The notes under the pieces were generated by a model. That model saw nothing but the letters and a program-made list of their open reading frames with translations. It was not told the origin of the DNA and made no database searches. Positions 1 to 64,000 of a DNA stretch of 64,000 nt are shown piece by piece. This DNA comes from Sporosarcina ureae (GTDB lineage: Bacteria; Bacillota; Bacilli; Bacillales_A; Planococcaceae). The position numbers and the translations under genes are program-made. The stretch lies in contig NZ_CP015207.1 in NCBI RefSeq assembly GCF_002101375.1, forward strand, positions 558,001 to 622,000, in the 5' to 3' direction. How positions within the stretch are numbered: position 1 is the stretch's first letter; each line of letters begins with the position of its first letter.

Positions 1-231
1 CATAGTACAAGCATAGCCATTTAGTGGTTGGTTACGTTCGGGACGCGGACCTTGACGTTGCATCAAGGCTCCATCCACTCCAAGCTCACTATCACCAGTC
101 ACTGTTCCGTAATAAGGCATTCCTGCATACTCACTCCAGTCCTGAAAAGTCCATCCGAATACATCTCCATAAAACTTTTGTGCCCTTTCCATGTCGTCTA
201 CGTGAATTTCAAAGTGAACTACTCTTCCCAT
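1..231 (-). CDS. VOC-fold (glyoxalase/bleomycin-resistance-like) protein, 5' part only
   Basis: The first 77 codons of a gene that continues beyond the left edge. The translation starts MGRVVHFEIHVDDMERA, then KFYGDVFGW, the beta-alpha-beta opening of vicinal-oxygen-chelate proteins (glyoxalase I, bleomycin-resistance, PhnB-like). His6 or His10 could be the first metal ligand by family analogy. The ATG at 229-231 follows a clear GGAGG six bases upstream. Nothing in the fragment fixes a substrate; many such Bacillota proteins are unassigned. It lies upstream of a 600-bp non-coding stretch and does not look linked to the acyl-CoA genes that follow. The family is fairly sure, the function unknown. 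Confidence 0.8.
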   Translation of the reverse strand, partial: MGRVVHFEIHVDDMERAQKFYGDVFGWTFQDWSEYAGMPYYGTVTGDSELGVDGALMQRQGPRPERNQPLNGYACTM

Positions 232-618
232 CCTTTTCCTCCTTCTGTTTATTCAATTCTTTTTTCATACACAACATGTTTCACTATGTATATTCAATCA
301 TTCTCATTTTCAATTTGTCTGTAGTATGTCTTCCTCGTGTGCCTTCTATCCCTCACTACTCTTAAAGGGTACTATTTCGCAAATTGTCTTACCAGTAAAA
401 TCGCTTTACTAATGAATTAAGATGGCTCTCTAAAGACTCGATTGCTAGTTTAAGAGCAACTAGTCCATGTTTATTTATTTTATTGAGAACTACAACTCGT
501 TGCATTTTCTTTCTTTTTTCAATAATGGAACGAGATCTTTCACACTATCTTTAGCTGTCAAAATAATGTCTATATCATATGATTTAACATGTTAACATTA
601 CTAATTGAAGTGTCATAC

Positions 619-664
619 AAAAAGCACGGTAGACATTGACTTAACAATGTTACCATGCTTTTTT
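619..664. terminator. Bidirectional intrinsic terminator-like hairpin
   Basis: Inverted repeat with arms around GCACGGTA (624-631) plus CATTG and CAATG plus TACC-a-TGC (645-658), flanked by A5 on the left and T6 on the right, so it could stop transcripts from either side. It is about 180 bp past the end of yngE and is the nearest candidate terminator for cluster 1 on the minus strand. The stem contains small mismatches. Confidence 0.5.
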
Positions 665-687
665 AATTCGTATCTAGATTTCACTTT

Positions 688-698
688 ATTACGTCCCA
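688..698. repeat. Copy of tRNA-Arg 3' end (possible att remnant)
   Basis: ATTACGTCCCA here equals 32663-32673, which covers the 3' acceptor end of tRNA-Arg and its flank. Extending three to five bases on each side keeps most positions (CTT before; AGG after a two-base mismatch). The two copies are in direct orientation and bracket both catabolic clusters. Chance occurrence of an 11-mer is not excluded. Confidence 0.35.
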
Positions 699-843
699 AA
701 AGGACATGAGAAAATGCGATAGTTTGCGCACTGTGTGTGTATATTTTGTATACCAATTCCAATGAAATATAAACTTACTTAATTAGACACTTGAATATTT
801 AATTAAAAGCCTCTCTCGGTGACAAAGAGCCAATCACCTTCCA

Positions 844-2388
844 TCACACCGGATAAACCGGATGCTTACGGTCTGTAAACTGGATATATTTCGTCGCATA
901 CGCTTCGTAACGCGTAATCAGCTCAACGCGCAGTGAATCTGCCGGGATGATGCCGTCAATAATCATTTCGGAAGCTAAATGGTAAATATCAATATCTTCT
1001 TTGTATTCGTTGCGTTTCTCTTCAATATAAGCTGCACGCTCTTCTTCAGGTAGCGCGGCGATTTTATTTGCGTAGACTGCGTTGATCGCTGCGTCCGGCC
1101 CCATGACCGCGATGGAAGCGGATGGTAGTGCTAAACACGCGTCCGGTTCAAATGCCGGGCCTGCCATGGCGTATAACCCTGCGCCGTATGCTTTGCGGAC
1201 AATGACGGAAATTTTTGGTACTGTCGCTTCTGACATCGCAGAAATCATTTTCGCCCCGTGGCGGATGATGCCTGCGCGTTCTACTTTAGTACCAATCATG
1301 AATCCAGGCACGTCGACTAAGAATAGCAGCGGAATGTGGAATGCGTCGCAAAGGTTGATGAACTTTGCCGCTTTGTCGGCAGAGTCGTGGAATAGCACGC
1401 CACCTTTAACGCGCGGTTGGTTCGCGATAATACCGACTGCTTTTCCGTCGATGCGCGCAAGGCCAGTAATGAGCTCGCCTGCAAACAGTTTCTTAATCTC
1501 GAAAAATGAATCTTCATCGATAATTCCTTTGATCAAGTCGTGCATATTAAACGGAGCATTTTCATTTTTTGGAATGATTTCTTCCAGCGCCTTATCCAGC
1601 TGTTTCGGCGCCACTGCATCACGTACAGGTGGCTTCTCCGAGTAGTTTGCCGGGAAATACGATAAGTATCTCCGCGCAGCTGTGATTGCGTCTTCTTCGC
1701 TTTTTGCGAGCACATCGCCGCATCCCGAAGTTGAGCAGTGCATGCGCGCTCCGCCCATTTCTTCGAGCGTTACTTTTTCACCGATGACCATTTCCGCCAT
1801 GCGCGGTGAGCCAAGGTACATCGAAGCATTTTTGTCTACCATAATGACGATATCGCAAAACGCCGGGATATATGCGCCACCAGCAGCTGACGGCCCGAAC
1901 AAGACGCAGATTTGCGGAATGCGGCCGGATAATTTTACTTGGTTGTAGAAAATTTTACCTGCACCGCGACGACCCGGGAACATTTCGACTTGATCCGTAA
2001 TCCGTGCGCCTGCTGAATCGACTAAATAAACGAGCGGCACATTTAATTTTTCAGCAGTTTCTTGGATGCGGATAATTTTTTCCACTGTCCGTGCGCCCCA
2101 TGAGCCTGCTTTGATAGTGGAATCATTCGCCATGACGCAAACAACTTGGCCGTTAATCTTCCCCATTCCTGTTACAACACCGTCAGCAGGAAGATCGCCC
2201 GCCATGCAGTTCGCGAATTGGCCGTCTTCGATTTCAAGATCTGAATCGAATAATAATTTCAAGCGATCCCGGACGAACATTTTCCCTTGTTCCGCATTTT
2301 TCTCATGGTATTTCTGCGCACCACCTTTTTCAATCTGCTCTACTCTTTCATTCAATGCTTGCTGCAAAGATTTCGTATCTGTTGTCAT
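844..2388 (-). CDS. yngE: Acyl-CoA carboxylase carboxyltransferase subunit (methylcrotonyl-CoA carboxylase beta type)
   Basis: A 514-residue carboxyltransferase that moves CO2 from carboxybiotin to an acyl-CoA; from context the substrate is 3-methylcrotonyl-CoA in leucine breakdown. Two crotonase-like halves are visible: an N-terminal domain with RRGAGKIF and GPSAAGGAY (about 120-175), and a C-terminal domain with the conserved VDVPGFMIGTKVERAGIIRHGA and RKAYGAG segments (about 360-415). The length is normal for MccB/PccB proteins. GGGAGG lies nine bases before the ATG. It is the last gene of a seven-gene minus-strand series and works with the biotin carrier (4140) and biotin carboxylase (4370). 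Propionyl-CoA specificity cannot be excluded by eye, but the hydratase and HMG-CoA lyase neighbours argue for methylcrotonyl-CoA. Confidence 0.9.
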   Translation of the reverse strand: MTTDTKSLQQALNERVEQIEKGGAQKYHEKNAEQGKMFVRDRLKLLFDSDLEIEDGQFANCMAGDLPADGVVTGMGKINGQVVCVMANDSTIKAGSWGARTVEKIIRIQETAEKLNVPLVYLVDSAGARITDQVEMFPGRRGAGKIFYNQVKLSGRIPQICVLFGPSAAGGAYIPAFCDIVIMVDKNASMYLGSPRMAEMVIGEKVTLEEMGGARMHCSTSGCGDVLAKSEEDAITAARRYLSYFPANYSEKPPVRDAVAPKQLDKALEEIIPKNENAPFNMHDLIKGIIDEDSFFEIKKLFAGELITGLARIDGKAVGIIANQPRVKGGVLFHDSADKAAKFINLCDAFHIPLLFLVDVPGFMIGTKVERAGIIRHGAKMISAMSEATVPKISVIVRKAYGAGLYAMAGPAFEPDACLALPSASIAVMGPDAAINAVYANKIAALPEEERAAYIEEKRNEYKEDIDIYHLASEMIIDGIIPADSLRVELITRYEAYATKYIQFTDRKHPVYPV

Positions 2389-2414
2389 AGTCTTGCCTCC
2401 CTAATGATCATTCA

Positions 2415-3197
2415 TCATTCGCCAGTATATACAGGCTTGCGTTTTTCCTTGAAAGCCTGTAGTCCTTCGAGTCGGTCTTTTGAAGGAATTGTCACTTCAT
2501 AAGCGTTCTGTTCGATTGCGAGCCCAGTCTGTAGTTCGACGTCATAGCCGTGGTCGATCGCGAACTTCGCCTGCGTAACTGCCAGCGGGCCGTTCGCTGC
2601 GATTTGTCTCCCGACAGTAAGCGCTTTATTCATCAACTGATCAGACGCCACCATATATTCAGCCAGCCCGATTTCCAATGCTTCTGTCGCTTCAACTCTA
2701 CGCGCTGTGAAAATCAGCTCTTTTGCCCGTCCTTTGCCGATCAATCTCGGAAGACGCTGCGTACCGCCGGCTCCCGGAATAATGCCGAGCGAAGTTTCCG
2801 TCAATCCGAACTTTGCCGTCTCTGCTACAATGCGGATGTCGCATGCTAGCGCCAGTTCTGTCCCGCCGCCGAGCGCAACGCCGTTGACTGCGGCGATGAC
2901 CGGCTGTGGCAATGATTCAACGCTGTTAATCGTCTGGCGGATTAATGAAACTGTCTTGCGTACATCAACTAGATTCATTCCTGCGCGTTCTTTTAAATCA
3001 GCACCCGCACAAAAAGCTTTTTCGCCGGTACCGGTTATAATTACAGCGCGGATTTCCCGGTCATAGCGACATTCCAGCAACGCATCGTAGAGCCCGTTCA
3101 GCATCTCGACTGATAATGCATTCGCCGCTTCCGGACGATTCAATAAAATGACCGCAATTCCGTCGCTGCGCTTCTCTAATACTACTTTATTACCCAT
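2415..3197 (-). CDS. yngF: Enoyl-CoA hydratase, probable methylglutaconyl-CoA hydratase
   Basis: A 260-residue crotonase. Oxyanion-hole segments CAGADLKER (about 62-70) and NGVALGGGTELAL (about 104-116) are present, and both usual acid/base glutamates can be seen, one in GGGTELA and one in TETSLGIIPGAGGTQRL. It should hydrate an enoyl-CoA; placed between the carboxylase and HMG-CoA lyase genes it would turn 3-methylglutaconyl-CoA into HMG-CoA. The ATG has a GAAGGA motif upstream. The gap to yngG is 13 bp and to yngE 26 bp, so an operon is likely. General fatty-acid hydration is the alternative if the cluster is broader than leucine catabolism. Confidence 0.9.
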   Translation of the reverse strand: MGNKVVLEKRSDGIAVILLNRPEAANALSVEMLNGLYDALLECRYDREIRAVIITGTGEKAFCAGADLKERAGMNLVDVRKTVSLIRQTINSVESLPQPVIAAVNGVALGGGTELALACDIRIVAETAKFGLTETSLGIIPGAGGTQRLPRLIGKGRAKELIFTARRVEATEALEIGLAEYMVASDQLMNKALTVGRQIAANGPLAVTQAKFAIDHGYDVELQTGLAIEQNAYEVTIPSKDRLEGLQAFKEKRKPVYTGE

Positions 3198-3210
3198 TCA
3201 TTCACGTCCT

Positions 3211-4116
3211 TCACTTATCATGCGCACCGGCAGCTTGCAAGTTTTTACTTGGAAGCGCCTTGCCGATTTTTTCTTGAATAAACGCGGATGCTGCTAAAAT
3301 TTTCTTTTCATCGACGCCGGTATGAATACCCATACCATGCAGCATATACAATACATCGTCTGTCGCCGCGTTGCCTGAAGCACCTGGTGCGTAGGGACAG
3401 CCGCCGAGCCCGCCAGCCGAACTATCGAATATCGTAATGCCCATATCAAGCGACGCTAGGACATTGGCTAAAGCTGTCCCGTGCGTATCATGAAAATGCA
3501 TCGCCAATTTGTCTGCCGGAAAACGTTTCAATAGCACGTCAAGTACTTCTTGGACTTGTCGCGGATTCGCAACGCCGATCGTATCGCCTAGCGACAATTC
3601 GTCAATACCCATGTCAAACAGCGACTCCGACACACGGACGACCGCTTCCATATCTACCACGCCTTCATACGGACAGCCGAACACAGTAGACACATAGCCT
3701 CTCGTCTTCTTGCCTGCTGCATTCGCGTCTTGGACAATTTCTTTTAATACAGGTAGTGTCTCCGCGATCGTTTTATTAATATTTTTCAAATTATGCGTTT
3801 CGCTCGCCGACATAAACACCGCCGCTTCATCGATATCCGCTGCAAAAGCCCGTTCAAGTCCTTGGCGGTTCGGGACGAGTGCCGAGTAAGAGACCCCAGG
3901 CTCCCGATTAATGCCCGCCATCACGTCATTTGCGTCCGCAAGCGCTGGAATCCATTTCGGATTGACGAAAGACGTCACTTCAATCGATGTCAGGCCGCTT
4001 TTAGAGAGCTCATTAATCCAGACGATTTTGTCTTCTGTCGGAATGAAGATTTTTTCGTTCTGCAGTCCGTCGCGCGGCCCGACTTCTTTAATCGTAATCG
4101 TTTCAGGCCATTTCAT
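3211..4116 (-). CDS. yngG: Hydroxymethylglutaryl-CoA lyase
   Basis: A 301-residue TIM-barrel enzyme that cleaves HMG-CoA to acetyl-CoA and acetoacetate, the last carbon-cleaving step of leucine degradation. The N-terminal EVGPRDGLQNE motif carries the metal-binding Asp and catalytic Arg of the family. MHFHDTHG (about 205-212) supplies the metal-binding histidines. The C-terminal GGLGGCPYAPGASGN loop contains the signature catalytic Cys. Length is standard. AAGGAGA precedes the ATG by seven bases. It sits between the biotin-carrier gene and yngF with short gaps. Citramalate or isopropylmalate synthase relatives lack the GCPYAPGA loop, so the assignment is firm. Confidence 0.95.
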   Translation of the reverse strand: MKWPETITIKEVGPRDGLQNEKIFIPTEDKIVWINELSKSGLTSIEVTSFVNPKWIPALADANDVMAGINREPGVSYSALVPNRQGLERAFAADIDEAAVFMSASETHNLKNINKTIAETLPVLKEIVQDANAAGKKTRGYVSTVFGCPYEGVVDMEAVVRVSESLFDMGIDELSLGDTIGVANPRQVQEVLDVLLKRFPADKLAMHFHDTHGTALANVLASLDMGITIFDSSAGGLGGCPYAPGASGNAATDDVLYMLHGMGIHTGVDEKKILAASAFIQEKIGKALPSKNLQAAGAHDK

Positions 4117-4139
4117 CGTTTCATCTCCTTCAACAGAAA

Positions 4140-4352
4140 TTATTCAATGACTGCGATGACGTCTCCTTCGTTGACGAATTCGCCTTCGTTCACTTTTACT
4201 TCTTTTACGACACCGTCAAAATCAGTAGCAATCGGTATTTCCATTTTCATCGATTCCAAAATGGCGATGTCTTGGTCTTCTTCTACTTCGTCTCCTGCTT
4301 TCACGAGTACTTTCCAAACGTTTCCTGCCATGCTTGCTGTAATTTCTGTCAT
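4140..4352 (-). CDS. yngHB: Biotin carboxyl carrier protein, short form
   Basis: A 70-residue stand-alone biotinyl/lipoyl-fold domain. The biotin-accepting lysine lies in the canonical ESMKMEI at about residue 35. It shuttles carboxybiotin between the biotin carboxylase (next gene upstream) and the YngE carboxyltransferase. The frame is open to 4373, but GGGAGGA six bases before the ATG at 4350-4352 sets the start at MTEITASMAG. It starts 18 bp after the biotin-carboxylase stop. The separate small carrier is characteristic of Bacillus-type yng clusters, whereas animal and proteobacterial methylcrotonyl-CoA carboxylases fuse it to the carboxylase. Confidence 0.93.
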   Translation of the reverse strand: MTEITASMAGNVWKVLVKAGDEVEEDQDIAILESMKMEIPIATDFDGVVKEVKVNEGEFVNEGDVIAVIE

Positions 4353-4369
4353 AAAAATTCCTCCCAGAG

Positions 4370-5734
4370 TCATTTCGTTTGTTTCTGTTTTTTCTTCTTC
4401 GTCAAATATTTTTCCACAAATTCCGTCGTCGTATCCCCAAAACGGAATGCTTCATGCGCTGCTACTTCCCGGAGCATCGGAATATTTGTCTTGATGCCTT
4501 CGATATGGTAATTCGAAAGCGCTTCTTGCAGCCGGTCAATCGCTTCGTCGCGGTCTTTACCTTTGATGACTAGTTTCGCGATCATCGGGTCGTAAAACGG
4601 TGTGACGACTGACTCGCCATGGACTGCCAATTCATGGCGGATACCTGGTCCTTCAGGCAGCTCCAGTTTCGTAATTATCCCCGGTGAAGGGAAAAAAGTT
4701 TTCGGATCTTCTGCGTAAATCCGCACCTCAATTGCGTGGCCTTCGCGTTTGACGTCTTCCTGCGTAAATGAAAGTGTTTTCCCCGCTGCAATATCAAGCT
4801 GCTCCTTCACTAAGTCAAGCCCCGTAATTTCTTCCGTAATCGGGTGCTCTACTTGCAGCCGTGTATTCATTTCAAGAAAGTAGAAGTTTTGATCTGCGTC
4901 GACTAAAAACTCAATTGTACCGGCGTTTTTATAGCCGATGGACTTCGCCGCTTTAACTGCCGCTTCGCCCATTTTTCTTCGTGTCTCTTCTGAAATGAAG
5001 GAAGACGGCGCTTCTTCCACGACTTTTTGGTGGCGGCGCTGAATTGAGCATTCGCGTTCCCATAAGTATACTGTATTTCCTTGATTGTCGGCCAAAATCT
5101 GGATTTCAATATGGCGCGGCTTTTCAACAAATTTTTCAATATACATCGCGCCATCTCCGAAGAAATCAGCCGCTCGTTTTTGATTGCCTTCGAACGCTTT
5201 GCTGATTTCGTCGGCGCTGTAGACGACTTGCATACCGATTCCGCCACCACCTGCAGACGCCTTCAGCATAACCGGATAACCGATGCTCTCCGCCGCTTCG
5301 ATCGCTTCTTCCGCATCTGCAAGCGAACGAGTGACACCCGGCACGACTGGAACACCGGCTTTTTCCATCGCCTCGCGTGCCGCAATTTTACTACCCATTT
5401 CGGAAATAACAGTAGGAGAAGGCCCGATGAATACGAATCCTTCTTCTTCACATCGGCGCGCAAATTCGGCATTTTCAGAAAGCAGACCATAGCCTGGGTG
5501 GATTGCTTCTGCTTTCGACTGATGCGCCGCTTCCAGAATTTTATCGATTTTCATATAACTTTCCGTTACTCGCGGTCCACCGAGCAAATATGCTTCATCT
5601 GCTTGCTTGATGTGGACAGCTTCCGCATCCGCTTCCGAATAGACACCGACCGTTTTAATGCCGAGCGCTCTGCATGTACGCATGATACGAGCCGCTATTT
5701 CCCCACGGTTCGCAATCAAAATCTTGTTAAACAT
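4370..5734 (-). CDS. yngH: Biotin carboxylase subunit of acyl-CoA carboxylase
   Basis: A 454-residue ATP-grasp biotin carboxylase that carboxylates the biotin carrier with bicarbonate and ATP. MFNKILIANRGEIAARIMRT opens the pre-ATP-grasp domain. The glycine-rich ATP loop KASAGGGGIGMQ (about 160-171) follows, then the ERECSIQRRHQKVVEEAPS segment and the metal-binding EMNTRLQVEHPITE catalytic stretch (about 290). Length equals AccC. The start is placed at the ATG 5732-5734, preceded by AAAGGGTG, rather than an upstream GTG. It ends in a Lys-rich tail. Its own carrier and transferase genes lie directly downstream, so it is more likely dedicated to the yng complex than to acetyl-CoA carboxylase. 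Confidence 0.93.
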   Translation of the reverse strand: MFNKILIANRGEIAARIMRTCRALGIKTVGVYSEADAEAVHIKQADEAYLLGGPRVTESYMKIDKILEAAHQSKAEAIHPGYGLLSENAEFARRCEEEGFVFIGPSPTVISEMGSKIAAREAMEKAGVPVVPGVTRSLADAEEAIEAAESIGYPVMLKASAGGGGIGMQVVYSADEISKAFEGNQKRAADFFGDGAMYIEKFVEKPRHIEIQILADNQGNTVYLWERECSIQRRHQKVVEEAPSSFISEETRRKMGEAAVKAAKSIGYKNAGTIEFLVDADQNFYFLEMNTRLQVEHPITEEITGLDLVKEQLDIAAGKTLSFTQEDVKREGHAIEVRIYAEDPKTFFPSPGIITKLELPEGPGIRHELAVHGESVVTPFYDPMIAKLVIKGKDRDEAIDRLQEALSNYHIEGIKTNIPMLREVAAHEAFRFGDTTTEFVEKYLTKKKKQKQTK

Positions 5735-5833
5735 GACGTTCACCCTTTCAATTTTTCATGTAATCAAGCTTTCATGTACATCAATTTAGGATATGAGGAG
5801 GCCGTCCGCGTAAAGACCGGCTCCGCTTTTCAT

Positions 5834-7801
5834 TTATTTCCCCACAGTTTTCGCTTCGATGACGCTCTGAAGTTCGGCAACTGTTGACGGATCTTCAAGT
5901 CCTGTCACATCACCTGCTACCTTGCCTGTTGTAACGATTTCTTTAATCAAGCGGCGCATAATTTTTCCGCTCACCGTTTTCGGTAGAGAGTCGGTTATGA
6001 CGATTTCTTTTGGCTGGGCGATTTTTCCGATCTGGCGGACGATGTTCTCTTTAATCCGCTCTACGACTTCCTGCCCGTCTGCTACATTTTCAGAAAGGCG
6101 AACGAAAACGAAAGGGACTTCTCCTTTAATTTCATCCGGCACCCCAATGACTGCGCATTCCGCCACGCCCGCACATTCAAGCACGGCGCTTTCCATTTCC
6201 ATTGTGCTCAAACGGTGGCCTGCGACGTTGAACGCATCGTCGGAACGGCCGACTACCCAAATATAGCCGTCTTCGTCGATCAGCGCGAGATCGCTTGCGT
6301 AGTAGCTGCCGTCGACTTGGCTGTAGTATGAACCGTAGTAGCGTTCCGGCTCTCTCCAAATCGTCCGACATAGCATCGGGAATGGCTTTTTAATGATCAA
6401 GTTGCCGAGCTGCCCGGCTTTCACGGATTCGCCGGCTTCATTGACGACATCGAACACCGCACCTAAAAACTGCGTGCCGGAAGAGCCCGGTTTCATCGGT
6501 GTCAACCATGCTGCTCCTGCAATAGGCGAGCCAGCTGTTTCGGTCTGCCCCCACGTATTGTTAATATAGACTTTTTTCTTGCCGAGCACTTCATATGTCC
6601 AGTGCCACGTCTCCGCATCGAATGGCTCGCCGACAAGTGCGATTACGTCAAGACATGATAAGTCAAACTGCTCGATCGGCTTCTCGCCCATGCTTTTCAA
6701 CATACGCAGTGCTGTCGGAGCGGTAAATAATTTATTGACACGATATTTTTCAATGATTTGATAAAAACGTGTCTTCTCGGGATAATCAATCGCACCTTCG
6801 TAAACGACTGTCGTGACCCCATTCGCAAGAGATCCGACGATGCCCCAAATATGCATCGTCAACCAGCCGATATCCGCTGTACACCAAAATACGTCGTCAT
6901 CTCGATGGTCAAGATGGTATTTCGCGTAGACATAGTTCTGGACGACGAATGCCGTCCCTGAATGCACGATCCCTTTTGGCTTGCCCGTCGTGCCGCTCGT
7001 ATAGAAAACGATTCCGCTTTCGTTTGCTTCAAGGCGCTCCGGTTCGCAATGGATGCTCGCTTTTTCCGTCAGCTCATGCCACCAGTAATCGCGGCCTTCC
7101 TGCATATCGATATTGATGCCCATGCGATTAACAACGATGATCGCTTCAACTGAAGAAGTAGACGGCGCCACTTGATCGACTTTTTCTTTCAAGCGGATTT
7201 CTTTGCCACGACGCACTGTCGCATCCGCTGTGATGATGACTTTTGGTTCAAAGCTTGCTAACCGATCGGACAAAGAACGCTCGGAATAGCCCGAAAAGAC
7301 TGCGTTGTAAATCGCCCCGACGCGGAAACACGCGAGTACCGCGATGACGGCTTCCGCCAAGTTCGGCAGATAAATCGCGACACAATCGCCTTTTTTTACA
7401 CCGAATGACCGAAGCACATTGGAAAAACGATTCACTTCCGCAAGAAGCATCGAATACGTGTAAAACTTCGAATCGCCGTTCTCACTTTCCCAAATGAGCG
7501 CTGTCCGGTTACCGGCGCCGTTATGTATATGCCGGTCGAGTAAATTGATGCTCGGATTCGTAACACCGTCAACGAAAAACTTGAAATCAGGGAGCGTGCC
7601 GCTGATCGTCTCTGTCCACGGTTCATACCATTCGAGCTCACGAGCCTGCTGATCCCAAAACGCAGCCGGATCTTCCTGGGATTGCTGGAGAAGTTCTTGA
7701 AAAGCTTCTGCGCTGCCGATCGAAGTCGAGCGCGTCTTTTCTTCACTAGGATAAATAAGTTTACTATTCGCCGCTACTTGTAAAACTCGTTCAATATCCA
7801 T
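5834..7801 (-). CDS. Acetyl-CoA-synthetase-family acyl-CoA ligase
   Basis: A 655-residue AMP-forming ligase of the acetyl/propionyl/acetoacetyl-CoA synthetase group, which activates a short carboxylic acid via an acyl-adenylate. The N-terminal Acs cap is present (FWDQQARELEWYEPW, about 48-62), the P-loop TSGTTGKPKG at 268-277, WGQTETA in the middle, and PKTVSGKIMRR with the acetylatable lysine near 613. Two details differ from typical Acs: YYASD where YFTGD is expected, and MHIWGIVG where Acs has GHSYLLYG in the acyl pocket. The acid may therefore not be acetate; acetoacetate, isovalerate or another short acid are options. AAAGGAG precedes the ATG. It takes the place of yngI, which in B. subtilis is a shorter FadD-like ligase. 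Confidence 0.85.
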   Translation of the reverse strand: MDIERVLQVAANSKLIYPSEEKTRSTSIGSAEAFQELLQQSQEDPAAFWDQQARELEWYEPWTETISGTLPDFKFFVDGVTNPSINLLDRHIHNGAGNRTALIWESENGDSKFYTYSMLLAEVNRFSNVLRSFGVKKGDCVAIYLPNLAEAVIAVLACFRVGAIYNAVFSGYSERSLSDRLASFEPKVIITADATVRRGKEIRLKEKVDQVAPSTSSVEAIIVVNRMGINIDMQEGRDYWWHELTEKASIHCEPERLEANESGIVFYTSGTTGKPKGIVHSGTAFVVQNYVYAKYHLDHRDDDVFWCTADIGWLTMHIWGIVGSLANGVTTVVYEGAIDYPEKTRFYQIIEKYRVNKLFTAPTALRMLKSMGEKPIEQFDLSCLDVIALVGEPFDAETWHWTYEVLGKKKVYINNTWGQTETAGSPIAGAAWLTPMKPGSSGTQFLGAVFDVVNEAGESVKAGQLGNLIIKKPFPMLCRTIWREPERYYGSYYSQVDGSYYASDLALIDEDGYIWVVGRSDDAFNVAGHRLSTMEMESAVLECAGVAECAVIGVPDEIKGEVPFVFVRLSENVADGQEVVERIKENIVRQIGKIAQPKEIVITDSLPKTVSGKIMRRLIKEIVTTGKVAGDVTGLEDPSTVAELQSVIEAKTVGK

Positions 7802-7842
7802 TCAATCGCTCCTTTGTCAATTCATTAAAACCCATTTAAAAA

Positions 7843-8982
7843 TCAGCAGCCGATCTGTTTCGCAATGACCATGCGCTGGACTTCGGACGTGCCTTCACCG
7901 ATTTCTAAAAGTTTGGCATCGCGGAAGAAACGCTCAACTTGGTATTCTTTAATATAGCCGTAGCCGCCGTGAACCTGCACTGCTTGATCACAAACGCGCA
8001 TGCACATTTCAGAAGCGAATAATTTTGCAAACGCCGCTTCTTTTTTGAATGAGCGGCCTTGATCTTTCAGCCATGCTGCTTTATATACCATATTACGTGC
8101 TAGTTCGATATTCATCGCCATATCCGCGAGTTTGAACTGAATCGCCTGGAAGTTTGAAATGCTCCTACCGAACTGCTTGCGCTCCTGCGCGTAATTCAGT
8201 GACCTCTCGTACGCTCCCTGCGCTATGCCGACAGCCATCGCACCGATGCCGATCCGTCCTCCGTCAAGCGTCGCCAAAAATTGTTTGTAACCGTTTCCAA
8301 TTTCGCCAAGCAGATTTTCTTTTGGCACACGGACGTTTTCCAAAATCAATTCCGTCGTGTTTGAGGAATGAAGTCCCATTTTTTCATAGTTTGCAATGAC
8401 CGTAAACCCTGGTGCATCAGTCGGCACGATAAATGCACTGATGCCGTTCGTTCCTTTTGAGCGGTCTGTAATCGCCGTCACAGCAAGATGTTTCGCATAG
8501 CTCGCATTCGTAATGAAACATTTCGAACCGTTAATGACCCACTCATCACCTTCAAGAACAGCTGTCGTTTCTGTACCACCCGCATCAGATCCTGCATTGG
8601 GCTCCGTCAATCCAAACGCTCCGAACGAATCACCCGTACAAATCGGTGTCAAATACTTCTCCTTCTGCTCCGGTGTGCCGAATAAATGAAGTGGCGCTCC
8701 GCCAAGTGAAATATGCGCAGAATACGTAATTCCTGTCGATGCGCAGACACGGCTCAATTCTTCCGTGACAATAGCAAAACTTGTCGTATCCGCTCCGCCA
8801 CCGCCGTACTCTTCTGGGAAAGGCAACCCCATCAAGCCGAGCTCCGAAAACTTTTCAAAAATCTCTTTTGGAAATTCTCCTGTACGATCGCGTTCATCCG
8901 CACCCGGCGCCACTTCCGCATCCGCAAACTCGCGAACGAGCTTGCGCACCATTTGTTGTTCATCCGTCAAATCAAAATTCAT
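7843..8982 (-). CDS. yngJ: Acyl-CoA dehydrogenase (short/branched-chain type)
   Basis: A 379-residue flavoprotein that introduces the alpha-beta double bond into an acyl-CoA and hands electrons to ETF. FGLTEPNAGSDAG (about 126-138) and the C-terminal QVHGGYGYIKEYQVERFFRD are the family signatures. The catalytic glutamate is in LEIGEGTSEVQ near the C-terminus, the SCAD/MCAD position; isovaleryl-CoA dehydrogenases of animals use a different site, and here that position reads LDGGRIGI without Glu. The start is taken as ATG 8980-8982 because GGAGG lies ten bases before it; a TTG two codons upstream is also possible. First gene of cluster 1, 42 bp before the ligase, with a cre site upstream. Confidence 0.92.
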   Translation of the reverse strand: MNFDLTDEQQMVRKLVREFADAEVAPGADERDRTGEFPKEIFEKFSELGLMGLPFPEEYGGGGADTTSFAIVTEELSRVCASTGITYSAHISLGGAPLHLFGTPEQKEKYLTPICTGDSFGAFGLTEPNAGSDAGGTETTAVLEGDEWVINGSKCFITNASYAKHLAVTAITDRSKGTNGISAFIVPTDAPGFTVIANYEKMGLHSSNTTELILENVRVPKENLLGEIGNGYKQFLATLDGGRIGIGAMAVGIAQGAYERSLNYAQERKQFGRSISNFQAIQFKLADMAMNIELARNMVYKAAWLKDQGRSFKKEAAFAKLFASEMCMRVCDQAVQVHGGYGYIKEYQVERFFRDAKLLEIGEGTSEVQRMVIAKQIGC

Positions 8983-9048
8983 ATCCAATACCCTCCATTC
9001 TTCTTTTACATTCCGTCATTGCCGTATATCGTCCTACCAACACCCAGA

Positions 9049-9064
9049 TTGCAAACGCTTTCAT
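9049..9064. promoter_or_regulatory. CcpA operator (cre) upstream of cluster 1
   Basis: TTGCAAACGCTTTCAT fits every fixed position of the Bacillus cre consensus WTGNAANCGNWWNCAW. It lies about 66 bp before the yngJ start codon, where bound CcpA-HPr(Ser-P) would block initiation or early elongation. It predicts that cluster 1 is shut off while preferred sugars are present. No convincing -35/-10 pair was recognised for yngJ. Confidence 0.75.
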
Positions 9065-9167
9065 TTGTCCGTGTATTTTAAACCGGACTGCTTTCATTTT
9101 ATTTCCAATTCATCTATAATTATAAACAATAAAAATAATCAAATCTATGTATGATTTTCCGAAAGAA

Positions 9168-9186
9168 TTTGTGTGTTTTACACAAA
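9168..9186. promoter_or_regulatory. Inverted repeat in the divergent promoter region
   Basis: TTTGTGT-gtttt-ACACAAA, perfect 7-bp arms, lies 35-53 bp before the PucR-type gene at 9221 and about 190 bp upstream of yngJ. Its position between divergent genes makes it a candidate operator for that regulator or its autoregulation. This is an inference from symmetry only. Confidence 0.35.
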
Positions 9187-9220
9187 AACGCAAAATACTA
9201 TGGAGTTAGGATGATAGATT

Positions 9221-11029
9221 ATGCAAGACACGTTAACTCACCGACAGCTCAAATCCCTTGTTCATGTTTCTACTGTGATTAACTCTTCATTAGATATCGA
9301 AACGATTTTTGATTTAATTATAGGTGAAGCAATTTCCGCAGTAGACGCAGCAGGAGGCGGTTCGATTTGGGTTTTCGACCAACAAAAACAGCGCCTGGTG
9401 GCCAAATCAGCGCATGGTTTGTTTTATCCACAAATCTTTAAATCGATTGAATTAAGCAGCAGCGAATCGATGACGGGCATGACGTTTCAAGCGGAAAAGG
9501 GGCTAGTGTTTAAAAACGAAGAAGAAATCAAACAGGCGCTCGATACACTCACTCCTTGCAACCGGACACTGCTCGACGAATCTATTTCCAATAATTTTCA
9601 TTTCACTTCAGTCATTTCATCACCAATTTTATTGAAAGGAATTTGCATCGGTGTCATTACGCTTGATTCATTCGATAAATCGCTTCATTTCAAAAAAGAG
9701 GATATGCAGCTGTTAGAAGCGATTGCCCAGCAAGCCGCCATCGCGCTCGAAAAATCGAATATTTATCATAAAGAGAAAAAGACCGTCCAGCTGCTGTCCC
9801 GCTCGATCGAAACGCAGCGCAACATCGCCAATCTCGTCGTCAACGGAGAAGGTATCCAGTCCATTATCGATTATATTTATAAAACGATCGGCGAGCATAT
9901 TTTCTTATTCGATGAAATAGGCGAACTGACCGCTTCTGCCTGCCGTGTACCTGTTTCAGAAGAGCTGAAGTGCGAACTGCTAAGCTTTGCGAAACAGAAC
10001 GACCAGTCACTCAACAGCCCGTACAGTGTCTCCGAAATCACGCTAGGTATCGAAAACTATCAATTCATCGCGCTGCCGTTGCAATCGAAAATGAAGCCGC
10101 TCGGTACGCTCATTATCGTCTCAAAAGACCCAATCGGAGAAGCCGAAATCAACGCGCTCGAACATATCTGCACGGTCATCACGCTCGAGCTCGTCAAAGA
10201 ACAAGCTGTCTACGAAACACAGCAACATCTACAGAATGAATTCATGACAAAAATTTTATCCGGCCAGGCAATCGATGAAACATTAATGAAACAAGCAAAA
10301 AATCTACAATTCGACTTGAACCGCAATTACATTGCCGTCATTGTCAGTGTCGAAAACAAAGACAAATTGCTGCGCGAAGCTATCAGCGAAAACGTCATTA
10401 ACAATCTACTCCATATGACAAATAATAGCTTCCTGACAAAGAACTCGCAAGGCACCGCGCTCATCGATCCAAACAAGCTCGCGGCCTTACTTTCCTATCC
10501 TGCCAAGCTACAAACAGAAAATCCAGCTGGCAGCATAAAACAACTCGCCCTGTACTTGCAACAGGAAATCGAAAAAACATACAGCGAACTCGACATCACT
10601 ATCGGCATCGGCAGAATGAAACCAAACCTTGCCACTGCCCACGAATCATTCAAAGAAGCTGAAAAATGCATCACATTCATAAAAAACTACCATTTCGAAG
10701 AGCACGCCCTGTCCTACACAGACCTTGGTATCCAACGCTTCATCTTACAGAATTCAGAAGAAGAACTACTCGATTACGTCCACGAAGTCATCGGCCCGCT
10801 CATTCAATACGAACGAGCCCGGAAAGGGGATTTGCTGCAAACACTACTTACCTATTTGCGTCAAAACCAAAACATCAAACGAACTGCCGTCGCCCTACAC
10901 GTCCACACGAACACGCTGAATTATCGACTGAAACGTATTGAAGAAATACTTTCAACGGACCTGACAGATGGCCAGCAATTATTTAACATTCAGCTAGCAG
11001 GGACTATTTACCATTATATAAAACGGTGA
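9221..11029 (+). CDS. GAF-domain PucR/CdaR-type transcriptional regulator of cluster 1
   Basis: A 602-residue cytoplasmic regulator, divergently transcribed from yngJ. The N-terminus (about 10-185) is a GAF sensor domain with GGGSIWVFD and SSPILLKGICIGVITLDS, a likely ligand pocket for an acyl-CoA or acid. A middle GGDEF-like CdaR region follows (about 330-500; EKTYSELDITIGIGR). The C-terminus (about 535-600) is the PucR helix-turn-helix: IKRTAVALHVHTNTLNYRLKRIEE. Such proteins usually activate neighbouring catabolic genes when substrate is present. AGGA precedes the ATG at modest spacing. A perfect terminator overlaps its stop codon. It shares architecture with the regulator at 26900, suggesting duplication. 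The effector is unknown. Confidence 0.88.
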   Translation: MQDTLTHRQLKSLVHVSTVINSSLDIETIFDLIIGEAISAVDAAGGGSIWVFDQQKQRLVAKSAHGLFYPQIFKSIELSSSESMTGMTFQAEKGLVFKNEEEIKQALDTLTPCNRTLLDESISNNFHFTSVISSPILLKGICIGVITLDSFDKSLHFKKEDMQLLEAIAQQAAIALEKSNIYHKEKKTVQLLSRSIETQRNIANLVVNGEGIQSIIDYIYKTIGEHIFLFDEIGELTASACRVPVSEELKCELLSFAKQNDQSLNSPYSVSEITLGIENYQFIALPLQSKMKPLGTLIIVSKDPIGEAEINALEHICTVITLELVKEQAVYETQQHLQNEFMTKILSGQAIDETLMKQAKNLQFDLNRNYIAVIVSVENKDKLLREAISENVINNLLHMTNNSFLTKNSQGTALIDPNKLAALLSYPAKLQTENPAGSIKQLALYLQQEIEKTYSELDITIGIGRMKPNLATAHESFKEAEKCITFIKNYHFEEHALSYTDLGIQRFILQNSEEELLDYVHEVIGPLIQYERARKGDLLQTLLTYLRQNQNIKRTAVALHVHTNTLNYRLKRIEEILSTDLTDGQQLFNIQLAGTIYHYIKR

Positions 11030-11057
11030 CAAGGGAGGGGTCCCTTGTCACCGTTTT
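11022..11057 (+). terminator. Intrinsic terminator of the regulator gene
   Basis: Perfect 14-bp stem ACGGTGACAAGGGA / TCCCTTGTCACCGT with a GGGG loop, followed by TTTT. The TGA stop of the gene at 9221 lies inside the left arm. Confidence 0.9.
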
Positions 11058-11477
11058 CATCTGAAGAGCTGGGCTGCATAAATTCCCTGTTCCCTCACAA
11101 AATGCAGTTTGTAAGCATAAACATTTTCAAAGGTAAAATCTATATGGGGGATTATGCACGGCAATGCCCGCGTGGGGGGACTTTTAAATACTAATTGCCG
11201 TTTTACCTCACAATAAAAAGCGCTGTAAACGTTATCTTTCAACGTTTACAGCGCTATTTACATTATCTTCTAATACATTTTCATGACGTCCCGGGCAGAC
11301 GAAATTAAACGCTGCATAGGTTTAATAGTTCCTCTCTTACTGATAGTTTTAATCTAACATTTCTCTCTTAAAAATTGTCGACTTCCAAGCCAATAAAATG
11401 TGCAAAACAAATTCTATTAAAACTTTCACAAATCCAATCACTTGTCATAGAATCTCCCCTTAAAGGTACTTTTATCT
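11058..11477. other. Intergenic stretch with terminator and a doubtful micro-ORF
   Basis: Between two convergent genes. It contains the minus-strand terminator at 11213-11260. On the minus strand at 11368-11448 there is a 26-codon frame beginning MTSDWICESF with GGGGAG five bases upstream of its ATG; it matches nothing I recognise and may be the tail of a lost gene. Nothing else is supported. Confidence 0.4.
11213..11260 (-). terminator. Intrinsic terminator for cluster 2
   Basis: Perfect 15-bp stem AGCGCTGTAAACGTT (11219-11233) and AACGTTTACAGCGCT (11241-11255) with a 7-base loop. Read on the minus strand it is followed by TTTTTATTG, so it would stop transcripts coming from the SDR gene at 11478. 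Confidence 0.85.
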
Positions 11478-12239
11478 TTACATTTTTGGGCCACCTGCAA
11501 CATAAAGAACTTGCCCTGAAATAAATGAGGCCTGTTTACTCGCAAAGAAACAGACTGCATGCGCTGCATCCTTTGGTAATCCGACACGCTTCACTGGTAT
11601 TTGGCTTCTTTTTTCTTCCTTCAGTTGTTCATAGTTGACTCCACTTTTTTCCGCAATTGACTTCGTCATCTCCGTCTCTATAAACCCTAGAATAACTGTA
11701 TTCACAGTTATATTATATTGACCAAGTTCCAATGCAAATTTTTTCGTAAACCACTGGATTCCGGCCTTTGTTATAGTATAATTTGCCTGTCCATCATTTT
11801 CCATAGCAGATGCCAAAGATAGATTAATGATACGACCATATGAATTATCAACCATAAGCTCCTGGGCATATTTACTACAAAGAAACACTCCTTTTAAATG
11901 AACATTCGTTAGGTGCTTCCAATCGTCTATGTTCATTTTATAAAGTAGTTCATAAGAGATCGTTTCATCGTTATTCACTAAAATATCTACTTTTCCATAG
12001 CTTTCTTTTATTACATTAAACACTTTAGCCAAATCAAATTCATTTGTAGTCTCGACAATAAACTTCTCGTAAGAAATATGTAACGCTTTAAATTCGTCGC
12101 AGGATTCGTTTAAAGCGAATTCATCCGAATCCAAAAGGTATACGTGTGCTCCTTCAAGGCCTAATTTTCTCGCTATTTCCTTGCCTATACCGCTTCCTGC
12201 TCCAGTAATAACCGCAACTTGATCATCGAAATTAGCCAA
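11478..12239 (-). CDS. Short-chain dehydrogenase/reductase, divergent
   Basis: A 253-residue Rossmann-fold SDR. The cofactor motif TGAGSGIG (12-19), the catalytic Ser in NLSLAS and the YxxxK pair (YTITK, about 155) are intact, and it ends in the usual SGQVLYVAGG. The normally strict NNAG motif is changed to NNDET, and VNAVAPGF reads VNTVILGF, so it has drifted more than the other two SDRs of the cluster; activity could be weakened. Likely role: oxidation of a 3-hydroxyacyl-CoA. It begins with TTG behind GGTG seven bases upstream. It is separated from the next cluster gene by about 700 bp containing a transposase remnant, consistent with local rearrangement. Confidence 0.8.
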   Translation of the reverse strand: MANFDDQVAVITGAGSGIGKEIARKLGLEGAHVYLLDSDEFALNESCDEFKALHISYEKFIVETTNEFDLAKVFNVIKESYGKVDILVNNDETISYELLYKMNIDDWKHLTNVHLKGVFLCSKYAQELMVDNSYGRIINLSLASAMENDGQANYTITKAGIQWFTKKFALELGQYNITVNTVILGFIETEMTKSIAEKSGVNYEQLKEEKRSQIPVKRVGLPKDAAHAVCFFASKQASFISGQVLYVAGGPKM

Positions 12240-12932
12240 AGCTCGACACCTTTTTCTTTAGTATTTTTCTTGTATAATTACATACAATATTGTCATGTGT
12301 GTCCATCATTTCTGGGTAATATCATTCTTTAAATTTATTTTAACTCTTCTAGCTCAGCCTACCACTCTTACCATTTTCAATCCTAATTTTCAGTATCAAC
12401 CTCGACTTTTATTTCCTTTTACTATGTATATGCATTAGCATTGCATTAAAATATCACACGCATGAAAACTGAATAATCTTAAATTAAACTCGAGCACAAA
12501 AAATCCTTTATAATGGTTGGGAGGTAGTAACCTATCCAAATCCAAAATAAAGGATTACACGTATGGATAAGATTACACGAAAAACAGCATTTGAGCAATG
12601 TGTTGGACTGATTTCTAATGAATTATTTGCAGATCAAGTGCAAGCCCATTGTCTTTATTACTATATAAAGAAGCTACACATAGCTTAATTGGTTTCGTTT
12701 TTTCTTCGAAAGCAAAACTACTAAAAAAGGGAAATAGAGTATTGAGATTTTTTACGGTGCTAGTAATCTAGTTTAGCCCGTATATTTCTAAATAATACGT
12801 CTCTGTTGTTCCAAACACTTTTATCTCCACAGGCCCACTTGCAAGATCAAAACTCAGCTTCCACTATTTATCGCTAAAAAAACAAAGCCAGAGAACTTTT
12901 GCTTTCTTACTCAATATATTCCTAAAACATCC
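12240..12932. other. Intergenic stretch with mobile-element and gene remnants
   Basis: About 690 bp without an intact gene. It holds the transposase fragment at 12563-12688 with a 10-bp inverted repeat in front. On the minus strand near 12775-12860 there is a stop-bounded frame reading about WKLSFDLASGPVEIKVFG, which looks like the tail of a lost protein I cannot name. The rest is AT-rich with no recognisable signal. Confidence 0.5.
12502..12688 (+). mobile_element. IS4-type transposase remnant (5' end only)
   Basis: From ATG 12563 a 41-codon frame begins MDKITRKTAFEQCVGLISNE and then stops at TAA 12686-12688. This opening resembles the N-terminus of IS4-like transposases common in Bacillales, which normally run to several hundred residues, so only the head of the gene remains. 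A 10-bp inverted repeat AATCCTTTAT / ATAAAGGATT (12502-12511, 12547-12556) sits in front and may be part of the old IS end or leader. No right end or target duplication was found. Family assignment is from memory of such openings and is moderate. Confidence 0.55.
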
Positions 12933-14108
12933 TTATAAACCTAGTTCTTTCGCAATAATAACTTTCATTATTTCATTGGATCCTGCATAAATCGGAGCTA
13001 CTGCAACATCACGATAAAGACGGGCAATTTCATACTCCTCCATATATCCGTATCCACCGTGAAGTTGCATACATTCCGGTGCCATTTTTCTTGCATTATC
13101 TGAAATCCACCATTTAGCCATAGACACTTGAGAATAAACATTTTGTCCTTCTAAATGCTTTACTATTAAATCATCAATAAATGTTCGACCAAGTTGAACT
13201 TGCGTCGCCATTTCCGCTAATTTAAATTGAGTGTTTTGGAATTTACTAATAGTCTGTCCAAACGCCTCTCGCTCTTTTACATATTCAAGCGTTACACTTA
13301 GCATCTGTTCCGCTAAAACTTGAGAATTTAATGCAGCAATAATTCTTTCTTGTTGCAATTCCTCCATTAAGTGGTAGAATCCTTTCCCTTCCTCACCAAG
13401 TAGATTCGAAGCTGGTACCCTTACATCTTCAAAAACTAGCTCTGACGTATCTTGACTATGAAGCCCAACCTTATCTAGTTTCCTACCACGAGAAAATCCA
13501 GGCATATTGCTTTCTACTAAAAACAAACTAATCCCTTTATGCCCAGGAATCGCCTTTGGATCTGTTTTACAAACAACAACAATCAAATCCGATAGAATAC
13601 CGTTTGAAATAAATGTTTTTTGACCGTTTATAATATAGCTGTCTCCATCTTTAATCGCCGTTGTACTGATCGATGCCAAATCAGATCCTGCGCCCGGTTC
13701 AGTCATAGCTATCGCACTAATCGTATCCCCACTCATTAAACCTGGAAAATACTTTTTCTTTTGCTTCTCTGTTCCAAAATTTTTGATATAAGGAGCTACA
13801 ATGCTACTGTGAACGACAATTCCTCCTAATCCCGATCCAATGCGCCTTAATTCTTCGCTTAAAATTACCGAAAAAATAAAGTCGGCACCCATACCTCCAT
13901 ATTTTTCATCTACCCATGGACAGAGAAAACCTTGTTCACCCATCTTTCTCCAAAATGTTTGTGGGACAAGACGATCTTTTTCCCATTGATCAAAATAAGG
14001 TACAGCTTCTTTTTCTAAAAACCTTCGAAGTGAATCTCGAAACATAATATGTTGCTCAGAAAAATAAGATCGATTTTTACTTTTGGCTGCCGAATTAGTT
14101 TTTGTCAT
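12933..14108 (-). CDS. Acyl-CoA dehydrogenase, long-chain (LCAD/FadE) type
   Basis: A 391-residue acyl-CoA dehydrogenase. AMTEPGAGSDLA and QLHGGYGYMEEYEIARLYRD are the family signatures. The C-terminal catalytic position reads IYAGSNEI, with no Glu, but ELQQERIIAA (about 245-254) has a Glu exactly where long-chain and isovaleryl-CoA dehydrogenases carry theirs. It therefore appears catalytically complete but of a different subclass from the other two full enzymes here; substrates are probably long or branched. GGAGGT stands six bases before the ATG. The Lys/Asn-rich N-terminal extension is short and not a signal peptide. Directly upstream lie an etfB fragment and a broken nitronate-monooxygenase gene. 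Confidence 0.88.
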   Translation of the reverse strand: MTKTNSAAKSKNRSYFSEQHIMFRDSLRRFLEKEAVPYFDQWEKDRLVPQTFWRKMGEQGFLCPWVDEKYGGMGADFIFSVILSEELRRIGSGLGGIVVHSSIVAPYIKNFGTEKQKKKYFPGLMSGDTISAIAMTEPGAGSDLASISTTAIKDGDSYIINGQKTFISNGILSDLIVVVCKTDPKAIPGHKGISLFLVESNMPGFSRGRKLDKVGLHSQDTSELVFEDVRVPASNLLGEEGKGFYHLMEELQQERIIAALNSQVLAEQMLSVTLEYVKEREAFGQTISKFQNTQFKLAEMATQVQLGRTFIDDLIVKHLEGQNVYSQVSMAKWWISDNARKMAPECMQLHGGYGYMEEYEIARLYRDVAVAPIYAGSNEIMKVIIAKELGL

Positions 14109-14128
14109 TTTTATACCTCCATGTATTT

Positions 14129-14260
14129 TTATGCTTTCTTAACCGCATATTCATCCGGGTTGAGGATAAAATTCGCTCCATTTTCCGTAATCTTACCATT
14201 TTTCACTGCGATTTTTTCTTACGTGTCGAATGAACGTTTAAAAAGTACCTAAATGCTCAT
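14129..14260 (-). pseudogene. etfB remnant (first 43 codons, two in-frame stops)
   Basis: Reading from ATG 14258-14260, the frame gives MSI-stop-VLFKRSFDT-stop-EKIAVKNGK and ends with LNPDEYAVKKA before TAA at 14129-14131. It lines up with the start of the intact EtfB at 44811 (MNIYALVKRTFDTEEK..NPYDEYAVEEA) without gaps apart from one residue. The stops replace Tyr4 and the Glu after Thr13. The rest of the gene, about 210 codons, is missing. It implies that cluster 2 once carried its own electron-transfer flavoprotein; electrons now presumably go to the core EtfAB. Confidence 0.8.
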
Positions 14261-14281
14261 TAAAATCCCTCTCTTGCAACT

Positions 14282-15247
14282 TCAAAACTTCTTCAATTGA
14301 CCCAACGCTTGGAAATACCCTTCTTTCAACGTTTCCACAACTTTTTCAATAGATTCAATTTCCCCGATTGCTCCAACACCTTGCCCGGCACCTCAAATGT
14401 TTTTCCATGATTTTGGCTCGTTTTCCCTCTAACCTGTGTTGAAATCGCGTTTCTTCTGTAAATTTTCCAGATTGAGACCAGCATTCAGAATGCTCGGAAT
14501 CAAATAATTCCCATTCTCGCCCGAAATGGCATCGGTGTAGATGATATCCTCCGACGTCGATTCAATAAGCATTTCCTTATACACATCGTTCGCCATGGTC
14601 TCTTCCGCCGCGATGAACTTTGTTCCCATATAGGCGAAATCCGCACCTAACGCTTGAACGGTGACAATGTCTTGTCCGTTTGAAATGCATCCCGTCACAA
14701 TAGTAAGCCCTTTCCAAAATTTTCGCACTTCCGAAACGAATGCGAACAGATTGAAAGTACCTCCGTGGCCACCCGCGCCATTGCAGACGAGGATGAGCCC
14801 ATTCACTCCCGATTCCGCTGCTTTCTGGGCATGCTTGATGTAAATGACATCCGATAAGACAACGCCCCCGTATTGATAGACGATTCCCACAAATTCTTCC
14901 GGATTTCCAAGCGATGTAATGACAATTGGAGACTCGTATTTTCGAATTGCCTCCAGATCGGCATCCAACCGTTTATTCGTCTTATGGACGATTAGGTTGA
15001 CATCCCAAGTGGAAATAGGGGCCGCCGGATAATTTAGCTTGGAATCCAATGCTTTCCGAATCGTTTCGAAACATTCCTCCAGCTCATCGGAAGTCCGTGC
15101 GTTCAATAACGAGAAAGTTCCGATAATCCGCGCTTTACATGCTTCAATGACCGATTGAGGGCTTGAGACGAGGAACATCGGCGCCATGATAACCGAGATG
15201 TCCGTCTGACCAATGTGCGCTTTTTTCTTCTCCTCCGTCATTTTCAT
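14282..15247 (-). pseudogene. Nitronate monooxygenase / 2-nitropropane dioxygenase-like gene broken by two stops
   Basis: The first 272 codons encode an NPD-type FMN TIM barrel (IMAPMFLVSSP at the start, CNGAGGHGG phosphate-binding loop near 160, GADFAYMGTKF near 205). A TAG at 14429-14431 ends this frame after RDFNTG, but the same frame continues with ENEPKSWKNI, a TGA at 14393-14395 where the family has Trp in DIWGAGQGVG, then GAGQGVGAIGEIESIEK and a final TGA at 14282-14284. The restored length (about 321) is normal for the family. No frameshift is needed. Either the gene is a recent pseudogene or a shortened protein is made; the missing C-terminal helix makes function doubtful. Confidence 0.8.
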
Positions 15248-15261
15248 TCACTAAAAACCTC

Positions 15262-15645
15262 CTAACGTCTTTTGTGAATGGTAAACTTCGCCGTCACCTT
15301 TATTTCCCCATTTTCATTTGATGCAATCGACTCACAAAGCCATGAATCATCCGTTTCTCCAACAATCTGTCCATTGACAACGATTTTCTCGCCCGGCTTC
15401 GTCATCGCATTAAAGCGGACCGTGAAGTTTTCCAGACAGTTCGAAGGGAACCAGTCGACAATCGCTTGTCCGATAAACCCCATGATCATCATGCCATGTG
15501 CAATGACACCGCCAAGTCCCACTTTTTCTGCAAACGGAACGACAGTATGAATCGGATTAAAATCGCCCGACGCCCCTGCATAGCGCACAATTTGTGTATG
15601 TGTGACCTCTTCCTTTTGGATTGTTTCAAACTGATGACCAACCAT
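15262..15645 (-). CDS. MaoC-like (R)-hydratase subunit, catalytic half
   Basis: A 127-residue single hot-dog domain. It contains the hydratase-2 motif YAGASGDFNPIHT (about 23-35), whose Asp and His are the catalytic pair, followed by VIAHGMM. It should hydrate a trans-2-enoyl-CoA to an (R)-3-hydroxyacyl-CoA. ATG 15643-15645 is used; a TTG one codon upstream has even better spacing from AGGAGG. The next gene upstream, 15 bp away, is a motif-less MaoC N-terminal-type protein, so the two probably form a heterodimer like HadA/HadB or actinobacterial ChsH1/ChsH2. Downstream is the broken nitronate-monooxygenase gene. Confidence 0.87.
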   Translation of the reverse strand: MVGHQFETIQKEEVTHTQIVRYAGASGDFNPIHTVVPFAEKVGLGGVIAHGMMIMGFIGQAIVDWFPSNCLENFTVRFNAMTKPGEKIVVNGQIVGETDDSWLCESIASNENGEIKVTAKFTIHKRR

Positions 15646-15660
15646 CAAAGCAATCGCCTC

Positions 15661-16077
15661 CTAATGTCTTTCAATGATCGTAGAGCGGCCAATCAACACC
15701 AATTCGCCATGTTGATTCAAAAACTCCTTTTTCAGTACAATGAAATTCATGGTCGCTTTCGCAAAAGCTTTTTCGACGACCGTATGAACAATAATTTCAT
15801 CTCCAACTTTCAACGTTCCTACATACTCGTAACTTTGCTCGCCGTGCAGCACTTTGGAAAGATTCAAATCAAGCACTTTGGAAATGGAAGTTGGATCGCC
15901 CCAAAATTCGATGACGGTTGAAAATGTCGGCGGCACTGCATCCCCGTTCAAATAACTTTCTTTTTGATCACCCAAAGCAATGGCAAGTTCCTTAATTTTC
16001 CCTTTTTCAATTGTATAAGTAAACGCCTCGATTTTTGTATTTTTGATCTGTTCTAAACGTGATTCGGTTCGGGTCAA
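15661..16077 (-). CDS. MaoC N-terminal-type hydratase partner subunit
   Basis: A 138-residue hot-dog protein of the MaoC_dehydrat_N/FAS1-dehydratase group. It shows the LHGEQSYEYVGTLKVGDEI strand-turn segment typical of the non-catalytic half and lacks the D-x-N-P-x-H hydratase motif. By analogy with HadAB and ChsH it would dimerise with the catalytic subunit encoded 15 bp downstream and shape a pocket for a bulky acyl-CoA. The start is TTG 16075-16077, eight bases behind AAGGAGG. Split catalytic and non-catalytic halves are usual for hydratases acting on large, branched or steroid-like acyl chains. Confidence 0.8.
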   Translation of the reverse strand: MTRTESRLEQIKNTKIEAFTYTIEKGKIKELAIALGDQKESYLNGDAVPPTFSTVIEFWGDPTSISKVLDLNLSKVLHGEQSYEYVGTLKVGDEIIVHTVVEKAFAKATMNFIVLKKEFLNQHGELVLIGRSTIIERH

Positions 16078-16122
16078 GTGGAATCCCTCCTTTTTTCATA
16101 GTGCAGCAATGACAATTGCCCA

Positions 16123-16905
16123 TCAATTATAGACGGCTTTCCGTTTCTCAAAAAAAGCTTGTACACCTTCTTTGAAATCTTCGGATTCAACACACAAGCA
16201 CTGCGAAGATATTTCCAACTCAAAGGTTTGCTCTAATTCATTTAACACATTGAAGTTGGCCATCTTTTTAATGAGTCCCATCGAAAGTCGTGGATTCTCT
16301 GCCATTTTTTTTGCCGCTACTAACGCTTCATCGAACACTACATTATCTTCGAATACACGATTGACCACTCCAACCCGCTCCATTTCATGGGCACTCACTT
16401 TTTCCCCTAGAAGCATCATTTCCATGGCCTTTTGTCGCCCGACTAATTCAGGGAGGAAATACATTGCACCTAAATCGGGCACAACACCAATTTTGATAAA
16501 ACTTTGAATGAAGACCGAAGATTTCGCGGCGAAAATCATATCGCAAGAAAGTGCCAAGCTGAAGCCTGCTCCCGCAGCAGCCCCATGGACAACCGCAAGA
16601 ACCGGTTTTTGTAGACGAAGGATGCTTTTGATGAGTTCCTGACTTTTTTCCATTCTCTCTTTAGTTTCTTTGGGATTCAAATGTTGAAGAGCCTTCAAAT
16701 CCCCACCCGCTGAAAACACTTCTCCTCTTGCCGCCAATACGATTGATCGAATCGAACAATCGTCACCAGCCGCAAGAAAAAAATGCTTCAATTCTTCTCG
16801 CATTTCTTCCATTAGTGCATTTCGTATTTCAGGCTTATTCATTGAAACGATACAGACACTTCCATCCATTTGGATGTCAATTGTTTGATAATCCGGATAC
16901 CGCAT
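16123..16905 (-). CDS. Enoyl-CoA hydratase/isomerase, PaaG-like
   Basis: A 260-residue crotonase. The oxyanion segments FSAGGDLKAL (about 64-73) and GAAAGAGFSLAL (about 105-116) are conserved. Where hydratases have the two catalytic glutamates, this protein has Ser in GAGFSLA and IKIGVVPDLGAMYFLP; the Asp in VPDxGA is the hallmark of PaaG/isomerase-type crotonases. It more likely shifts a double bond or opens a ring than simply hydrates. GAGGT precedes the ATG. It lies between the MaoC pair and the SCPx thiolase. A true hydratase role is possible but not favoured by the residues. Confidence 0.83.
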   Translation of the reverse strand: MRYPDYQTIDIQMDGSVCIVSMNKPEIRNALMEEMREELKHFFLAAGDDCSIRSIVLAARGEVFSAGGDLKALQHLNPKETKERMEKSQELIKSILRLQKPVLAVVHGAAAGAGFSLALSCDMIFAAKSSVFIQSFIKIGVVPDLGAMYFLPELVGRQKAMEMMLLGEKVSAHEMERVGVVNRVFEDNVVFDEALVAAKKMAENPRLSMGLIKKMANFNVLNELEQTFELEISSQCLCVESEDFKEGVQAFFEKRKAVYN

Positions 16906-16941
16906 TGAAACACCTCATTGTTTTTGTCAATCTTTTTGCTT

Positions 16942-18129
16942 TCATGGTTTTCGATACATCGTCACAACGACTGCGCCACCAAGTCCAAGATTATGTTGTA
17001 GCGCAACTCTTGCATTATCCACTTGCCGTTTTCCTGTCACCCCTCTGAGTTGCCAAACAAGTTCCGTACACTGGGCTAGACCGGTCGCTCCGATTGGATG
17101 GCCTTTTGACATCAAACCGCCGGAAGGGTTAACGACGAATTTTCCACCATACGTATTGTCTCCATCATTGATGAACTTTTCCGCTTCGCCTTCTTCACAC
17201 AATCCAAGCCCTTCGTAAGTGATTACTTCATTCGGGGTGAAGCAGTCATGCAATTCGACGACATCTACCTCTTCCACTCCGATTCCGGATTGCTCAAACA
17301 CTTGACGGGCCGCTCTTCTTGTCATGTCCGCGCCTACTAAATTCATGGCGCCTGTTGTGAAAGTCAGTTCCGTGTCCGTCGCCATGGATTGGGCGATAAT
17401 TTCCACGGCATTTTCATGGCCGTGCTTTTTTGCAAAGTCTTCGCTGCAAATGATTACGGCTGCCGCACCACATGAAGGCGGGCATGCATGGTATCTCGTC
17501 AAATATGGCGGAAAAATCATCGGAGAGTTTTGTACTTCTTCAAAGGTTAACGGATTGTCGAACATCGAATAAGGATTGTGGATGGCGTGGCTTCGAGTTT
17601 TCACCGCGACTTTGGAAAAAATGTCCGGATTTGCCCCGTACTTTTCGATGTATTCCATCCCACCGGAACCGAACATTCGGGCTGCACGCGGAGATTCCAA
17701 AGAATAACCGGGTCTCAATTCTTCCAACCGATCAACAAATGCCTGCATCGGCGTCATTCGATCTGAATACACAGAGGAAAGCGCCCCCGGCTTCATCTCT
17801 TCAAAACCGAAGGCAAGTGCACATTCTACAATGCCATTTTCAACAGCTTGCCTTGCTAAAAAGATTGCCGTCGAGCCGGACGAACAGTTATTGTTGACAT
17901 TGAATATCGGGATGCCGCTTAACCCGACTTTATACAAAGCTGCTTGTCCCGACGTACTATCTCCATAAACATAACTGGCAAAGGCGTGTTCAATTTCTTT
18001 GAAATCGATTCCCGCATCTTTGACTGCTCCTTTAATCGCTTTCGATGCCATCACTTCATACGGTTCCTGCATGCCTGGCTTCACAAACTTCACCATATCT
18101 ACGCCGATCACTTTGACTTTTCTTTTCAC
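16942..18129 (-). CDS. SCPx/lipid-transfer-type 3-ketoacyl-CoA thiolase
   Basis: A 395-residue thiolase of the sterol-carrier-protein-x branch. The nucleophilic Cys is in NNNCSSGSTA (about 85), the His in VVELHDCFTPNE (about 290), and GGLMSKGHPIGATG near 340 holds the second catalytic His. The C-terminal CxG of classical thiolases is replaced by HNLGLGGA, which is normal for this branch. It should cleave a 3-ketoacyl-CoA, often alpha-methyl-branched or sterol-derived. The GTG start at 18127-18129 is eight bases from AGGGGG; a TTG two codons earlier overlaps the ribosome site. The gap to the ligase gene upstream is about 100 bp. Confidence 0.87.
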   Translation of the reverse strand: MKRKVKVIGVDMVKFVKPGMQEPYEVMASKAIKGAVKDAGIDFKEIEHAFASYVYGDSTSGQAALYKVGLSGIPIFNVNNNCSSGSTAIFLARQAVENGIVECALAFGFEEMKPGALSSVYSDRMTPMQAFVDRLEELRPGYSLESPRAARMFGSGGMEYIEKYGANPDIFSKVAVKTRSHAIHNPYSMFDNPLTFEEVQNSPMIFPPYLTRYHACPPSCGAAAVIICSEDFAKKHGHENAVEIIAQSMATDTELTFTTGAMNLVGADMTRRAARQVFEQSGIGVEEVDVVELHDCFTPNEVITYEGLGLCEEGEAEKFINDGDNTYGGKFVVNPSGGLMSKGHPIGATGLAQCTELVWQLRGVTGKRQVDNARVALQHNLGLGGAVVVTMYRKP

Positions 18130-18235
18130 ATTCAAATCCCCCTTTTTTCATATCGTCTTTTTCACATGTCTTCACACTTCGCCTTTGTTCATTATGAGAA
18201 AGTCTAAATAGCAACATTCTGTCACCGTTCAGCCC

Positions 18236-19816
18236 TTATTTCAACAGTTCCTCCTGTATCAATTGCCGTTTCATAGTTTTCCCAACAGCCGTTTTCGGAA
18301 GGGAATCACGAAATTCTATAATTCGTGGCACCTTATACGTTGCAAGTCTTTCTTTGCAAAATGCTATGATTTCTTCAGTCGAAAGTTGGTGCCCCTCTTT
18401 CCGTACAATGACACATTTAACCGTTTCCCCGCGATAAGAATCCGGGATACCAAGCACACACGCTTCCAAGACAGACGGATGTTCATAAACGACATTTTCC
18501 ACTTCAATCGGATAAATGTTATATCCGCTCGCAATGATCAAATCTTTTTTTCTACCGACAATAAAGAAATAGCCCTCGTCATCCATCACCGCGATATCGC
18601 CCGTCGCCATCCATCCGTCGATCAATACTTGCGCGGTTTCATCTGGATTGTTCCAGTATCCTTTCATCACTTGCGGTCCTTTGATCAGCAGTTCCCCTTC
18701 TTCGCCTACGGGGACTTCCACATTGCTATCTTCCAGCTTGACGATTTTGCAATCAACGCTCGGGATTGGAATCCCGATACTGCCCGTCTTCTTTTTCGTT
18801 CGCGGGTTCCGATGGGTGACAAGCACCTCCGACATCCCATACCCTTCCATAATTTGTGCACCGGAACGTTCCTCGAATTCTTTGATTACTTCTACTGGTA
18901 ACGGTGCTGAACCACACGTACATACTTTCAAGCTCTTCAAATCTTCATCGACGATTTCATCACTGTTCAATAAAGCAATATAAATTGTAGGTGCACCAAT
19001 AAATACAGTAGGTGCGTATTTCTGTAGCAGCTCTTTTACTTTTGGGATATTGAATCGCCTCATAACGATGTACGTCCCACCCAATGCAATTGTCAGATTT
19101 AGATAGCCGACCCCCATGATGTGGGTCATCGGCGTATTACCGAGTGTAACCTCTTCTTTTTCTTTTAAAGAGTAGAATACACGATTTTGAATGACATACC
19201 CAACAATATTGTAATGCGTCAACATGACCCCTTTGGGATGGCCCGTCGTACCGCCTGTGTATTGAATAATGGCGACATCCTCCGTCGGATGAATCGGAAC
19301 ATTCGGCAATTGGACACTCGCTGTCGCCTCATCATGAAAGCAGACTTTTTGAAAAAGATTCCTATCCGCACCGAAAACAATTTGTTCGATTTTCCTCTGT
19401 AATTCGATGGCCTTCAATTTAGAAACCTGGGCATCGTCACATACAATCCATTTTGCTTCACTATCATTCAAGATGTGGGAAAGTTCGCTCGACTGGTATA
19501 GGATATTCACTTGGACTTGCGTGCAACCAATCCTTTGAAGTGCAAAGTAGCACACGGCGTATTCCGCAGAATTCGGCAACATGACCGCGACGTGATCACC
19601 TTTCCCCATGCCTTGCTTATGAAAATACTTTGCAAGGCGCCCCGTGGCTGCCTGTAGTTCCGAATAGGTCATTACAAGTTCTTCATCAATGATGGCGATT
19701 GATGATGGCGATTTGTTAACCGCCTTTTCAAAAGAATCGTAAATAGACACATCCGTTGGAATTTCCACTTCATAAGGAATCCCTTCCGGATAGACAACGT
19801 GCCATTTTCTTCTCAT
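18236..19816 (-). CDS. Long/medium-chain acyl-CoA ligase of cluster 2
   Basis: A 526-residue AMP-forming ligase that activates a carboxylic acid to its CoA thioester, the likely entry step of cluster 2. Motifs: QYTGGTTGHPKG (P-loop, about 188), MEGYGMSE (about 325), DGWMATGD, then VGRKKDLIIASGYNIYP hinge and PKTAVGKTMKR with the catalytic Lys near the end. Length and spacing fit FadD-like enzymes. AGGGG precedes the ATG. It is placed between the thiolase and a metallo-beta-lactamase-fold gene. The acid cannot be deduced from sequence. The racemase-like and SCPx neighbours suggest a branched chain. Confidence 0.87.
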   Translation of the reverse strand: MRRKWHVVYPEGIPYEVEIPTDVSIYDSFEKAVNKSPSSIAIIDEELVMTYSELQAATGRLAKYFHKQGMGKGDHVAVMLPNSAEYAVCYFALQRIGCTQVQVNILYQSSELSHILNDSEAKWIVCDDAQVSKLKAIELQRKIEQIVFGADRNLFQKVCFHDEATASVQLPNVPIHPTEDVAIIQYTGGTTGHPKGVMLTHYNIVGYVIQNRVFYSLKEKEEVTLGNTPMTHIMGVGYLNLTIALGGTYIVMRRFNIPKVKELLQKYAPTVFIGAPTIYIALLNSDEIVDEDLKSLKVCTCGSAPLPVEVIKEFEERSGAQIMEGYGMSEVLVTHRNPRTKKKTGSIGIPIPSVDCKIVKLEDSNVEVPVGEEGELLIKGPQVMKGYWNNPDETAQVLIDGWMATGDIAVMDDEGYFFIVGRKKDLIIASGYNIYPIEVENVVYEHPSVLEACVLGIPDSYRGETVKCVIVRKEGHQLSTEEIIAFCKERLATYKVPRIIEFRDSLPKTAVGKTMKRQLIQEELLK

Positions 19817-19835
19817 TTTTCCGCGCCCCTTTCCA

Positions 19836-20786
19836 CTACCATTTTAAGTATTCCGGTTTGGCGATATGTTCTCTAATAAATGCGTCAACAAATTGCGTAC
19901 AAACTCCACCTTCCTTCAACAACTGTTGTAAATGCTTATAAATACCAATAACTTCATTCTTTAGACGTAAAATCGAGCCTTCTCTTTGTTCTTTCCGATA
20001 AAAAATACCTTGTTCGATCAATTGATTTGGAGAGATTCCATTACGGATACAACGAGAAATTTTCTCATGTCGCCTTTCAATGACGTTTAAAAAATCGATG
20101 ACTTTCTCGTTATACTCCTTTTTGGAAACAATTCCTTTGTGATGCCCCGTTACAAAATATTTCGCATCAAGATCCCCAACTTTCTTTGCGGATGTGATGA
20201 AATCGGCAATATCGGATTCCAATTCATTATAAAAAGGACCAAAGGATGTCAAGTCGATATCCCCTACATAGACGATGCCGTATTTTTCAATATACGGAAC
20301 CGTATAGCCCTCCGAATGGCCTGGGGCATGGATAAACTGCACGTCCATGCCCGCTATTTCAACTGGTTCATTCAGTGGGTATTTCCGATTTGGCTTTATT
20401 GTCCGTTTTCCAACAGCCTTATCTCCGAAATGCCTGTTTTTCTGTTGCTTCAACCAAGCCTGAAACGTCTCTTCATCTTGAACTGCTAACATTCCGTCCG
20501 CATGTGAAAGGGTATAAATATCAGAAACTTTTTCAAAATCAAACGGATTGATATGCACGTCAGCTTCAGGAAAAAACGACACGCCCCACACGTGATCGAT
20601 ATGATGATGGGTCAAGTAAATATCACGTACGAAATGGTTTTTTTCAATATATCTTAAACTGTCGAAGCCAGCTCCGCATTCTAATAATACAGATTCCTGG
20701 TTATGCGTCAGCAGTAGCGTCGTGCAAAACGGCACTTTGCTAGAATTGTCCCCAAAAATTTCAATCGGTCCTATTTTTTCATACAT
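19836..20786 (-). CDS. Metallo-beta-lactamase-fold hydrolase
   Basis: A 316-residue MBL-fold protein. The metal-binding set is complete: YLTHHHIDHVWG (HxHxDH, about 60), HAPGHSEGYT (about 165), GDIDLT (Asp, about 187) and the final TGHHKG His (about 222). A C-terminal helical tail (about 235-316) resembles the winged-helix extension of MBL-like hydrolases such as LACTB2. No signal peptide is seen, so it is cytoplasmic. Inside an acyl-CoA cluster it may hydrolyse a thioester or lactone, or a toxic dead-end intermediate; this is inference. GGTGGTGA lies upstream of the ATG. Confidence 0.82.
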   Translation of the reverse strand: MYEKIGPIEIFGDNSSKVPFCTTLLLTHNQESVLLECGAGFDSLRYIEKNHFVRDIYLTHHHIDHVWGVSFFPEADVHINPFDFEKVSDIYTLSHADGMLAVQDEETFQAWLKQQKNRHFGDKAVGKRTIKPNRKYPLNEPVEIAGMDVQFIHAPGHSEGYTVPYIEKYGIVYVGDIDLTSFGPFYNELESDIADFITSAKKVGDLDAKYFVTGHHKGIVSKKEYNEKVIDFLNVIERRHEKISRCIRNGISPNQLIEQGIFYRKEQREGSILRLKNEVIGIYKHLQQLLKEGGVCTQFVDAFIREHIAKPEYLKW

Positions 20787-20819
20787 CCCATCACCACCAA
20801 TCCCTTACGGTTTACCGGA

Positions 20820-21620
20820 TCAAGTGTAAGAACCACCGTTAATTTGCAAAACTTGTCCATTCACATAATTGGACAAAGGAGAAGCCAAGTAAAGGATCCC
20901 CTCTGCTGCTTCTCTCGGTTGCCCTGTCCTTTTTTGAGGGATTTTGTCAATAAACATTTGACGCACTTTATCTGGAACGCCTGTCTGGTCTTCACTGGAC
21001 TCAAGCGATTGTGTCATCCTTGTTTCGATGAACCCGAACGCCACCGCATTCGAATTGATGTTATAGCGTCCCCATTCCTGGGCAACGACCTTTGTTAAGC
21101 CGACGACTCCCGCTTTGGCAGACGAATAGTTGGCTTGCCCCACATTCCCTCTAAGTCCTGAAACCGATGATACGTTAATAATTTTCCGGTAATTTATAAT
21201 TCCTTGTTCCTTCTCCGCTTTTGCCGCTTCCCGCATATAGGGAGCCGCCTCGCGGATTAGACGGAAAGGGGCGACCAAATGAATATCCATCACTTGTTGA
21301 AACTGTTCGTCCGTCATTTTATGGATCAAGCTATCGCGCGTGACGCCGGCGTTATTTACCAAAATATCCAATCTTCCAAACTCCTCAACGGTTTTTTCCA
21401 TCAAAGTCCGTGGAAACTCCGGATCTGTAATATCGCCGCAAATCGCGAGTGCCCGACCACCCTTTTCCTCGATTTCGCTTACCACTTCCGCCGCAGGTTG
21501 TGCATCCAAATCTGAAATGATAACGGTTGCACCGTTTTCCGCAAACACCAATGCGGTTTCCCTACCTATCCCTCTTCCCGCCCCCGTTATGATTGCAACT
21601 TTCCCATTTAATAGCCTCAT
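20820..21620 (-). CDS. Short-chain dehydrogenase (FabG-like)
   Basis: A 266-residue SDR with all classical motifs: TGAGRGIG (12-19), NNAG (about 90), the Ser in INVSSVSG, YSSAK (about 168-172) and a C-terminal NGQVLQINGG. Asp in SDLDA after beta-2 suggests NAD(H) preference. It should oxidise a 3-hydroxyacyl-CoA to the keto-ester for the thiolases. An insert REAAKAEKEQG (about 130) is longer than in FabG and may shape the substrate pocket. AAGGGG precedes the ATG. It is encoded next to the racemase-like gene. Confidence 0.87.
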   Translation of the reverse strand: MRLLNGKVAIITGAGRGIGRETALVFAENGATVIISDLDAQPAAEVVSEIEEKGGRALAICGDITDPEFPRTLMEKTVEEFGRLDILVNNAGVTRDSLIHKMTDEQFQQVMDIHLVAPFRLIREAAPYMREAAKAEKEQGIINYRKIINVSSVSGLRGNVGQANYSSAKAGVVGLTKVVAQEWGRYNINSNAVAFGFIETRMTQSLESSEDQTGVPDKVRQMFIDKIPQKRTGQPREAAEGILYLASPLSNYVNGQVLQINGGSYT

Positions 21621-21656
21621 CCTTAAAACCCCTTTACTTTCAATATTTTGGGCGTA

Positions 21657-22709
21657 TCAGTTTTGACTAAGCCCTTCCATTGGAATCATCTTCGCTGGAA
21701 ATGGAATCTCTACCCGTTCCCCTTCTATGCTGATTGCGTTTCGATACTTCAAATGTGGATCTTTCGACAAATCGTTAATCGTGTTGACACGACTAACCGG
21801 TAAATCGACCTCACCGAAAATCGACAACCACTCGGACAATGTTTTTTTGACTATGATTGTTTCAATCCTTCGATTAATGATTTCTGCTTTCTCCATCCTC
21901 TTTGTCCAACTATTGAATAAATTATCGAGCATAAACTCTTTCATGCCCACCGTTTCACAAAATGTTTCCCAAAACTTCTCTTCTACACAAGCAATGGAAA
22001 TATATTGTCCATCTTTTGTCAAATATGTTCCATAGGCCCCTCGACCCATGAAATCGGATTTCCTCGGTTCATTGCGTGCGTAATATTCCACAATGCGTGG
22101 AGACATTAAAGCAAGTGCGCTTTCCACTAAAGACACATCGATGTAAACCCCACTCGAATGGGATCGAGCCTTGTTCAACAATGCCCCTAACACCGAAATC
22201 GTAGCGTATAACGATGCCGCAAGATCCGCTATTTGGATTCCCCCTGCCGCTTCAGGACCTCCGTTTGGCTGACCACTGATTCCAAGGACCCCTGATACTG
22301 CCAAATAGTTCAAATCATGTCCCGGAACATCACGGTAAGGACCGCTTTGCCCGTATCCCGAAATCGAACAGTAGATAAGATCCGGATTCAGTTTCGCAAC
22401 CTCGTTCTTACTAAAACCCAATCGATCCATGACGCCGGGTCGGAATCCCTCAATCAACACATCACTTCCCTGCAACAGTTCACGAAGAACTCCTTTATCT
22501 TCCTCATTTTTCAGATCTAGCGTCAAACTTTCTTTTCGACTGTTCAAAGTTTCATATAATCCAGGAATCATCTGTCGCACAGGATCGCCTCCGTCAGGTC
22601 TTTCCACTTTTACGACTTCCGCTCCCAATTCCGCTAAAATATTTGTCGCAAATGGACCTGGCAATAAATTCGTCAAGTCCACAACTCGTATACCCTCCAG
22701 CACTCTCAC
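21657..22709 (-). CDS. Class III CoA-transferase family protein, alpha-methylacyl-CoA racemase-like
   Basis: A 350-residue CaiB/BaiF-family protein. It opens RVVDLTNLLPGPFATNILAE with VVKVERPDGGDPVR, and contains PGHDLNYLAVSG (about 120) followed by GGIQIADLAAS (about 150). GHDxNY with a downstream Asp is the His/Asp pair used by alpha-methylacyl-CoA racemases to swap 2R and 2S configurations; CoA-transferases of the family share the Asp but usually lack the GHDINY block. A racemase role is therefore favoured, implying alpha-methyl-branched substrates. The start is set at GTG 22707-22709, six bases from AGGTG; an earlier in-frame GTG overlaps that site. Transferase activity remains possible. 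Confidence 0.8.
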   Translation of the reverse strand: MRVLEGIRVVDLTNLLPGPFATNILAELGAEVVKVERPDGGDPVRQMIPGLYETLNSRKESLTLDLKNEEDKGVLRELLQGSDVLIEGFRPGVMDRLGFSKNEVAKLNPDLIYCSISGYGQSGPYRDVPGHDLNYLAVSGVLGISGQPNGGPEAAGGIQIADLAASLYATISVLGALLNKARSHSSGVYIDVSLVESALALMSPRIVEYYARNEPRKSDFMGRGAYGTYLTKDGQYISIACVEEKFWETFCETVGMKEFMLDNLFNSWTKRMEKAEIINRRIETIIVKKTLSEWLSIFGEVDLPVSRVNTINDLSKDPHLKYRNAISIEGERVEIPFPAKMIPMEGLSQN

Positions 22710-22744
22710 TTCCGTCACCTCTCATCCAGTCTATTTCCTTACGG

Positions 22745-23896
22745 TCACACGAATGCGGAAATGCCTAGCACTTCTCGTCCGATGATTAATTTTTGCATCT
22801 CATTCGTACCTTCTGCAATGGTAAAATAACGGATATCACGATAATATCGCTCAACTGGAAACTCCTTCGTATAGCCATATCCACCATGGATCTGCAAAGC
22901 CTCTTCCGCCACTCTTAACACGCGATCCGTTGCAAAATACTTTGCCATCGAGCACTCGACCTTTGCATCTTTTCCTTGGTCAAGCAACGTGCTCGCTTGC
23001 TGCCCTAGGAGGCGCATCGCATTGGTCAGTGTAATCATTTCACTTATTTTTTCTTGTATCAATTGAAAACTGCCGATTGGTTTCCCAAACTGATGACGTT
23101 CCTTTACGTACTTAATGGATGCATTCAGGCAAGCTTGTGAAATGCCCGTGGCGATGTATGCAACCATGGCACGCGCACTGTTCAAAAACTTCAATCCTTG
23201 TTTCAAACCTTCACCGACATCGCCGAGCACGTTTTCGGCAGGGATTTCGCTATTTTCAAAAACTAATTCAGCAAATGGACAGCTAACTGTACCCATCTTT
23301 TCAATTTTCGTCGCTAGAAAAGAAGTTTCCTCTTTATCTATGAGCAGAGCAGTGATTCCTTTATTCCCTAACGTTTTGTCCGTCTGTGCAATGACGATAC
23401 CGATTTCTCCTTCCAGACCATTCGTTATAAAGATTTTTGTTCCGTTGATAACCCAATTATCTCCTTTTAACACTGCACGTGTTTCAACACTGGAAGCATC
23501 TGATCCGACATTCGGCTCTGTGAGAGCAAAGAAACCGAGCTTTTCCCCACGTAATAATGGTCCCAAATATTTTTCTTTCTGCTCTTCCGTCCCGTATTCG
23601 TAAATATGTGTGAGAACGGAGTTAGAAATACCTACCGTCGCTCTTAATGAAGGCCAAACACGGGATAATTCTTCAATCATCGTAAAATATGTTGTGTAAT
23701 CCAGACCATATCCACCCGCCTCCACCGGCAACAATCCACCTAAAAATCCAAAAGGGACAAGTTTTTGTACAATCTCTTTCGTGACATACTTCTCCTGCCT
23801 TTCATATTCCTCCACCATTGGTGCAATTTCCTTTTCCAAAAACTTCGCCAAAGTTTCTTTAATCATCAGTTGCTCATCCGTTAATTGAAATGCCAT
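22745..23896 (-). CDS. Acyl-CoA dehydrogenase, C-terminal-Glu type
   Basis: A 383-residue acyl-CoA dehydrogenase. FALTEPNVGSDASS and QIHGGYGYTKEFPVERYYRD are present, and the catalytic Glu sits in FTIAEGTNEMQK near the C-terminus. The alternative LCAD position reads NSARAMVA, so only one base is available. This is the SCAD/glutaryl/benzylsuccinyl-CoA-dehydrogenase arrangement and differs from the LCAD-like enzyme at 12933. It should act on a different chain length or branch of the same pathway. AGGAGG precedes the ATG. Its gene lies 12 bp upstream-to-downstream from a MaoC gene and 35 bp from the racemase-like gene. Confidence 0.88.
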   Translation of the reverse strand: MAFQLTDEQLMIKETLAKFLEKEIAPMVEEYERQEKYVTKEIVQKLVPFGFLGGLLPVEAGGYGLDYTTYFTMIEELSRVWPSLRATVGISNSVLTHIYEYGTEEQKEKYLGPLLRGEKLGFFALTEPNVGSDASSVETRAVLKGDNWVINGTKIFITNGLEGEIGIVIAQTDKTLGNKGITALLIDKEETSFLATKIEKMGTVSCPFAELVFENSEIPAENVLGDVGEGLKQGLKFLNSARAMVAYIATGISQACLNASIKYVKERHQFGKPIGSFQLIQEKISEMITLTNAMRLLGQQASTLLDQGKDAKVECSMAKYFATDRVLRVAEEALQIHGGYGYTKEFPVERYYRDIRYFTIAEGTNEMQKLIIGREVLGISAFV

Positions 23897-23908
23897 TCCT
23901 AATTCCTC

Positions 23909-24373
23909 CTAGTTTTGTCTTCTCGCAATCATCATCGGGGTCACTCCCTCTTGAACGACCATCCCATTTTGATTGATGATTTTACGAACAAACTTCACAA
24001 TCCCTCGGTCTTTTTTACTCGTTTCTTTCATTTCAACAATTTCAATTTCGAGATTAATCGTATCGTTAATTTTGATGGGCGCTAGAAACTTCCACGACTC
24101 CAAACCCAATAAAGCAATCAAGTTTTTACTCATCCGTCGATTCAGCTCTGTACGGGTAAACAGTCCGGACGAGATGGACAGTCCCAACAAACCGTGTGCA
24201 ATCCGTTCTTGAAAAACCGTGTTTTTTGCATACTCCCTATCCACATGGAGCAAATTATAATCGCCGGATAAACCCGCAAAATTGACAACATCCGTTTCTG
24301 TAATGGTACGTGAAGGGGATAAAAATTTATCTCCGATTTGAAAATCTTCATAAAACAACCCGTTATCTTCCAT
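23909..24373 (-). CDS. MaoC-family enoyl-CoA hydratase, single-domain
   Basis: A 154-residue hot-dog protein with FAGLSGDYNLLHVDREYA (about 31-48) and RIAHGLLGL. The catalytic Asp and His of hydratase 2 are present; the Pro usual before LxH is Leu. It is the third MaoC-type protein of the cluster and, unlike the pair at 15262/15661, has no adjacent non-catalytic partner, so it may be a homodimer. It likely hydrates the enoyl-CoA made by the adjoining dehydrogenase before retro-aldol or thiolytic cleavage. GAGGAA lies before the ATG. The gene is 15 bp from the thiolase gene upstream. Confidence 0.83.
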   Translation of the reverse strand: MEDNGLFYEDFQIGDKFLSPSRTITETDVVNFAGLSGDYNLLHVDREYAKNTVFQERIAHGLLGLSISSGLFTRTELNRRMSKNLIALLGLESWKFLAPIKINDTINLEIEIVEMKETSKKDRGIVKFVRKIINQNGMVVQEGVTPMMIARRQN

Positions 24374-24388
24374 CTTTCCTCACACCCT

Positions 24389-25543
24389 TCATCGTTGTAG
24401 TATCGTGACGGCACTATTCGGACCTGCCCCCATCGCATGTGCCAAGCCAAGCTTAGGATCGGCAACTTGTCGATGGCCAGCTTCTCCCCGCAATTGTAAG
24501 ACAAGCTCATGAATTTGTGCCAATGCTGTCGCACCGAGCGGATGACCCCTTGATAATAGTCCACCGTCCGTATTAACCGGCAATCTCCCCATCAAATCGA
24601 AGACACCTTCGCGCAACAATTCAGGTGCCGTTCCTCTCGCACAAAAACCGAGTTTTTCAATGTCCCAAAGTTCGCCGGGTCCCATGCTGTCGTACGCTTG
24701 CACGACGTCGATATCCTTGGGTCCGTAGCCAGCCATCTCAAAGGCCTGGCGGGCTGATTTCTCTACAATGCCTTCCGAAGGATAATGCTGGACACTTGCC
24801 GTAATGCCGGATTGATATGATTCTTCTCCATATACACCCGACACCAAAACAGAGCTTGCCACATGAATCGCCCGATTGCTTTCTGGCTTGCTTGTCAAAA
24901 CCATCGCGACCGCCCCATCCGCCAACGGACAACAATTCAGTAACCGAAGTGGAGAAGCTATCATTGCTGATTGGAGTACCTCCTCTGCAGAAACTTCTTT
25001 TTGAAATCGTGCATTGGGATTTAGCGAACCGTTTCGCCTATTTTTCACACTGACCCTTGCAAAATCTTCAACCGTAGCTCCGTATTGGCGCATGTATTCC
25101 ATCGTTTCCAAGGCATAGTTGGCCGGTTGTACGTTAAAGCCCATTGCCAATTGCCACCCCGGAAAAGCAGTGCTTGGGATTGGTCCTCTTGGCATCTTTT
25201 CAAATCCGATAGCGAGTACCGTTTCGTATTGCCCTAATCGAATCGAATCATAAGCAAGTCGAAACGCGGTTGCTCCACTTGAACAGGCATTTTCCACATT
25301 GACGATTGGAATTCCTGTAAATCCAATTTCCCCTACTACTCGATGCCCAGAAGCTGTCCCTTGGTAGACACTACCTGCAAAAACGGCTTCAACTTCCCCC
25401 CACTTGGTTCGGGCATCCCTTAAGGCGTTTACAATCGCTTCAGATCCCATCGAGCTAGCGGATACATCCGGGAAAAAACCCCATTTTGTCGTACTTGTTC
25501 CTTGAACATATACATCTTTCCATTGAGTATTTTTACCCATCAT
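24389..25543 (-). CDS. Thiolase-like Ltp2/BbsB-type protein, partner of DUF35 protein
   Basis: A 384-residue thiolase-superfamily protein. The Cys loop VENACSSGATAF is kept (about 85), and GGLLSRGHPLGATA is intact, but the block that reads HDCF in SCPx thiolases is QAYDSMGPGE here, so Tyr replaces His. The C-terminus is HAMGAGPNSAVTIL. Loss of the His with an adjoining DUF35 gene is typical of Ltp2-type retro-aldolases (cholesterol side chain) and BbsB-type thiolases (benzylsuccinate). Its ATG overlaps the TGA of the DUF35 gene (ATGA), indicating translational coupling and a complex. Retro-aldol versus thiolytic chemistry cannot be decided from sequence alone. Confidence 0.85.
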   Translation of the reverse strand: MMGKNTQWKDVYVQGTSTTKWGFFPDVSASSMGSEAIVNALRDARTKWGEVEAVFAGSVYQGTASGHRVVGEIGFTGIPIVNVENACSSGATAFRLAYDSIRLGQYETVLAIGFEKMPRGPIPSTAFPGWQLAMGFNVQPANYALETMEYMRQYGATVEDFARVSVKNRRNGSLNPNARFQKEVSAEEVLQSAMIASPLRLLNCCPLADGAVAMVLTSKPESNRAIHVASSVLVSGVYGEESYQSGITASVQHYPSEGIVEKSARQAFEMAGYGPKDIDVVQAYDSMGPGELWDIEKLGFCARGTAPELLREGVFDLMGRLPVNTDGGLLSRGHPLGATALAQIHELVLQLRGEAGHRQVADPKLGLAHAMGAGPNSAVTILQR

Positions 25544-25983
25544 CCCTTATCTCCTTCCCGAATAATTTCAGCTTTGAACTTGAAAGTCATAACATCATTG
25601 TCTTCTTCTTCATATAACTTCACTACAACCATCTCGACACGTTCGTCATTAGAGAGCGCCGGTTCATCAATGAGCTGTGAGAATATATTTACACCTTCAT
25701 CTAGTTGCACAATTCCATATGTATAAGGAACTGCCCCTTTATAAAAACCTCCGGCCGGTTGTCTTTCCACTTTTGTTAGCATCAAGACACGCCCTTTGCC
25801 GGAAAATGTGATTTCTTCCAATGATTCTTTGTGACAATTCATACAGAAGTTCAATGTTTTCCGTGGAAAAAATACCTCTCCACACGCCTCGCATCGACTG
25901 CCCAATAAGTGCGGTTTGCCATCTGTTTCCAATTGCCAAAGGCCATCCATAACCGGAATCGTTTTTCGTTCAATTGTCGTCAT
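25540..25983 (-). CDS. DUF35 Zn-ribbon/OB-fold protein, partner of thiolase-like protein
   Basis: A 147-residue protein with an N-terminal rubredoxin-like zinc ribbon (RCEACGEVFFPRKTLNFCMNC: two CxxC pairs about 14 residues apart) followed by an OB-fold that includes GKGRVLMLTKVER and the PYTYGIVQLDEG strand. DUF35 proteins bind thiolase-like enzymes and are needed for their activity or for acyl-CoA channelling (ChsH2-Ltp2, BbsA-BbsB, archaeal thiolase-HMGCS complexes). The start at ATG 25981-25983 is placed nine bases behind GGGGG. The 4-base ATGA overlap with the thiolase-like gene supports a 1:1 complex. The zinc ligands are complete. Confidence 0.87.
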   Translation of the reverse strand: MTTIERKTIPVMDGLWQLETDGKPHLLGSRCEACGEVFFPRKTLNFCMNCHKESLEEITFSGKGRVLMLTKVERQPAGGFYKGAVPYTYGIVQLDEGVNIFSQLIDEPALSNDERVEMVVVKLYEEEDNDVMTFKFKAEIIREGDKG

Positions 25984-26003
25984 TCCACTCATCCCCCGTT
26001 CGA

Positions 26004-26747
26004 TTAGCCGAATCTTCCGCCTGTCACGTGTAAAATATCCCCCGTTATGTAAGAGGAATCATCCGAAGCGAAAAACATCACCGCATTTGCGACATCTTCC
26101 GTCGAGCCAACACGCTTAATCGGAGAATCACGTTTTTGAAGCTCTTTAATCTTTTCGCATTTTGGATGGTCCCGTAAGGCGTTCGTTTCAATCAGACCCG
26201 GCGCTACAGCATTCACTGTAATATTGTGCTTGCCCAACTCCTTTGAGAGCGCTTTCGTAAGGCCAAGAACACCAGACTTTGCAGAGGAGTAATTGGCTTG
26301 TCCTGGATTCCCCAAATACGCACGGGAAGTAATGTTGACAATTTTCCCGTATTCTTGGGAAATCATATACTCAGCCGTATACTTCGCAAAAAGGAAGGAA
26401 CCTTTTAAGCAAACATTTATAACAAGATCCCAATCTTCCTCTTCCATTTCCGTGATTCTTGCATCACGGACAATTCCCGCATTGTTCACTAAAATATCAA
26501 TCTTGCCAAACTGTTCCTTCGTTTGTTGTACGACAGCGATAACTTCGCTTTTTTGTGAAACATCTGCCGGCATGGAATGGGCGTTGAAACCATCTACTTG
26601 AAATTCCTTCACCGTCTCTTCACATGACGTTTCATTAATGTCGGTAATAATGACTGTAGCGCCTTCGGTAAGCATTTTACGAGCAATTTCTTTACCGATT
26701 CCATCCGCTCCACCTGTTACAATTGCAACCCGATCTTGAAATCTCAT
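26004..26747 (-). CDS. Short-chain dehydrogenase, first gene of cluster 2
   Basis: A 247-residue SDR with TGGADGIG cofactor loop (9-16), NNAG (about 86), ITSRAYLGNPGQANYSSAKSG containing the catalytic Ser-Tyr-Lys, and a SYITGDILHVTGG end. The Asp in TDINE after beta-2 points to NAD+. Role: 3-hydroxyacyl-CoA dehydrogenase or a related alcohol oxidation. The start is ATG 26745-26747, eight bases from GGAGGGG; the frame is open further upstream but lacks a ribosome site. As the promoter-proximal gene, divergent from the regulator at 26900, it is likely the first cistron of the long minus-strand transcript. Confidence 0.88.
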   Translation of the reverse strand: MRFQDRVAIVTGGADGIGKEIARKMLTEGATVIITDINETSCEETVKEFQVDGFNAHSMPADVSQKSEVIAVVQQTKEQFGKIDILVNNAGIVRDARITEMEEEDWDLVINVCLKGSFLFAKYTAEYMISQEYGKIVNITSRAYLGNPGQANYSSAKSGVLGLTKALSKELGKHNITVNAVAPGLIETNALRDHPKCEKIKELQKRDSPIKRVGSTEDVANAVMFFASDDSSYITGDILHVTGGRFG

Positions 26748-26834
26748 TATAAAACCCCTCCCTACTTTACTATTCACCTCATTTTACTGCTTCCCAAAAA
26801 GATCAACCATGTCAATTGACTACAATGTTTGTTT

Positions 26835-26851
26835 GAATTATTGTATAATTC
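26835..26851. promoter_or_regulatory. Palindrome with -10-like core between cluster 2 and its regulator
   Basis: GAATTAT-tgt-ATAATTC, perfect 7-bp arms, encloses TATAAT (26844-26849) reading on the plus strand, about 50 bp before the regulator start. A TTGACT lies 22 bp upstream of that hexamer, too far for an ideal sigma-A promoter. The symmetric element is a candidate operator controlling one or both divergent genes. Confidence 0.4.
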
Positions 26852-26899
26852 ATACTAATACATAGATTCCGAAATAAAAGTAATGAAGGGGGATATCCA

Positions 26900-28786
26900 A
26901 TGACCACAAACGAAATCAGCTACAACGGTTTTATCGAAGAGCTTTTTCCGCTTATCCAAAGCAGTCAGTATGATGAAAATGAATGGGAAACTTTGAAAGC
27001 GAGGCTCCATGTGTATTACAAAGACGAAAAATTGCATTCCCACTTTTACGCACTTCAATCTTTGAAACAAAAGGCGGATTTCTTGAAATTCTCAACGAGT
27101 ACGTTTGAAATCCTTCATCAAATTAATTTGGAAGTCGCCTCTCTCGCTCCGCTAACTGACATTCTAAATTTAAGCGCAACTCGTTTATTGAATACCTCCA
27201 AAGCGCACTATGTCCTCATCGGAATGATTGATCACGAGAAATCAAGCATGCGCATTGATGCAGTCGCAGGGGAAGAACAGTCCGACTTGTTGTGTTTTGA
27301 GGAACCCTTAGATTCAAAGTTCCAAATGGAACTGGCAGACAACAAAGAGGCTTTCATCTTATCGGATATCGCTGAACACTCCTCTTTTGAATACACTTTA
27401 TTGCAACGCCTGGCGGAGAAAGACATCGTATCCCTCATCTGTTCGCCTTTAATCGCCAACGGGGAACGGATCGGCGTTGTCTTTTTAGCCCGGACCACTA
27501 CGTATCATTCAAAGCAGCCATTATTGCAAATGCTCAATCACTTTTGTTACCAGACAGCACTTGCCATTTCAAACGCAAAACTGTATACGAATGAAGTTCG
27601 TGTGAGTAAGCTACACGACGAACTCTTTGAAGAAGCACTCAATAAGGGCGGTAACGAAGGAATATTACAAAGAGTGGCCAATTTCATTGAGGAATCAATT
27701 TTATTGCTTGACGAGTTTGGAAACTCCATTTATGAAGCTATGCCTCGAAACCACGCATACAACAAAGACCATTTCAATCATGTGGAACTGTATAAACGCA
27801 TCCTTCATTCAAAAAATATTCATCAAGCCTTTTTTGAAGTATCGAACAACGGCCAAATTTATTCCGTTTTCACCATCACGTTGCATAATCAGACCGTCGC
27901 TTATTTAATTCTTGCAAAAAAAATGAATTCATATGATCCATTGAGCATTGTCGCAATCGGACAAGCAAAAAGCGTCTTGGCACTGCAAATAAATCAGGAA
28001 AAAACAAGCATTGAAGTCGAAAACCGATTACGCCAGGACTATCTGCACGATTTGATATCAGGCCTGGAAACAGAGGAAAATCTTATTCGAAGAGCACGTT
28101 ATTTAAATATCTCTTTCGAAAAGACGTATTCCATTCTTGTTTTAAGCCCGAGAAAGAACGAAGTGGATGATACACAACAATCAAATCGAATTCTTGAAAG
28201 GTTTAGTTACATGATCGATCAAGAACTATTGCCACTCAGCATGATCCAAGGCCAGAAAATAATTCTTGTCACACCTGACGAGCATATTCGCACCGTCACG
28301 AACTTCGTGCTCCACTATACGGAGGAAAAGCATCCCGATTTACACTTCCGTGTAGGTATTAGCAATCCCATTCTACAAACAAAAGAATACCTTAGAGGAT
28401 TCAACGAAGCCAAAAAAGCCTCTGAATTCGCTCATTCTTTCCAATTCAATGCACCGATTGTCCATTTCAAGGAACTCGGTATTATCGGGTTGTTATTCAA
28501 TACGGAGAATCCCGAATACATGAAAGAGTTCATGGACCGTTACTTAGGAAAAATCATCGAATACGATCTCCAAAACAAGTCTGAATTACTAAAAACGTTA
28601 GAGGTTTTTTTAGATAACGAATCCGCTATCCAGCATTCCGCTAAAGAGCTCCATATCCACTACAACACTCTTCGGTACCGGTTGAATCGAATCGAGGACA
28701 TCCTAGAGATCGATCTAACGCATACACAATACCGTCTCAACCTTCAAATCGCCATCATCATTCATCGGCTCGTTAAACAAGAGTGA
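26900..28786 (+). CDS. GAF-domain PucR/CdaR-type transcriptional regulator of cluster 2
   Basis: A 628-residue cytoplasmic regulator with an extra helical N-terminus (about 1-75), a GAF domain (about 80-225; ICSPLIANGERIGVVFLAR), a CdaR-type middle region (PDLHFRVGISNP near 490) and a C-terminal PucR helix-turn-helix (IQHSAKELHIHYNTLRYRLNRIED, about 575-598). It is the same architecture as the protein at 9221 and likewise divergent from the first gene of a catabolic cluster, so it probably activates cluster 2 on binding a pathway metabolite. GAAGGGGG precedes the ATG by six bases. A strong hairpin terminator follows the stop. The effector is unknown. Confidence 0.88.
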   Translation: MTTNEISYNGFIEELFPLIQSSQYDENEWETLKARLHVYYKDEKLHSHFYALQSLKQKADFLKFSTSTFEILHQINLEVASLAPLTDILNLSATRLLNTSKAHYVLIGMIDHEKSSMRIDAVAGEEQSDLLCFEEPLDSKFQMELADNKEAFILSDIAEHSSFEYTLLQRLAEKDIVSLICSPLIANGERIGVVFLARTTTYHSKQPLLQMLNHFCYQTALAISNAKLYTNEVRVSKLHDELFEEALNKGGNEGILQRVANFIEESILLLDEFGNSIYEAMPRNHAYNKDHFNHVELYKRILHSKNIHQAFFEVSNNGQIYSVFTITLHNQTVAYLILAKKMNSYDPLSIVAIGQAKSVLALQINQEKTSIEVENRLRQDYLHDLISGLETEENLIRRARYLNISFEKTYSILVLSPRKNEVDDTQQSNRILERFSYMIDQELLPLSMIQGQKIILVTPDEHIRTVTNFVLHYTEEKHPDLHFRVGISNPILQTKEYLRGFNEAKKASEFAHSFQFNAPIVHFKELGIIGLLFNTENPEYMKEFMDRYLGKIIEYDLQNKSELLKTLEVFLDNESAIQHSAKELHIHYNTLRYRLNRIEDILEIDLTHTQYRLNLQIAIIIHRLVKQE

Positions 28787-28794
28787 TGGAAAAA

Positions 28795-28840
28795 AATAGA
28801 GAGTGGAGGAATGAATACATTCCCACTCTCTATTTCTATT
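28795..28840. terminator. Bidirectional terminator between regulator and TRAP genes
   Basis: AATAGAGAGTGG (28795-28806) pairs with CCACTCTCTATT (28823-28834); A-run on the left and T-rich on the right. It separates the convergent regulator gene and dctM, and can serve both. Confidence 0.8.
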
Positions 28841-28875
28841 TGTCTGAAACAAGTATTTCTCCACATTTGTCTTCA

Positions 28876-30171
28876 TCACATTTTGGATGGTAAAAACAAT
28901 GCGATCTCAGGGAAGAAATATAAGATGAGAATCATAACAAAGATTGGAATAATGAACCGAGCCGCACCTTTAAAGATGGTTTCGAGTGAATAATCGGAAA
29001 CACCTTTCAATACATAACAATTCATTCCAACAGGTGGTGTGATTAAGCCTAATTCAATGATCAATACGATTATCACTCCGAACCAAATCAAGTCCATATC
29101 CATCGCTTGAATAATCGGTAAAATGATCGGAATTGTAATAACAATCATTGCCATGGAATCCATGAATGCACCAAGAATGAGATACATGACAATGATCAAC
29201 ATAAAAATCACAAAGTTCGGCATCGATAGTGAATCGATAAAATCCGCCATCAGCATCGGAACTCTTGTAATCGCAAGAAAGTAATTCAAGATGAATGCAG
29301 CCAGTATAATGGCAAATAAAAACCCTGTCGTTTTTAACGTATTGGATGCGGACTCGATAAAATTCTTGAACGTCAATTTCCGATTGAGCAACGCGATGAG
29401 CATTGCTCCAAATGCACCTACTGCAGCGGCTTCCGTCGGGCTGAATAGACCGACATACATCCCCCCGATGACTAGCGTGAACAATAATATAATCCATGTC
29501 ATCGATTTGAGCGAGTTAATTTTTTCTTTCCACCCACCCCCCGATGCTATAGGGGCGATGTCCGGATTTAACAGCACGGAAATATAGACCGTAAGCATAT
29601 ATAATCCGGTTAACATGATACCTGGAATAATCCCGGCAATGAGCAACTTACCAATCGATTGCTCGGTTAACATACCGTACACGATAAATGCCGTGCTCGG
29701 TGGTATGAGAATCCCCAACGTACCGCCTGCAACAATTGTCCCAGCGGAGAACGAGTCTTTATATCCGAATCGATCCATTTCCTTCGATGCAATCGCACCC
29801 ATCGTTCCAGTAGTCGCCAAGCTAGAGCCTGAAGCAGCTGCAAAAATCGCTGATGCACCGATTGTTGCTAAACCGAGCCCCCCTCTTAGGCGTCCCATCC
29901 ACAATCGGAACATCTTAAACAGCTCATTACTAATTCCTGAAACGAAAAGCAATTCCCCCATCCATATGAAGAGCGGAATCGTCGTTAATGTATAGCTAAA
30001 ACTATGATCCCAAATAATGGTCTCAATCGCGGTAGTGAGTGTTTTCCAACCTTTTAAATAATAGATACCGAGAAAAGCCGGAATCGCCATGGCAATAGCA
30101 ATCGGAAGTCGCAAAAACATGAGGATGAACATGACCACAATGCCCATTAATCCAATCATCTCTATAGTCAC
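28876..30171 (-). CDS. dctM: TRAP transporter large permease subunit (DctM)
   Basis: A 431-residue integral membrane protein with about a dozen hydrophobic helices. The family's conserved FLGIYYLKG near the start, SGSSLATTGTMG (about 118-129) and the LIPPSTAFIVYG re-entrant segment (about 163) are present. It forms the ion-coupled translocation pathway of a tripartite ATP-independent transporter and takes an organic acid from DctP. The start is GTG 30169-30171, six bases behind AGGAGG and one base after the dctQ stop; a TTG earlier in frame overlaps dctQ. The cargo is not predictable from DctM; its neighbours suggest the carboxylate degraded by cluster 2. Confidence 0.9.
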   Translation of the reverse strand: MTIEMIGLMGIVVMFILMFLRLPIAIAMAIPAFLGIYYLKGWKTLTTAIETIIWDHSFSYTLTTIPLFIWMGELLFVSGISNELFKMFRLWMGRLRGGLGLATIGASAIFAAASGSSLATTGTMGAIASKEMDRFGYKDSFSAGTIVAGGTLGILIPPSTAFIVYGMLTEQSIGKLLIAGIIPGIMLTGLYMLTVYISVLLNPDIAPIASGGGWKEKINSLKSMTWIILLFTLVIGGMYVGLFSPTEAAAVGAFGAMLIALLNRKLTFKNFIESASNTLKTTGFLFAIILAAFILNYFLAITRVPMLMADFIDSLSMPNFVIFMLIIVMYLILGAFMDSMAMIVITIPIILPIIQAMDMDLIWFGVIIVLIIELGLITPPVGMNCYVLKGVSDYSLETIFKGAARFIIPIFVMILILYFFPEIALFLPSKM

Positions 30172-30172
30172 A

Positions 30173-30670
30173 TTACCCCTCCTTTCCGGCAAACAAAATA
30201 ACGATGGAACGGATGAACTTCAAAAGTACTTCTAGCCCCCACATCGTGAAACCTAATGCAATGATGAATCGAAACGGAAAATGTGGGACGCCAAGCAAAT
30301 CCGTCGTTTTTATATTCCCCGTCATCGAATTCAATCCAATGTTTAAGCTTACCCATCCAATGAGGAGACAAATGATAAACGTGAAAAGATAGCTGATGAC
30401 ATCTGTGAATTCTTGTATTTTTTGGGGTAACCGATCGACAAGCAAACCGATTGAAATATGTGCATCTCTTTTTTGTGTGTATGCTAGCGCGAACATAATC
30501 AACACAACCATGCCTAGTTGCATAAATTCAACATCCCCCACTACAGGAGCTCCCAATTTGCGACTGATGACTGCATATGTCGTAAAGATCATCATACTCG
30601 TCATTGTGAGAATCGCTATCCACTTTCCAATTATCGTTAAAAAACCTATCCATTTTTCCACAATTCCCAT
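30173..30670 (-). CDS. dctQ: TRAP transporter small permease subunit (DctQ)
   Basis: A 165-residue membrane protein with four predicted helices (about 10-32, 48-66, 90-112, 130-152), the DctQ topology. GDVEFMQLGMVVLIMFALAY carries the conserved acidic residue after helix 1-2, and RDAHISIGLLVDRLP is the characteristic loop following it. It links DctP docking to the DctM channel. GGAGGTGA stands ahead of the ATG. The intergenic gap to dctP (67 bp) holds a hairpin, and dctM follows after one base, so DctQ and DctM are coupled while DctP can be made in excess. Confidence 0.88.
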   Translation of the reverse strand: MGIVEKWIGFLTIIGKWIAILTMTSMMIFTTYAVISRKLGAPVVGDVEFMQLGMVVLIMFALAYTQKRDAHISIGLLVDRLPQKIQEFTDVISYLFTFIICLLIGWVSLNIGLNSMTGNIKTTDLLGVPHFPFRFIIALGFTMWGLEVLLKFIRSIVILFAGKEG

Positions 30671-30692
30671 TCATTTCACCTCCGTATAGAAA

Positions 30693-30723
30693 AATATGTC
30701 TTGATTGTTAACCAAGACATATT
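30693..30723 (-). other. Intercistronic hairpin between dctP and dctQ
   Basis: AATATGTCTTG (30693-30703) and CAAGACATATT (30713-30723) form a perfect 11-bp stem with a 9-base loop. It has no T-run, so it looks like an mRNA-stabilising or attenuating element that lets the periplasmic-type binding protein be more abundant than the permeases. Confidence 0.6.
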
Positions 30724-30737
30724 ATGTTCCTTTTGAG

Positions 30738-31817
30738 TTAGAAAGGTAGTTTTAATCCAGCTTCAAGAAGCATGTCATTAAAATCTTCCATCATTTGGTC
30801 ACCAGGATACCCTTTCGCATTCGCTTCTTCCACCCATTCATCCCAAAGCGTTTTTGCAGAGGCTTTAAATTTCGCTTCTTCTTCAGGAGCTAATTCAATG
30901 ATCTCTCCCTTACCTTCAATTAACTTGCCCAGTTCGACATAGGCTTTGTCTAATTCCTTTTTGTGCGTCTCACTAAACAACTCAGCCAATTTTGGCCCAA
31001 GCACTTCGTCAAACATTTTTTGCAAGTCTTCGGGCAGCGATTCATAGTAATCTTTGTTCATGATTGGTATAACAGGCGTAACGGTTGTCCCCATTTTCAA
31101 GACATATGGTGCCACTTCGTAGTATTTATGACCCAAAACACCGATTGTCGAATAGAAAGCAGTATCCAAAGTACCTTTTTGCAAAGCTTCGTACGTTTCA
31201 TCCAACGGAATCGATACTGGAACACCGCCCCATGCTTCTACGAGGGGGACATCCGATTTACCTTGGACTCTCATTTTCAATCCTTTTATGTCTTCAATTT
31301 TTCTAACTGGCTTTTTGGAGAATAAATTATATGGATCTGTTACAAAGCTTCCACCTAAATAATGAACTTCCTCTTCAATCGCATCGACAGCGTATTTTTC
31401 CCCGAACTTCGTCATGATTTCACTGCCTATCGTAGAATCTGGGAAAGCGAACGGTAAATTCCCAATCGTATAAGGGAAGAAGATACTATCAAAATAATAA
31501 GTTGAAATGACCGGCGCTAAATCGGCTATGCCGCCTTGAGTATCCTCAAAAGCTGAAGTCGCCTTCCCCAAAGTCCCTCCATGAAATACATTCACCTTCA
31601 CCCGTCCATTTGTTTCTTTTTCCACAAATTCCGTCCACGGTTCATAAACGTTGTACACATAGTGATGCGTGGAAGGCTGGATGTTACTGACGTTCAATTC
31701 GTAGACTTTTTCAGTGTTTGTACCATTTGTACTTTCTGAACTACTGTCCTTTTCAGTATTACAAGCACCAAGAATTAATATTAACACCAAGCTTAACATG
31801 CCAAAAATCTTTTTCAT
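30738..31817 (-). CDS. dctP: TRAP transporter solute-binding lipoprotein (DctP)
   Basis: A 359-residue extracytoplasmic binding protein. MKKIFGMLSLVLILILGACN is a lipoprotein signal with lipobox LGAC at about 16-19, so it is anchored outside the membrane. The conserved DctP segment GLKMRVQGKSDVPLVEAWGG (about 172-191) contains the Arg that salt-bridges the substrate carboxylate, followed by PLDETYEALQKGTLD. AAAGGAG eight bases upstream places the start at ATG 31815-31817 rather than further upstream. A near-consensus cre lies just before the ribosome site. Substrate class: an organic acid, identity unknown. Confidence 0.9.
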   Translation of the reverse strand: MKKIFGMLSLVLILILGACNTEKDSSSESTNGTNTEKVYELNVSNIQPSTHHYVYNVYEPWTEFVEKETNGRVKVNVFHGGTLGKATSAFEDTQGGIADLAPVISTYYFDSIFFPYTIGNLPFAFPDSTIGSEIMTKFGEKYAVDAIEEEVHYLGGSFVTDPYNLFSKKPVRKIEDIKGLKMRVQGKSDVPLVEAWGGVPVSIPLDETYEALQKGTLDTAFYSTIGVLGHKYYEVAPYVLKMGTTVTPVIPIMNKDYYESLPEDLQKMFDEVLGPKLAELFSETHKKELDKAYVELGKLIEGKGEIIELAPEEEAKFKASAKTLWDEWVEEANAKGYPGDQMMEDFNDMLLEAGLKLPF

Positions 31818-31840
31818 CTGTACCACTCCTTTTCCAATGT

Positions 31841-31856
31841 AAGTAACCGCTTTCAT
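31841..31856. promoter_or_regulatory. cre-like site in front of dctP
   Basis: On the minus strand ATGAAAGCGGTTACTT matches WTGNAANCGNWWNCAW at all fixed positions but one (A to T near the end). It ends 24 bp before the dctP ATG. It predicts carbon catabolite repression of the transporter, parallel to the cre at 9049. Confidence 0.5.
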
Positions 31857-31868
31857 TCTTAGTTCAAA

Positions 31869-32339
31869 CTAAAAGTGCAAATCGCCTTGCAACATCTTCT
31901 TTGCAATTATTCTTTTTTGAATCTCGGTTGTCCCATAAGGAATACGCATCATCCTTGCCCATCTCCATGCTTTCTCAAGTTTCAATTCATTTGTTAATCC
32001 CATCCCTTCGTGAATTTGCATGCATTTATCAATCACCCTTTGTGCCATTTCCGTACAGAATGCTTTGATTATCGAAATTTCCTTGATTGGTAAATCGGAT
32101 TGATTTTCCATCTTCCATGCACAGTTTAACAATATATTATGTCCGGCGTAAATATCAATTGCACATTCAGCTAACATCTTTGGAATCGCTTGGTGATTTC
32201 CAATTGTCATACCGAACGTTTTGCGTTCATTTTCCAACTCACGTTTATATTTTTCTTGATGTGGGACAACTTCCGTTTCAATAAATTTGTTCAGTGCCGA
32301 AATTATTTCTTTCACTCCATAATTTACAGTGAAGTCCAA
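31869..32339 (-). pseudogene. Acyl-CoA dehydrogenase with internal deletion
   Basis: A 156-codon frame whose first ~38 residues (FIETEVVPHQEKYKRELENE) are the N-terminal helix of an acyl-CoA dehydrogenase and whose remainder (KTFGMTIGNHQAIPKMLAE to GTTEIQKRIIAKKML) is the C-terminal helical domain. The roughly 220-240 residues between, including the FAD/substrate beta-domain with the TEPxxGSD motif, are absent, and the junction is in frame. The C-terminal Glu position reads IPYGTTEI, with Tyr. It starts at TTG with no good ribosome site. It cannot be a working dehydrogenase; it could still be expressed as a small helical protein. It shares the minus strand with dctPQM. Confidence 0.75.
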
Positions 32340-32591
32340 ACAGAATTTATCTCTTGAATTATCAAACTATCCTTACCTACAAATGAATTCTACAGAGTAA
32401 GAAATGACTCTTCTACGTCAAAAACAAACAAATATTATCATCTCATTTGTAGGGTACATACATAAGTAAACAATTAGAAAACTTATCCAATCGGAGAATA
32501 AATTTCGATCGGGTATGAGTAAAATGTTTGTGGGTGGATAAATGGAGAGGAAACCAAGCGTTTGCGTAGTAGATTTAAAAGCACGAAAAAA
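32340..32591. other. Intergenic stretch, no gene seen
   Basis: AT-rich DNA between the deleted dehydrogenase gene and the tRNA terminator. No open frame with a ribosome site, no repeat and no clear promoter hexamers were recognised. It would be the inner edge of the putative island. Confidence 0.5.
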
Positions 32592-32640
32592 AAAAAGAAC
32601 TACAAACGTTGTTACAACGTTTGTAGTTCTTTTTAATTTC
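32586..32640 (-). terminator. Terminator of tRNA-Arg
   Basis: Long perfect stem (32592-32610 with 32616-32634, loop GTTAC) read on the minus strand from the tRNA, followed by about twelve T residues. The core arms are AGAACTACAAACGTT and its complement. Confidence 0.92.
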
Positions 32641-32666
32641 CTAACTACTTAAAAAAGTCTTAATTA

Positions 32667-32740
<74 letters not shown>

Positions 32741-32769
32741 AAACACCTGCAACCACAGGCACAAGAACT

Positions 32770-32798
32770 ATTATATGCATAATCCAAAGATAAGTCAA
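32770..32798 (-). promoter_or_regulatory. Sigma-A promoter of tRNA-Arg
   Basis: On the minus strand TTGACT (32793-32798), 17-bp spacer, TATAAT (32770-32775), ending 29 bp before the tRNA 5' base. Near-consensus strength fits a stable-RNA gene. Confidence 0.85.
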
Positions 32799-32813
32799 CA
32801 CTATTTCATAAAA

Positions 32814-33305
32814 CTATTTATTTAATATTATTTCGTCTATTATGTCGTCGTTCATACTATAAAAACTTACAGTATAAACATCAGTGATTTCAATGACTGC
32901 GTATGTTGCTTCCCTTCCACCACGTGGTTGGGTCGTGCTTCCCGGATTAACAAACAATACACCGTTGATCATCTCCGCACCATATAAATGAGAATGTCCG
33001 AATAATGCAATGGTTGCTTGTTGTTCAGCTGCTGCGTAAGAAAGGGTAAGCATAGAGCGCTTGACGTCGTGCTCATGGCCGTGGACGATGAATACAGTCT
33101 CATCGCCCATCTTTTGTACAATGCTCGCTGGAAATTGATCATCACCGTCACAGTTACCACGAACAATATGGATTCCATTAAGCAATGGATCATTTGCCAA
33201 TAATTCACTATCACCACAATGGAATATTGCCTCTGCTTGCAATGTTTTAATCTGCTTCACTGTATTTACATCGCCATGTGAATCACTTAAAACAAGTAAC
33301 TTCAT
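32814..33305 (-). CDS. ysnB: YfcE/MJ0936-type metallophosphoesterase
   Basis: A 163-residue calcineurin-like phosphoesterase. Metal ligands are visible in order: LSDSHGD (7-13), FHCGDSE (about 30-35), VRGNCD (GNCD variant of GNHD, about 50-55), VHGHEHD (about 75-81) and LFGHSH (about 105). It hydrolyses phosphodiesters in vitro in related proteins; the physiological substrate is unknown. Its ATG overlaps the rdgB stop (ATGA), so it is translationally coupled. It is the last gene of the rph-rdgB-ysnB operon, the same order as in B. subtilis. Gene order is conserved up to this point and breaks after it. Confidence 0.9.
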   Translation of the reverse strand: MKLLVLSDSHGDVNTVKQIKTLQAEAIFHCGDSELLANDPLLNGIHIVRGNCDGDDQFPASIVQKMGDETVFIVHGHEHDVKRSMLTLSYAAAEQQATIALFGHSHLYGAEMINGVLFVNPGSTTQPRGGREATYAVIEITDVYTVSFYSMNDDIIDEIILNK

Positions 33306-33916
33306 TTCATTTCACCAAACTTCGCAATAAATTCTGGTAGCCGTTCTTTTAACTGAGCTAAAGCCGCTCCGCGATGAGAGATGGCACTTTTCTCTTCTGC
33401 AGATAACTGTGCCATGGTCTTTTCTTTACTAGGCACATAAAATATTGGATCATAGCCGAATCCATTCGTTCCTTGTCGATGATCTGTAATGAAGCCTTCA
33501 CAGCTACCGGAATAAGTAGTTGTCTCGATAGTAGGACCCGCAATCGCTAGAACGCACCGAAAACGGGCTTGACGCGCCGTTTCAGGTACTTCTACAAGAT
33601 TAGCTAGCAACTTATCGATATTCGCTTCATCGTTCGAAGGCTCGCCTGCATAGCGTGCAGAGTAGACACCTGGCTCACCATTCAATGCATCAACTTCTAG
33701 CCCACTGTCGTCTGCAATTACTACTTTCCCTAGTAAATTTGCAACAGTCTCAGCTTTTAGTATGGCATTTTCAACGAAAGTGGTACCCGTTTCTTCAACA
33801 TCAATCGATTCTTCGATATCCTGCAATGTCAACACCGTGATACCTAAAGGGCGAAAGAGAACTTCAAAGTCTTTCGCTTTACCTGTATTATTCGTTGCGA
33901 TTAATACTTCTTTCAT
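33302..33916 (-). CDS. rdgB: RdgB/HAM1 non-canonical purine NTP pyrophosphatase
   Basis: A 204-residue house-cleaning enzyme that hydrolyses dITP, ITP and XTP to the monophosphates, keeping deaminated purines out of DNA and [16 protein letters not shown] (6-18) is the N-terminal phosphate-binding motif, [15 protein letters not shown] (about 67-81) holds the catalytic Asp, and GYDPIF and ISHRGAAL complete the family signatures. It overlaps rph by ATGA upstream and ysnB by ATGA downstream, so all three genes are coupled. The length is standard. B. subtilis orthologue name ysnA. Confidence 0.95.
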
Positions 33917-34671
33917 TGCGCCTCGCCTACCTGTTGCCCAATCTTATCCGCCAACTCGCCTAATACTTCTTTTTGAATTGCAATCAATTGTTCAATTCCC
34001 GATTCAGCCAATGTCAATAAATCATTCATTTCTGCTCGGGAAAAAGTAGCTTCTTCACCCGTCCCTTGGAGTTCCACGAATTGGCCTTGTCCTGTCATCA
34101 CCACATTCATGTCGACGTCGGCAGAAGAATCCTCTACATAGTCAAGATCCGTGATCAATTGACCGTCAGCTAGTTTACCAACACTTGTAGCAGCTAAGAA
34201 GTCACGAACGGGGAATACAGGCAATTTCTTTTCGATTTGCAATTTATTTGCTGCAATGACCAATGCAACGAATGCACCTGTAATCGAAGACGTCCGCGTT
34301 CCGCCGTCTGCCTGAATGACATCACAATCGATCCAAATTGTCCGCTCACCTATAGCATCCAAATCAACGACTGCACGCAAAGCTCGTCCGATTAAACGCT
34401 GGATTTCCATCGTACGACCGCCTACTTTACCGCGGGATGATTCACGGATTGTCCGTTGTCCTGTAGCCCGTGGCAACATGGAATATTCAGCTGAGATCCA
34501 CCCTTTTCCACTATTACGCATAAACGGCGGTACCCGATCTTCAATCGTCGCTGTACAAATCACTTTAGTATTGCCAACTGAAATCAGTACGGAACCTTCT
34601 GGATGTATCAAATAATCTTTCTCTATCGTTACTGTACGAATATCTTCTGTTGCTCTTCCATCATGTCGCAT
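33913..34671 (-). CDS. rph: Ribonuclease PH
   Basis: A 252-residue phosphorolytic 3'-5' exoribonuclease that trims tRNA 3' extensions. [14 protein letters not shown] opens the RNase PH fold. [20 protein letters not shown] (about 73-92) carries the phosphate-binding Arg residues, and [16 protein letters not shown] (about 116-131) has the catalytic Asp and substrate loop. GGAGG eight bases upstream selects ATG 34669-34671; the frame extends eight codons further without a ribosome site. First gene of the rph-rdgB-ysnB operon; a terminator of racE lies upstream. gerM, which sits between racE and rph in B. subtilis, is absent here. Confidence 0.95.
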
Positions 34672-34754
34672 ACAATATCCTCCATTTTGATTCAATTATT
34701 TAGTGTGACGTACTCATCAAATCTACGTTCAATCCATCTTACCATATTCACAGC

Positions 34755-34790
34755 AAAAAACCCGAAAACGATGTACAGTTTTCGGGTACT
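34755..34790 (-). terminator. Terminator of racE
   Basis: ACCCGAAAAC (34760-34769) and GTTTTCGGGT (34778-34787), followed on the minus strand by TTTTTTG. It lies 14 bp past the racE stop. Confidence 0.9.
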
Positions 34791-34800
34791 GCCCTATCCT

Positions 34801-35589
34801 TTAAAAAGTTAACTTGCGTACGTCTGGCTGGGGAATGGCAAGCCAATCTTCAACGATGGCTTGAAACTTTTCCATCGAGCCTGTCGTGTAAAATATCGGC
34901 TCTTCCGCTGAAATAGATAGTAATTGCTCATCTTTTAGAATCCGTTCCACATCAATCACAGTCTCCGCCGCTGACGAAATAACATTTTTTTTATTGGAGA
35001 AATGCGCTTCGATATGTTCTTGCAATAATGGATAATGCGTACAGCCAAGTATTACAGAATCAAACGAATCGTTATGCAAGGGCAGTAATGTCTTGTCAAC
35101 TATATCCTTTGCAGCCTGTGTACGATATTCTCCACTTTCAACGATGGGCACAAATTCCGGACATGCGAGTGAATAGACTTTTGCTTCCTTCTTTAAAGCC
35201 TGTATCGCTTGGTCATACGCTTTACTGTTCACGGTGCCCTCTGTACCAAGCACAGCAATTTCACCTGTTTGCGACGCATTGACAGCTGCTCTTGCCCCTG
35301 GCTCAATAACACCGACAACCGGAAAATCAAATTGCTTTCGTACTTCTTCTAACGCGATAGCTGTCGCAGTATTACACGCAATAACAAGCATTTTTATACC
35401 CATTTGCGCCAAACTGTTGACCATCTCTATCGTAAATTGCAATACTTCTTCGGCGGACCGTGGACCATACGGACAACGTGCGTCATCGCCAATATAAATA
35501 ATAGGTTCATTCGGTAGGTGGTGGCGTAACTCTCTTACAACTGTCAATCCGCCGACTCCCGAATCAATTACTCCAATAGGTGCATTCAA
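34801..35589 (-). CDS. racE: Glutamate racemase
   Basis: A 262-residue cofactor-free racemase that makes D-glutamate for peptidoglycan. IGVIDSGVGGLTVVREL (5-21) provides the Asp-Ser substrate loop, VIACNTATA (about 70) the first catalytic Cys and VILGCTHYPLL (about 180) the second, followed by the substrate His. Length is standard. The ATG is about ten bases from GAGGG. It follows the MarR gene by nine bases and is closed by a strong terminator. The same ysmB-racE order occurs in B. subtilis. MurI is the alternative name. Confidence 0.95.
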   Translation of the reverse strand: MNAPIGVIDSGVGGLTVVRELRHHLPNEPIIYIGDDARCPYGPRSAEEVLQFTIEMVNSLAQMGIKMLVIACNTATAIALEEVRKQFDFPVVGVIEPGARAAVNASQTGEIAVLGTEGTVNSKAYDQAIQALKKEAKVYSLACPEFVPIVESGEYRTQAAKDIVDKTLLPLHNDSFDSVILGCTHYPLLQEHIEAHFSNKKNVISSAAETVIDVERILKDEQLLSISAEEPIFYTTGSMEKFQAIVEDWLAIPQPDVRKLTF

Positions 35590-35598
35590 TGTAATCCC

Positions 35599-36048
35599 TC
35601 AATCTCTTGTCATCTGTTCATGTAGTTTAGCCAGCAATCCTGAAAACTGCTGAATTTCTTGCTCATTTGAATTTACAAGAACATCTTGTAAATACTCTTG
35701 TCTCTTCTGTATGACCTCTTCAATAATCCGTATTCCTTCAGGTAATAAATGGACACGGACCACCCGACGATCCTTTTCATCCCGCACGCGTTTCACTAGT
35801 TGACTATTTTCCATCCGGTCTACTAAATCCGTCGTGGTGCTGAATGCAAGGAACATTCTATTGGATAGATCTCCGATGGTCATATCACCATATTCCAACA
35901 ACCATTGAAGAGCGCTGAATTGAGGAGGTGTAATAGTAGAGTTTTTTAATATTTTTCGACCTTGTTCCTTAATGATGGACGCAATGTATCGCAAATCTTT
36001 TTCCATCTTTACGATATCATTCGGTACGTTTTTCTGTTCATTCAACAA
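35599..36048 (-). CDS. ysmB: MarR-family transcriptional regulator
   Basis: A 149-residue winged-helix repressor. The DNA-binding helix region is ITPPQFSALQWLLEYG to MTIGDLSNRMFLAFSTTTDLVDRME (about 38-80), and the wing is DEKDRRVVRVHLLPEG (about 90-105) with the Asp-Arg pair of MarR proteins. N- and C-terminal helices form the dimer. The target is unknown; in B. subtilis it is also upstream of racE. It starts with TTG behind GGGAG. A promoter TTGCGT-N16-TACAAT (36083-36110 on the minus strand) stands upstream, giving a ysmB-racE transcript. Confidence 0.88.
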   Translation of the reverse strand: MLNEQKNVPNDIVKMEKDLRYIASIIKEQGRKILKNSTITPPQFSALQWLLEYGDMTIGDLSNRMFLAFSTTTDLVDRMENSQLVKRVRDEKDRRVVRVHLLPEGIRIIEEVIQKRQEYLQDVLVNSNEQEIQQFSGLLAKLHEQMTRD

Positions 36049-36082
36049 AAAATCAGCTCCCTGAAATGAGTCCTATCTTTTC

Positions 36083-36110
36083 ATTGTACCGTTTTCATTG
36101 ATGAACGCAA
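36083..36110 (-). promoter_or_regulatory. Sigma-A promoter of ysmB-racE
   Basis: Minus strand: TTGCGT (36105-36110), 16-bp spacer, TACAAT (36083-36088), about 35 bp before the ysmB start. Confidence 0.6.
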
Positions 36111-36197
36111 CATTTTTTCCTTCGATTTTAAGCTAGAGAAGAAGTGATTGACACTGATTGCACAAAATTGATCTACTATCGTAAGCTGGGTATCATT

Positions 36198-36419
36198 TTA
36201 GTTCAGCTGTAATTCTCCCAATCGCAATAATTCGACTATAGCCTGTGCTCTGCCTGATACACCCAGTTTTTGAATTGTATTCGAAATATGGTTTCGTACG
36301 GTTTTCTCACTAATGGTCAGCTGTCCAGCAATTTCTTTTGTTGTAAAATCGTTTACCAGCAAAGTGAAAATTTGTCGTTCCCGATTTGTTAATAAAGAAC
36401 GGTTTTGCATTTCATCCAA
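36198..36419 (-). CDS. gerE: Spore germination/late mother-cell regulator GerE
   Basis: A 73-residue LuxR-type helix-turn-helix protein that, with sigma-K, controls late spore-coat genes in the mother cell. LLTNRERQIFTLLVNDFTTKEIAGQ then ISEKTVRNHISNTIQKLGVSGR is the full GerE fold, and the ending IVELLRLGELQLN matches the family. It is not fused to a receiver domain. The start is TTG 36417-36419, six bases behind GAGGGG; the internal ATG is too far from the ribosome site. A sigma-K-type promoter lies immediately upstream. Location between ysmA and ysmB agrees with B. subtilis. Confidence 0.95.
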   Translation of the reverse strand: MDEMQNRSLLTNRERQIFTLLVNDFTTKEIAGQLTISEKTVRNHISNTIQKLGVSGRAQAIVELLRLGELQLN

Positions 36420-36449
36420 GATGCGCCCCTCCTCTTTACGCTTTCCCCT

Positions 36450-36477
36450 TAGGATATGTAAGCGTAAGGGCGGCTGT
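36450..36477 (-). promoter_or_regulatory. Sigma-K-type promoter of gerE
   Basis: On the minus strand CATATCCTA (36450-36458) fits the sigma-K -10 consensus CATANNNTA exactly, with AC 17 bp upstream (36476-36477). Known gerE expression in B. subtilis depends on sigma-K. Confidence 0.7.
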
Positions 36478-36485
36478 GTAGGCTT

Positions 36486-36935
36486 TTACGAGTTTTCAAG
36501 AAACAACTGTTTTTCTTCCTCTGTCCATGCAACAGGCCTACCATCACTTTTTCCAATTTGAACGATAGCGCCTCTACCTGTAAAGACGATTTCATCACGT
36601 TCATTTGTAGCCATATAATGTAGATCAACTGAACTTGTGCCCATAGTATTAGCCTTTACATGGATCTGTAGCTTTTCGTCAAAGTACACTTGCTTTACGA
36701 AATCGCATTGCAAATCCGCTACTATTGGAATAGTTTCACCTTTCGGATCAATCCACTTCGCCATATGGTTTAAGTGTTTCAAAAACTCAATTCTAGCATA
36801 TTCAAAATATGCAAATACCTTCGTATTATTCAAATGTCCATACATATCTGTCTCTGAAAAACGTACTGAAACATCTGCATGAAAATGAAATCTTTCTACC
36901 CATTCCTCTAAATCGTCAATATAACTTGCTCTCAT
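36486..36935 (-). CDS. ysmA: Acyl-CoA thioesterase, 4-hydroxybenzoyl-CoA thioesterase fold
   Basis: A 149-residue single hot-dog protein. VRFSETDMYGHLNNTKVFAY (about 24-43) holds the conserved Asp/His-Asn acyl-CoA thioesterase motif (D-x-Y-G-H-x-N-N), then FEYARIEFL. It hydrolyses an acyl-CoA, perhaps to protect CoA pools. GGGGTG precedes the ATG. The gene stands between sdhB and gerE as in B. subtilis. A FadR-type operator overlaps its promoter region (36952-36969), linking it to fatty-acid-controlled expression. The preferred chain length is unknown. Confidence 0.88.
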   Translation of the reverse strand: MRASYIDDLEEWVERFHFHADVSVRFSETDMYGHLNNTKVFAYFEYARIEFLKHLNHMAKWIDPKGETIPIVADLQCDFVKQVYFDEKLQIHVKANTMGTSSVDLHYMATNERDEIVFTGRGAIVQIGKSDGRPVAWTEEEKQLFLENS

Positions 36936-36951
36936 TTACATACACCCCTTT

Positions 36952-36969
36952 TTAATGAATCATCATTCA
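36952..36969. promoter_or_regulatory. FadR-type operator in front of ysmA
   Basis: TTAATGAATCATCATTCA matches the B. subtilis FadR consensus TGAATGAMTANTCATTCA at all but two constrained positions. It lies 17-34 bp before the ysmA start, where it would block initiation unless long-chain acyl-CoA releases FadR. Confidence 0.65.
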
Positions 36970-37109
36970 TTATATCAAAATACAAGTTAACGTCAATTAA
37001 CATTTATTACACTGATGATTACTAAAGAGTTGAAGACCTCGTGAAGAATTCTTTCTAAAAAGAACAATCACAAGCTAACTCATATAGTCGACAAGCTGTA
37101 AACGCCAAA

Positions 37110-37145
37110 AAACTGTCCAGAAGTCATAGACTTCTTGGACAGTTT
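37110..37145 (-). terminator. Terminator of sdhCAB
   Basis: AAACTGTCC..AGAAGTC-ata-GACTTCT..GGACAGTTT with one bulged T, then TTTTTTGG on the minus strand. It is 13 bp after the sdhB stop. Confidence 0.88.
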
Positions 37146-37157
37146 GGTTTGTAGAAA

Positions 37158-37943
37158 TTAATCTACTTGATGGTCACTTCCGAAGAAGTTCTTGAACATT
37201 TGGATCGTTGTCGCTCTACCAATTGCACCGATAGAAGTCGTCAATGGAATTCCTTTAGGACAAGCAACTACACAGTTTTGTGAGTTACCGCACTCAGTGA
37301 TTCCTCCGTCTCCCATAACAGTAGCCAAACGCTCATCTTTGTTCATTGCGCCTGTCGGATGTGCGTTGAAAAGGCGTACTTGTGACATTAATGCAGGACC
37401 CATGAAGTTCGTCTTGTCGTTGACGTTCGGACAAGCTTCCAGACATACTCCGCAAGTCATACATTTAGACAATTCATATGCCCATTGACGCTTACGTTCA
37501 GGCATACGAGGACCTTCACCAAGATCATACGTACCATCGATCGGAACCCATGCTTTGATACGCTTTAACGAATCGAACATGAATTCACGGTCAACAACCA
37601 AGTCACGAACGACTGGGAATGTACGCATAGGCTCAAGTTTTATAGGTTGTGTTAACTGATCAACCAGCGCAGTACATGACTGACGAGGGCGACCATTAAT
37701 AACCATTGAACATGCACCACATACTTCTTCCAAACAGTTCATATCCCAGTTAATAGGAGTCGTTTTTTCACCTTTAGCATTTACTGGGTTACGTCTGATT
37801 TCCATTAAAGCCGAAATTACGTTCATATTCGGACGATATGGAACTTCAAATCTTTCAACATAAGGGCTTGAAGTGGCAGTATCTTGACGATGAATGTCAA
37901 ACACGACAGTTTTTGTAGCAGTTGCTGTTTGTTGTTCGCTCAC
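37158..37943 (-). CDS. sdhB: Succinate dehydrogenase iron-sulfur subunit
   Basis: A 261-residue subunit carrying the [2Fe-2S], [4Fe-4S] and [3Fe-4S] clusters between SdhA and the membrane quinone. NCLEEVCGACSMVINGRPRQSC (plant-type ferredoxin loop), ELSKCMTCGVCLEACP (4Fe-4S) and NSQNCVVACPKGIP (3Fe-4S) are complete. The GTG at 37941-37943 is chosen: it is ten bases from AAAGGAG and gives MSEQQ, as in B. subtilis MSEQK; an upstream TTG overlaps the ribosome site. It begins five bases after the sdhA stop. Last gene of sdhCAB. Confidence 0.95.
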   Translation of the reverse strand: MSEQQTATATKTVVFDIHRQDTATSSPYVERFEVPYRPNMNVISALMEIRRNPVNAKGEKTTPINWDMNCLEEVCGACSMVINGRPRQSCTALVDQLTQPIKLEPMRTFPVVRDLVVDREFMFDSLKRIKAWVPIDGTYDLGEGPRMPERKRQWAYELSKCMTCGVCLEACPNVNDKTNFMGPALMSQVRLFNAHPTGAMNKDERLATVMGDGGITECGNSQNCVVACPKGIPLTTSIGAIGRATTIQMFKNFFGSDHQVD

Positions 37944-37948
37944 TTTTG

Positions 37949-39703
37949 TCAATCTCCTTTCTTCGCTGAGTAATCGCGGATACGTGGAGGAATGATAGAT
38001 GTATCTACATCTTCATATGAAATAATTGGTGCAGAGACTCCATCAAATTCCGCAATTGTTGTTTTCAAGAAGTTCTCATCGTCACGATTCGGGAAGTCTG
38101 GCTTATAGTGCGCGCCACGACTCTCATCACGATTCAATGCACCTAAAGTGATTACACGTGCTAGATATAGCATGTTTTTCAACTGACGTGTGAACATAGC
38201 TCCTTGGTTAGACCATTGCTGTGTATCCGTAATATTAATGTTTTCATAACGCTCAAGTAACTCGACAATTTTCTCGTCTGTCTGCTTCAATTTATCATTG
38301 AAACGAACAACCGTTACGTTGTCTGTCATCCACTCGCCAAGCTCTCTGTGAAGAACGTACGCATTCTCTGTACCGTCCATCTTAAGAGTGTCTTCCCATT
38401 TCTGTTGCTCTTCTTTCACTGCATCTTCGAAGATTGTGCCAGGAAGTTCATCAGCTGTACGCTTCAGATGCTTCATGTAATCGATAGCGTTTGGTCCTGC
38501 GACCATTCCACCATAGATAGCAGATAGTAACGAGTTAGCACCTAGACGGTTTGCACCGTGCTGTGAGTAATCACATTCGCCTGCTGCGAATAGGCCGGGA
38601 ATGCTTGTCTGCTGGTGATCGTCAACCCATAGTCCACCCATTGAGTAGTGAACAGCCGGGAAGATTTTCATCGGCAATTTACGCGGATCGTCTCCTGTGA
38701 ACTTTTCATAAATCTCGATGATTCCACCAAGTTTAATGTCTAGTTCTTTAGGATCCTTGTGGGATAGATCCAAGTACACCATGTTTTCACCGTTGATACC
38801 TAGTTTTTGGTTTACACATACGTCAAAAATTTCACGTGTTGCGATATCCCGTGGAACTAAGTTACCATAGTCCGGATATTTTTCTTCCAAGAAGTACCAG
38901 GGCTTCCCATCTTTATATGTCCAAACTCGTCCACCTTCACCGCGTGCAGATTCACTCATTAGACGAAGCTTGTCATCTCCAGGAATCGCTGTTGGGTGAA
39001 TTTGGATGAATTCGCCGTTTGCATATTTTGCACCTTGCTGGTATACGATAGAAGCTGCAGAACCTGTGTTGATCACAGAGTTTGTAGACTTACCAAAGAT
39101 AATACCAGGGCCGCCTGTTGCCATGATGACAGCATCCGCTTTGAATGCTTGGATTTCCATTGTCTTCATGTTTTGGGCTTTGATCCCACGGCACGTACCC
39201 TCTTCATCTTTAATGATTCCAAGGAATTCCCAGTGCTCATATTTTTGAACTAATCCTGCTACCTCGTGAGAACGCACTTGTTCGTCAAGAGCATAAAGTA
39301 ACTGTTGTCCAGTTGTTGCACCTGCATATGCTGTACGGTGGTGAAGTGTACCACCGAAACGACGGAAATCCAAAAGACCTTCTGGCGTGCGGTTAAACAT
39401 AACACCCATACGGTCCAATAAGTGGATGATTCCAGGAGCTGCTGCCGTCATTGCTTGTACTGGTTTTTGATTCGCTAGGAAGTCTCCACCGTAAACTGTA
39501 TCATCAAAGTGAATGTCGACGGAATCGCCTTCACCTTTCGTATTTACAGCACCGTTAATGCCGCCTTGGGCACATACGGAGTGGGAACGTTTTACTGGTA
39601 CTAGCGAGAACAAGTCAACCGGTACACCAGCTTCTGCTGATTTGATGGTAGCCATTAGTCCAGCTAGTCCTCCACCGACGACAATCAATCTGCCTTTTGC
39701 CAT
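37949..39703 (-). CDS. sdhA: Succinate dehydrogenase flavoprotein subunit
   Basis: A 584-residue FAD subunit that oxidises succinate to fumarate. GGGLAGLMATIKSAEAG (about 9-25) is the dinucleotide-binding fold, SHSVCAQGGINGAVN contains the His that binds FAD covalently, LHHRTAYAGATTGQQ and HYSMGGLWVD (about 360) contribute to the active site, and the C-terminal RDESRGAHYKPDFP has the catalytic Arg/His. ATG 39701-39703 is ten bases from GAGGAG; an earlier TTG lies inside that site. It receives electrons also linked to acyl-CoA oxidation through the quinone pool. Confidence 0.97.
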   Translation of the reverse strand: MAKGRLIVVGGGLAGLMATIKSAEAGVPVDLFSLVPVKRSHSVCAQGGINGAVNTKGEGDSVDIHFDDTVYGGDFLANQKPVQAMTAAAPGIIHLLDRMGVMFNRTPEGLLDFRRFGGTLHHRTAYAGATTGQQLLYALDEQVRSHEVAGLVQKYEHWEFLGIIKDEEGTCRGIKAQNMKTMEIQAFKADAVIMATGGPGIIFGKSTNSVINTGSAASIVYQQGAKYANGEFIQIHPTAIPGDDKLRLMSESARGEGGRVWTYKDGKPWYFLEEKYPDYGNLVPRDIATREIFDVCVNQKLGINGENMVYLDLSHKDPKELDIKLGGIIEIYEKFTGDDPRKLPMKIFPAVHYSMGGLWVDDHQQTSIPGLFAAGECDYSQHGANRLGANSLLSAIYGGMVAGPNAIDYMKHLKRTADELPGTIFEDAVKEEQQKWEDTLKMDGTENAYVLHRELGEWMTDNVTVVRFNDKLKQTDEKIVELLERYENINITDTQQWSNQGAMFTRQLKNMLYLARVITLGALNRDESRGAHYKPDFPNRDDENFLKTTIAEFDGVSAPIISYEDVDTSIIPPRIRDYSAKKGD

Positions 39704-39751
39704 TATTGTGTCACTCCTCAATTATACGTAATTTCATTAGTTATTAGTTAT

Positions 39752-40360
39752 TTACACAAAAGCTAGAAGTGCTTGAATTCCAATTACAGAAAGTATTAAG
39801 AATATAACGATTGTGATGTAAGATACGATTTTTTGTGATCTTGGTGATTGTGCAATTCCCCAAGTAACACAGAAAGACCATAATCCGTTTGCTAAATGGA
39901 AAGTAGCAGATACAACACCTACGATATAGAATACAAGCATAAGTGGATTCGATAAAATATCGACCATCATGTTGAAGTCTACTTCAGTTCCAAGCGCTTT
40001 TTGAATACGAGTTTCGTATACGTGCCATGCAATGAAGATGACGAGGAATACACCCGTAAAACGTTGGAGTGTGAACATCCAGTTACGGAAAGTACTGTAA
40101 TGGCCCACATTGTATTTCGCTGAGAAAGCTATGTACACTCCGTAAAAAGCGTGGAACATGAGTGGAATGTAAATAATAAACCATTCCAAGAAAAGTACAA
40201 ACGGCAAGTTCCCCATAAAATTAGATGCTGTGTTGAATGCTTCCTCACCGCGCGTTGCAAAATGGTTAATTACTAAGTGTTGGGCAACAAAAAGTCCAAC
40301 TGGAATTACACCAAGCAACGAATGTAGACGGCGTAAGAAAAAATCTGTTTCTTTCGACAA
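39752..40360 (-). CDS. sdhC: Succinate dehydrogenase cytochrome b558 subunit
   Basis: A 202-residue membrane anchor with five hydrophobic helices, the Gram-positive B-type SdhC. Histidines for the two haems b lie in HSLLGVIPVG (about 13), AQHLVINH (about 26-32), MFHAFYG (about 70), AWHVYETR (about 113) and FHLANGLW (about 155). It passes electrons to menaquinone. The start is TTG 40358-40360, eight bases after GGGAGG. It is the first gene of sdhCAB, with a consensus-like promoter about 110 bp upstream. Confidence 0.95.
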   Translation of the reverse strand: MSKETDFFLRRLHSLLGVIPVGLFVAQHLVINHFATRGEEAFNTASNFMGNLPFVLFLEWFIIYIPLMFHAFYGVYIAFSAKYNVGHYSTFRNWMFTLQRFTGVFLVIFIAWHVYETRIQKALGTEVDFNMMVDILSNPLMLVFYIVGVVSATFHLANGLWSFCVTWGIAQSPRSQKIVSYITIVIFLILSVIGIQALLAFV

Positions 40361-40446
40361 GTCTTTTACCCTCCCTTATTTCTGAGATTATACTGTAGTG
40401 ATGCGGTTCTCTATCTAGTTCGCATTCGCCAGTATCTCTCTTCGTG

Positions 40447-40496
40447 GTACAATATGATAACATGTATATTGTACTCCTCTGTATTGGACAGGTCAA
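40447..40496 (-). promoter_or_regulatory. sdhCAB promoter with overlapping inverted repeat
   Basis: Minus strand TTGACC (40491-40496), 17-bp spacer, TACAAT (40468-40473). A perfect 9-bp inverted repeat GTACAATAT / ATATTGTAC (40447-40455 and 40466-40474, 10-base centre) covers the -10 and the start region and may be an operator. Confidence 0.7.
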
Positions 40497-40772
40497 GACG
40501 CTGTGAACTTTTCATAGTAGATTATGATTTTTCCAAAAACGTCGAATAACACTTCACTTTCTCCTATGATCTGACAACACTTGACATAGTTTGAAGCCCA
40601 TACGAATAAGGGTTAGAAAGATTATCATTTGTTTTGTTCGCATTACATAACGCATTTATTTACAAAATATAAGTCTTTGAAAAAAATAACTGATTATTCA
40701 AATAAAGTATACCGAAACTCAAACCTCTATCAATAATCTGATCACTAAACACTAATGAAAGCCCCTTGATTT
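40497..40772. other. Intergenic stretch between sdhC promoter and uvrC
   Basis: AT-rich DNA with no gene seen. Close to uvrC's stop lies a hairpin AGCCC(c)TTGAT / ATCAAGGGCT (40760-40792) that overlaps the 3' end of uvrC; it lacks a good T-run and may be a weak terminator of uvrC. Confidence 0.45.
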
Positions 40773-42575
40773 TTATTCAATCAAGGGCTTTTCAGACTTC
40801 TCAGGTTGCTGGAAATGAGCGAATAGCTCTTCAGCTACTTTCTGTGGCATCCCTGCTTCTTTTAATTGTTCAGATGTTGCTTCGCGTATGGCTTTCACTG
40901 TTTTAAAATGTTTCAGTAATTGCGGTTTACGTTTTGGTCCAACTCCTTCAATTCCATCGAGTGAAGAAGTCAGTGAAGATGCCCCCCGCCGCTGTCTATG
41001 GAACGTAATAGCAAATCGATGGACTTCATCTTGGACGCGTTGTAACAAGTAAAAAGCTTCACTCGTTTTCTTTAACGGAACAACCTCCGGCGGATGACCG
41101 TACAACAACTGCGCTGTATTATGTTTATCATCTTTTGCTAGTCCAGCTATTGGAATGGAAAGACCCAGTTCATCTTCCAACACTTCCCGAGCGATTTCCA
41201 TCTGTCCTTTCCCACCATCAATGACAATTAAATCAGGTAAAGGCAACTGATCTTTTAAGACACGTGTATAGCGTCGTCTAACCACTTCACGCATCGCACC
41301 ATAATCATCATGCGCTGCAGCAGTTTTAGTTTTATATTTCCTGTAATCTTTTCTATTTGGTCTTCCATCTACAAATGATATCATCGCGGATACCGGTTCC
41401 ACGCCATGTGTATGCGAGTTATCGAAAGCTTCGATGCGAAGAGGCGTACTGATATTCATCGCTTCTCCAAGCTCTTCACATGCACCAATTGTACGTTCTT
41501 CTTGGCGTTCAATTATTTGGAATTTAGCATTCAATGCAATGGATGCATTCTTGGCAGCGAGTTTGACAAGTTCTTTTTTCTTTCCACGTTGTGGGATCAA
41601 CACATTCGTATCGAGTAATTGATCTGCTAATGTAACATCAACAGTTTCCGGTAGAAGTACTTCTTTCGGCAATAAATGTTGGGCTTCTCCATAGAAACGG
41701 CCGAGATATGTTAGTAATTCATCTTGCGGATCTTGATAGGCCGGAAAAATAGAGACATCCCGTTCTATCATCTTACCTTGTCTGACGAAGAATACTTGCA
41801 CACACATCCAGCCTTTATCCACTGCATAGCCAAAAATATCACGATCTGTAAAATCATTCGCATTCATATTCTGCTTTTCCATAACGGTTTCAATGTTAGT
41901 AATTTGATCGCGATATTCTTTCGCACGTTCAAATTCTAATTCTTCCGCTGCTGTATTCATTTTTTGCTGAAGTTCCTTTTTGACTTCTTTATAGCCGCCA
42001 TTTAGGAATCGTGTAATGTCTGCAATCATTTCAGTATAAGCATCGGCAGGTACCTCTTTAATACAAGGTGCAAGACATTGACCGATATGATAATACAAAC
42101 ACGCGCGTGTAGGAATACTTTGACATTTGCGGTATGGATATAAGCGATCCAGTAATTTTTTTGTTTCATGCGCGGCCGTAGCATTTGGATAAGGTCCAAA
42201 ATACTTGCCTGACTTCTTATTGACTTTACGCGTGATAATTAACTTCGGATGACGTTCGTTAGTGATTTTCAAGTAAGGATATGTTTTGTCATCTTTTAGC
42301 ATGATGTTGTACTTTGGATCGTACTTCTTTATCATGTTCAATTCCAAAATTAATGCCTCAATTTCAGAATTGGTAACTATATATTCAAAATCCTCTATTT
42401 CTCCGACCAATCGCTGTGTCTTGCCATCATGGGAACCCGTGAAATAGCTACGCACACGGTTTTTTAACACTTTTGCTTTCCCTACATAAATGACAGTACC
42501 TTGACGATCCTTCATCAAATAACAACCCGGCAATTCGGGGAGGATCGAAAGTTTATGTTCAATGATTTCATTCAT
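40773..42575 (-). CDS. uvrC: Excinuclease ABC subunit C
   Basis: A 600-residue nuclease subunit that makes the 3' and 5' incisions in nucleotide-excision repair. The N-terminal GIY-YIG nuclease ([20 protein letters not shown], about 16-35), the UVR motif region (about 200-235, [19 protein letters not shown]), the RNase H-like C-terminal nuclease with [11 protein letters not shown] (about 455) and DxxxH residues, and the HhH pair [15 protein letters not shown] (about 558) are all present. The start ATG 42573-42575 lies seven bases after TAGGTG; the earlier GTG overlaps it. It follows trxA, as in B. subtilis. Confidence 0.96.
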
Positions 42576-42591
42576 TATTTTCACCTACTAA

Positions 42592-42620
42592 AAGACCGGG
42601 CTGCTCTGCGGCCCGGTCTC
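42592..42620 (-). terminator. Hairpin between trxA and uvrC
   Basis: AGACCGGGC (42593-42601) and GCCCGGTCT (42611-42619) with a 9-base loop, followed on the minus strand by TTTT. A partial terminator that would lower uvrC relative to trxA. Confidence 0.65.
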
Positions 42621-42626
42621 TTGTAT

Positions 42627-42941
42627 TTATGCGTGTTTTTCGATTAGTTGTGCAAGTGCTTCTTTCGGTTGGAAGCCTACTACTTTCTCAGCTACTTCTC
42701 CGTCTTTAAACAGAAGAAGTGTTGGGATCGACATGATACCAAACTGGCTAGCAGTTTCTTGGTTATCATCCACGTTTACTTTTACAATGTTCGCTTTTCC
42801 TTCAAGTTCTCCTGAAAGTTCTTCAAGTACAGGAGCGATCATTTTACATGGTCCACACCAAGGTGCCCAAAAGTCTACTAGTACTACGCCTTCTTTTACA
42901 TTTTCAGCAAAGTTCGAATCGGTTGCATTGATAATCGCCAT
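42627..42941 (-). CDS. trxA: Thioredoxin
   Basis: A 104-residue cytoplasmic disulfide reductase. The redox motif [13 protein letters not shown] (about 25-37), the buried Asp in VDFWAP, the cis-Pro in MSIPTLLLF (about 72-80) and a Gly in [10 protein letters not shown] give a textbook thioredoxin. It supplies electrons to ribonucleotide reductase and other enzymes. Upstream is an extended -10 element (TGATATAAT, 42976-42984 on the minus strand). It is followed by a hairpin and uvrC. Sequence and length are typical of Bacillales TrxA. Confidence 0.97.
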
Positions 42942-42975
42942 TCTAATTTCCTCCTTAGTCTTTAACTATATTCGT

Positions 42976-42984
42976 ATTATATCA
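42976..42984 (-). promoter_or_regulatory. Extended -10 promoter element of trxA
   Basis: TGATATAAT on the minus strand, about 35 bp before the trxA ATG. A matching -35 was not recognised, as is common with TGn extended -10 promoters. Confidence 0.5.
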
Positions 42985-43026
42985 TGGAGGTATAGAAGGA
43001 GCTAAAAAAATGCCTGTATCACTTTA

Positions 43027-44001
43027 TTAGCTTACTTTGATCTTTTTAATTTCTTCGATCATGATTGGAATGATTTCGAAGATGTCACCTACGATACCGT
43101 AGTCTGCAATTTTAAAGATGTTCGCTTCTGGATCTTTGTTAATTGCCACGATGACTTTCGAGTTGGACATACCTGCTACGTGCTGGATCGCCCCAGAAAT
43201 TCCAGCTGCAATATACAAATCTGGTGTTACTACTTTACCCGTTTGACCAATTTGTAGTGAATAGTCGCAGTAATCTGCATCACACGCTCCACGCGAAGCA
43301 CCGACTGCACCACCTAGAAGATTTGCTAATTCTTTTAAAGGCTCAAATCCTTCAGGTCCTTTGACGCCACGGCCGCCCGCTACGATTACTTTCGCTTCAG
43401 ATAGATCCACGCCTTCAGTTGATTTACGTACTACGTCTTTGATAACAGAACGAAGATTCGTAATTTCGACAGTTTTCGCTGTTACGTCACCTGAGCGGCT
43501 TGCATCATGTGCTAATGGCTCGATGTTGTTCGGACGGATGGTGATAAATTGCAAACCTTCTTTGATTTCCACTTTTTCAAATGCTTTACCAGAATAGATC
43601 GGGCGGATGAACTCTGCGTCGTCGCCTTCTCCTTCGATTTTTGTAACATCTGAAATTAATCCCGTTCCAAGTTTACTTGCAATTTTCGGTGATAGATCTT
43701 TACCCATTGCTGTGTGTCCAAATACCACACCATCAGGAGATTCATCTTCGTAAACTGCTAGGAATGCCTGACCAAAACCGTCTGGTGTGTAGTGCTTCAA
43801 ATGCGGGTGCTCAACCGCTACTACACGATCCGCTCCATAATGAATCATTTCTTCGCCAAGTGACTGAACTTGATCCCCTATAAGAACAGCGACAACTTCT
43901 CCGCCGTCTGAAATATTCTTAGCTGCTGCAATTGTTTCAAATGATACGTTGCGTAGTTCTCCATCACGTGCTTCACCTAAAACCAACATTTTCTTTGACA
44001 T
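43027..44001 (-). CDS. etfA: Electron transfer flavoprotein alpha subunit
   Basis: A 324-residue FAD-binding subunit of ETF, which collects electrons from acyl-CoA dehydrogenases. The C-terminal FAD domain is clear: AGGRGVKGPEGFEPLKELA (about 208), then LYIAAGISGAIQHVAGMSNS and NKDPEANIFKIADYGIVGD (about 265-310). AGGAGG precedes the ATG. It is 36 bp from etfB. It is the last gene of the fadD-fadR-fadB-etfB-etfA series and is the only intact ETF in the window, so the cluster 1 and 2 dehydrogenases probably use it. Confidence 0.96.
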   Translation of the reverse strand: MSKKMLVLGEARDGELRNVSFETIAAAKNISDGGEVVAVLIGDQVQSLGEEMIHYGADRVVAVEHPHLKHYTPDGFGQAFLAVYEDESPDGVVFGHTAMGKDLSPKIASKLGTGLISDVTKIEGEGDDAEFIRPIYSGKAFEKVEIKEGLQFITIRPNNIEPLAHDASRSGDVTAKTVEITNLRSVIKDVVRKSTEGVDLSEAKVIVAGGRGVKGPEGFEPLKELANLLGGAVGASRGACDADYCDYSLQIGQTGKVVTPDLYIAAGISGAIQHVAGMSNSKVIVAINKDPEANIFKIADYGIVGDIFEIIPIMIEEIKKIKVS

Positions 44002-44037
44002 AATGTAGTCCCTCCTAATTACGGTTCTCTATATGAA

Positions 44038-44811
44038 TTAAATTACTTTCGCTTCGTTACGCAATAATTTTATAAGTTCAGCTGCTTGATCTGCTGGCTC
44101 TCCTTCAAGTACACGCCCTGCTGCTTTCTCGGGTGGTAAGAAGACTTCCTTCGTTTCCGTCTTCGCTTCCACGTCATCTTCCTCTAGGTCCAAATCATCG
44201 AACTCTAGGTCTTCAAGTGGCTTTTTCTTCGCTTTCATAATACCAGGCAAAGATGGATAGCGTGGTTCGTTCAGTCCTTGTTGTGCTGTCACCAGAAGCG
44301 GTAGGGATGTTTCAATCGTTTCTGAATCCCCTTCTACGTCCCGCACAACCGTTGCGTTCGTTCCGTCGATCGTTAATTCTGTAATTGTCGTAACATAGTT
44401 AATGCCTAGTAATTCTGCAACACGGGGTCCCACTTGTCCTGAACCGCCATCGATTGCTACGTTACCTGCCAAAATTAGATCAGCATCTTTATCTTTTAGG
44501 TAATCTGCAATGACTCTTGCGGAAGTGTGTTCGTCTATCTCATCAATGTCGTCTTCAATATTGATGAGTACCGCTTTATCTGCACCCATTGCCAATGCTG
44601 TTCGCAATTGTTTCTCGGAATCTTCGTTACCGATTGATAATACAGTTACTTCCCCACCGTGTTCGTCACGTAGTTTAATAGCTTCTTCCACTGCGTACTC
44701 ATCGTATGGATTGATGATGAATTCTGCGCCATCTTCAGCAATGGCACCGTTTGAGATTGAAATCTTTTCTTCCGTATCAAATGTTCTTTTTACTAATGCA
44801 TAAATGTTCAT
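44038..44811 (-). CDS. etfB: Electron transfer flavoprotein beta subunit
   Basis: A 257-residue ETF subunit that binds AMP and docks acyl-CoA dehydrogenases. MNIYALVKRTFDTEEK, NPYDEYAVEEAIKLRDEHGGEVTVLSIG (about 36-62) and DLILAGNVAIDGGSGQVGPRVAE (about 118-140) are the family signatures. Between 200 and 230 there is the recognition-loop region rich in acidic residues (DLEFDDLDLEEDDVEAKTETK), more acidic than usual. GGGAGG precedes the ATG. Its first 43 codons are the intact counterpart of the fragment at 14129. Confidence 0.95.
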   Translation of the reverse strand: MNIYALVKRTFDTEEKISISNGAIAEDGAEFIINPYDEYAVEEAIKLRDEHGGEVTVLSIGNEDSEKQLRTALAMGADKAVLINIEDDIDEIDEHTSARVIADYLKDKDADLILAGNVAIDGGSGQVGPRVAELLGINYVTTITELTIDGTNATVVRDVEGDSETIETSLPLLVTAQQGLNEPRYPSLPGIMKAKKKPLEDLEFDDLDLEEDDVEAKTETKEVFLPPEKAAGRVLEGEPADQAAELIKLLRNEAKVI

Positions 44812-44835
44812 TAATAGAACCTCCCTTTTTGATAA

Positions 44836-45609
44836 TTACTTCCCAGTAAATGTAGGTTGACGCTTTTCAATAAATGCTTGAATACCTTCCTTAGCATCTT
44901 CGGATACGAACACTTCTCCAAATGACTTGGCTTCTTCTTCGACACCTTCATAGAAGGACTGATCTTTTGAGTAGGAAAGCATACGCAATGCATGTTTCAC
45001 GGCAATCGGACTCTTTTGAGCAATTTTCTTTGCCATCTTTAATGTTTCAGCCGATAGTTCTTCATCTGCATATGCATGATTGGCAAGTCCCCATTGTACT
45101 GCATCTTCACCTGAGATTGGATCACTCGTCAACATGATTTCTGCTGCCTTCGCTACACCAACCAAACGCGGCAAACGTTGCGTACCTGCAAACCCAGGAA
45201 TAAGACCTAATTGCAATTCAGGCAAGCCTAATTTCGCACTCTTCGTAACTAAACGAATGTGGCAAGCCATAGCAAGCTCTAAACCACCTCCAAGTGCCGC
45301 TCCATGAATGGAAGCGATTACAGTTTTAGGGAAGTTTTCTAAACGCTCGAAAACTTCTTGTCCTTTACTAGAAAGCTTCGAGAACGCTGCTCCTGTGTCC
45401 ACCGTTGTGAATTCTTTGATGTCCGCACCCGCTGAGAAGAATCGACCTTCACCATATAGAACAACAACGCGAACTTCATCGTCATGCTCTAGGCTGGTTA
45501 ACAACTGATCCACTTCCTCAATCAATTTTGAAGATAGTGCATTCGCTGGCGGATGGTCAATTTTCGCTAATGCGACATGACCGTCTTTCTCCAAGTTAAT
45601 CAATGTCAT
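44836..45609 (-). CDS. fadB: Enoyl-CoA hydratase
   Basis: A 257-residue crotonase that hydrates trans-2-enoyl-CoA in fatty-acid beta-oxidation. Oxyanion segments FSAGADIKEF and HGAALGGGLELAMAC are present, and both catalytic glutamates are in GGGLELA and LPELQLGLIPGFAGTQRL. It is shorter than the multifunctional E. coli FadB, as in Bacillus. GAGGAG precedes the ATG. It lies 26 bp after fadR and 24 bp before etfB, inside the FadR-controlled operon. Confidence 0.93.
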   Translation of the reverse strand: MTLINLEKDGHVALAKIDHPPANALSSKLIEEVDQLLTSLEHDDEVRVVVLYGEGRFFSAGADIKEFTTVDTGAAFSKLSSKGQEVFERLENFPKTVIASIHGAALGGGLELAMACHIRLVTKSAKLGLPELQLGLIPGFAGTQRLPRLVGVAKAAEIMLTSDPISGEDAVQWGLANHAYADEELSAETLKMAKKIAQKSPIAVKHALRMLSYSKDQSFYEGVEEEAKSFGEVFVSEDAKEGIQAFIEKRQPTFTGK

Positions 45610-45635
45610 CTACTATCTCTCCTCTAATACAATGC

Positions 45636-46220
45636 TTACTTTTGTTCATAGCCATGCAATAGCATATCGGTAACTTTAGGTGCTAAGTTGACCAAATTAA
45701 ACTTCTGTTCGTTCATCACCCAAGAGGTAATCGTCTCGTCCATAGTGCCAAATAGCATCTGCCTCGCTAGTCTAAGGTCAAGCTCAGGAGACAACTCTCC
45801 TTTCTCTACCCCTTCTTCCAGCAAAATATCCAACAAAACCGTATATTCTTTCAACACATTATTGATTTGAAGTCGCAGATCTTTATTTGACTGTCTGAGT
45901 TCCAATTGTGTGACGATCGCTAAATGATGATCTTCTTCTAGTATTCTAAAATGGTTTTCTACAACCAATTGCAATTTTTCTGCGATCGGAAGATCTTTTT
46001 TTAATATTTCTTTAATATTTTCTACAAAAATCGCCAATTTGTCTCTGAATACGGATATTAGAATGTCTTCTTTATTTTTAAAGTACAAATAAATGGTTCC
46101 ATCCGCGACTCCAGCTTCTTTAGCTATTTTCGAGACTTGTGCTTGGTGGTACCCATTCTCTGCAATAACAATCACTGCAGCATCTACAATTTGTCTATAT
46201 TTAGGTTTTGTTCGCTTCAT
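45636..46220 (-). CDS. fadR: Fatty-acid degradation repressor FadR (TetR family)
   Basis: A 194-residue TetR-type repressor that senses long-chain acyl-CoA. The DNA-binding helix-turn-helix is IVDAAVIVIAENGYHQAQVSKIAKEAGVADGTIYLYFKNKEDIL (about 9-52), nearly identical in layout to B. subtilis FadR (YsiA), and the C-terminal helical domain binds the ligand. The frame opens at 46262, but that ATG lies inside the operator and has no ribosome site; ATG 46218-46220 with GGTGG upstream gives the same 194-residue length as B. subtilis. A FadR operator lies 28-45 bp upstream, indicating autoregulation. Confidence 0.95.
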   Translation of the reverse strand: MKRTKPKYRQIVDAAVIVIAENGYHQAQVSKIAKEAGVADGTIYLYFKNKEDILISVFRDKLAIFVENIKEILKKDLPIAEKLQLVVENHFRILEEDHHLAIVTQLELRQSNKDLRLQINNVLKEYTVLLDILLEEGVEKGELSPELDLRLARQMLFGTMDETITSWVMNEQKFNLVNLAPKVTDMLLHGYEQK

Positions 46221-46247
46221 TAATGATTCACCACCAAAAAGAAAATA

Positions 46248-46265
46248 TGAATGATGATTCATTCA
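46248..46265. promoter_or_regulatory. FadR operator in front of fadR
   Basis: TGAATGATGATTCATTCA, both half-sites TGAATGA/TCATTCA perfect compared with consensus TGAATGAMTANTCATTCA. It is in the fadD-fadR gap, so it can repress fadR-fadB-etfBA separately from fadD. Confidence 0.85.
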
Positions 46266-46309
46266 TATCTTCATGTTAATATTCTTTTGGGTTATAGTCA
46301 AGCATTTAA

Positions 46310-48013
46310 TTACGAACTTTTTAATGAATTTTGAACTTCCGTTAATTTCTTTCGTTCTTCTTCCACTAATGTTCTGCGCAGTATTTTACCTACCGCCGTT
46401 TTAGGAAGATCTTCTCGGAAGTCATAATGCTTTGGAACTTTAAATGCAGCAAGTTGTTTTCTGCAATACGTATCTAATTCTTTTTCTGTTACGGAATATC
46501 CTTCTTTTAAGACAATATACGCTTTAACTGTTTCACCACGATATGGATCCGGTACACCTGCTACGATACATTCTTGAATAGCTGGGTGCTCATACAGGAC
46601 TTCTTCGATCTCACGTGGATAGACATTGAACCCGCTTGCAATAATCATATCTTTTTTACGATCGACAACATAGAAGTAGCCGTCCTCATCCATATACCCT
46701 AGATCTCCTGTCAAAAACCATCCTTCACGGAATGATTCCTGTGTGTCATCAGGTCTATTCCAATAACCTTTCATTACTTGAGGTCCTTTTATCGCAATCT
46801 CCCCAATTTCTCCTACCGGCAACGGTTCTGATGAACTTGGGCCAAGTACACATCCATCTGTATCAGGCCATGGAACTCCAATAGAGCCACGCTTTTCCAA
46901 TCCATCCCACACAAAGTTAGCCATAGCGACTGGAGATGTCTCAGTTAAGCCATATCCTTCTACAAGCTTTCCACCGGTTACCGCTTCAAACTTTTCTTTC
47001 ACTTCAATTGGTAATGCAGCAGATCCACTAATACAAGCTTTAATAGAAGATAGATCATATTTTTCCAAATCAGGATGATTCAATAGCCCAATATAGATCG
47101 TTGGTGCTCCCGGGAATAATGTAGGTTTTTGTTTATCAATATCTTTCAATGCCGTCTTGAAATCAAATTTAGGTATCAAGACCATTTTATGACCTTTCAT
47201 TACAGCAAAAATTAAAACTGTCGTCATACCATAAACATGGAAAAACGGTAGAATGCCCATAATCGTTTCTTCGCCATCAGCCGTTTTGTATAACCATGCA
47301 CTGCACATTTCAGTATTGCTAATTAAATTGGAATGTGTCAGTTCTACACCTTTTGGCGGTCCTGTAGTTCCTCCGGTATATTGCAATAATGCAATATCAC
47401 CATTTTCATAAGCTACATGAATTGGATCGGGTTTTGTCGTTTTCATTATTTCTGTATATACATGATGCATACCACGATGCTCCACTTTCACCATCAACTT
47501 ATGTTCTTTTTTCTGAATGAATGGATAGACTAGATTTTTTGGGAATGGGAGATAATCTTTGATCCCCGTAATAATAATATTTTCAAGCGCAGTTCCGTCC
47601 ATGGCTTTCGTGACACGGGGGAACAAAATATCAAGTGATATAATCACTTTTGCACCCGAATCAGAAAGTTGGTAGTGCAATTCGCGCTCTGTATATAATG
47701 GATTTGTCTGAACCACAATTGCACCTGCATAGAGAATTCCAAAGTAAGCGATAGCGCTTTGCGGACAGTTCGGTAGCATAATGGCAACGCGATCACCTTT
47801 TACGATCCCTAACTTTTGTAAATAGGTCGCAAATTTTAAGGCGGACTCGTGAAATTCTTTGAACGTGATGTCTTTCCCCATAAAATGCATCGCTGTGTTG
47901 TTTGAATATTTTTTGCCCGACCTCGTTAGATAGTCTTGCAATGGAATATTTTCATAAGCTAAAGTAGTCGGGATTTCTTTTGGATATGCAGCAAGCCAAG
48001 GTTTCTTTGTCAT
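46310..48013 (-). CDS. lcfA: Long-chain fatty acid-CoA ligase
   Basis: A 567-residue AMP-forming ligase that activates fatty acids for beta-oxidation (FadD). QYTGGTTGPPKGV (about 210) is the ATP loop, VEGYGLTETSP (about 352), EGWFLTGDLGYMDEDGYFYVVDRKKDMIIASGFNVYP (about 435-470) the linker and PKTAVGKILRR the catalytic-Lys motif. AAAGGAG precedes the ATG. It heads the series lcfA-fadR-fadB-etfB-etfA known in B. subtilis. A promoter and a cre-like site lie upstream. Confidence 0.95.
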   Translation of the reverse strand: MTKKPWLAAYPKEIPTTLAYENIPLQDYLTRSGKKYSNNTAMHFMGKDITFKEFHESALKFATYLQKLGIVKGDRVAIMLPNCPQSAIAYFGILYAGAIVVQTNPLYTERELHYQLSDSGAKVIISLDILFPRVTKAMDGTALENIIITGIKDYLPFPKNLVYPFIQKKEHKLMVKVEHRGMHHVYTEIMKTTKPDPIHVAYENGDIALLQYTGGTTGPPKGVELTHSNLISNTEMCSAWLYKTADGEETIMGILPFFHVYGMTTVLIFAVMKGHKMVLIPKFDFKTALKDIDKQKPTLFPGAPTIYIGLLNHPDLEKYDLSSIKACISGSAALPIEVKEKFEAVTGGKLVEGYGLTETSPVAMANFVWDGLEKRGSIGVPWPDTDGCVLGPSSSEPLPVGEIGEIAIKGPQVMKGYWNRPDDTQESFREGWFLTGDLGYMDEDGYFYVVDRKKDMIIASGFNVYPREIEEVLYEHPAIQECIVAGVPDPYRGETVKAYIVLKEGYSVTEKELDTYCRKQLAAFKVPKHYDFREDLPKTAVGKILRRTLVEEERKKLTEVQNSLKSS

Positions 48014-48064
48014 CTTTACAACTCCTTTACACTAATATAGTAGTTTGAATATTCCTTGTTCATT

Positions 48065-48093
48065 AGTATATCGATAAACTAATTAGTTTACAA
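48065..48093 (-). promoter_or_regulatory. Sigma-A promoter of lcfA
   Basis: Minus strand TTGTAA (48088-48093), 17-bp spacer, TATACT (48065-48070), about 52 bp before the lcfA ATG. Confidence 0.7.
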
Positions 48094-48100
48094 GATAAAT

Positions 48101-48116
48101 ATGAAAGCGCTTTATT
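48101..48116. promoter_or_regulatory. cre-like site upstream of lcfA
   Basis: ATGAAAGCGCTTTATT keeps the TGAAAGCGCTTT core of cre sites but misses two fixed positions at the 3' side. It sits 8 bp upstream of the -35 hexamer; repression from there is plausible but weakly supported. Confidence 0.35.
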
Positions 48117-48285
48117 TATCTGTATAAATGCCTCTTAGTCTATGTGAGTGTAATGACTATTATACATTTTTAAGAGTTTGAGAAGCTGGCCATGCGAAGC
48201 GGGGAGGCAATTTGTGCTTCAATCCCCTCGTAAACACTAAACAATCCTCCGTTTAGTTTTGATTTTTTACGTTTTAAATGTAAAA

Positions 48286-48315
48286 AACACACCAAGACCG
48301 AGGTCAAGGTGTGTT
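48286..48315 (-). terminator. Terminator of the DUF350 operon
   Basis: AACACACC-AA-GACC / GGTC-AA-GGTGTGTT with a 2-bp internal mismatch, followed on the minus strand by TTTTTTACA. The stop codon of the 28-residue ORF lies within it. Confidence 0.85.
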
Positions 48316-48390
48316 GGTGACAAGCCAGTATACTCCGACAAGGACGAAGAGTACACAGACTACTAATAATATCTTAATTAATCTTTCCAT
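48304..48390 (-). CDS. Predicted 28-residue single-span membrane peptide
   Basis: ATG 48388-48390 to TGA 48304-48306. The product begins MERLIKILLVVCVLFVLVGV and ends YWLVTNTP: a basic N-terminus followed by one hydrophobic span, so it should insert in the membrane with its N-terminus inside. AGGAG lies about ten bases before the ATG, overlapping the end of the DUF350 gene 13 bp upstream, and the intrinsic terminator covers its stop codon, so it is the last cistron of that transcript. Too short for ordinary gene calling. Homologues unknown to me; it may be a partner of the DUF350 protein. Confidence 0.65.
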   Translation of the reverse strand: MERLIKILLVVCVLFVLVGVYWLVTNTP

Positions 48391-48403
48391 AATATGCGGT
48401 CTC

Positions 48404-48817
48404 CTATGAAATACTGGCGCCGATGACGAATGACAGACCTACCGAAATGCAGAGTGAGATGAAGCCGACGGAGCGGTTGTCCGCTTGAATCTCCTCGTCC
48501 ACTTTAAACTTCGGCGTCAGGAATTCGAACAGCAAGTAGGCAAAGACAAGAAGCACGAAACCGAATAAGCCCCAGCCCATCATCTGCGGCAAGCTGTTGT
48601 GCTGCTCGATTGAATAGCGGAAAATATTTGCGACACCAAATATCTTTCCGCCTGTCGCCATCGCCACTGACAAGTTTCCTTTACGAATCTCTTCCCAGTT
48701 TTTATATTTTGTTACAATTTCAAATAGCACCATCGACACGATCAAGCACAGTGTAACGACACTGAAATACCCGGCCGTCTCAACCAATGGATGACTCCAA
48801 AATCCCGTATGATTCAT
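48404..48817 (-). CDS. yshE: DUF350 integral membrane protein
   Basis: A 137-residue membrane protein with four hydrophobic segments (about 15-35, 47-65, 78-98, 113-135). The sequence LSVAMATGGKIFGVANIFRYSI resembles the repeat unit of DUF350 proteins (a short helix pair with GxAxxxxG-type packing). Function is not established. It lies between mutS2 and lcfA, as yshE does in B. subtilis. No clear AGGAGG was seen before its ATG. Its base composition looks more GC-rich than its neighbours. A 28-residue membrane peptide follows. Confidence 0.8.
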   Translation of the reverse strand: MNHTGFWSHPLVETAGYFSVVTLCLIVSMVLFEIVTKYKNWEEIRKGNLSVAMATGGKIFGVANIFRYSIEQHNSLPQMMGWGLFGFVLLVFAYLLFEFLTPKFKVDEEIQADNRSVGFISLCISVGLSFVIGASIS

Positions 48818-48880
48818 AACGCTACACCTTCTTTATGTTCTCTTGCTTGTCATACGATCCAAGCAGCTGAAAGGTTTCAT

Positions 48881-51238
48881 TTATTTTAATTCTACTACAG
48901 TAACGCCACTTCCGCCTTCGCTTGCTTCACCAAAGCGATAGGATTTCACGCGTGAATGTTTTTTCAAGTATTGTTGAACACCTTGTCGAAGTGCCCCCGT
49001 TCCTTTACCGTGAATAATATTCACTTGATGGTAGTTGGACAATAACGCGTCATCAATATACTTCTCAGTACGTACAAGAGCATCTTCATATCGTTCACCA
49101 CGTAAATCGAGCTCCATTTTCACATGCTCAGAACGACCTTTTACTGCTGAGACTGTGACATGTTTCTTTTCTTTCTCAGGCTTCGTATATTGCAGTCCAG
49201 ACTCTTGTAATTTCATCTTCAAAATACCAATTTGAACGATCCATTCTTTATCTGAAACCTTCTCAACAAGAGTTCCCTTTTGTCCGTATGCGAGTACTTT
49301 TACTTCGTCCCCTATTTGTAATGGACGAGGTCCCGCTTGTGCTTTAATGGTTTTCTTTTTCTTTTCTTCAGGTGCCGCGCCTTCCAAACGCTTTCGGGCT
49401 TCTATTAGCTCATGCTCTTTGACACTAGCTCCGGCATTCATTCGTAAAGCACGTAAGTCTGAAATAACCGCTTCGGATTCTGTCTTTGCCTGATCCACGA
49501 TTTTTTTTGCTTTCTCTTTGGCTGCTTCTGTTAAACGGTCTTTTTGCTCTTCGAATTCTTGGAGTTTATCGTGTAATTCTTTTTTCAGCTTCTCTGTTTC
49601 CAAAAGTACGTCATGTGTTCGTTCAGCATCTTTTTCGGATTGTACACGGCTCGTTTCAAGAGAAGCGATCATAGAATCTACTTCTCCACGATTTTCTCCG
49701 GTGAAACTCTTTGCACGATCTATTACATGACTTTGTAAACCTAATCGTTTAGAAATTTCAAACGCATTACTTCGTCCCGGTACACCGATCAGTAAACGAT
49801 AGGTAGGACTCAACGTATCAATGTCGAATTCAACACTCGCATTGGTCACACCCGCCCGGTTAAAGCTATACGCTTTTAATTCTGGATAATGAGTCGTTGC
49901 CATTACACGTGCGCCAGTACCATGCACTTCATCCAGAATGGATATGGCAAGAGCAGCACCTTCTTGAGGATCCGTCCCTGAGCCTAATTCATCGAATAAT
50001 AATAGAGAGCGATCATCGAACTTCTTCAATATATTCACGATGTTGACCATATGGGAAGAAAATGTACTCAAGCTCTGTTCAATCGATTGCTCATCCCCGA
50101 TATCTGCATAAATCGAATCAAAGACAGCAATTTCAGAACCGTCAAGTACTGGAATAGGCAGACCTGATTGTGCCATCAACGTGCAAAGTCCCACTGTTTT
50201 TAGCGTAACGGTCTTCCCACCTGTATTTGGACCAGTGATCACAATCGTCGTAACGTCTGTACCAAATTCAATCGTATTCGCTACCGCTTCATTAATAGGT
50301 AGGAGTGGGTGACGCGCTTTAGAGAGACGCATATAGCCATCCGCGTTAACGGCTGGTTTAGTACATTTATTGGCAGTACCGTATTTCGCTTTCGCTAAAA
50401 TGACATCAACTTCTGCCAATAGCTGTACTAATGTGAATAACTCATGAGCAATTTCTTGAACACTTGCAGACAAGGCAAGCAAAATCTTTTCGATTTCTTC
50501 CTGCTCTTTAACTTTCAGTTCACGAATCTCGTTATTTGCCTGAACGACTGCATCCGGTTCGATGAACAATGTTTGGCCAGATGAAGACATATCGTGAATA
50601 ACACCGCCATAGTGAGAACGATATTCCGCTTTAACGGGAATACAATAACGATCATTACGCATCGTTACGATTGCGTCAGAAAGCATTTTCGATGCGTTCT
50701 TCCCTTTAGTATAACTTTCAAGACGTTCACGCACACGGCTTTCTTGGATACGTAAGCTCTGACGAATCGAACGTAACGCGGATGATGCACTGTCCATCAC
50801 TCGACCATTATCATCGATTGCTGCATTAATTTCATGTTCGATTGCTGTCAAGACCGGCATCGCTTCTTTACGGGCGATTAAATGAGGAATAGAAATCTCG
50901 CCTTCAGTTGCAACAGCTTCTAAAAACTGACGAAGAATTCTGCTGGCACGGATAGTATCTGCAATTTCCACTAGTTCCATTGCGCTTAACATTCCACCAA
51001 TTTGCGCTCGTTTCGCATGGGATCGTATATCATGGATTCCACCCATCGGGACATTCCCACGGATTCGTAGAAGCGCCAAACCTTCATCTGTTTCCTCAAG
51101 TAACCGATTGACATCTTCCAGACTTTTTGAAGGTACTAATTGCTCTATATGTGCACGGCCCACAATGGACGTACATTGTGCCGCTACTTGTTGAATGATT
51201 TTATCAAATTCAAGTGTTTTTAAGACACGCTTTTCCAA
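48881..51238 (-). CDS. mutS2: Endonuclease/ribosome-rescue ATPase MutS2
   Basis: A 785-residue MutS-family protein without the mismatch-recognition domain. Core (lever/clamp helices), then ATPase with GPNTGGKTVTLKT (Walker A, about 333), LLLFDELGSGTDPQEG (Walker B/signature, about 412), a coiled-coil (about 515-620), KOW-like region and a C-terminal Smr domain with LDLRGERYEDA and IIHGKGTGALRQ. In Bacillus it splits collided ribosomes and also suppresses recombination. It starts with TTG behind GGGAGTG. It lies 16 bp after polX. Confidence 0.95.
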   Translation of the reverse strand: MEKRVLKTLEFDKIIQQVAAQCTSIVGRAHIEQLVPSKSLEDVNRLLEETDEGLALLRIRGNVPMGGIHDIRSHAKRAQIGGMLSAMELVEIADTIRASRILRQFLEAVATEGEISIPHLIARKEAMPVLTAIEHEINAAIDDNGRVMDSASSALRSIRQSLRIQESRVRERLESYTKGKNASKMLSDAIVTMRNDRYCIPVKAEYRSHYGGVIHDMSSSGQTLFIEPDAVVQANNEIRELKVKEQEEIEKILLALSASVQEIAHELFTLVQLLAEVDVILAKAKYGTANKCTKPAVNADGYMRLSKARHPLLPINEAVANTIEFGTDVTTIVITGPNTGGKTVTLKTVGLCTLMAQSGLPIPVLDGSEIAVFDSIYADIGDEQSIEQSLSTFSSHMVNIVNILKKFDDRSLLLFDELGSGTDPQEGAALAISILDEVHGTGARVMATTHYPELKAYSFNRAGVTNASVEFDIDTLSPTYRLLIGVPGRSNAFEISKRLGLQSHVIDRAKSFTGENRGEVDSMIASLETSRVQSEKDAERTHDVLLETEKLKKELHDKLQEFEEQKDRLTEAAKEKAKKIVDQAKTESEAVISDLRALRMNAGASVKEHELIEARKRLEGAAPEEKKKKTIKAQAGPRPLQIGDEVKVLAYGQKGTLVEKVSDKEWIVQIGILKMKLQESGLQYTKPEKEKKHVTVSAVKGRSEHVKMELDLRGERYEDALVRTEKYIDDALLSNYHQVNIIHGKGTGALRQGVQQYLKKHSRVKSYRFGEASEGGSGVTVVELK

Positions 51239-51254
51239 TGTCTTACACTCCCTT

Positions 51255-52961
51255 TCATTTACGGATCACTTTCTCAATAAATGTTTCAAGTGGCCATGTG
51301 TTGATTACCTGCTCAGCAGGAAGCCAAGCTTTTTGTGCATATTCTACGCCAATCGGCATAATATCAAGTTGTTCTGTCGCGTGCGCATCTGTATTGATCG
51401 CAATATTGACACCAGCTTTCATAGCTTGGATTACATGTTCTGTGCGCAAATCCAAACGATATGGACTTGCGTTCACTTCAAGTATTTTGCCGTATTCGCT
51501 CGCCCATTTGATGAGTTGCTCGATGTCTGGATTATATCCTTCACGTTGACCAATAATACGGCCTGTCGGGTGGGCAATCATGTGCACGTGTGGATTTTTA
51601 CATGCAGCATGTAGGCGCTCCATAATCTGCTCCTGTGGTTGATTGAAACTAGAGTGAATGGATGCAATGACGAAGTCAAGTTGCTCTAGAATCTCATCTT
51701 CAAAATCTAATTTTCCATCCGGTAGAATATCCATCTCGGTTCCGCAGAATACTTCAATGTCATCATACTTCGCGTTCACTTCACGTATTTCTTCAATTTG
51801 CTGTAATAGACGCTCAGGTGTTAAACCATTTGCCACTTTTAAATACTGCGAATGATCGGTGATGACCAGATGTGAATAGCCTTTTGCACGACAAGCTTCC
51901 ACCATCTCTTCTATAGAATGCCCGCCATCTGACCAAGTAGTATGCATATGAAGATCGGAACGAATCAGTTCAGGCGTGACAAGTTTAGAAATCTCACTTG
52001 CCCGATCGAGTTCCGTACCGTCCTTGCGGATACTTGGTGGAATAAATGGCAAATCAAAATGAGCAAAGAATTCTTTTTCACTAGAAAATGTCTGTACTTG
52101 GCCTGATTCATCTTCTACACCGTATTCACTAATTTTCTGTTTACGGTTTTTAGCCAACTGGCGCATCCGTATATTATGCGCGGCAGAGCCAGTAAAGTGA
52201 TGAAGTGCTGTCGCGAATTGGTCTTCAGTGACAAAACGAAAATCTGCATCGATTGGGTGTTCTGTATCAAGCGAAATCGATAGTTTAGCATCGCCTGCTG
52301 CGATCACTTTTTCGATTGGTAACGCCGCTAAGATTTTTTCACGAACAATTTGCGGTTTGTTCGTTACGAGAATCCAGTCCACATCCGAACTTTCTTCTTC
52401 GCGCCTACGATAACTGCCCGCTACTTGAAACTTCTGAATTTCATCAATCAACTGTAGTTCAGCCTGAACGATATCCACGATTTTCGCCACTTGCCAAATC
52501 GGTGTCTTGCCCGAACGATTTGCGAGTATTTCCATTTCACGCAATAAGTTTTCTTCTGTCTTTTTACCGAATCCCGGAATTTTGCTTACCTCTTGTCTTT
52601 CACAAGCTGCTTGAAGTGATTCAATCGAATCGATGTTCAACGCTTCCCGTAATTTGGCTATTTTCTTTCCGCCTAATCCAGGTATATTCAAGAGAGGAAT
52701 CAAACCTTTTGGAACCTTCTCTTCAAGCTCCATCAAGACATCTGAAGTTCCTTTTTCCATTAAATCCGTAATGACCGCACCGGTTCCTTTACCAATTCCC
52801 TTCAACGACAAGATATCATCCATCTCAGCGAGACTTCTTGTGTCCAATTCCAGAATCGAAGCGGCTTTCCTGAACGCAGCTACCTTAAAATGGTTTTCTC
52901 CTAGTAACTCCATATATAATGCAATTTTTTCAAATGTACGAATGATCGTCTTTTTATTCAA
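51255..52961 (-). CDS. polX: DNA polymerase X family protein with PHP domain
   Basis: A 568-residue repair polymerase. The N-terminal helix-hairpin-helix domain (LSLKGIGKGTGAVITDL, about 48-64; NIPGLGGKKIAKL near 93), the palm with RREEESSDVDWILV (catalytic Asp, about 190) and HPIDADFRF, then a C-terminal PHP phosphoesterase starting SDLHMHTTWSDGGHSIEEM (about 333) with its metal histidines. PHP gives 3'-5' exonuclease/AP-endonuclease activity in base-excision repair. TTG start eight bases after GGGGAGG. Synteny with B. subtilis polX-mutSB is kept. Confidence 0.95.
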   Translation of the reverse strand: MNKKTIIRTFEKIALYMELLGENHFKVAAFRKAASILELDTRSLAEMDDILSLKGIGKGTGAVITDLMEKGTSDVLMELEEKVPKGLIPLLNIPGLGGKKIAKLREALNIDSIESLQAACERQEVSKIPGFGKKTEENLLREMEILANRSGKTPIWQVAKIVDIVQAELQLIDEIQKFQVAGSYRRREEESSDVDWILVTNKPQIVREKILAALPIEKVIAAGDAKLSISLDTEHPIDADFRFVTEDQFATALHHFTGSAAHNIRMRQLAKNRKQKISEYGVEDESGQVQTFSSEKEFFAHFDLPFIPPSIRKDGTELDRASEISKLVTPELIRSDLHMHTTWSDGGHSIEEMVEACRAKGYSHLVITDHSQYLKVANGLTPERLLQQIEEIREVNAKYDDIEVFCGTEMDILPDGKLDFEDEILEQLDFVIASIHSSFNQPQEQIMERLHAACKNPHVHMIAHPTGRIIGQREGYNPDIEQLIKWASEYGKILEVNASPYRLDLRTEHVIQAMKAGVNIAINTDAHATEQLDIMPIGVEYAQKAWLPAEQVINTWPLETFIEKVIRK

Positions 52962-53047
52962 GTTAGTGTCCTCCCCACTCTTTTAAAAAAGCTTCCACGC
53001 GTTCGGGAAGCTTTTGGTTCATATGTACAGTACATTATTTACAAGCG

Positions 53048-53587
53048 TTAGCCTAGATAAACGAACCACCAATTTCTTATTGCCGAGGAAATAATTGGTG
53101 TATGTTCGAATATTGCTTTTGCCAGCAATGAATGACTTAATGAGTTTTGAATGACTTCAGCAGGAAGCATCGCAAGTAAAGATAATAAGAAAAAGATGAT
53201 GACGTAGAATTCAATAAAGCCCAGTCCAGCCCCAATTAGACGTGCGCCGAAACCAAGAATCGGAATATGCTTGATAAAATCCAACATAGAACCAACGAAT
53301 TGCAAAATCAGCTTCATTCCGATAAAAATTAAAATAAATGCGATCAAACGATAAAACGTCATATCCATATCCAAGTTTTCGAACGTCCAGCTAAGTGTAT
53401 CAACTGCAGTTGCCCCCGGATATGGTATCCATAATATTAATTTTTCTGCAAATGGCTTGTAGAACTTATACGCCACGATTACCGATACAATCAATCCTAA
53501 CATATGGATGAGCTGTACGATGAATCCGCGTCTAAAACCCGCAATCAAGCCGCCTACAAGCAGTAAAATAATGAGTAAATCTATCAT
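53048..53587 (-). CDS. yshB: CvpA-family membrane protein
   Basis: A 179-residue protein with four hydrophobic helices: MIDLLIILLLVGGLIAGFRRG (1-21) with the conserved GFRRG loop, then IVQLIHMLGLIVSVIVAYKF, LIAFILIFIGMKLILQF and GLGFIEFYVIIFFLLSLLAM. This is the colicin V production/CvpA fold. In other bacteria it affects envelope and stress tolerance; the mechanism is unknown. GAGGAG precedes the ATG. It is 11 bp after zapA and lies upstream of polX. Confidence 0.88.
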   Translation of the reverse strand: MIDLLIILLLVGGLIAGFRRGFIVQLIHMLGLIVSVIVAYKFYKPFAEKLILWIPYPGATAVDTLSWTFENLDMDMTFYRLIAFILIFIGMKLILQFVGSMLDFIKHIPILGFGARLIGAGLGFIEFYVIIFFLLSLLAMLPAEVIQNSLSHSLLAKAIFEHTPIISSAIRNWWFVYLG

Positions 53588-53597
53588 GTTTCGCTCC

Positions 53598-53858
53598 TCA
53601 ACCCTTCAGTTTTTTCACTTCATCTTCTAATTCTTTTACTCTCTCTTGTAATTTTAGAAATTCATGCACATTATTTACCGCCGTCAGAACAGCAATCCTT
53701 TTGCTGTCGAGATGTCGATTATGCTTACTAATTTCGCGCATTTTTTCATCAACGAGCGAGGCCACATAACGCACATGTGAAGATGGTTCCGTACCAACAA
53801 CTGTATATGTTTGTCCGTAGATTTCAACTGTCACTCTTGCCCTTTTAGTGTCCGCCAT
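53598..53858 (-). CDS. zapA: Cell division protein ZapA
   Basis: An 86-residue Z-ring-associated protein that cross-links FtsZ filaments. The N-terminal RVTVEIYGQTYTVVGTEP strand pair is the ZapA head and the C-terminal FLKLQERVKELEDEVKKLKG is the dimerising coiled coil. ATG 53856-53858 is used because GGGGAGGG is just upstream; a longer frame (12 codons) lacks a ribosome site. It is the first gene of the zapA-cvpA-polX-mutS2 series, divergent from rnhC with a 173-bp gap. Confidence 0.93.
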   Translation of the reverse strand: MADTKRARVTVEIYGQTYTVVGTEPSSHVRYVASLVDEKMREISKHNRHLDSKRIAVLTAVNNVHEFLKLQERVKELEDEVKKLKG

Positions 53859-54031
53859 TTTTATGCCCTCCCCTAAAAACCCTCTCATAATCATACCATG
53901 AAAATCAATTACTTGTGAATCAATTATGCCTCATATTGACATGAGGTTCGAATTTCAGACATTTTCTTTCATTAGAAACTCTTGTTTCAGGTATACTGAG
54001 AAATAGATCATTTCAAGGAGTGGGTAAATAA

Positions 54032-54961
54032 ATGAGTAATCAGGTCATTGTCCTGTCTGAAAAAGAAATGCTGGAAGTACTTCGCTTCTATGAAACAAAT
54101 AAAGTCACTCGTAATGCACCAGGTGTCATTTTCGCAGCTAAGATTGCGGATACGTCTATTACTGCTTACCGGTCTGGTAAAGTGTTGTTTCAAGGTGCAG
54201 GTGCAGACAGAGAGGCTGCACGTTGGGGAACTCTAGGAACTGTAACGAAAGTGACACCATCTGGAGCAAAAGGTGACACATTACCTGCAAATTTCGCATC
54301 GCTATCCGTTCTCGGCTCTGATGAGACAGGGACTGGGGATTTCTTCGGTCCTATCACAGTAGCCGCCTGTTTTGTCAGTAGTGACCAGATTGAATTGGTA
54401 AAGGAACTAGGAGTAAAGGATTCCAAACAACTTACAGATGCGTATATGCAGCAAATCGCAGAGGATCTGAAACGAGTTGTAACATACTCTGTGCTGACGC
54501 TTGATAACATGAAATATAATGAGATTCAGAGCAGAGGATGGTCGCAAGGTAAGATCAAGGCTATTCTTCATAATCAAGCGCTTCAGGAAGTACTGGATAA
54601 AATGAGTCCTGTCTTACCGGAACACATTCTCATTGACCAGTTTGCGGATCGACGTGTCTATTATAATTATCTAAAGGATGAATCTAGTATTATCCGAGAC
54701 AAAGTGCTGTTTTCGACAAAAGCAGAAAATCTCCACGTATCGGTAGCCACTGCTTCTATTCTGGCACGGGTTGCATTCCTTGAAGCAATGGATCAATTAA
54801 GCAGTCAAGCTGGTGTGACATTACCAAAAGGTGCTGGACCTAAAGTGGATCAAATAGCTTGTCAAATCATCCGTAAAAAAGGAGAGCCATTTCTACACAC
54901 CATCACAAAAGTACATTTCGCCAATACACAAAAAGCATTGAAACTCGCTTATAAAAAATAA
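54032..54961 (+). CDS. rnhC: Ribonuclease HIII
   Basis: A 309-residue RNase H2-family enzyme that removes RNA primers and R-loops. The N-terminal TBP-like substrate-binding domain (1-85) precedes the catalytic GSDETGTGDFFGPITVAA (about 92-109) with DETG acidic residues, GVKDSKQLT (about 127) and the final Asp in ILIDQFAD. The DEDE-type active site of RNases HII/HIII is complete. Unlike its minus-strand neighbours it is on the plus strand. AAGGAG lies before the ATG. A bidirectional terminator follows. Confidence 0.95.
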   Translation: MSNQVIVLSEKEMLEVLRFYETNKVTRNAPGVIFAAKIADTSITAYRSGKVLFQGAGADREAARWGTLGTVTKVTPSGAKGDTLPANFASLSVLGSDETGTGDFFGPITVAACFVSSDQIELVKELGVKDSKQLTDAYMQQIAEDLKRVVTYSVLTLDNMKYNEIQSRGWSQGKIKAILHNQALQEVLDKMSPVLPEHILIDQFADRRVYYNYLKDESSIIRDKVLFSTKAENLHVSVATASILARVAFLEAMDQLSSQAGVTLPKGAGPKVDQIACQIIRKKGEPFLHTITKVHFANTQKALKLAYKK

Positions 54962-54979
54962 TAGGACTGCAATTAAATA

Positions 54980-55019
54980 AAGCAGGCTACCTGTCAGAAA
55001 ACTGATAGATAGCCTGCTT
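54980..55019. terminator. Bidirectional terminator between rnhC and pheT
   Basis: AAGCAGGCTA (54980-54989) pairs with TAGCCTGCTT (55010-55019) plus an inner CTGTCAG/CTGATAG. T/A-rich runs on both sides. It serves convergent rnhC and pheST. Confidence 0.85.
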
Positions 55020-55024
55020 ATTTA

Positions 55025-57436
55025 TTATGATCGGAGTTGTGCGTTCGCTTGTACAGTTAACGCGTCCAATACTTTACTATGCGCCTGTACTACGTCTTCA
55101 TCCGTTAACGTACGCTCAGGATCGAAGTATGTCAGAGAGAACGCAACGGATTTTGTTCCTTCTTCTACGTTCTTCCCTTCGTACAAATCAAACAACTGAA
55201 TTTTTTTCAGTAATTTGCCGCCTGCTTGCTGGATAATTTTCTCCAAGTTTGCTGCAGATGTGTCTCGGTCCACTACTAAGGCAATATCACGAGAGATGGA
55301 AGGGTAGCGCGGAACAGCTTCATACAAAAGCTCTTCCGTTGCAGTTTGCATAATAGCCTGCAAGTTCATTTCCATGACATATGTGTCCTGTAAGTCACGC
55401 TGTTTTTGAATGGTTGGGTGTACTTGACCGATGATCCCCACTGACTGATCGTCCAACCATACTGTCGCTGTACGACCTGGGTGCATTTGATCTACTGTCG
55501 CTTTTGTGAATTGTAGTCGTTCTAGCAAACCTAACTGCTCAAACAATCCCTCCACAATTCCCTTCATGACGAAGAAGTCGACTTTTTTCGTTTCACCTTG
55601 CCATGCATGATGAACCCATTTGCCAGTCAATACGGCTGCAACGTGTTCGACTTCTTTCGGCAAACCATCTTCTTCTAAACCAAGGAAAACAGATCCTGTT
55701 TCATAAAGTGCAATCGATTCATTTCGACGAGCCACGTTATACGTTGTCGCATCGAGAAGGTGTGGAATGATGCTTTGACGTAGAACGCTGCGCTCTTCAC
55801 TCATCGGCATAAGCAATTTCGTTACAGGAGCTGTCTCTAGCGCGAAAGCTTGCGCATCTTTCGGTGAAGCCAATGAATACGTCAAAGCTTGCGATAGACC
55901 TGCCGCTTCAAGGTATCTGCGGACAATACGACGCTTCGCCTGATAAGGAGTCAAACCGCCTGGTGTACTTTCTACGATGGGTAATGTTTTTGGAATTTCG
56001 TCGTAACCATAGAGACGCGCGATTTCTTCAATCATGTCTTCTTTGATTTTCAAATCTTGACGTCGTGTCGGAATATCCATTACGAGTTGCCCATTGATTA
56101 ATTCTGTCGGGATTTGTAAACGATCCATAATCGTTTTCATTTCATCCATAGCTATCTTCATACCTAGACGATTATTTACATAGTCCGGTGAAAGAATAAT
56201 TTTCTCGGATGTTTTGTCGAGTTCGTCGAACGTAACAGATCCTTCAAGAACTTCTCCACCTGCAAGGTCAGCCATCAATTGTGCCGCTCGCTCTGCTGCT
56301 TCTGCTACACGATTCGGATCCACACCTTTTTCAAAGCGTGTGCTTGCATCACTGCGTAAGCCGACTTCTTTAGAAGTTTGACGAACAGAACTTGGTGCAA
56401 AATACGCGGACTCGATGACAACTGTTGTCGTACCTTCATACACTTCTGAATTAGCGCCGCCCATTACACCCGCAAGTGCAACTGGTTCTTTGCCATTCGT
56501 TATGACTAGTTGCTGATCATTCAATGTGCGCTCTACTTGGTCAAGTGTTACGATTTTTTCGCCTTCATGAGCATGACGCACGACAATCTCTTTTGTTTCA
56601 AGACGATCATAGTCAAATGCGTGAAGAGGCTGACCATATTCCATCAATACGTAGTTCGTGATATCCACTACGTTATTATGCGGTCGGATACCCGCAGACA
56701 TCAACGTGTTTTGCAACCACTGAGGTGATTCTGCAACTTTGACGTTCTTCACTACTTTTGCCACATACATGGGATTGTCTTCTGCTGCTTCTACAGAAAT
56801 TTTCAAAACGTCTTGAGCTTTCTCAGCAGATTCTGAATACGTAATTTCTGGCAATTTAATATCTTTCGATAAAATCGCCCCTACTTCGTACGCAAAGCCA
56901 AGCATACTTAATGCATCAGAACGATTTGGCGTTAAATCCAATTCCAAAATACGATCGTACAATCCAAGATGCGTCAATGCGCTATCTCCAGCACGGACAT
57001 CATTCGGTAACACATAGATTCCTTCTGCGTACGCTTTAGGAACCAACTTTCCTTCTATACCGAGTTCTTGTAGTGAACAGATCATACCGTTAGACTCTTC
57101 ACCACGAAGTTTCGCTTTCTTGATTTTCATTCCACCAGGCAAGACAGCTCCTGGTCGTGCGACAATAACATTTTGTCCTTCTGCGATATTTGAAGCTCCA
57201 CAAATAATTTGTGAAATCTCTCCACCTACATCGACTTGACAAATATGTAATTTATCCGCCTCAGGATGCTTTACACAACTACTCACGTGTCCAATGACAA
57301 TATGATCCATACCGAAAGAGCGATCGATGATGCCGTCTACTTCTATTCCAGAACGAGTGATTTTTTCTGCCAGTTCTTCTATGGACAGTTCGTTCCAATC
57401 TACGTAATTACTTAACCAATTTGTTGATACTAACAT
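55025..57436 (-). CDS. pheT: Phenylalanyl-tRNA synthetase beta subunit
   Basis: An 803-residue beta chain. The N-terminal EMAP/OB tRNA-binding domain (SCVKHPEADKLHICQVDVGG, about 52), the B3/B4 editing domain (about 210-400; MEYGQPLHAFDYD near 270, GVMGGANSEV), B5 region (about 405-475), a catalytic-like module and the C-terminal ferredoxin-type anticodon domain (RYPSISRDIALVVDRD, about 705) are in order. It pairs with PheS to charge tRNA-Phe. GGAGG lies ahead of the ATG. It starts 12 bp after pheS. Confidence 0.97.
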   Translation of the reverse strand: MLVSTNWLSNYVDWNELSIEELAEKITRSGIEVDGIIDRSFGMDHIVIGHVSSCVKHPEADKLHICQVDVGGEISQIICGASNIAEGQNVIVARPGAVLPGGMKIKKAKLRGEESNGMICSLQELGIEGKLVPKAYAEGIYVLPNDVRAGDSALTHLGLYDRILELDLTPNRSDALSMLGFAYEVGAILSKDIKLPEITYSESAEKAQDVLKISVEAAEDNPMYVAKVVKNVKVAESPQWLQNTLMSAGIRPHNNVVDITNYVLMEYGQPLHAFDYDRLETKEIVVRHAHEGEKIVTLDQVERTLNDQQLVITNGKEPVALAGVMGGANSEVYEGTTTVVIESAYFAPSSVRQTSKEVGLRSDASTRFEKGVDPNRVAEAAERAAQLMADLAGGEVLEGSVTFDELDKTSEKIILSPDYVNNRLGMKIAMDEMKTIMDRLQIPTELINGQLVMDIPTRRQDLKIKEDMIEEIARLYGYDEIPKTLPIVESTPGGLTPYQAKRRIVRRYLEAAGLSQALTYSLASPKDAQAFALETAPVTKLLMPMSEERSVLRQSIIPHLLDATTYNVARRNESIALYETGSVFLGLEEDGLPKEVEHVAAVLTGKWVHHAWQGETKKVDFFVMKGIVEGLFEQLGLLERLQFTKATVDQMHPGRTATVWLDDQSVGIIGQVHPTIQKQRDLQDTYVMEMNLQAIMQTATEELLYEAVPRYPSISRDIALVVDRDTSAANLEKIIQQAGGKLLKKIQLFDLYEGKNVEEGTKSVAFSLTYFDPERTLTDEDVVQAHSKVLDALTVQANAQLRS

Positions 57437-57448
57437 CCATATTCCTCC

Positions 57449-58486
57449 TTATGCCTCTGACCGGTAAAATTGTGATATAAACCGAATGTCATTTGTATAG
57501 AATTGACGAATATCTTCCACTCCGTATTTTAACATCGCAATTCTTTCCGCTCCCATACCGAATGCAAATCCTGTAACTTCTTCTGGGTTATAGCCGGCCA
57601 TTTCTAAAACGTTTGGATGAACCATACCCGCTCCTAAAATTTCGATCCAGCCTGTTTTCTTACAAACGTTACAACCTGTTCCGCCACACTTAAAACAAGA
57701 AATATCCATTTCAACTGAAGGCTCAGTGAATGGGAAGAAGCTTGGACGCAAACGGATTTCACGCTCAGCACCGAATAATTTCTTTGCCAATAAATCCAGT
57801 GTGCCTTTCAAGTCACTCATGCGGATGTTTTCGCCCACAACAAGTCCTTCAATCTGTGTGAATTGATGAGAGTGCGTCGCATCATCTGAATCTCGGCGGC
57901 ATACTTTACCCGGACAAATGATTTTGATTTCAGCCCCATCTTTCGCTTCCATCGTACGCGCTTGGACAGGAGAAGTGTGTGTGCGCAATAAAATGTCTTC
58001 TGTAATATAGAAGGAATCTTGCATATCACGTGCCGGATGACCTTTTGGCAAGTTCAACGCTTCAAAGTTGTAATAATCCTTTTCTACTTCGGGACCTTCT
58101 GCGATCTCGTAGCCCATACTAATGAAAAAGTCTTCAATTTCCTCTACTACTCGTGTTATCGGATGATGATTGCCAAGTTCTATTGGACGGCCTGGCAATG
58201 TCACATCAATCGATTCATTTTCCAATTGTTCTTGGATCGCTTGCTGTTCAAGTGTTTCTTTTCGTTCTTCAAGAATTCCCGTTACACTTTCACGGATTTC
58301 GTTGACGAGCGCCCCCATCTTGGGACGTTCTTCAGCAGGTAGTTTACCCATTCCTTTTAACAGATCGGTAATCGGACCTTTTTTTCCGAGGTACGCTACG
58401 CGCACATCGTTCAATTCTTTGACAGTAGTAGATTCTTTAATTTTCAGCATTACCTGTTCTTTCAGTTCATGCAACTGTTCTTTCAT
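57449..58486 (-). CDS. pheS: Phenylalanyl-tRNA synthetase alpha subunit
   Basis: A 345-residue catalytic chain. N-terminal coiled coil (1-85) for tRNA-Phe contact, then class II motif 2/3 segments: [20 protein letters not shown] (about 148), [29 protein letters not shown], and the zinc-like cysteine cluster [17 protein letters not shown] (about 270), then [17 protein letters not shown]. The Ala in FAFGMG is the residue whose change confers p-fluoro-Phe tolerance in E. coli. GAGGAG precedes the ATG. It is under a T-box. Confidence 0.97.
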
Positions 58487-58544
58487 GTGTACTTGCTCCT
58501 CTCTCTATTTCCGTGGGGGGATTTAACGAAACTTTCCGGAAAAC

Positions 58545-58811
58545 AAAAAACTCGCCCCTATAAAAGGGACGAGGTCGATTTCGCGGTACCACCCTGATTA
58601 GTTTGCATCAAAAAACAACGATGCAAAATCACTTGAATTGGAATAACGGTCCTATGCCGGCACGCCTTTACATGTTTGGTCCAAGCGCGCAGCTCGCGGG
58701 GTGAACTTCAATGGAGCATCGTTTTCCACACTTTCAGTCAAGGTGTGGAATCCCTGGTAAACGTGTCTCACCATTTACTTTTCCCGGTCATTGCTATTTT
58801 CTTTGATTCGC
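58545..58811 (-). promoter_or_regulatory. T-box riboswitch of pheST
   Basis: A tRNA-sensing leader on the minus strand. The T-box core AGGGTGGTACCGCG (58582-58595) is followed by a terminator stem CTCGTCCC/GGGGCGAG (58551-58573) and T6. When uncharged tRNA-Phe pairs with the leader, the antiterminator forms and pheST is read. A TTC triplet in GAAGTTCAC (58701-58709) is a candidate specifier codon for Phe; the stem I architecture was not folded in full. Confidence 0.93.
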
Positions 58812-58816
58812 CTTCT

Positions 58817-58845
58817 AGTATACCGTAAATCGATTACGCCTTCAA
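58817..58845 (-). promoter_or_regulatory. Sigma-A promoter of the T-box/pheST transcript
   Basis: Minus strand TTGAAG (58840-58845), 17-bp spacer, TATACT (58817-58822). The start of transcription should fall at about 58810, just upstream of the T-box leader, and the -35 lies next to the end of ysgA. Confidence 0.75.
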
Positions 58846-58853
58846 TAGAGATG

Positions 58854-59624
58854 TCATTGCTGACGAAGTGTATACAACAAAACTCCTGTAGCAACTGCCA
58901 CATTCAGTGATTCAGCCTGACCGTACAACGGAATTTTCACTACCTGATCGGCCTGGGATAGTAATTCGCTATCGACACCGCTGCCTTCATTTCCTACAAG
59001 TAAGGCAAATGAAGTGTGTGCTTGCAATTCATTAAGGGTAACAGCTTGCTGCAAACCGGTGCCAATGATCGGTACTTGTTGGTTTTTCAAACGATCTATC
59101 CAAACGGACAACTCTTCACGTACTACAGGAATATGGAAATGAGAACCTTGCGCGGAGCGAACCGTTTTCGGATTGAATGGATCTGCACATCCTTTACCTA
59201 AGATTACCGCATCCAGACCTGTTGCGTCTGCAGTACGAATCATCGTACCCATATTTCCTGGATCCTGTACAGCATCAATTAACAACACTCGCTTCCACTG
59301 ATACTGATCTGTTTCTGCGTAGTGGGGTTGTCGACAATAGGCAAAAACACCTTGTGTCTGCTCTGTTTCGGAAATTTCCTTAGCGACTGCAGCTGTCAAT
59401 TCAATAATTGGCGCTGTCCAATGTGCCGGAATTTCAATATCTTCGCGTACAAGTAATTGAATAACCAAATCGGGCTGTTTAATGGCTTCTTCGACAAGAT
59501 GAAAACCTTCCACAAGGAACTCTTTTGTTTGATCGCGTTCCTTTCTAGTCGTAACTAATTTCTTCCAATGTTTCACTAATGAGTTTTGAGTTGATTCAAT
59601 TCGTTTATTCAAGAGGCTGAACAT
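58854..59624 (-). CDS. ysgA: SpoU/TrmH-family RNA 2'-O-methyltransferase
   Basis: A 256-residue SPOUT methyltransferase. N-terminal L30e-like substrate-binding domain (about 1-90; KEFLVEGFHLVEEAI), then the knotted catalytic domain with DAVQDPGNMGTMIRTADATG (motif 1, about 112-131), LLVGNEGSGVDSELL (motif 2, about 200) and IPLYGQAESLNVAVATGVLL (motif 3, about 228). It methylates a ribose in rRNA or tRNA; the exact nucleotide is not known. The ATG has no strong ribosome site. Same position upstream of pheST as in B. subtilis. Confidence 0.92.
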   Translation of the reverse strand: MFSLLNKRIESTQNSLVKHWKKLVTTRKERDQTKEFLVEGFHLVEEAIKQPDLVIQLLVREDIEIPAHWTAPIIELTAAVAKEISETEQTQGVFAYCRQPHYAETDQYQWKRVLLIDAVQDPGNMGTMIRTADATGLDAVILGKGCADPFNPKTVRSAQGSHFHIPVVREELSVWIDRLKNQQVPIIGTGLQQAVTLNELQAHTSFALLVGNEGSGVDSELLSQADQVVKIPLYGQAESLNVAVATGVLLYTLRQQ

Positions 59625-59707
59625 CCTTTTTTTCTTTTTAGTGTATCAAATCGACGTATATTTAGCGACTTTTGTGGAAAAGATGAGAATAAAGGAGGCT
59701 GAAGAAC

Positions 59708-59923
59708 ATGAATTTCCAAATACGCGATGCGATCTCAGCAAACATGACAAACAATAGCTCCACTGACGTACGAGGTGTTATCGACGATGCCATTCAACGA
59801 GGCGAAGAACACCTATTACCTGGATTGGGTGTGTTTTTCGAGCAACTATGGAAACGGGCAGACGAAACAGAAAAAGTAGAAATCACTAACGAACTATCAC
59901 AAGCATTCGCCCAAGCACAATAA
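59708..59923 (+). CDS. sspI: Small acid-soluble spore protein SspI
   Basis: A 71-residue minor SASP of the spore core. MNFQIRDAISANMTNNSSTD and the IDDAIQRGEEHLLPGLGVFF stretch are the SspI signature, and the ending SQAFAQAQ is intact. AAAGGAGG precedes the ATG. In B. subtilis sspI is read by sigma-G in the forespore; a convincing sigma-G pair was not recognised here. A terminator follows 18 bp after the stop. It confirms that the organism sporulates. Confidence 0.96.
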   Translation: MNFQIRDAISANMTNNSSTDVRGVIDDAIQRGEEHLLPGLGVFFEQLWKRADETEKVEITNELSQAFAQAQ

Positions 59924-59940
59924 AAGACCAGTAAAGAAAA

Positions 59941-59980
59941 GATAAACCCTTCACATTGATTAAAGTGTGAAGGGTTTATC
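59941..59980. terminator. Terminator of sspI
   Basis: GATAAACCCTTCACA (59941-59955) and TGTGAAGGGTTTATC (59966-59980), perfect 15-bp stem with 10-base loop, then TTTTG. Confidence 0.9.
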
Positions 59981-60026
59981 TTTTGAACTATATTTTCTTA
60001 TCATCGCATTTTTCAGAAAAAACGCT

Positions 60027-60222
60027 AGTGGACCGAAGTGTAAGGCGGCGACTCGGGGAGGATCATCCCGACAGGTTAGACAACTAAAGGGAGCAAGAGC
60101 CGTAACGAAGGACGGCTTTTGCGAGTAAAAGCGAAGCGTTAGGAGCACATCTTTGAACTTGCGACCTAGTTGGCTAACCGCGGGCCCTCCCCAACGCGTC
60201 CGCCTGGAACGCAGGGAAACGG
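60027..60222. repeat. GC-rich structured element, probable interspersed repeat
   Basis: A ~195-bp element of conspicuously higher GC than its flanks. It folds as nested stems: GGGGAGG (60055-60061) with CCTCCCC (60086-equivalent arm at 60186-60192), CCCG (60067-60070) with CGGG (60181-60184), GGTTAG (60074-60079) with CTAACC (60174-60179), and an inner hairpin GCAAGAGCCGT (60093-60103) with ACGGCTTTTGC (60112-60122). Outer segments AGTGGACCGAAG and CGTCCGCCTGGAACGCAGG recall a palindromic repeat seen many times in Bacillales genomes. Its function is unknown. Only one copy is in this window. Confidence 0.65.
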
Positions 60223-60238
60223 TGCACCCGCGTGTCTT

Positions 60239-61861
60239 TTACTTCTTCGTATAGCGCTCTTTCAACTGATCACGCAAAGCCGCCTTCAAAAACTTCCCAA
60301 CAGACGTCTTAGGAATCTCCTTGACAAACAAAATCTCATCCGGAATCCACCAACTCGCAAACTGCCCCTTTAGTGAATCTTTCAACTCTTGCACTTTCGC
60401 GTCACTCTCCGCCACATTCTCATTCAACACTACACAAGCCACCGGGCGCTCCATCCACTTCTCGTGCGGAACCGCAATTACCGCTGCCTCGTACACATCG
60501 TCATGTGACATCAATGTATTTTCCAAATCTACAGAAGAAATCCATTCGCCGCCACTCTTGATCAGGTCCTTCGTACGATCCATCAACTTCAAATAGCCAT
60601 CCTCTGTCATAACCGCTATATCTCCTGTATAAAGCCAACCATCTTTAAACGCTTCTTCTGTACGCTCATCTTTATAATATTCACTTGCAATCCATGGGCC
60701 TCTGACAGTCAACTCACCCATCGTCTGGCCGTCCCACGGTACTTCCCCTTCTTCATTGACTACACGAATATCAAGTCCCGGCATGACCAAGCCTTGCAAC
60801 GCACGCATATCGATTCTCTCATCTACTGTCAAATTATCCATGGAAGAAGTTAATACAGATAAACTGACAAGTGGGGAAGTTTCCGTCATGCCATAGCCGA
60901 CAATGAATGGAACTTTGTATTTCTCTTCATAAGTACGAATTAAGCCTTTTGGTGAAGCAGAGCCACCACACACAATAGCACGCAGTGAAGAGATATCACG
61001 TGGATTTTGTTCCAATTCTTTCAGTACAGCGAGCCAAATCGTCGGTACCCCTGCAGTAAGGGTTACTTTTTCACTTTCAATTAGATCAAGGAGTACCGTC
61101 GGATTAAATCCTGGTCCCGGCAAGACTTGTGTCGTGCCGTAGAAAACACTTGCGAACGGAATTCCCCATGCGTTGACGTGAAACATCGGTACGACGGACA
61201 TGGCAATATCTCGTTCACACACTCCCATTGCATCCGATAATCCAAGTGCGTAACATTGTAGAACCAATCCTCGGTGCGTATAAATAACTCCTTTTGGTAG
61301 TCCTGTCGTGGCTGATGTGTAGCAAAGACCAGCTGGTGTATTTTCATCCAAATCTTGTGGATAGTCGTACTCATCTGAGGCACTTTCTAACAGTGCTTCA
61401 TAGGAATGCACATTTTCTAGTGTAGTCTCAGGGATTTCTTTACTGTCCCCCATGACCACAAAATGTTTTACCGTTTTCAACATGGGTGCCATTTTCTCAA
61501 GATGAGGGAAAAATTCTGCGTCTACTAGCAAGATTTCATCTTCTGCGTGATTGATAATATATATAATATGTTCAGGTGATAGTCGGATGTTGATCATATG
61601 CAGGATTGCACCCGTACAAGGCACCGCAAAATACGCTTCTAGATGACGGTGATGATTCCAAGCGAACGTCCCAACTTTCGTTCCATGCTTCATTCCTAAC
61701 TGAGTCAGTGCATTCGATAGTTTACGTGTTCTCTTTGCCCATTCACGATACGTAAAACGCTGTATACGCTGTTCTCCTGTTCGTGAAATAACCATCTTGT
61801 TTGGAAAAAATCGCTCTGCGCGTGTAATAAATGTAGATAGAATCAGTGGTGTTTGCATCAT
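60239..61861 (-). CDS. AMP-forming fatty-acid-CoA ligase (AlkK/LcfB-like)
   Basis: A 540-residue acyl-CoA ligase. ATP loop CYTSATTGLPKG (Ala in place of the usual Gly, about 180), VPMFHVNAWGIPF (about 228), VGYGMTETSP (about 330), KDGWLYTGDIAVMTEDGYLKLMDRTKDLIKSGGEWISS (about 430-465) and a PKTSVGKFLKAAL catalytic Lys. The IKSGGEWISS form is typical of medium/long-chain AlkK-like ligases and differs from LcfA at 46310. Two nearby ATGs compete; ATG 61859-61861 is nine bases from GAGGAG. Monocistronic; the structured GC-rich element lies after its 3' end. Confidence 0.87.
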   Translation of the reverse strand: MMQTPLILSTFITRAERFFPNKMVISRTGEQRIQRFTYREWAKRTRKLSNALTQLGMKHGTKVGTFAWNHHRHLEAYFAVPCTGAILHMINIRLSPEHIIYIINHAEDEILLVDAEFFPHLEKMAPMLKTVKHFVVMGDSKEIPETTLENVHSYEALLESASDEYDYPQDLDENTPAGLCYTSATTGLPKGVIYTHRGLVLQCYALGLSDAMGVCERDIAMSVVPMFHVNAWGIPFASVFYGTTQVLPGPGFNPTVLLDLIESEKVTLTAGVPTIWLAVLKELEQNPRDISSLRAIVCGGSASPKGLIRTYEEKYKVPFIVGYGMTETSPLVSLSVLTSSMDNLTVDERIDMRALQGLVMPGLDIRVVNEEGEVPWDGQTMGELTVRGPWIASEYYKDERTEEAFKDGWLYTGDIAVMTEDGYLKLMDRTKDLIKSGGEWISSVDLENTLMSHDDVYEAAVIAVPHEKWMERPVACVVLNENVAESDAKVQELKDSLKGQFASWWIPDEILFVKEIPKTSVGKFLKAALRDQLKERYTKK

Positions 61862-62086
61862 ATCCATCCGCTCCTCTTTCGTTTAGAAGTGAAATTATCA
61901 ATCCGTCGTGCATATTCCAAAGCATGTCCTATTCATTTCAATGAAATCTACGCGCAGATGGAATGATTCTCAGGATGTACTCTATGCGCAAATAAACCAC
62001 TCTATGAATACGTACTATCTTTACTTTCTGAATATAGTATACACATTATCAAACTATTCTGTCTACACGATTCAGCAGTATATCGC

Positions 62087-62545
62087 TTATCCTATTTTTT
62101 GACGAGTCCAAAAGAAGGCATCTACACCCAAAACGGTTAGTGTGCCGAAGACGATCGACCAAATAGCAAGGCCTAACAGCAACCAAAAGGCTGTCTGTGA
62201 TTTAGATGAACCTAGTGCTAGTGCTAGGAATGCTGCCAGATGGGAGCCAATCAGAACTGGCCCGAGCAATGCTAGACCTGGAACACCAAAGCGTTTCCAA
62301 ATTTTCTCCGCACGCTCTGTACGCTTTGACGGAGTTTTTACATCGGTTTTCTTTTTGCTTTCCCACCAGTTTTTCAATTTCTGAAAAACTATAATTTCAA
62401 GTACTATAGTTAAAGCGTTTCCTGCAAAACCAACCACTATAGCAGTTGGCGGAGACATCCCCCGTAGAATTCCCAAAGGAACCGCCACCAATACTTCAAA
62501 TCCCGGAGCTGCACCCGCAAGAAATACAAGTAAATACGTAATCAA
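62087..62545 (-). CDS. Small multidrug-export-family membrane protein
   Basis: A 152-residue integral membrane protein of the small multi-drug export group (Pfam Sm_multidrug_ex). Hydrophobic spans at about 4-28, 33-53, 88-112 and 120-142; conserved PGFEVLVAVPLGILRGM near the start, a basic loop WESKKKTDVKTPSKRTER and KRFGVPGLALLGPVLIGS. The family name comes from resistance phenotypes; the transported substrate is not known. Its gene lies between the ligase and argF and has its own short gap. Confidence 0.8.
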   Translation of the reverse strand: MITYLLVFLAGAAPGFEVLVAVPLGILRGMSPPTAIVVGFAGNALTIVLEIIVFQKLKNWWESKKKTDVKTPSKRTERAEKIWKRFGVPGLALLGPVLIGSHLAAFLALALGSSKSQTAFWLLLGLAIWSIVFGTLTVLGVDAFFWTRQKIG

Positions 62546-62604
62546 CTATTTTCCTCCCCTATTCGGATTCCATTCAGTATATCAAATGAAAGACAGCACA
62601 ACAT

Positions 62605-62641
62605 AAAAAAACTGCTTTCCGAATTACCAGGAAAGCAGCTA
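62605..62641 (-). terminator. Terminator of argF
   Basis: CTGCTTTCC (62612-62620) and GGAAAGCAG (62630-62638) with a 9-base loop, then T7 on the minus strand. About 13 bp after the argF stop. Confidence 0.88.
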
Positions 62642-62650
62642 ATCGATTTA

Positions 62651-63616
62651 TTATAGTAAAGATGCGAGGATCGCTTTTTGTGCATGCAGACGGTTTCCTG
62701 CTTGCTGGAATACATACGAGTTATTCCCGTCGATTACGGAAGTCGACACTTCTTCTTCACGGTGTGCTGGTAGACAATGCAAGAACACATAATCTTTTTT
62801 CGCATGGCCAACCAATTGATCATTGATCTGGAAGTCTTTGAAGTCTACTAGACGCTTCGCCGCTTCCTCTTCCTGCCCCATACTAGTCCAAACATCCGTA
62901 TAAATTGCATCTGCATCAGTGGAAGACTCAATCGGATCGTACGTCGACGTCACGCTTCCGCCATTCGACTCAGCAATTTTCTTCGCCTTTTCAAACAATC
63001 CTGCGTGGTATTCATATCCTTTAGGTGTCGCGACAGAAACATGCATGCCCATATGTGCACCGGCAATTACTAATGAATGCGCAACGTTGTTTCCGTCCCC
63101 AATATAGGAGAGTTTCAAGCCTTTCAAATCGCCTTTAACTTCTTTGATGGTTAGTAAATCCGCCATCGCCTGGCACGGGTGGAATAGATCAGTTAATCCG
63201 TTAATGATTGGGACTGAAGTATGTTCTGCCAATTCTTCCACCATTTTATGGGATTTCGCACGGATCATGACACCATCTAGAAACTCGGATAATACTTTTC
63301 CAGTATCTGAAACAGATTCTCCACGTCCAATCTGTAAATCCCGTGCATTCATGAACAAACCATGTCCGCCCAATTGGATCATGCCTACTTCGAATGAAAT
63401 ACGCGTACGTGTAGAGTTCTTTTCAAAAATCATGCCTAGTGTCTTACCCGCCAAGATGTCCGGTGTCTTACCAGCCAATGTATCTTGCTTCATGTCATAT
63501 GCTAGTTGTATGAGATATGCAATTTCCTCACTAGAATAATCGAGCAGTGTTAAAAAGTCGCGTCCTTTTAAGCTATCCTTATCTATGCCTGTAGTTGTTT
63601 GATTTGTCTTTACCAT
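62651..63616 (-). CDS. argF: Ornithine carbamoyltransferase
   Basis: A 321-residue trimeric enzyme that joins carbamoyl phosphate to ornithine giving citrulline in arginine synthesis. Carbamoyl-phosphate site FEKNSTRTRISFE (about 56-68), FHPCQAMADLLT (about 145), YIGDGNNVAHS (about 165), TDVWTSMGQE (about 230) and HCLPAHREEE (about 280) are intact. The start ATG 63614-63616 follows TAGGGGA; a second ATG six codons upstream is in frame. It stands alone here rather than in a large arg operon. Catabolic arginine-deiminase use is not excluded. Confidence 0.94.
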   Translation of the reverse strand: MVKTNQTTTGIDKDSLKGRDFLTLLDYSSEEIAYLIQLAYDMKQDTLAGKTPDILAGKTLGMIFEKNSTRTRISFEVGMIQLGGHGLFMNARDLQIGRGESVSDTGKVLSEFLDGVMIRAKSHKMVEELAEHTSVPIINGLTDLFHPCQAMADLLTIKEVKGDLKGLKLSYIGDGNNVAHSLVIAGAHMGMHVSVATPKGYEYHAGLFEKAKKIAESNGGSVTSTYDPIESSTDADAIYTDVWTSMGQEEEAAKRLVDFKDFQINDQLVGHAKKDYVFLHCLPAHREEEVSTSVIDGNNSYVFQQAGNRLHAQKAILASLL

Positions 63617-63656
63617 TTGTTGATCCCCTACCATCCATTTGAAGTATGTGTAAACT

Positions 63657-63685
63657 AGTATACAATTGTATATTTATGAAGTCAA
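63657..63685 (-). promoter_or_regulatory. argF promoter with palindromic operator
   Basis: Minus strand TTGACT (63680-63685), 17-bp spacer, TATACT (63657-63662). A perfect 14-bp palindrome TATACAATTGTATA (63659-63672) overlaps the -10 and spacer. It is a candidate repressor site, though it does not look like a standard ARG box. Confidence 0.75.
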
Positions 63686-63714
63686 ATGAATCTTTATAAC
63701 TTTTACTTTATTTC

Positions 63715-63750
63715 ATTAAAAAACAGCGATGCTTTTTCGGCACCGCTGTG
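63715..63750 (-). terminator. Terminator of the M42 peptidase gene
   Basis: ACAGCGATGC (63723-63732) pairs with GCACCGCTGT (63740-63749) with one mismatch, then T6 on the minus strand. Confidence 0.85.
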
Positions 63751-63762
63751 TGAGCGTATAAA

Positions 63763-64000
63763 TTATTCAAATGTGATATTTTTCACTGTATTTGCGTCTA
63801 GGCGCTTAACTATTTCAACTAATAGTTTAACTGTATTCTCAAAGTCTTGACGGTGAAGCATTGCCGCATGACTATGGATGTAGCGAGTCGGTATACAGAT
63901 AGCCAATGTAGGAATTCCTGTTCCGCTTACGTGGATTGACCCACCATCCGTTCCGCCACCGGACATTGTCGCGAATTGATACGGAATATTCAGCTCTTCT
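63763..64000 (-). CDS. M42-family aminopeptidase, C-terminal part only
   Basis: The last 78 codons of a gene that continues beyond the right edge. MSGGGTDGGSIHVSGTGIPT and TRYIHSHAAMLHRQDFENT are the C-terminal metal-binding and dimer segments of M42 glutamyl/deblocking aminopeptidases (FrvX/YsdC type), with the final zinc-binding His in SHA. It is a cytosolic tetrahedral-particle peptidase in other organisms. The start and catalytic N-terminal half are outside the window. A terminator follows. Confidence 0.88.
   Translation of the reverse strand, partial: EELNIPYQFATMSGGGTDGGSIHVSGTGIPTLAICIPTRYIHSHAAMLHRQDFENTVKLLVEIVKRLDANTVKNITFE

What the first reader, a model, noticed from the sequence alone, without database searches (positions are those of the whole stretch)
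11478..31817. Candidate undescribed catabolic system: racemase + SCPx thiolase + Ltp2-type/DUF35 pair + TRAP importer in a spore former
The gene set combines an alpha-methylacyl-CoA racemase-like protein, two dehydrogenases of different catalytic type, a split MaoC pair plus a third MaoC, a PaaG-like crotonase, three SDRs, an SCPx thiolase and a thiolase-like/DUF35 pair, with an adjacent acid importer and a dedicated GAF regulator. In actinobacteria and proteobacteria, such components (Ltp2-ChsH2, ChsH1H2, ChsE, AMACR; BbsABCDEFGH) shorten sterol or bulky aromatic side chains. I know of no well-described Bacillota equivalent. The substrate is inferred to be an alpha-methyl-branched or alicyclic acid; no ring-opening genes are present here.
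Basis: partly seen in the sequence, partly recalled or inferred. Interest (0 to 1): 0.78.

Follow-up and report, generated by a model that had tools for sequence, protein, structure and literature searches.

The report
Branched-acid breakdown cluster with odd thiolase
A Bacillus-like bacterium carries a gene cluster, shared sideways between species, that looks built to import and dismantle an unusual, probably branched or bulky, organic acid, using a thiolase-like enzyme from a distinct branch of its family whose active site mixes thiolase and aldolase features.

Summary
The window holds a tight 14-gene run (26777 down to 14429), a TRAP importer operon and a GAF-PucR regulator. A colinear block sits in different surroundings in 2 of 67 other genomes of the genus. 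It joins two cassettes. One is SCPx/AMACR-like, resembling peroxisomal branched-chain beta-oxidation, and also occurs in other families of the class. The other, SDR-DUF35-thiolase-MaoC-ACAD-racemase, has its nearest relatives in Desulfotomaculum-type Bacillota and deltaproteobacterial contigs.

Central correction: the 24389-25543 protein is not Ltp2-type. It keeps the thiolase nucleophile Cys and the GHP His, but the thiolase HDCF/HDAF loop is replaced by Tyr-Asp-(Ser/Thr). All 22 relatives covering the site share the Tyr-Asp; they form a well-supported clade, and none of the 25 NCBIfam models shown reaches its cut-off. Ltp2-type operons do exist in this genome, outside the window.

Best reading: TRAP import, CoA ligation, alpha-epimerisation, then beta-oxidation of an alpha-branched or bulky acid, with two thiolases for different rounds. 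Substrate and chemistry are unproven. New variant of a known kind.

The parts
31869..32339 (-). ACAD3 remnant: acyl-CoA dehydrogenase with its middle (about 250 codons) deleted; intact 418-aa homologue heads the block in G031
30738..31856 (-). TRAP solute-binding lipoprotein, DctP family (likely start at 31817)
   Evidence: (271 of 372 residues only)
30173..30670 (-). TRAP small membrane subunit, DctQ
28876..30192 (-). TRAP large membrane subunit, DctM
26900..28786 (+). GAF + PucR-type helix-turn-helix regulator (PucR2), divergent from the catabolic operon; a 36% identical regulator lies by the paralogous unit
26778..26899 (.). divergent intergenic region; two blocks conserved in G031 and G452, one holding the inverted repeat GTAT-N5-ATAC: candidate operator
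26004..26777 (-). SDR3, FabG-like, putative 3-hydroxyacyl-CoA dehydrogenase
25540..25992 (-). DUF35 (zf-ChsH2 + OB_ChsH2_C) partner, overlaps the thiolase gene by 4 bp
24389..25543 (-). THL: thiolase-superfamily protein of the YD[S/T] clade (Cys87, Tyr284-Asp285-Ser286-Met287, His334)
23909..24373 (-). MaoC3, hot-dog hydratase
22745..23896 (-). ACAD2, acyl-CoA dehydrogenase (Glu in the EGT loop)
21657..22718 (-). AMACR-like family III protein with His134/Asp165/Glu246 matching the racemase triad
20820..21620 (-). SDR2
19836..20786 (-). MBL-fold hydrolase, role unknown (thioesterase/lactonase-like?)
18236..19816 (-). AMP-dependent acyl-CoA ligase
16942..18135 (-). SCPx/SCP2-type thiolase, canonical C, HDCF, GHP motifs
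16123..16905 (-). crotonase-fold enoyl-CoA hydratase/isomerase
15661..16077 (-). MaoCa, N-terminal-type half of the split hydratase pair
15262..15648 (-). MaoCb, catalytic-type half of the split hydratase pair
14429..15247 (-). NMO/FabK-like flavoprotein gene with two in-frame stops (codons 273 and 285 of 321); similarity continues to 14285; intact in G031 (324 aa) and G452 (321 aa)
12933..14108 (-). ACAD1; present in window and G452 blocks, absent from the G031 block
11478..12239 (-). SDR1; trailing gene, present in G452, absent from the G031 block

Best explanation
The region is a horizontally shared catabolic block for a carboxylic acid that ordinary fatty-acid oxidation cannot handle, most likely because it is alpha-methyl-branched or carries a bulky group near the carboxylate. 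Proposed route: the TRAP system imports the acid; the ligase makes its CoA thioester; the AMACR-like protein sets the alpha-carbon stereochemistry; ACADs introduce the double bond; MaoC hydratases add water; SDRs oxidise the alcohol; two thiolases cut. The THL-DUF35 complex would cut the bulky or branched 3-oxoacyl-CoA of one round, and the SCPx thiolase the 2-methyl-3-oxoacyl-CoA of another, giving propionyl-CoA. PucR2 would switch the divergent operon. Shown: gene identities, order, conservation, retained catalytic residues. Inferred: the order of steps, stereochemistry, substrate, and that THL does thiolysis rather than retro-aldol cleavage.
For: Colinear block in 3 of 68 genomes of the genus counting this one; none of six genes next to the block in the window (32814-39721 and 4370-5743) has a match beside the blocks of G031 or G452, and three more match only paralogues at 25-42%. 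Third-position-biased divergence. A second copy of the core in the same genome, SDR-DUF35-THL-MaoC-ACAD-AMACR, also comes with TRAP binding-protein and large-subunit genes (31% and 39% identical), an ATP-grasp-type CoA ligase and a GAF-PucR regulator (36%), so importer and regulator belong to the unit. In loci from other taxa DUF35 lies immediately upstream of THL in 21 of 21, with ACAD in 16, SDR in 14, family III protein in 13, ligase in 8 and TRAP in 3 (6 kb, same strand). SCPx-ACAD1-MaoCa-MaoCb-SDR2-type genes, mostly with ligase and AMACR-like genes, recur in two other families of the class, in G336 near an alkyl sulfatase. Racemase triad retained. THL keeps Cys87 and His334; its sequence and fold are nearest to thiolases.
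Against: No substrate is demonstrated. The AMACR-like protein scores higher against CoA-transferases (YfdE, 191.8 bits) than against AMACR (143 bits) among solved structures. THL lacks the HDCF/HDAF His of thiolases, so thiolysis is not assured. Two block genes are broken in this genome (NMO, ACAD3), so the window copy may be losing function or use ACAD1 instead. No TRAP small subunit was found beside the paralogous unit (tblastn at 1e-3). 5 of 21 distant loci have no ACAD and 7 no SDR within 6 kb (several sit near contig ends, but L026 and L027, with flanks of 4 to 10 kb, have neither); TRAP is near in only 3 of 21 and a MaoC in 1 of 21.
Confidence: 0.57

Rival explanations
1. THL-DUF35 is a retro-aldolase like Ltp2-ChsH2 or Sal-Shy: it cleaves a tertiary or branched 3-hydroxyacyl-CoA made by a MaoC hydratase, using the Tyr of its YD loop as base.
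For: Tyr284 sits where Ltp2 (YDHF) and Sal (YDCY) carry their catalytic Tyr (motifs from PMC12329534; alignment with the genome's two Ltp2-type proteins); DUF35 partner in 21 of 21 loci; MaoC genes adjacent in this genome, G031 and G452.
Against: Nucleophile Cys87 and GHP His334 are invariant, whereas CtSal has Gly at the Cys position and so cannot thiolyse; Ltp2's second Tyr position holds His; an SDR accompanies 14 of 21 loci and a MaoC only 1 of 21; sequence and fold scores favour thiolases.
Confidence: 0.22
2. The block degrades an aryl-alkanoic (phenylpropanoid-like) acid rather than a methyl-branched aliphatic one; the TRAP protein binds an aromatic acid and beta-oxidation shortens the side chain.
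For: Among the solved binding proteins closest in sequence to the window's is TarP_Rhp, solved with 4-hydroxyphenylacetate (7nqg; with 271 of 372 residues); in Desulfococcus multivorans a ligase, acyl-CoA dehydrogenase, hydroxyacyl-CoA dehydrogenases and a thiolase are proposed for 3-phenylpropanoate and a TRAP system for phenylacetate (PMC5109826, passages); many THL relatives lie in contigs labelled as sulfate-reducer groups.
Against: TRAP fold scores are tied across many ligand classes; the binding-protein model is weak (mean pLDDT 64.6); none of the block's families is a ring-attacking one; AMACR and SCPx are not needed for unbranched side chains (recalled).
Confidence: 0.25
3. The family III protein is a CoA-transferase and the pathway is Bbs-like, acting on a dicarboxylic or succinate-type acid activated by CoA transfer.
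Against: It keeps the racemase His/Asp/Glu triad, as do 17 of 27 family III rows (16 of 24 distinct) in the loci compared; 7 rows (5 distinct) lack the His; benzylsuccinate CoA-transferase has two different subunits (one search lists both) and only one gene is here; a ligase is present.
Confidence: 0.13
4. Ordinary fatty-acid or leucine-type oxidation genes gathered by chance.
For: All components belong to common superfamilies; a leucine-type operon lies next door (844-8988, by eye).
Against: Rare (THL in 2 of 398 and SCPx in 7 of 398 genomes of the class sample), colinear across species, core repeated with its own importer and regulator genes.
Confidence: 0.05

Closest known systems
SCP2/SCPx thiolase with AMACR and (R)-specific hydratase/dehydrogenase (peroxisomal branched-chain and bile-acid beta-oxidation; pathway recalled)
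   Same: SCPx thiolase with C/HDCF/GHP motifs over the NCBIfam cut-off; AMACR triad; MaoC and SDR types; ligase
   Different: Bacterial operon with ACADs instead of oxidase, split MaoC pair, TRAP importer, PucR regulator and a second thiolase-DUF35 pair
Benzoylsuccinyl-CoA thiolase BbsAB (7pxp/7pyt)
   Different: BbsB has HDAF where this clade has YD[S/T]; far below the BbsA and BbsB model cut-offs
Ltp2-ChsH2 and Sal-Shy steroid side-chain aldolases (6ok1, 9myr)
   Same: Tyr at the first position of the YDxx loop; DUF35 partner; MaoC and ACAD neighbours in this genome
   Different: This clade keeps the thiolase Cys and GHP His; lower sequence and fold similarity
[quoted passage not shown]
   Different: No HMG-CoA synthase among the block's genes; catabolic neighbours

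Membership tests
Ltp2/Sal-type DUF35 aldolase (24389-25543) | Loss of the thiolase nucleophilic Cys (Gly in CtSal) | tested here: not met
   Cys87 in window and in 21 of 21 relatives covering it; Gly in CtSal from PMC12329534 Discussion and in the genome's two Ltp2-type proteins
Ltp2/Sal-type DUF35 aldolase (24389-25543) | YDHF (Ltp2) or YDCY (Sal) loop with catalytic Tyr plus His/Cys | tested here: not met
   Tyr and Asp present, third residue Ser/Thr (21 of 22) or Ala (1 of 22)
Ltp2/Sal-type DUF35 aldolase (24389-25543) | Second catalytic Tyr (Ltp2 Tyr344) in the GHP-equivalent position | tested here: not met
   His334 in window and 24 of 24 relatives covering it; Tyr at the aligned place in the two Ltp2-type proteins of the genome and in 6ok1
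Ltp2/Sal-type DUF35 aldolase (24389-25543) | DUF35 partner encoded next to it | tested here: met
   window, and 21 of 21 loci
SCP2-type thiolase (24389-25543) | Cys nucleophile, HDCF, GHP His | tested here: not met
   Cys and GHP present, HDCF replaced by YD[S/T]; under the cut-off of each of the 25 best NCBIfam models shown of 50
SCP2/SCPx thiolase (16942-18135) | Cys nucleophile, HDCF, GHP His and family model | tested here: met
   NNNCSSGS, HDCF, GHP; NF006102 631.5 bits over cut-off 436
AMACR (21657-22718) | His126/Asp156/Glu241 triad of MCR | tested here: met
   GHDLNY, IADLAA, VEEKFW against MCR GHDINY, VGDFGG, IEPQFY; matched by motif, no residue-by-residue alignment to MCR was printed
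AMACR (21657-22718) | Closer to racemases than to CoA-transferases | tested here: inconclusive
   CoA-transferases score higher than AMACR; no tree of the superfamily was built
AMACR (21657-22718) | Racemase activity | not testable with these tools
   needs assay
Benzoylsuccinyl-CoA thiolase BbsAB | NCBIfam BbsA/BbsB equivalog cut-offs | tested here: not met
   209 against 750 bits (BbsB) and 52.5 against 250 (BbsA)
TRAP transporter | DctP, DctQ and DctM subunits together | tested here: met
   Pfam PF03480, PF04290, PF06808, all over cut-off
PucR-type regulator (26900-28786) | C-terminal HTH_30 | tested here: met
   PF13556 69 bits, with GAF

The most novel reading that the evidence does not exclude
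The YD[S/T] clade is a further catalytic type of the DUF35-partnered thiolase superfamily: it keeps the thiolase Cys-His pair but uses a Tyr in place of the His of HDCF/HDAF, to cleave alpha-branched or sterically crowded CoA thioesters that neither ordinary thiolases nor Ltp2/Sal aldolases accept. It spread as a cassette among sulfate-reducer-type bacteria, Desulfotomaculum-type anaerobes and, rarely, Bacillus-like spore formers.
Probability: 0.35. Interest if true: 0.75.

Novelty: new variant of a known kind. Interest (0 to 1): 0.52.

Why it matters
If right, it adds a catalytic type between thiolases and DUF35 aldolases, which makes the evolutionary switch between retro-Claisen and retro-aldol cleavage testable by changing one loop. 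It also places peroxisome-like branched-acid oxidation and DUF35-dependent carbon-carbon cleavage in Bacillus-like bacteria, where the paper listings searched showed none described, and links them to poorly understood pathways of anaerobes.

Tried and rejected
Ltp2 assignment of 24389: rejected on catalytic residues, sequence rank and fold rank.

Genomic island at the tRNA-Arg (32666-32741), whose 3' end faces the block: no second copy of the tRNA 3' end in the window (up to 3 mismatches), and no tRNA in the fetched stretches around the blocks of G031 and G452 or the paralogous unit. PHROGs scan of two flanking ORFs found a phage-type DNA polymerase family upstream of the G452 block and a DnaD-like helicase loader upstream of the paralogous unit: phage-like, but such genes are also common on chromosomes (recalled). 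Not settled; the block does have different surroundings in the three genomes.

NMO decay by codon positions: its ratio is the highest against G452 (0.52) but not against G031 (0.34; ECH 0.39), so that test alone is weak; the two stops carry the claim.

Naphthalene (thn) pathway as a match: its CoA-transferase ThnP is family I, not III. Rfam: only a tRNA and a T-box in the window, neither in the operon. Ring-hydroxylating oxygenases: two PF00848 matches in the genome, neither near the block. Naming the organism: no tool gave a name; a Bacillus-like host is inferred from gene order (recalled).

ACAD catalytic bases: ACAD2 shows Glu in its EGT loop and ACAD1 Ala there; that this means different base positions is recalled, not tested.

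Papers: PMC12329534 read as abstract with the start of its introduction, passages and Discussion part 1; PMC12246613, PMC11659651 and PMC5109826 as passages; all others in the search listings only.


Full report
What is there. The window is G000:C1:558001-622000 of a one-contig 3.35-Mb genome. From 32339 down to 11478 lie, on the minus strand, an ACAD remnant, TRAP SBP/DctQ/DctM, SDR3, DUF35, THL, MaoC3, ACAD2, an AMACR-like gene, SDR2, an MBL-fold gene, an acyl-CoA ligase, an SCPx thiolase, a crotonase, MaoCa, MaoCb, a broken NMO/FabK-like gene, ACAD1 and SDR1. A GAF-PucR regulator on the plus strand sits between the TRAP operon and the catabolic operon. The 14 genes from SDR3 to NMO have junctions of -4 to 100 bp; ACAD1 and SDR1 follow after 320 and 693 bp.

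Conservation. THL orthologues at E <= 1e-100 occur in 2 of 398 genomes of a class-wide sample and 3 of 68 of the genus, counting this genome. G031 and G452 carry the block in the same order, and six chromosomal genes that flank it in the window have no match in the stretches fetched around those blocks. G031 has an intact ACAD3 (418 aa) and NMO (324 aa) but no ACAD1 or SDR1; G452 has ACAD1, SDR1 and an intact NMO (321 aa) and only N-terminal remnants of ACAD3; the window has ACAD1, SDR1, an ACAD3 remnant (matching residues 7-45 and 299-418) and an NMO with two in-frame stops. In the two blocks with ACAD1, ACAD3 is lost. Divergence is concentrated in third positions for each gene compared. NMO has the highest ratio of first-and-second to third-position change against G452 (0.52; the others 0.10-0.40) but not against G031 (0.34; ECH 0.39).

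Two cassettes. SCPx at E <= 1e-120 is in 7 of 398 class-sample genomes, 4 genera. Its neighbours ACAD1, MaoCa, MaoCb and SDR2, with ligase and often AMACR-like genes, recur in families f22 and f55; G379 has no MaoC pair and G094 no AMACR-like gene in the stretch fetched. In G336 an alkyl sulfatase and a zinc alcohol dehydrogenase lie close by; in G310 an FMO/Baeyer-Villiger-like enzyme, an aldehyde dehydrogenase and an alpha/beta-hydrolase. The THL cassette has full-length relatives at 54-65% identity in contigs labelled Desulfotomaculum/Peptococcaceae/Firmicutes, Desulfobacterales and other Deltaproteobacteria, Proteobacteria and one Gemmatimonadetes. In 21 of 21 such loci DUF35 lies directly upstream; ACAD is near in 16, SDR in 14, a family III protein in 13, ligase in 8, TRAP in 3 and MaoC in 1 (four partial loci of the 25 were left out). 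L028, L029, L030 and L032 show SDR-DUF35-THL-ACAD2-AMACR in the window's order, without MaoC3. G336 and G310 have SDR3- and ACAD2-type genes (G336 also MaoC3) but no separate THL or DUF35 hit in the stretches fetched, so the pair is separable. The same genome holds a second THL unit at about 2.498-2.513 Mb (THL 69% identical) with its own ATP-grasp-type ligase, TRAP binding-protein and large-subunit genes and a GAF-PucR regulator; no TRAP small subunit was found there.

The racemase question. Sequence search favours CoA-transferases, but the motifs around MCR's His126, Asp156 and Glu241 (PMC12246613 passages) correspond to GHDLNY, IADLAA and VEEKFW here. Of 27 family III rows in the loci compared, 17 keep all three residues (16 distinct), 3 keep His and Asp only, and 7 (5 distinct) lack the His.

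Ltp2-type operons elsewhere. At 538-545 kb (L055) and 181-193 kb (L057) the genome has operons with two ACADs, two MaoC-type or MaoC-sized genes, DUF35 and an Ltp2-like protein whose best solved match is 6ok1 (364.7 and 249.5 bits). One MaoC-sized ORF of L055 matched no Pfam family, and some members were placed by BLAST only. The first protein passes NF005892 (500.4 against 469), the second does not (334.1). Both have the second Tyr and Gly at the nucleophile place. The second occurs in 24 of 68 genus genomes, counting this one; the first has no close relative in the other 397 genomes of the class sample (best 41%), and was not searched genus-wide.

How it probably works. Import, ligation, epimerisation, dehydrogenation, hydration, oxidation and two kinds of thiolysis, as stated in the best explanation. 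The substrate class (alpha-methyl-branched, or bulky/aryl) is inferred from AMACR plus SCPx and from neighbours in relatives; sequence alone cannot decide it.

Novelty. The listings show no described Bacillota system of this kind and no paper on a YD[S/T] thiolase clade; I saw titles and abstract starts only, and that library lacks most subscription journals. I file it as a new variant of a known kind.

Noticed in passing
G000:C1:524000-545000 (L084, L055): A large array: MBL-like, SDR-like, two crotonase-like (these by eye), three family III CoA-transferase genes (one double length), ACAD, DUF35, Ltp2-type protein (500 bits to the lipid-transfer model), a MaoC-type and a MaoC-sized gene, ACAD, ligase. 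The Ltp2-type protein has no close relative in the class sample apart from this genome.
   Followed up: partly
G000:C1:181042-193037 (L057): A second Ltp2-type operon with MaoC pair, DUF35, two ACADs and, by eye, a CoA ligase, ALDH-like, MFS-like and EtfAB-like genes; its Ltp2-type protein is in 24 of 68 genomes of the genus.
   Followed up: partly
window 844-8988: Leucine/isovalerate-type operon (ACAD, ligase, biotin carboxylase, HMG-CoA lyase-like, crotonase, carboxyltransferase; by eye from ORF starts), beside a second regulator of GAF-PucR look at 9221-11029.
   Followed up: no
window 32814-59624: Gene order (RNase PH, racemase, Sdh, UvrC, Trx, EtfAB, FadR-like, MutS2, PheST; by eye) resembles the Bacillus subtilis chromosome (recalled), with a T-box leader at 58562-58800.
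   Followed up: no
window 26778-26899; L052 18302-18426; joined L071+L072 18127-18255: Two conserved blocks between PucR2 and SDR3 in all three genomes, one with the inverted repeat GTAT-N5-ATAC: candidate PucR2 operator.
   Followed up: partly
L036 6081-9927: In Desulfotomaculum copahuensis the THL-DUF35 pair lies between ORFs that look like the large and small subunits of a B12-dependent acyl-CoA mutase (by eye), a different pathway context.
   Followed up: no
G000:C1:2513000-2522000 (L082): Downstream of the paralogous THL unit: a sulfatase-like gene, a BCCT-type transporter, a ferredoxin reductase-like gene, an amidohydrolase (PF04909) and a Rieske ferredoxin-like gene (all but the amidohydrolase by eye).
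   Followed up: no
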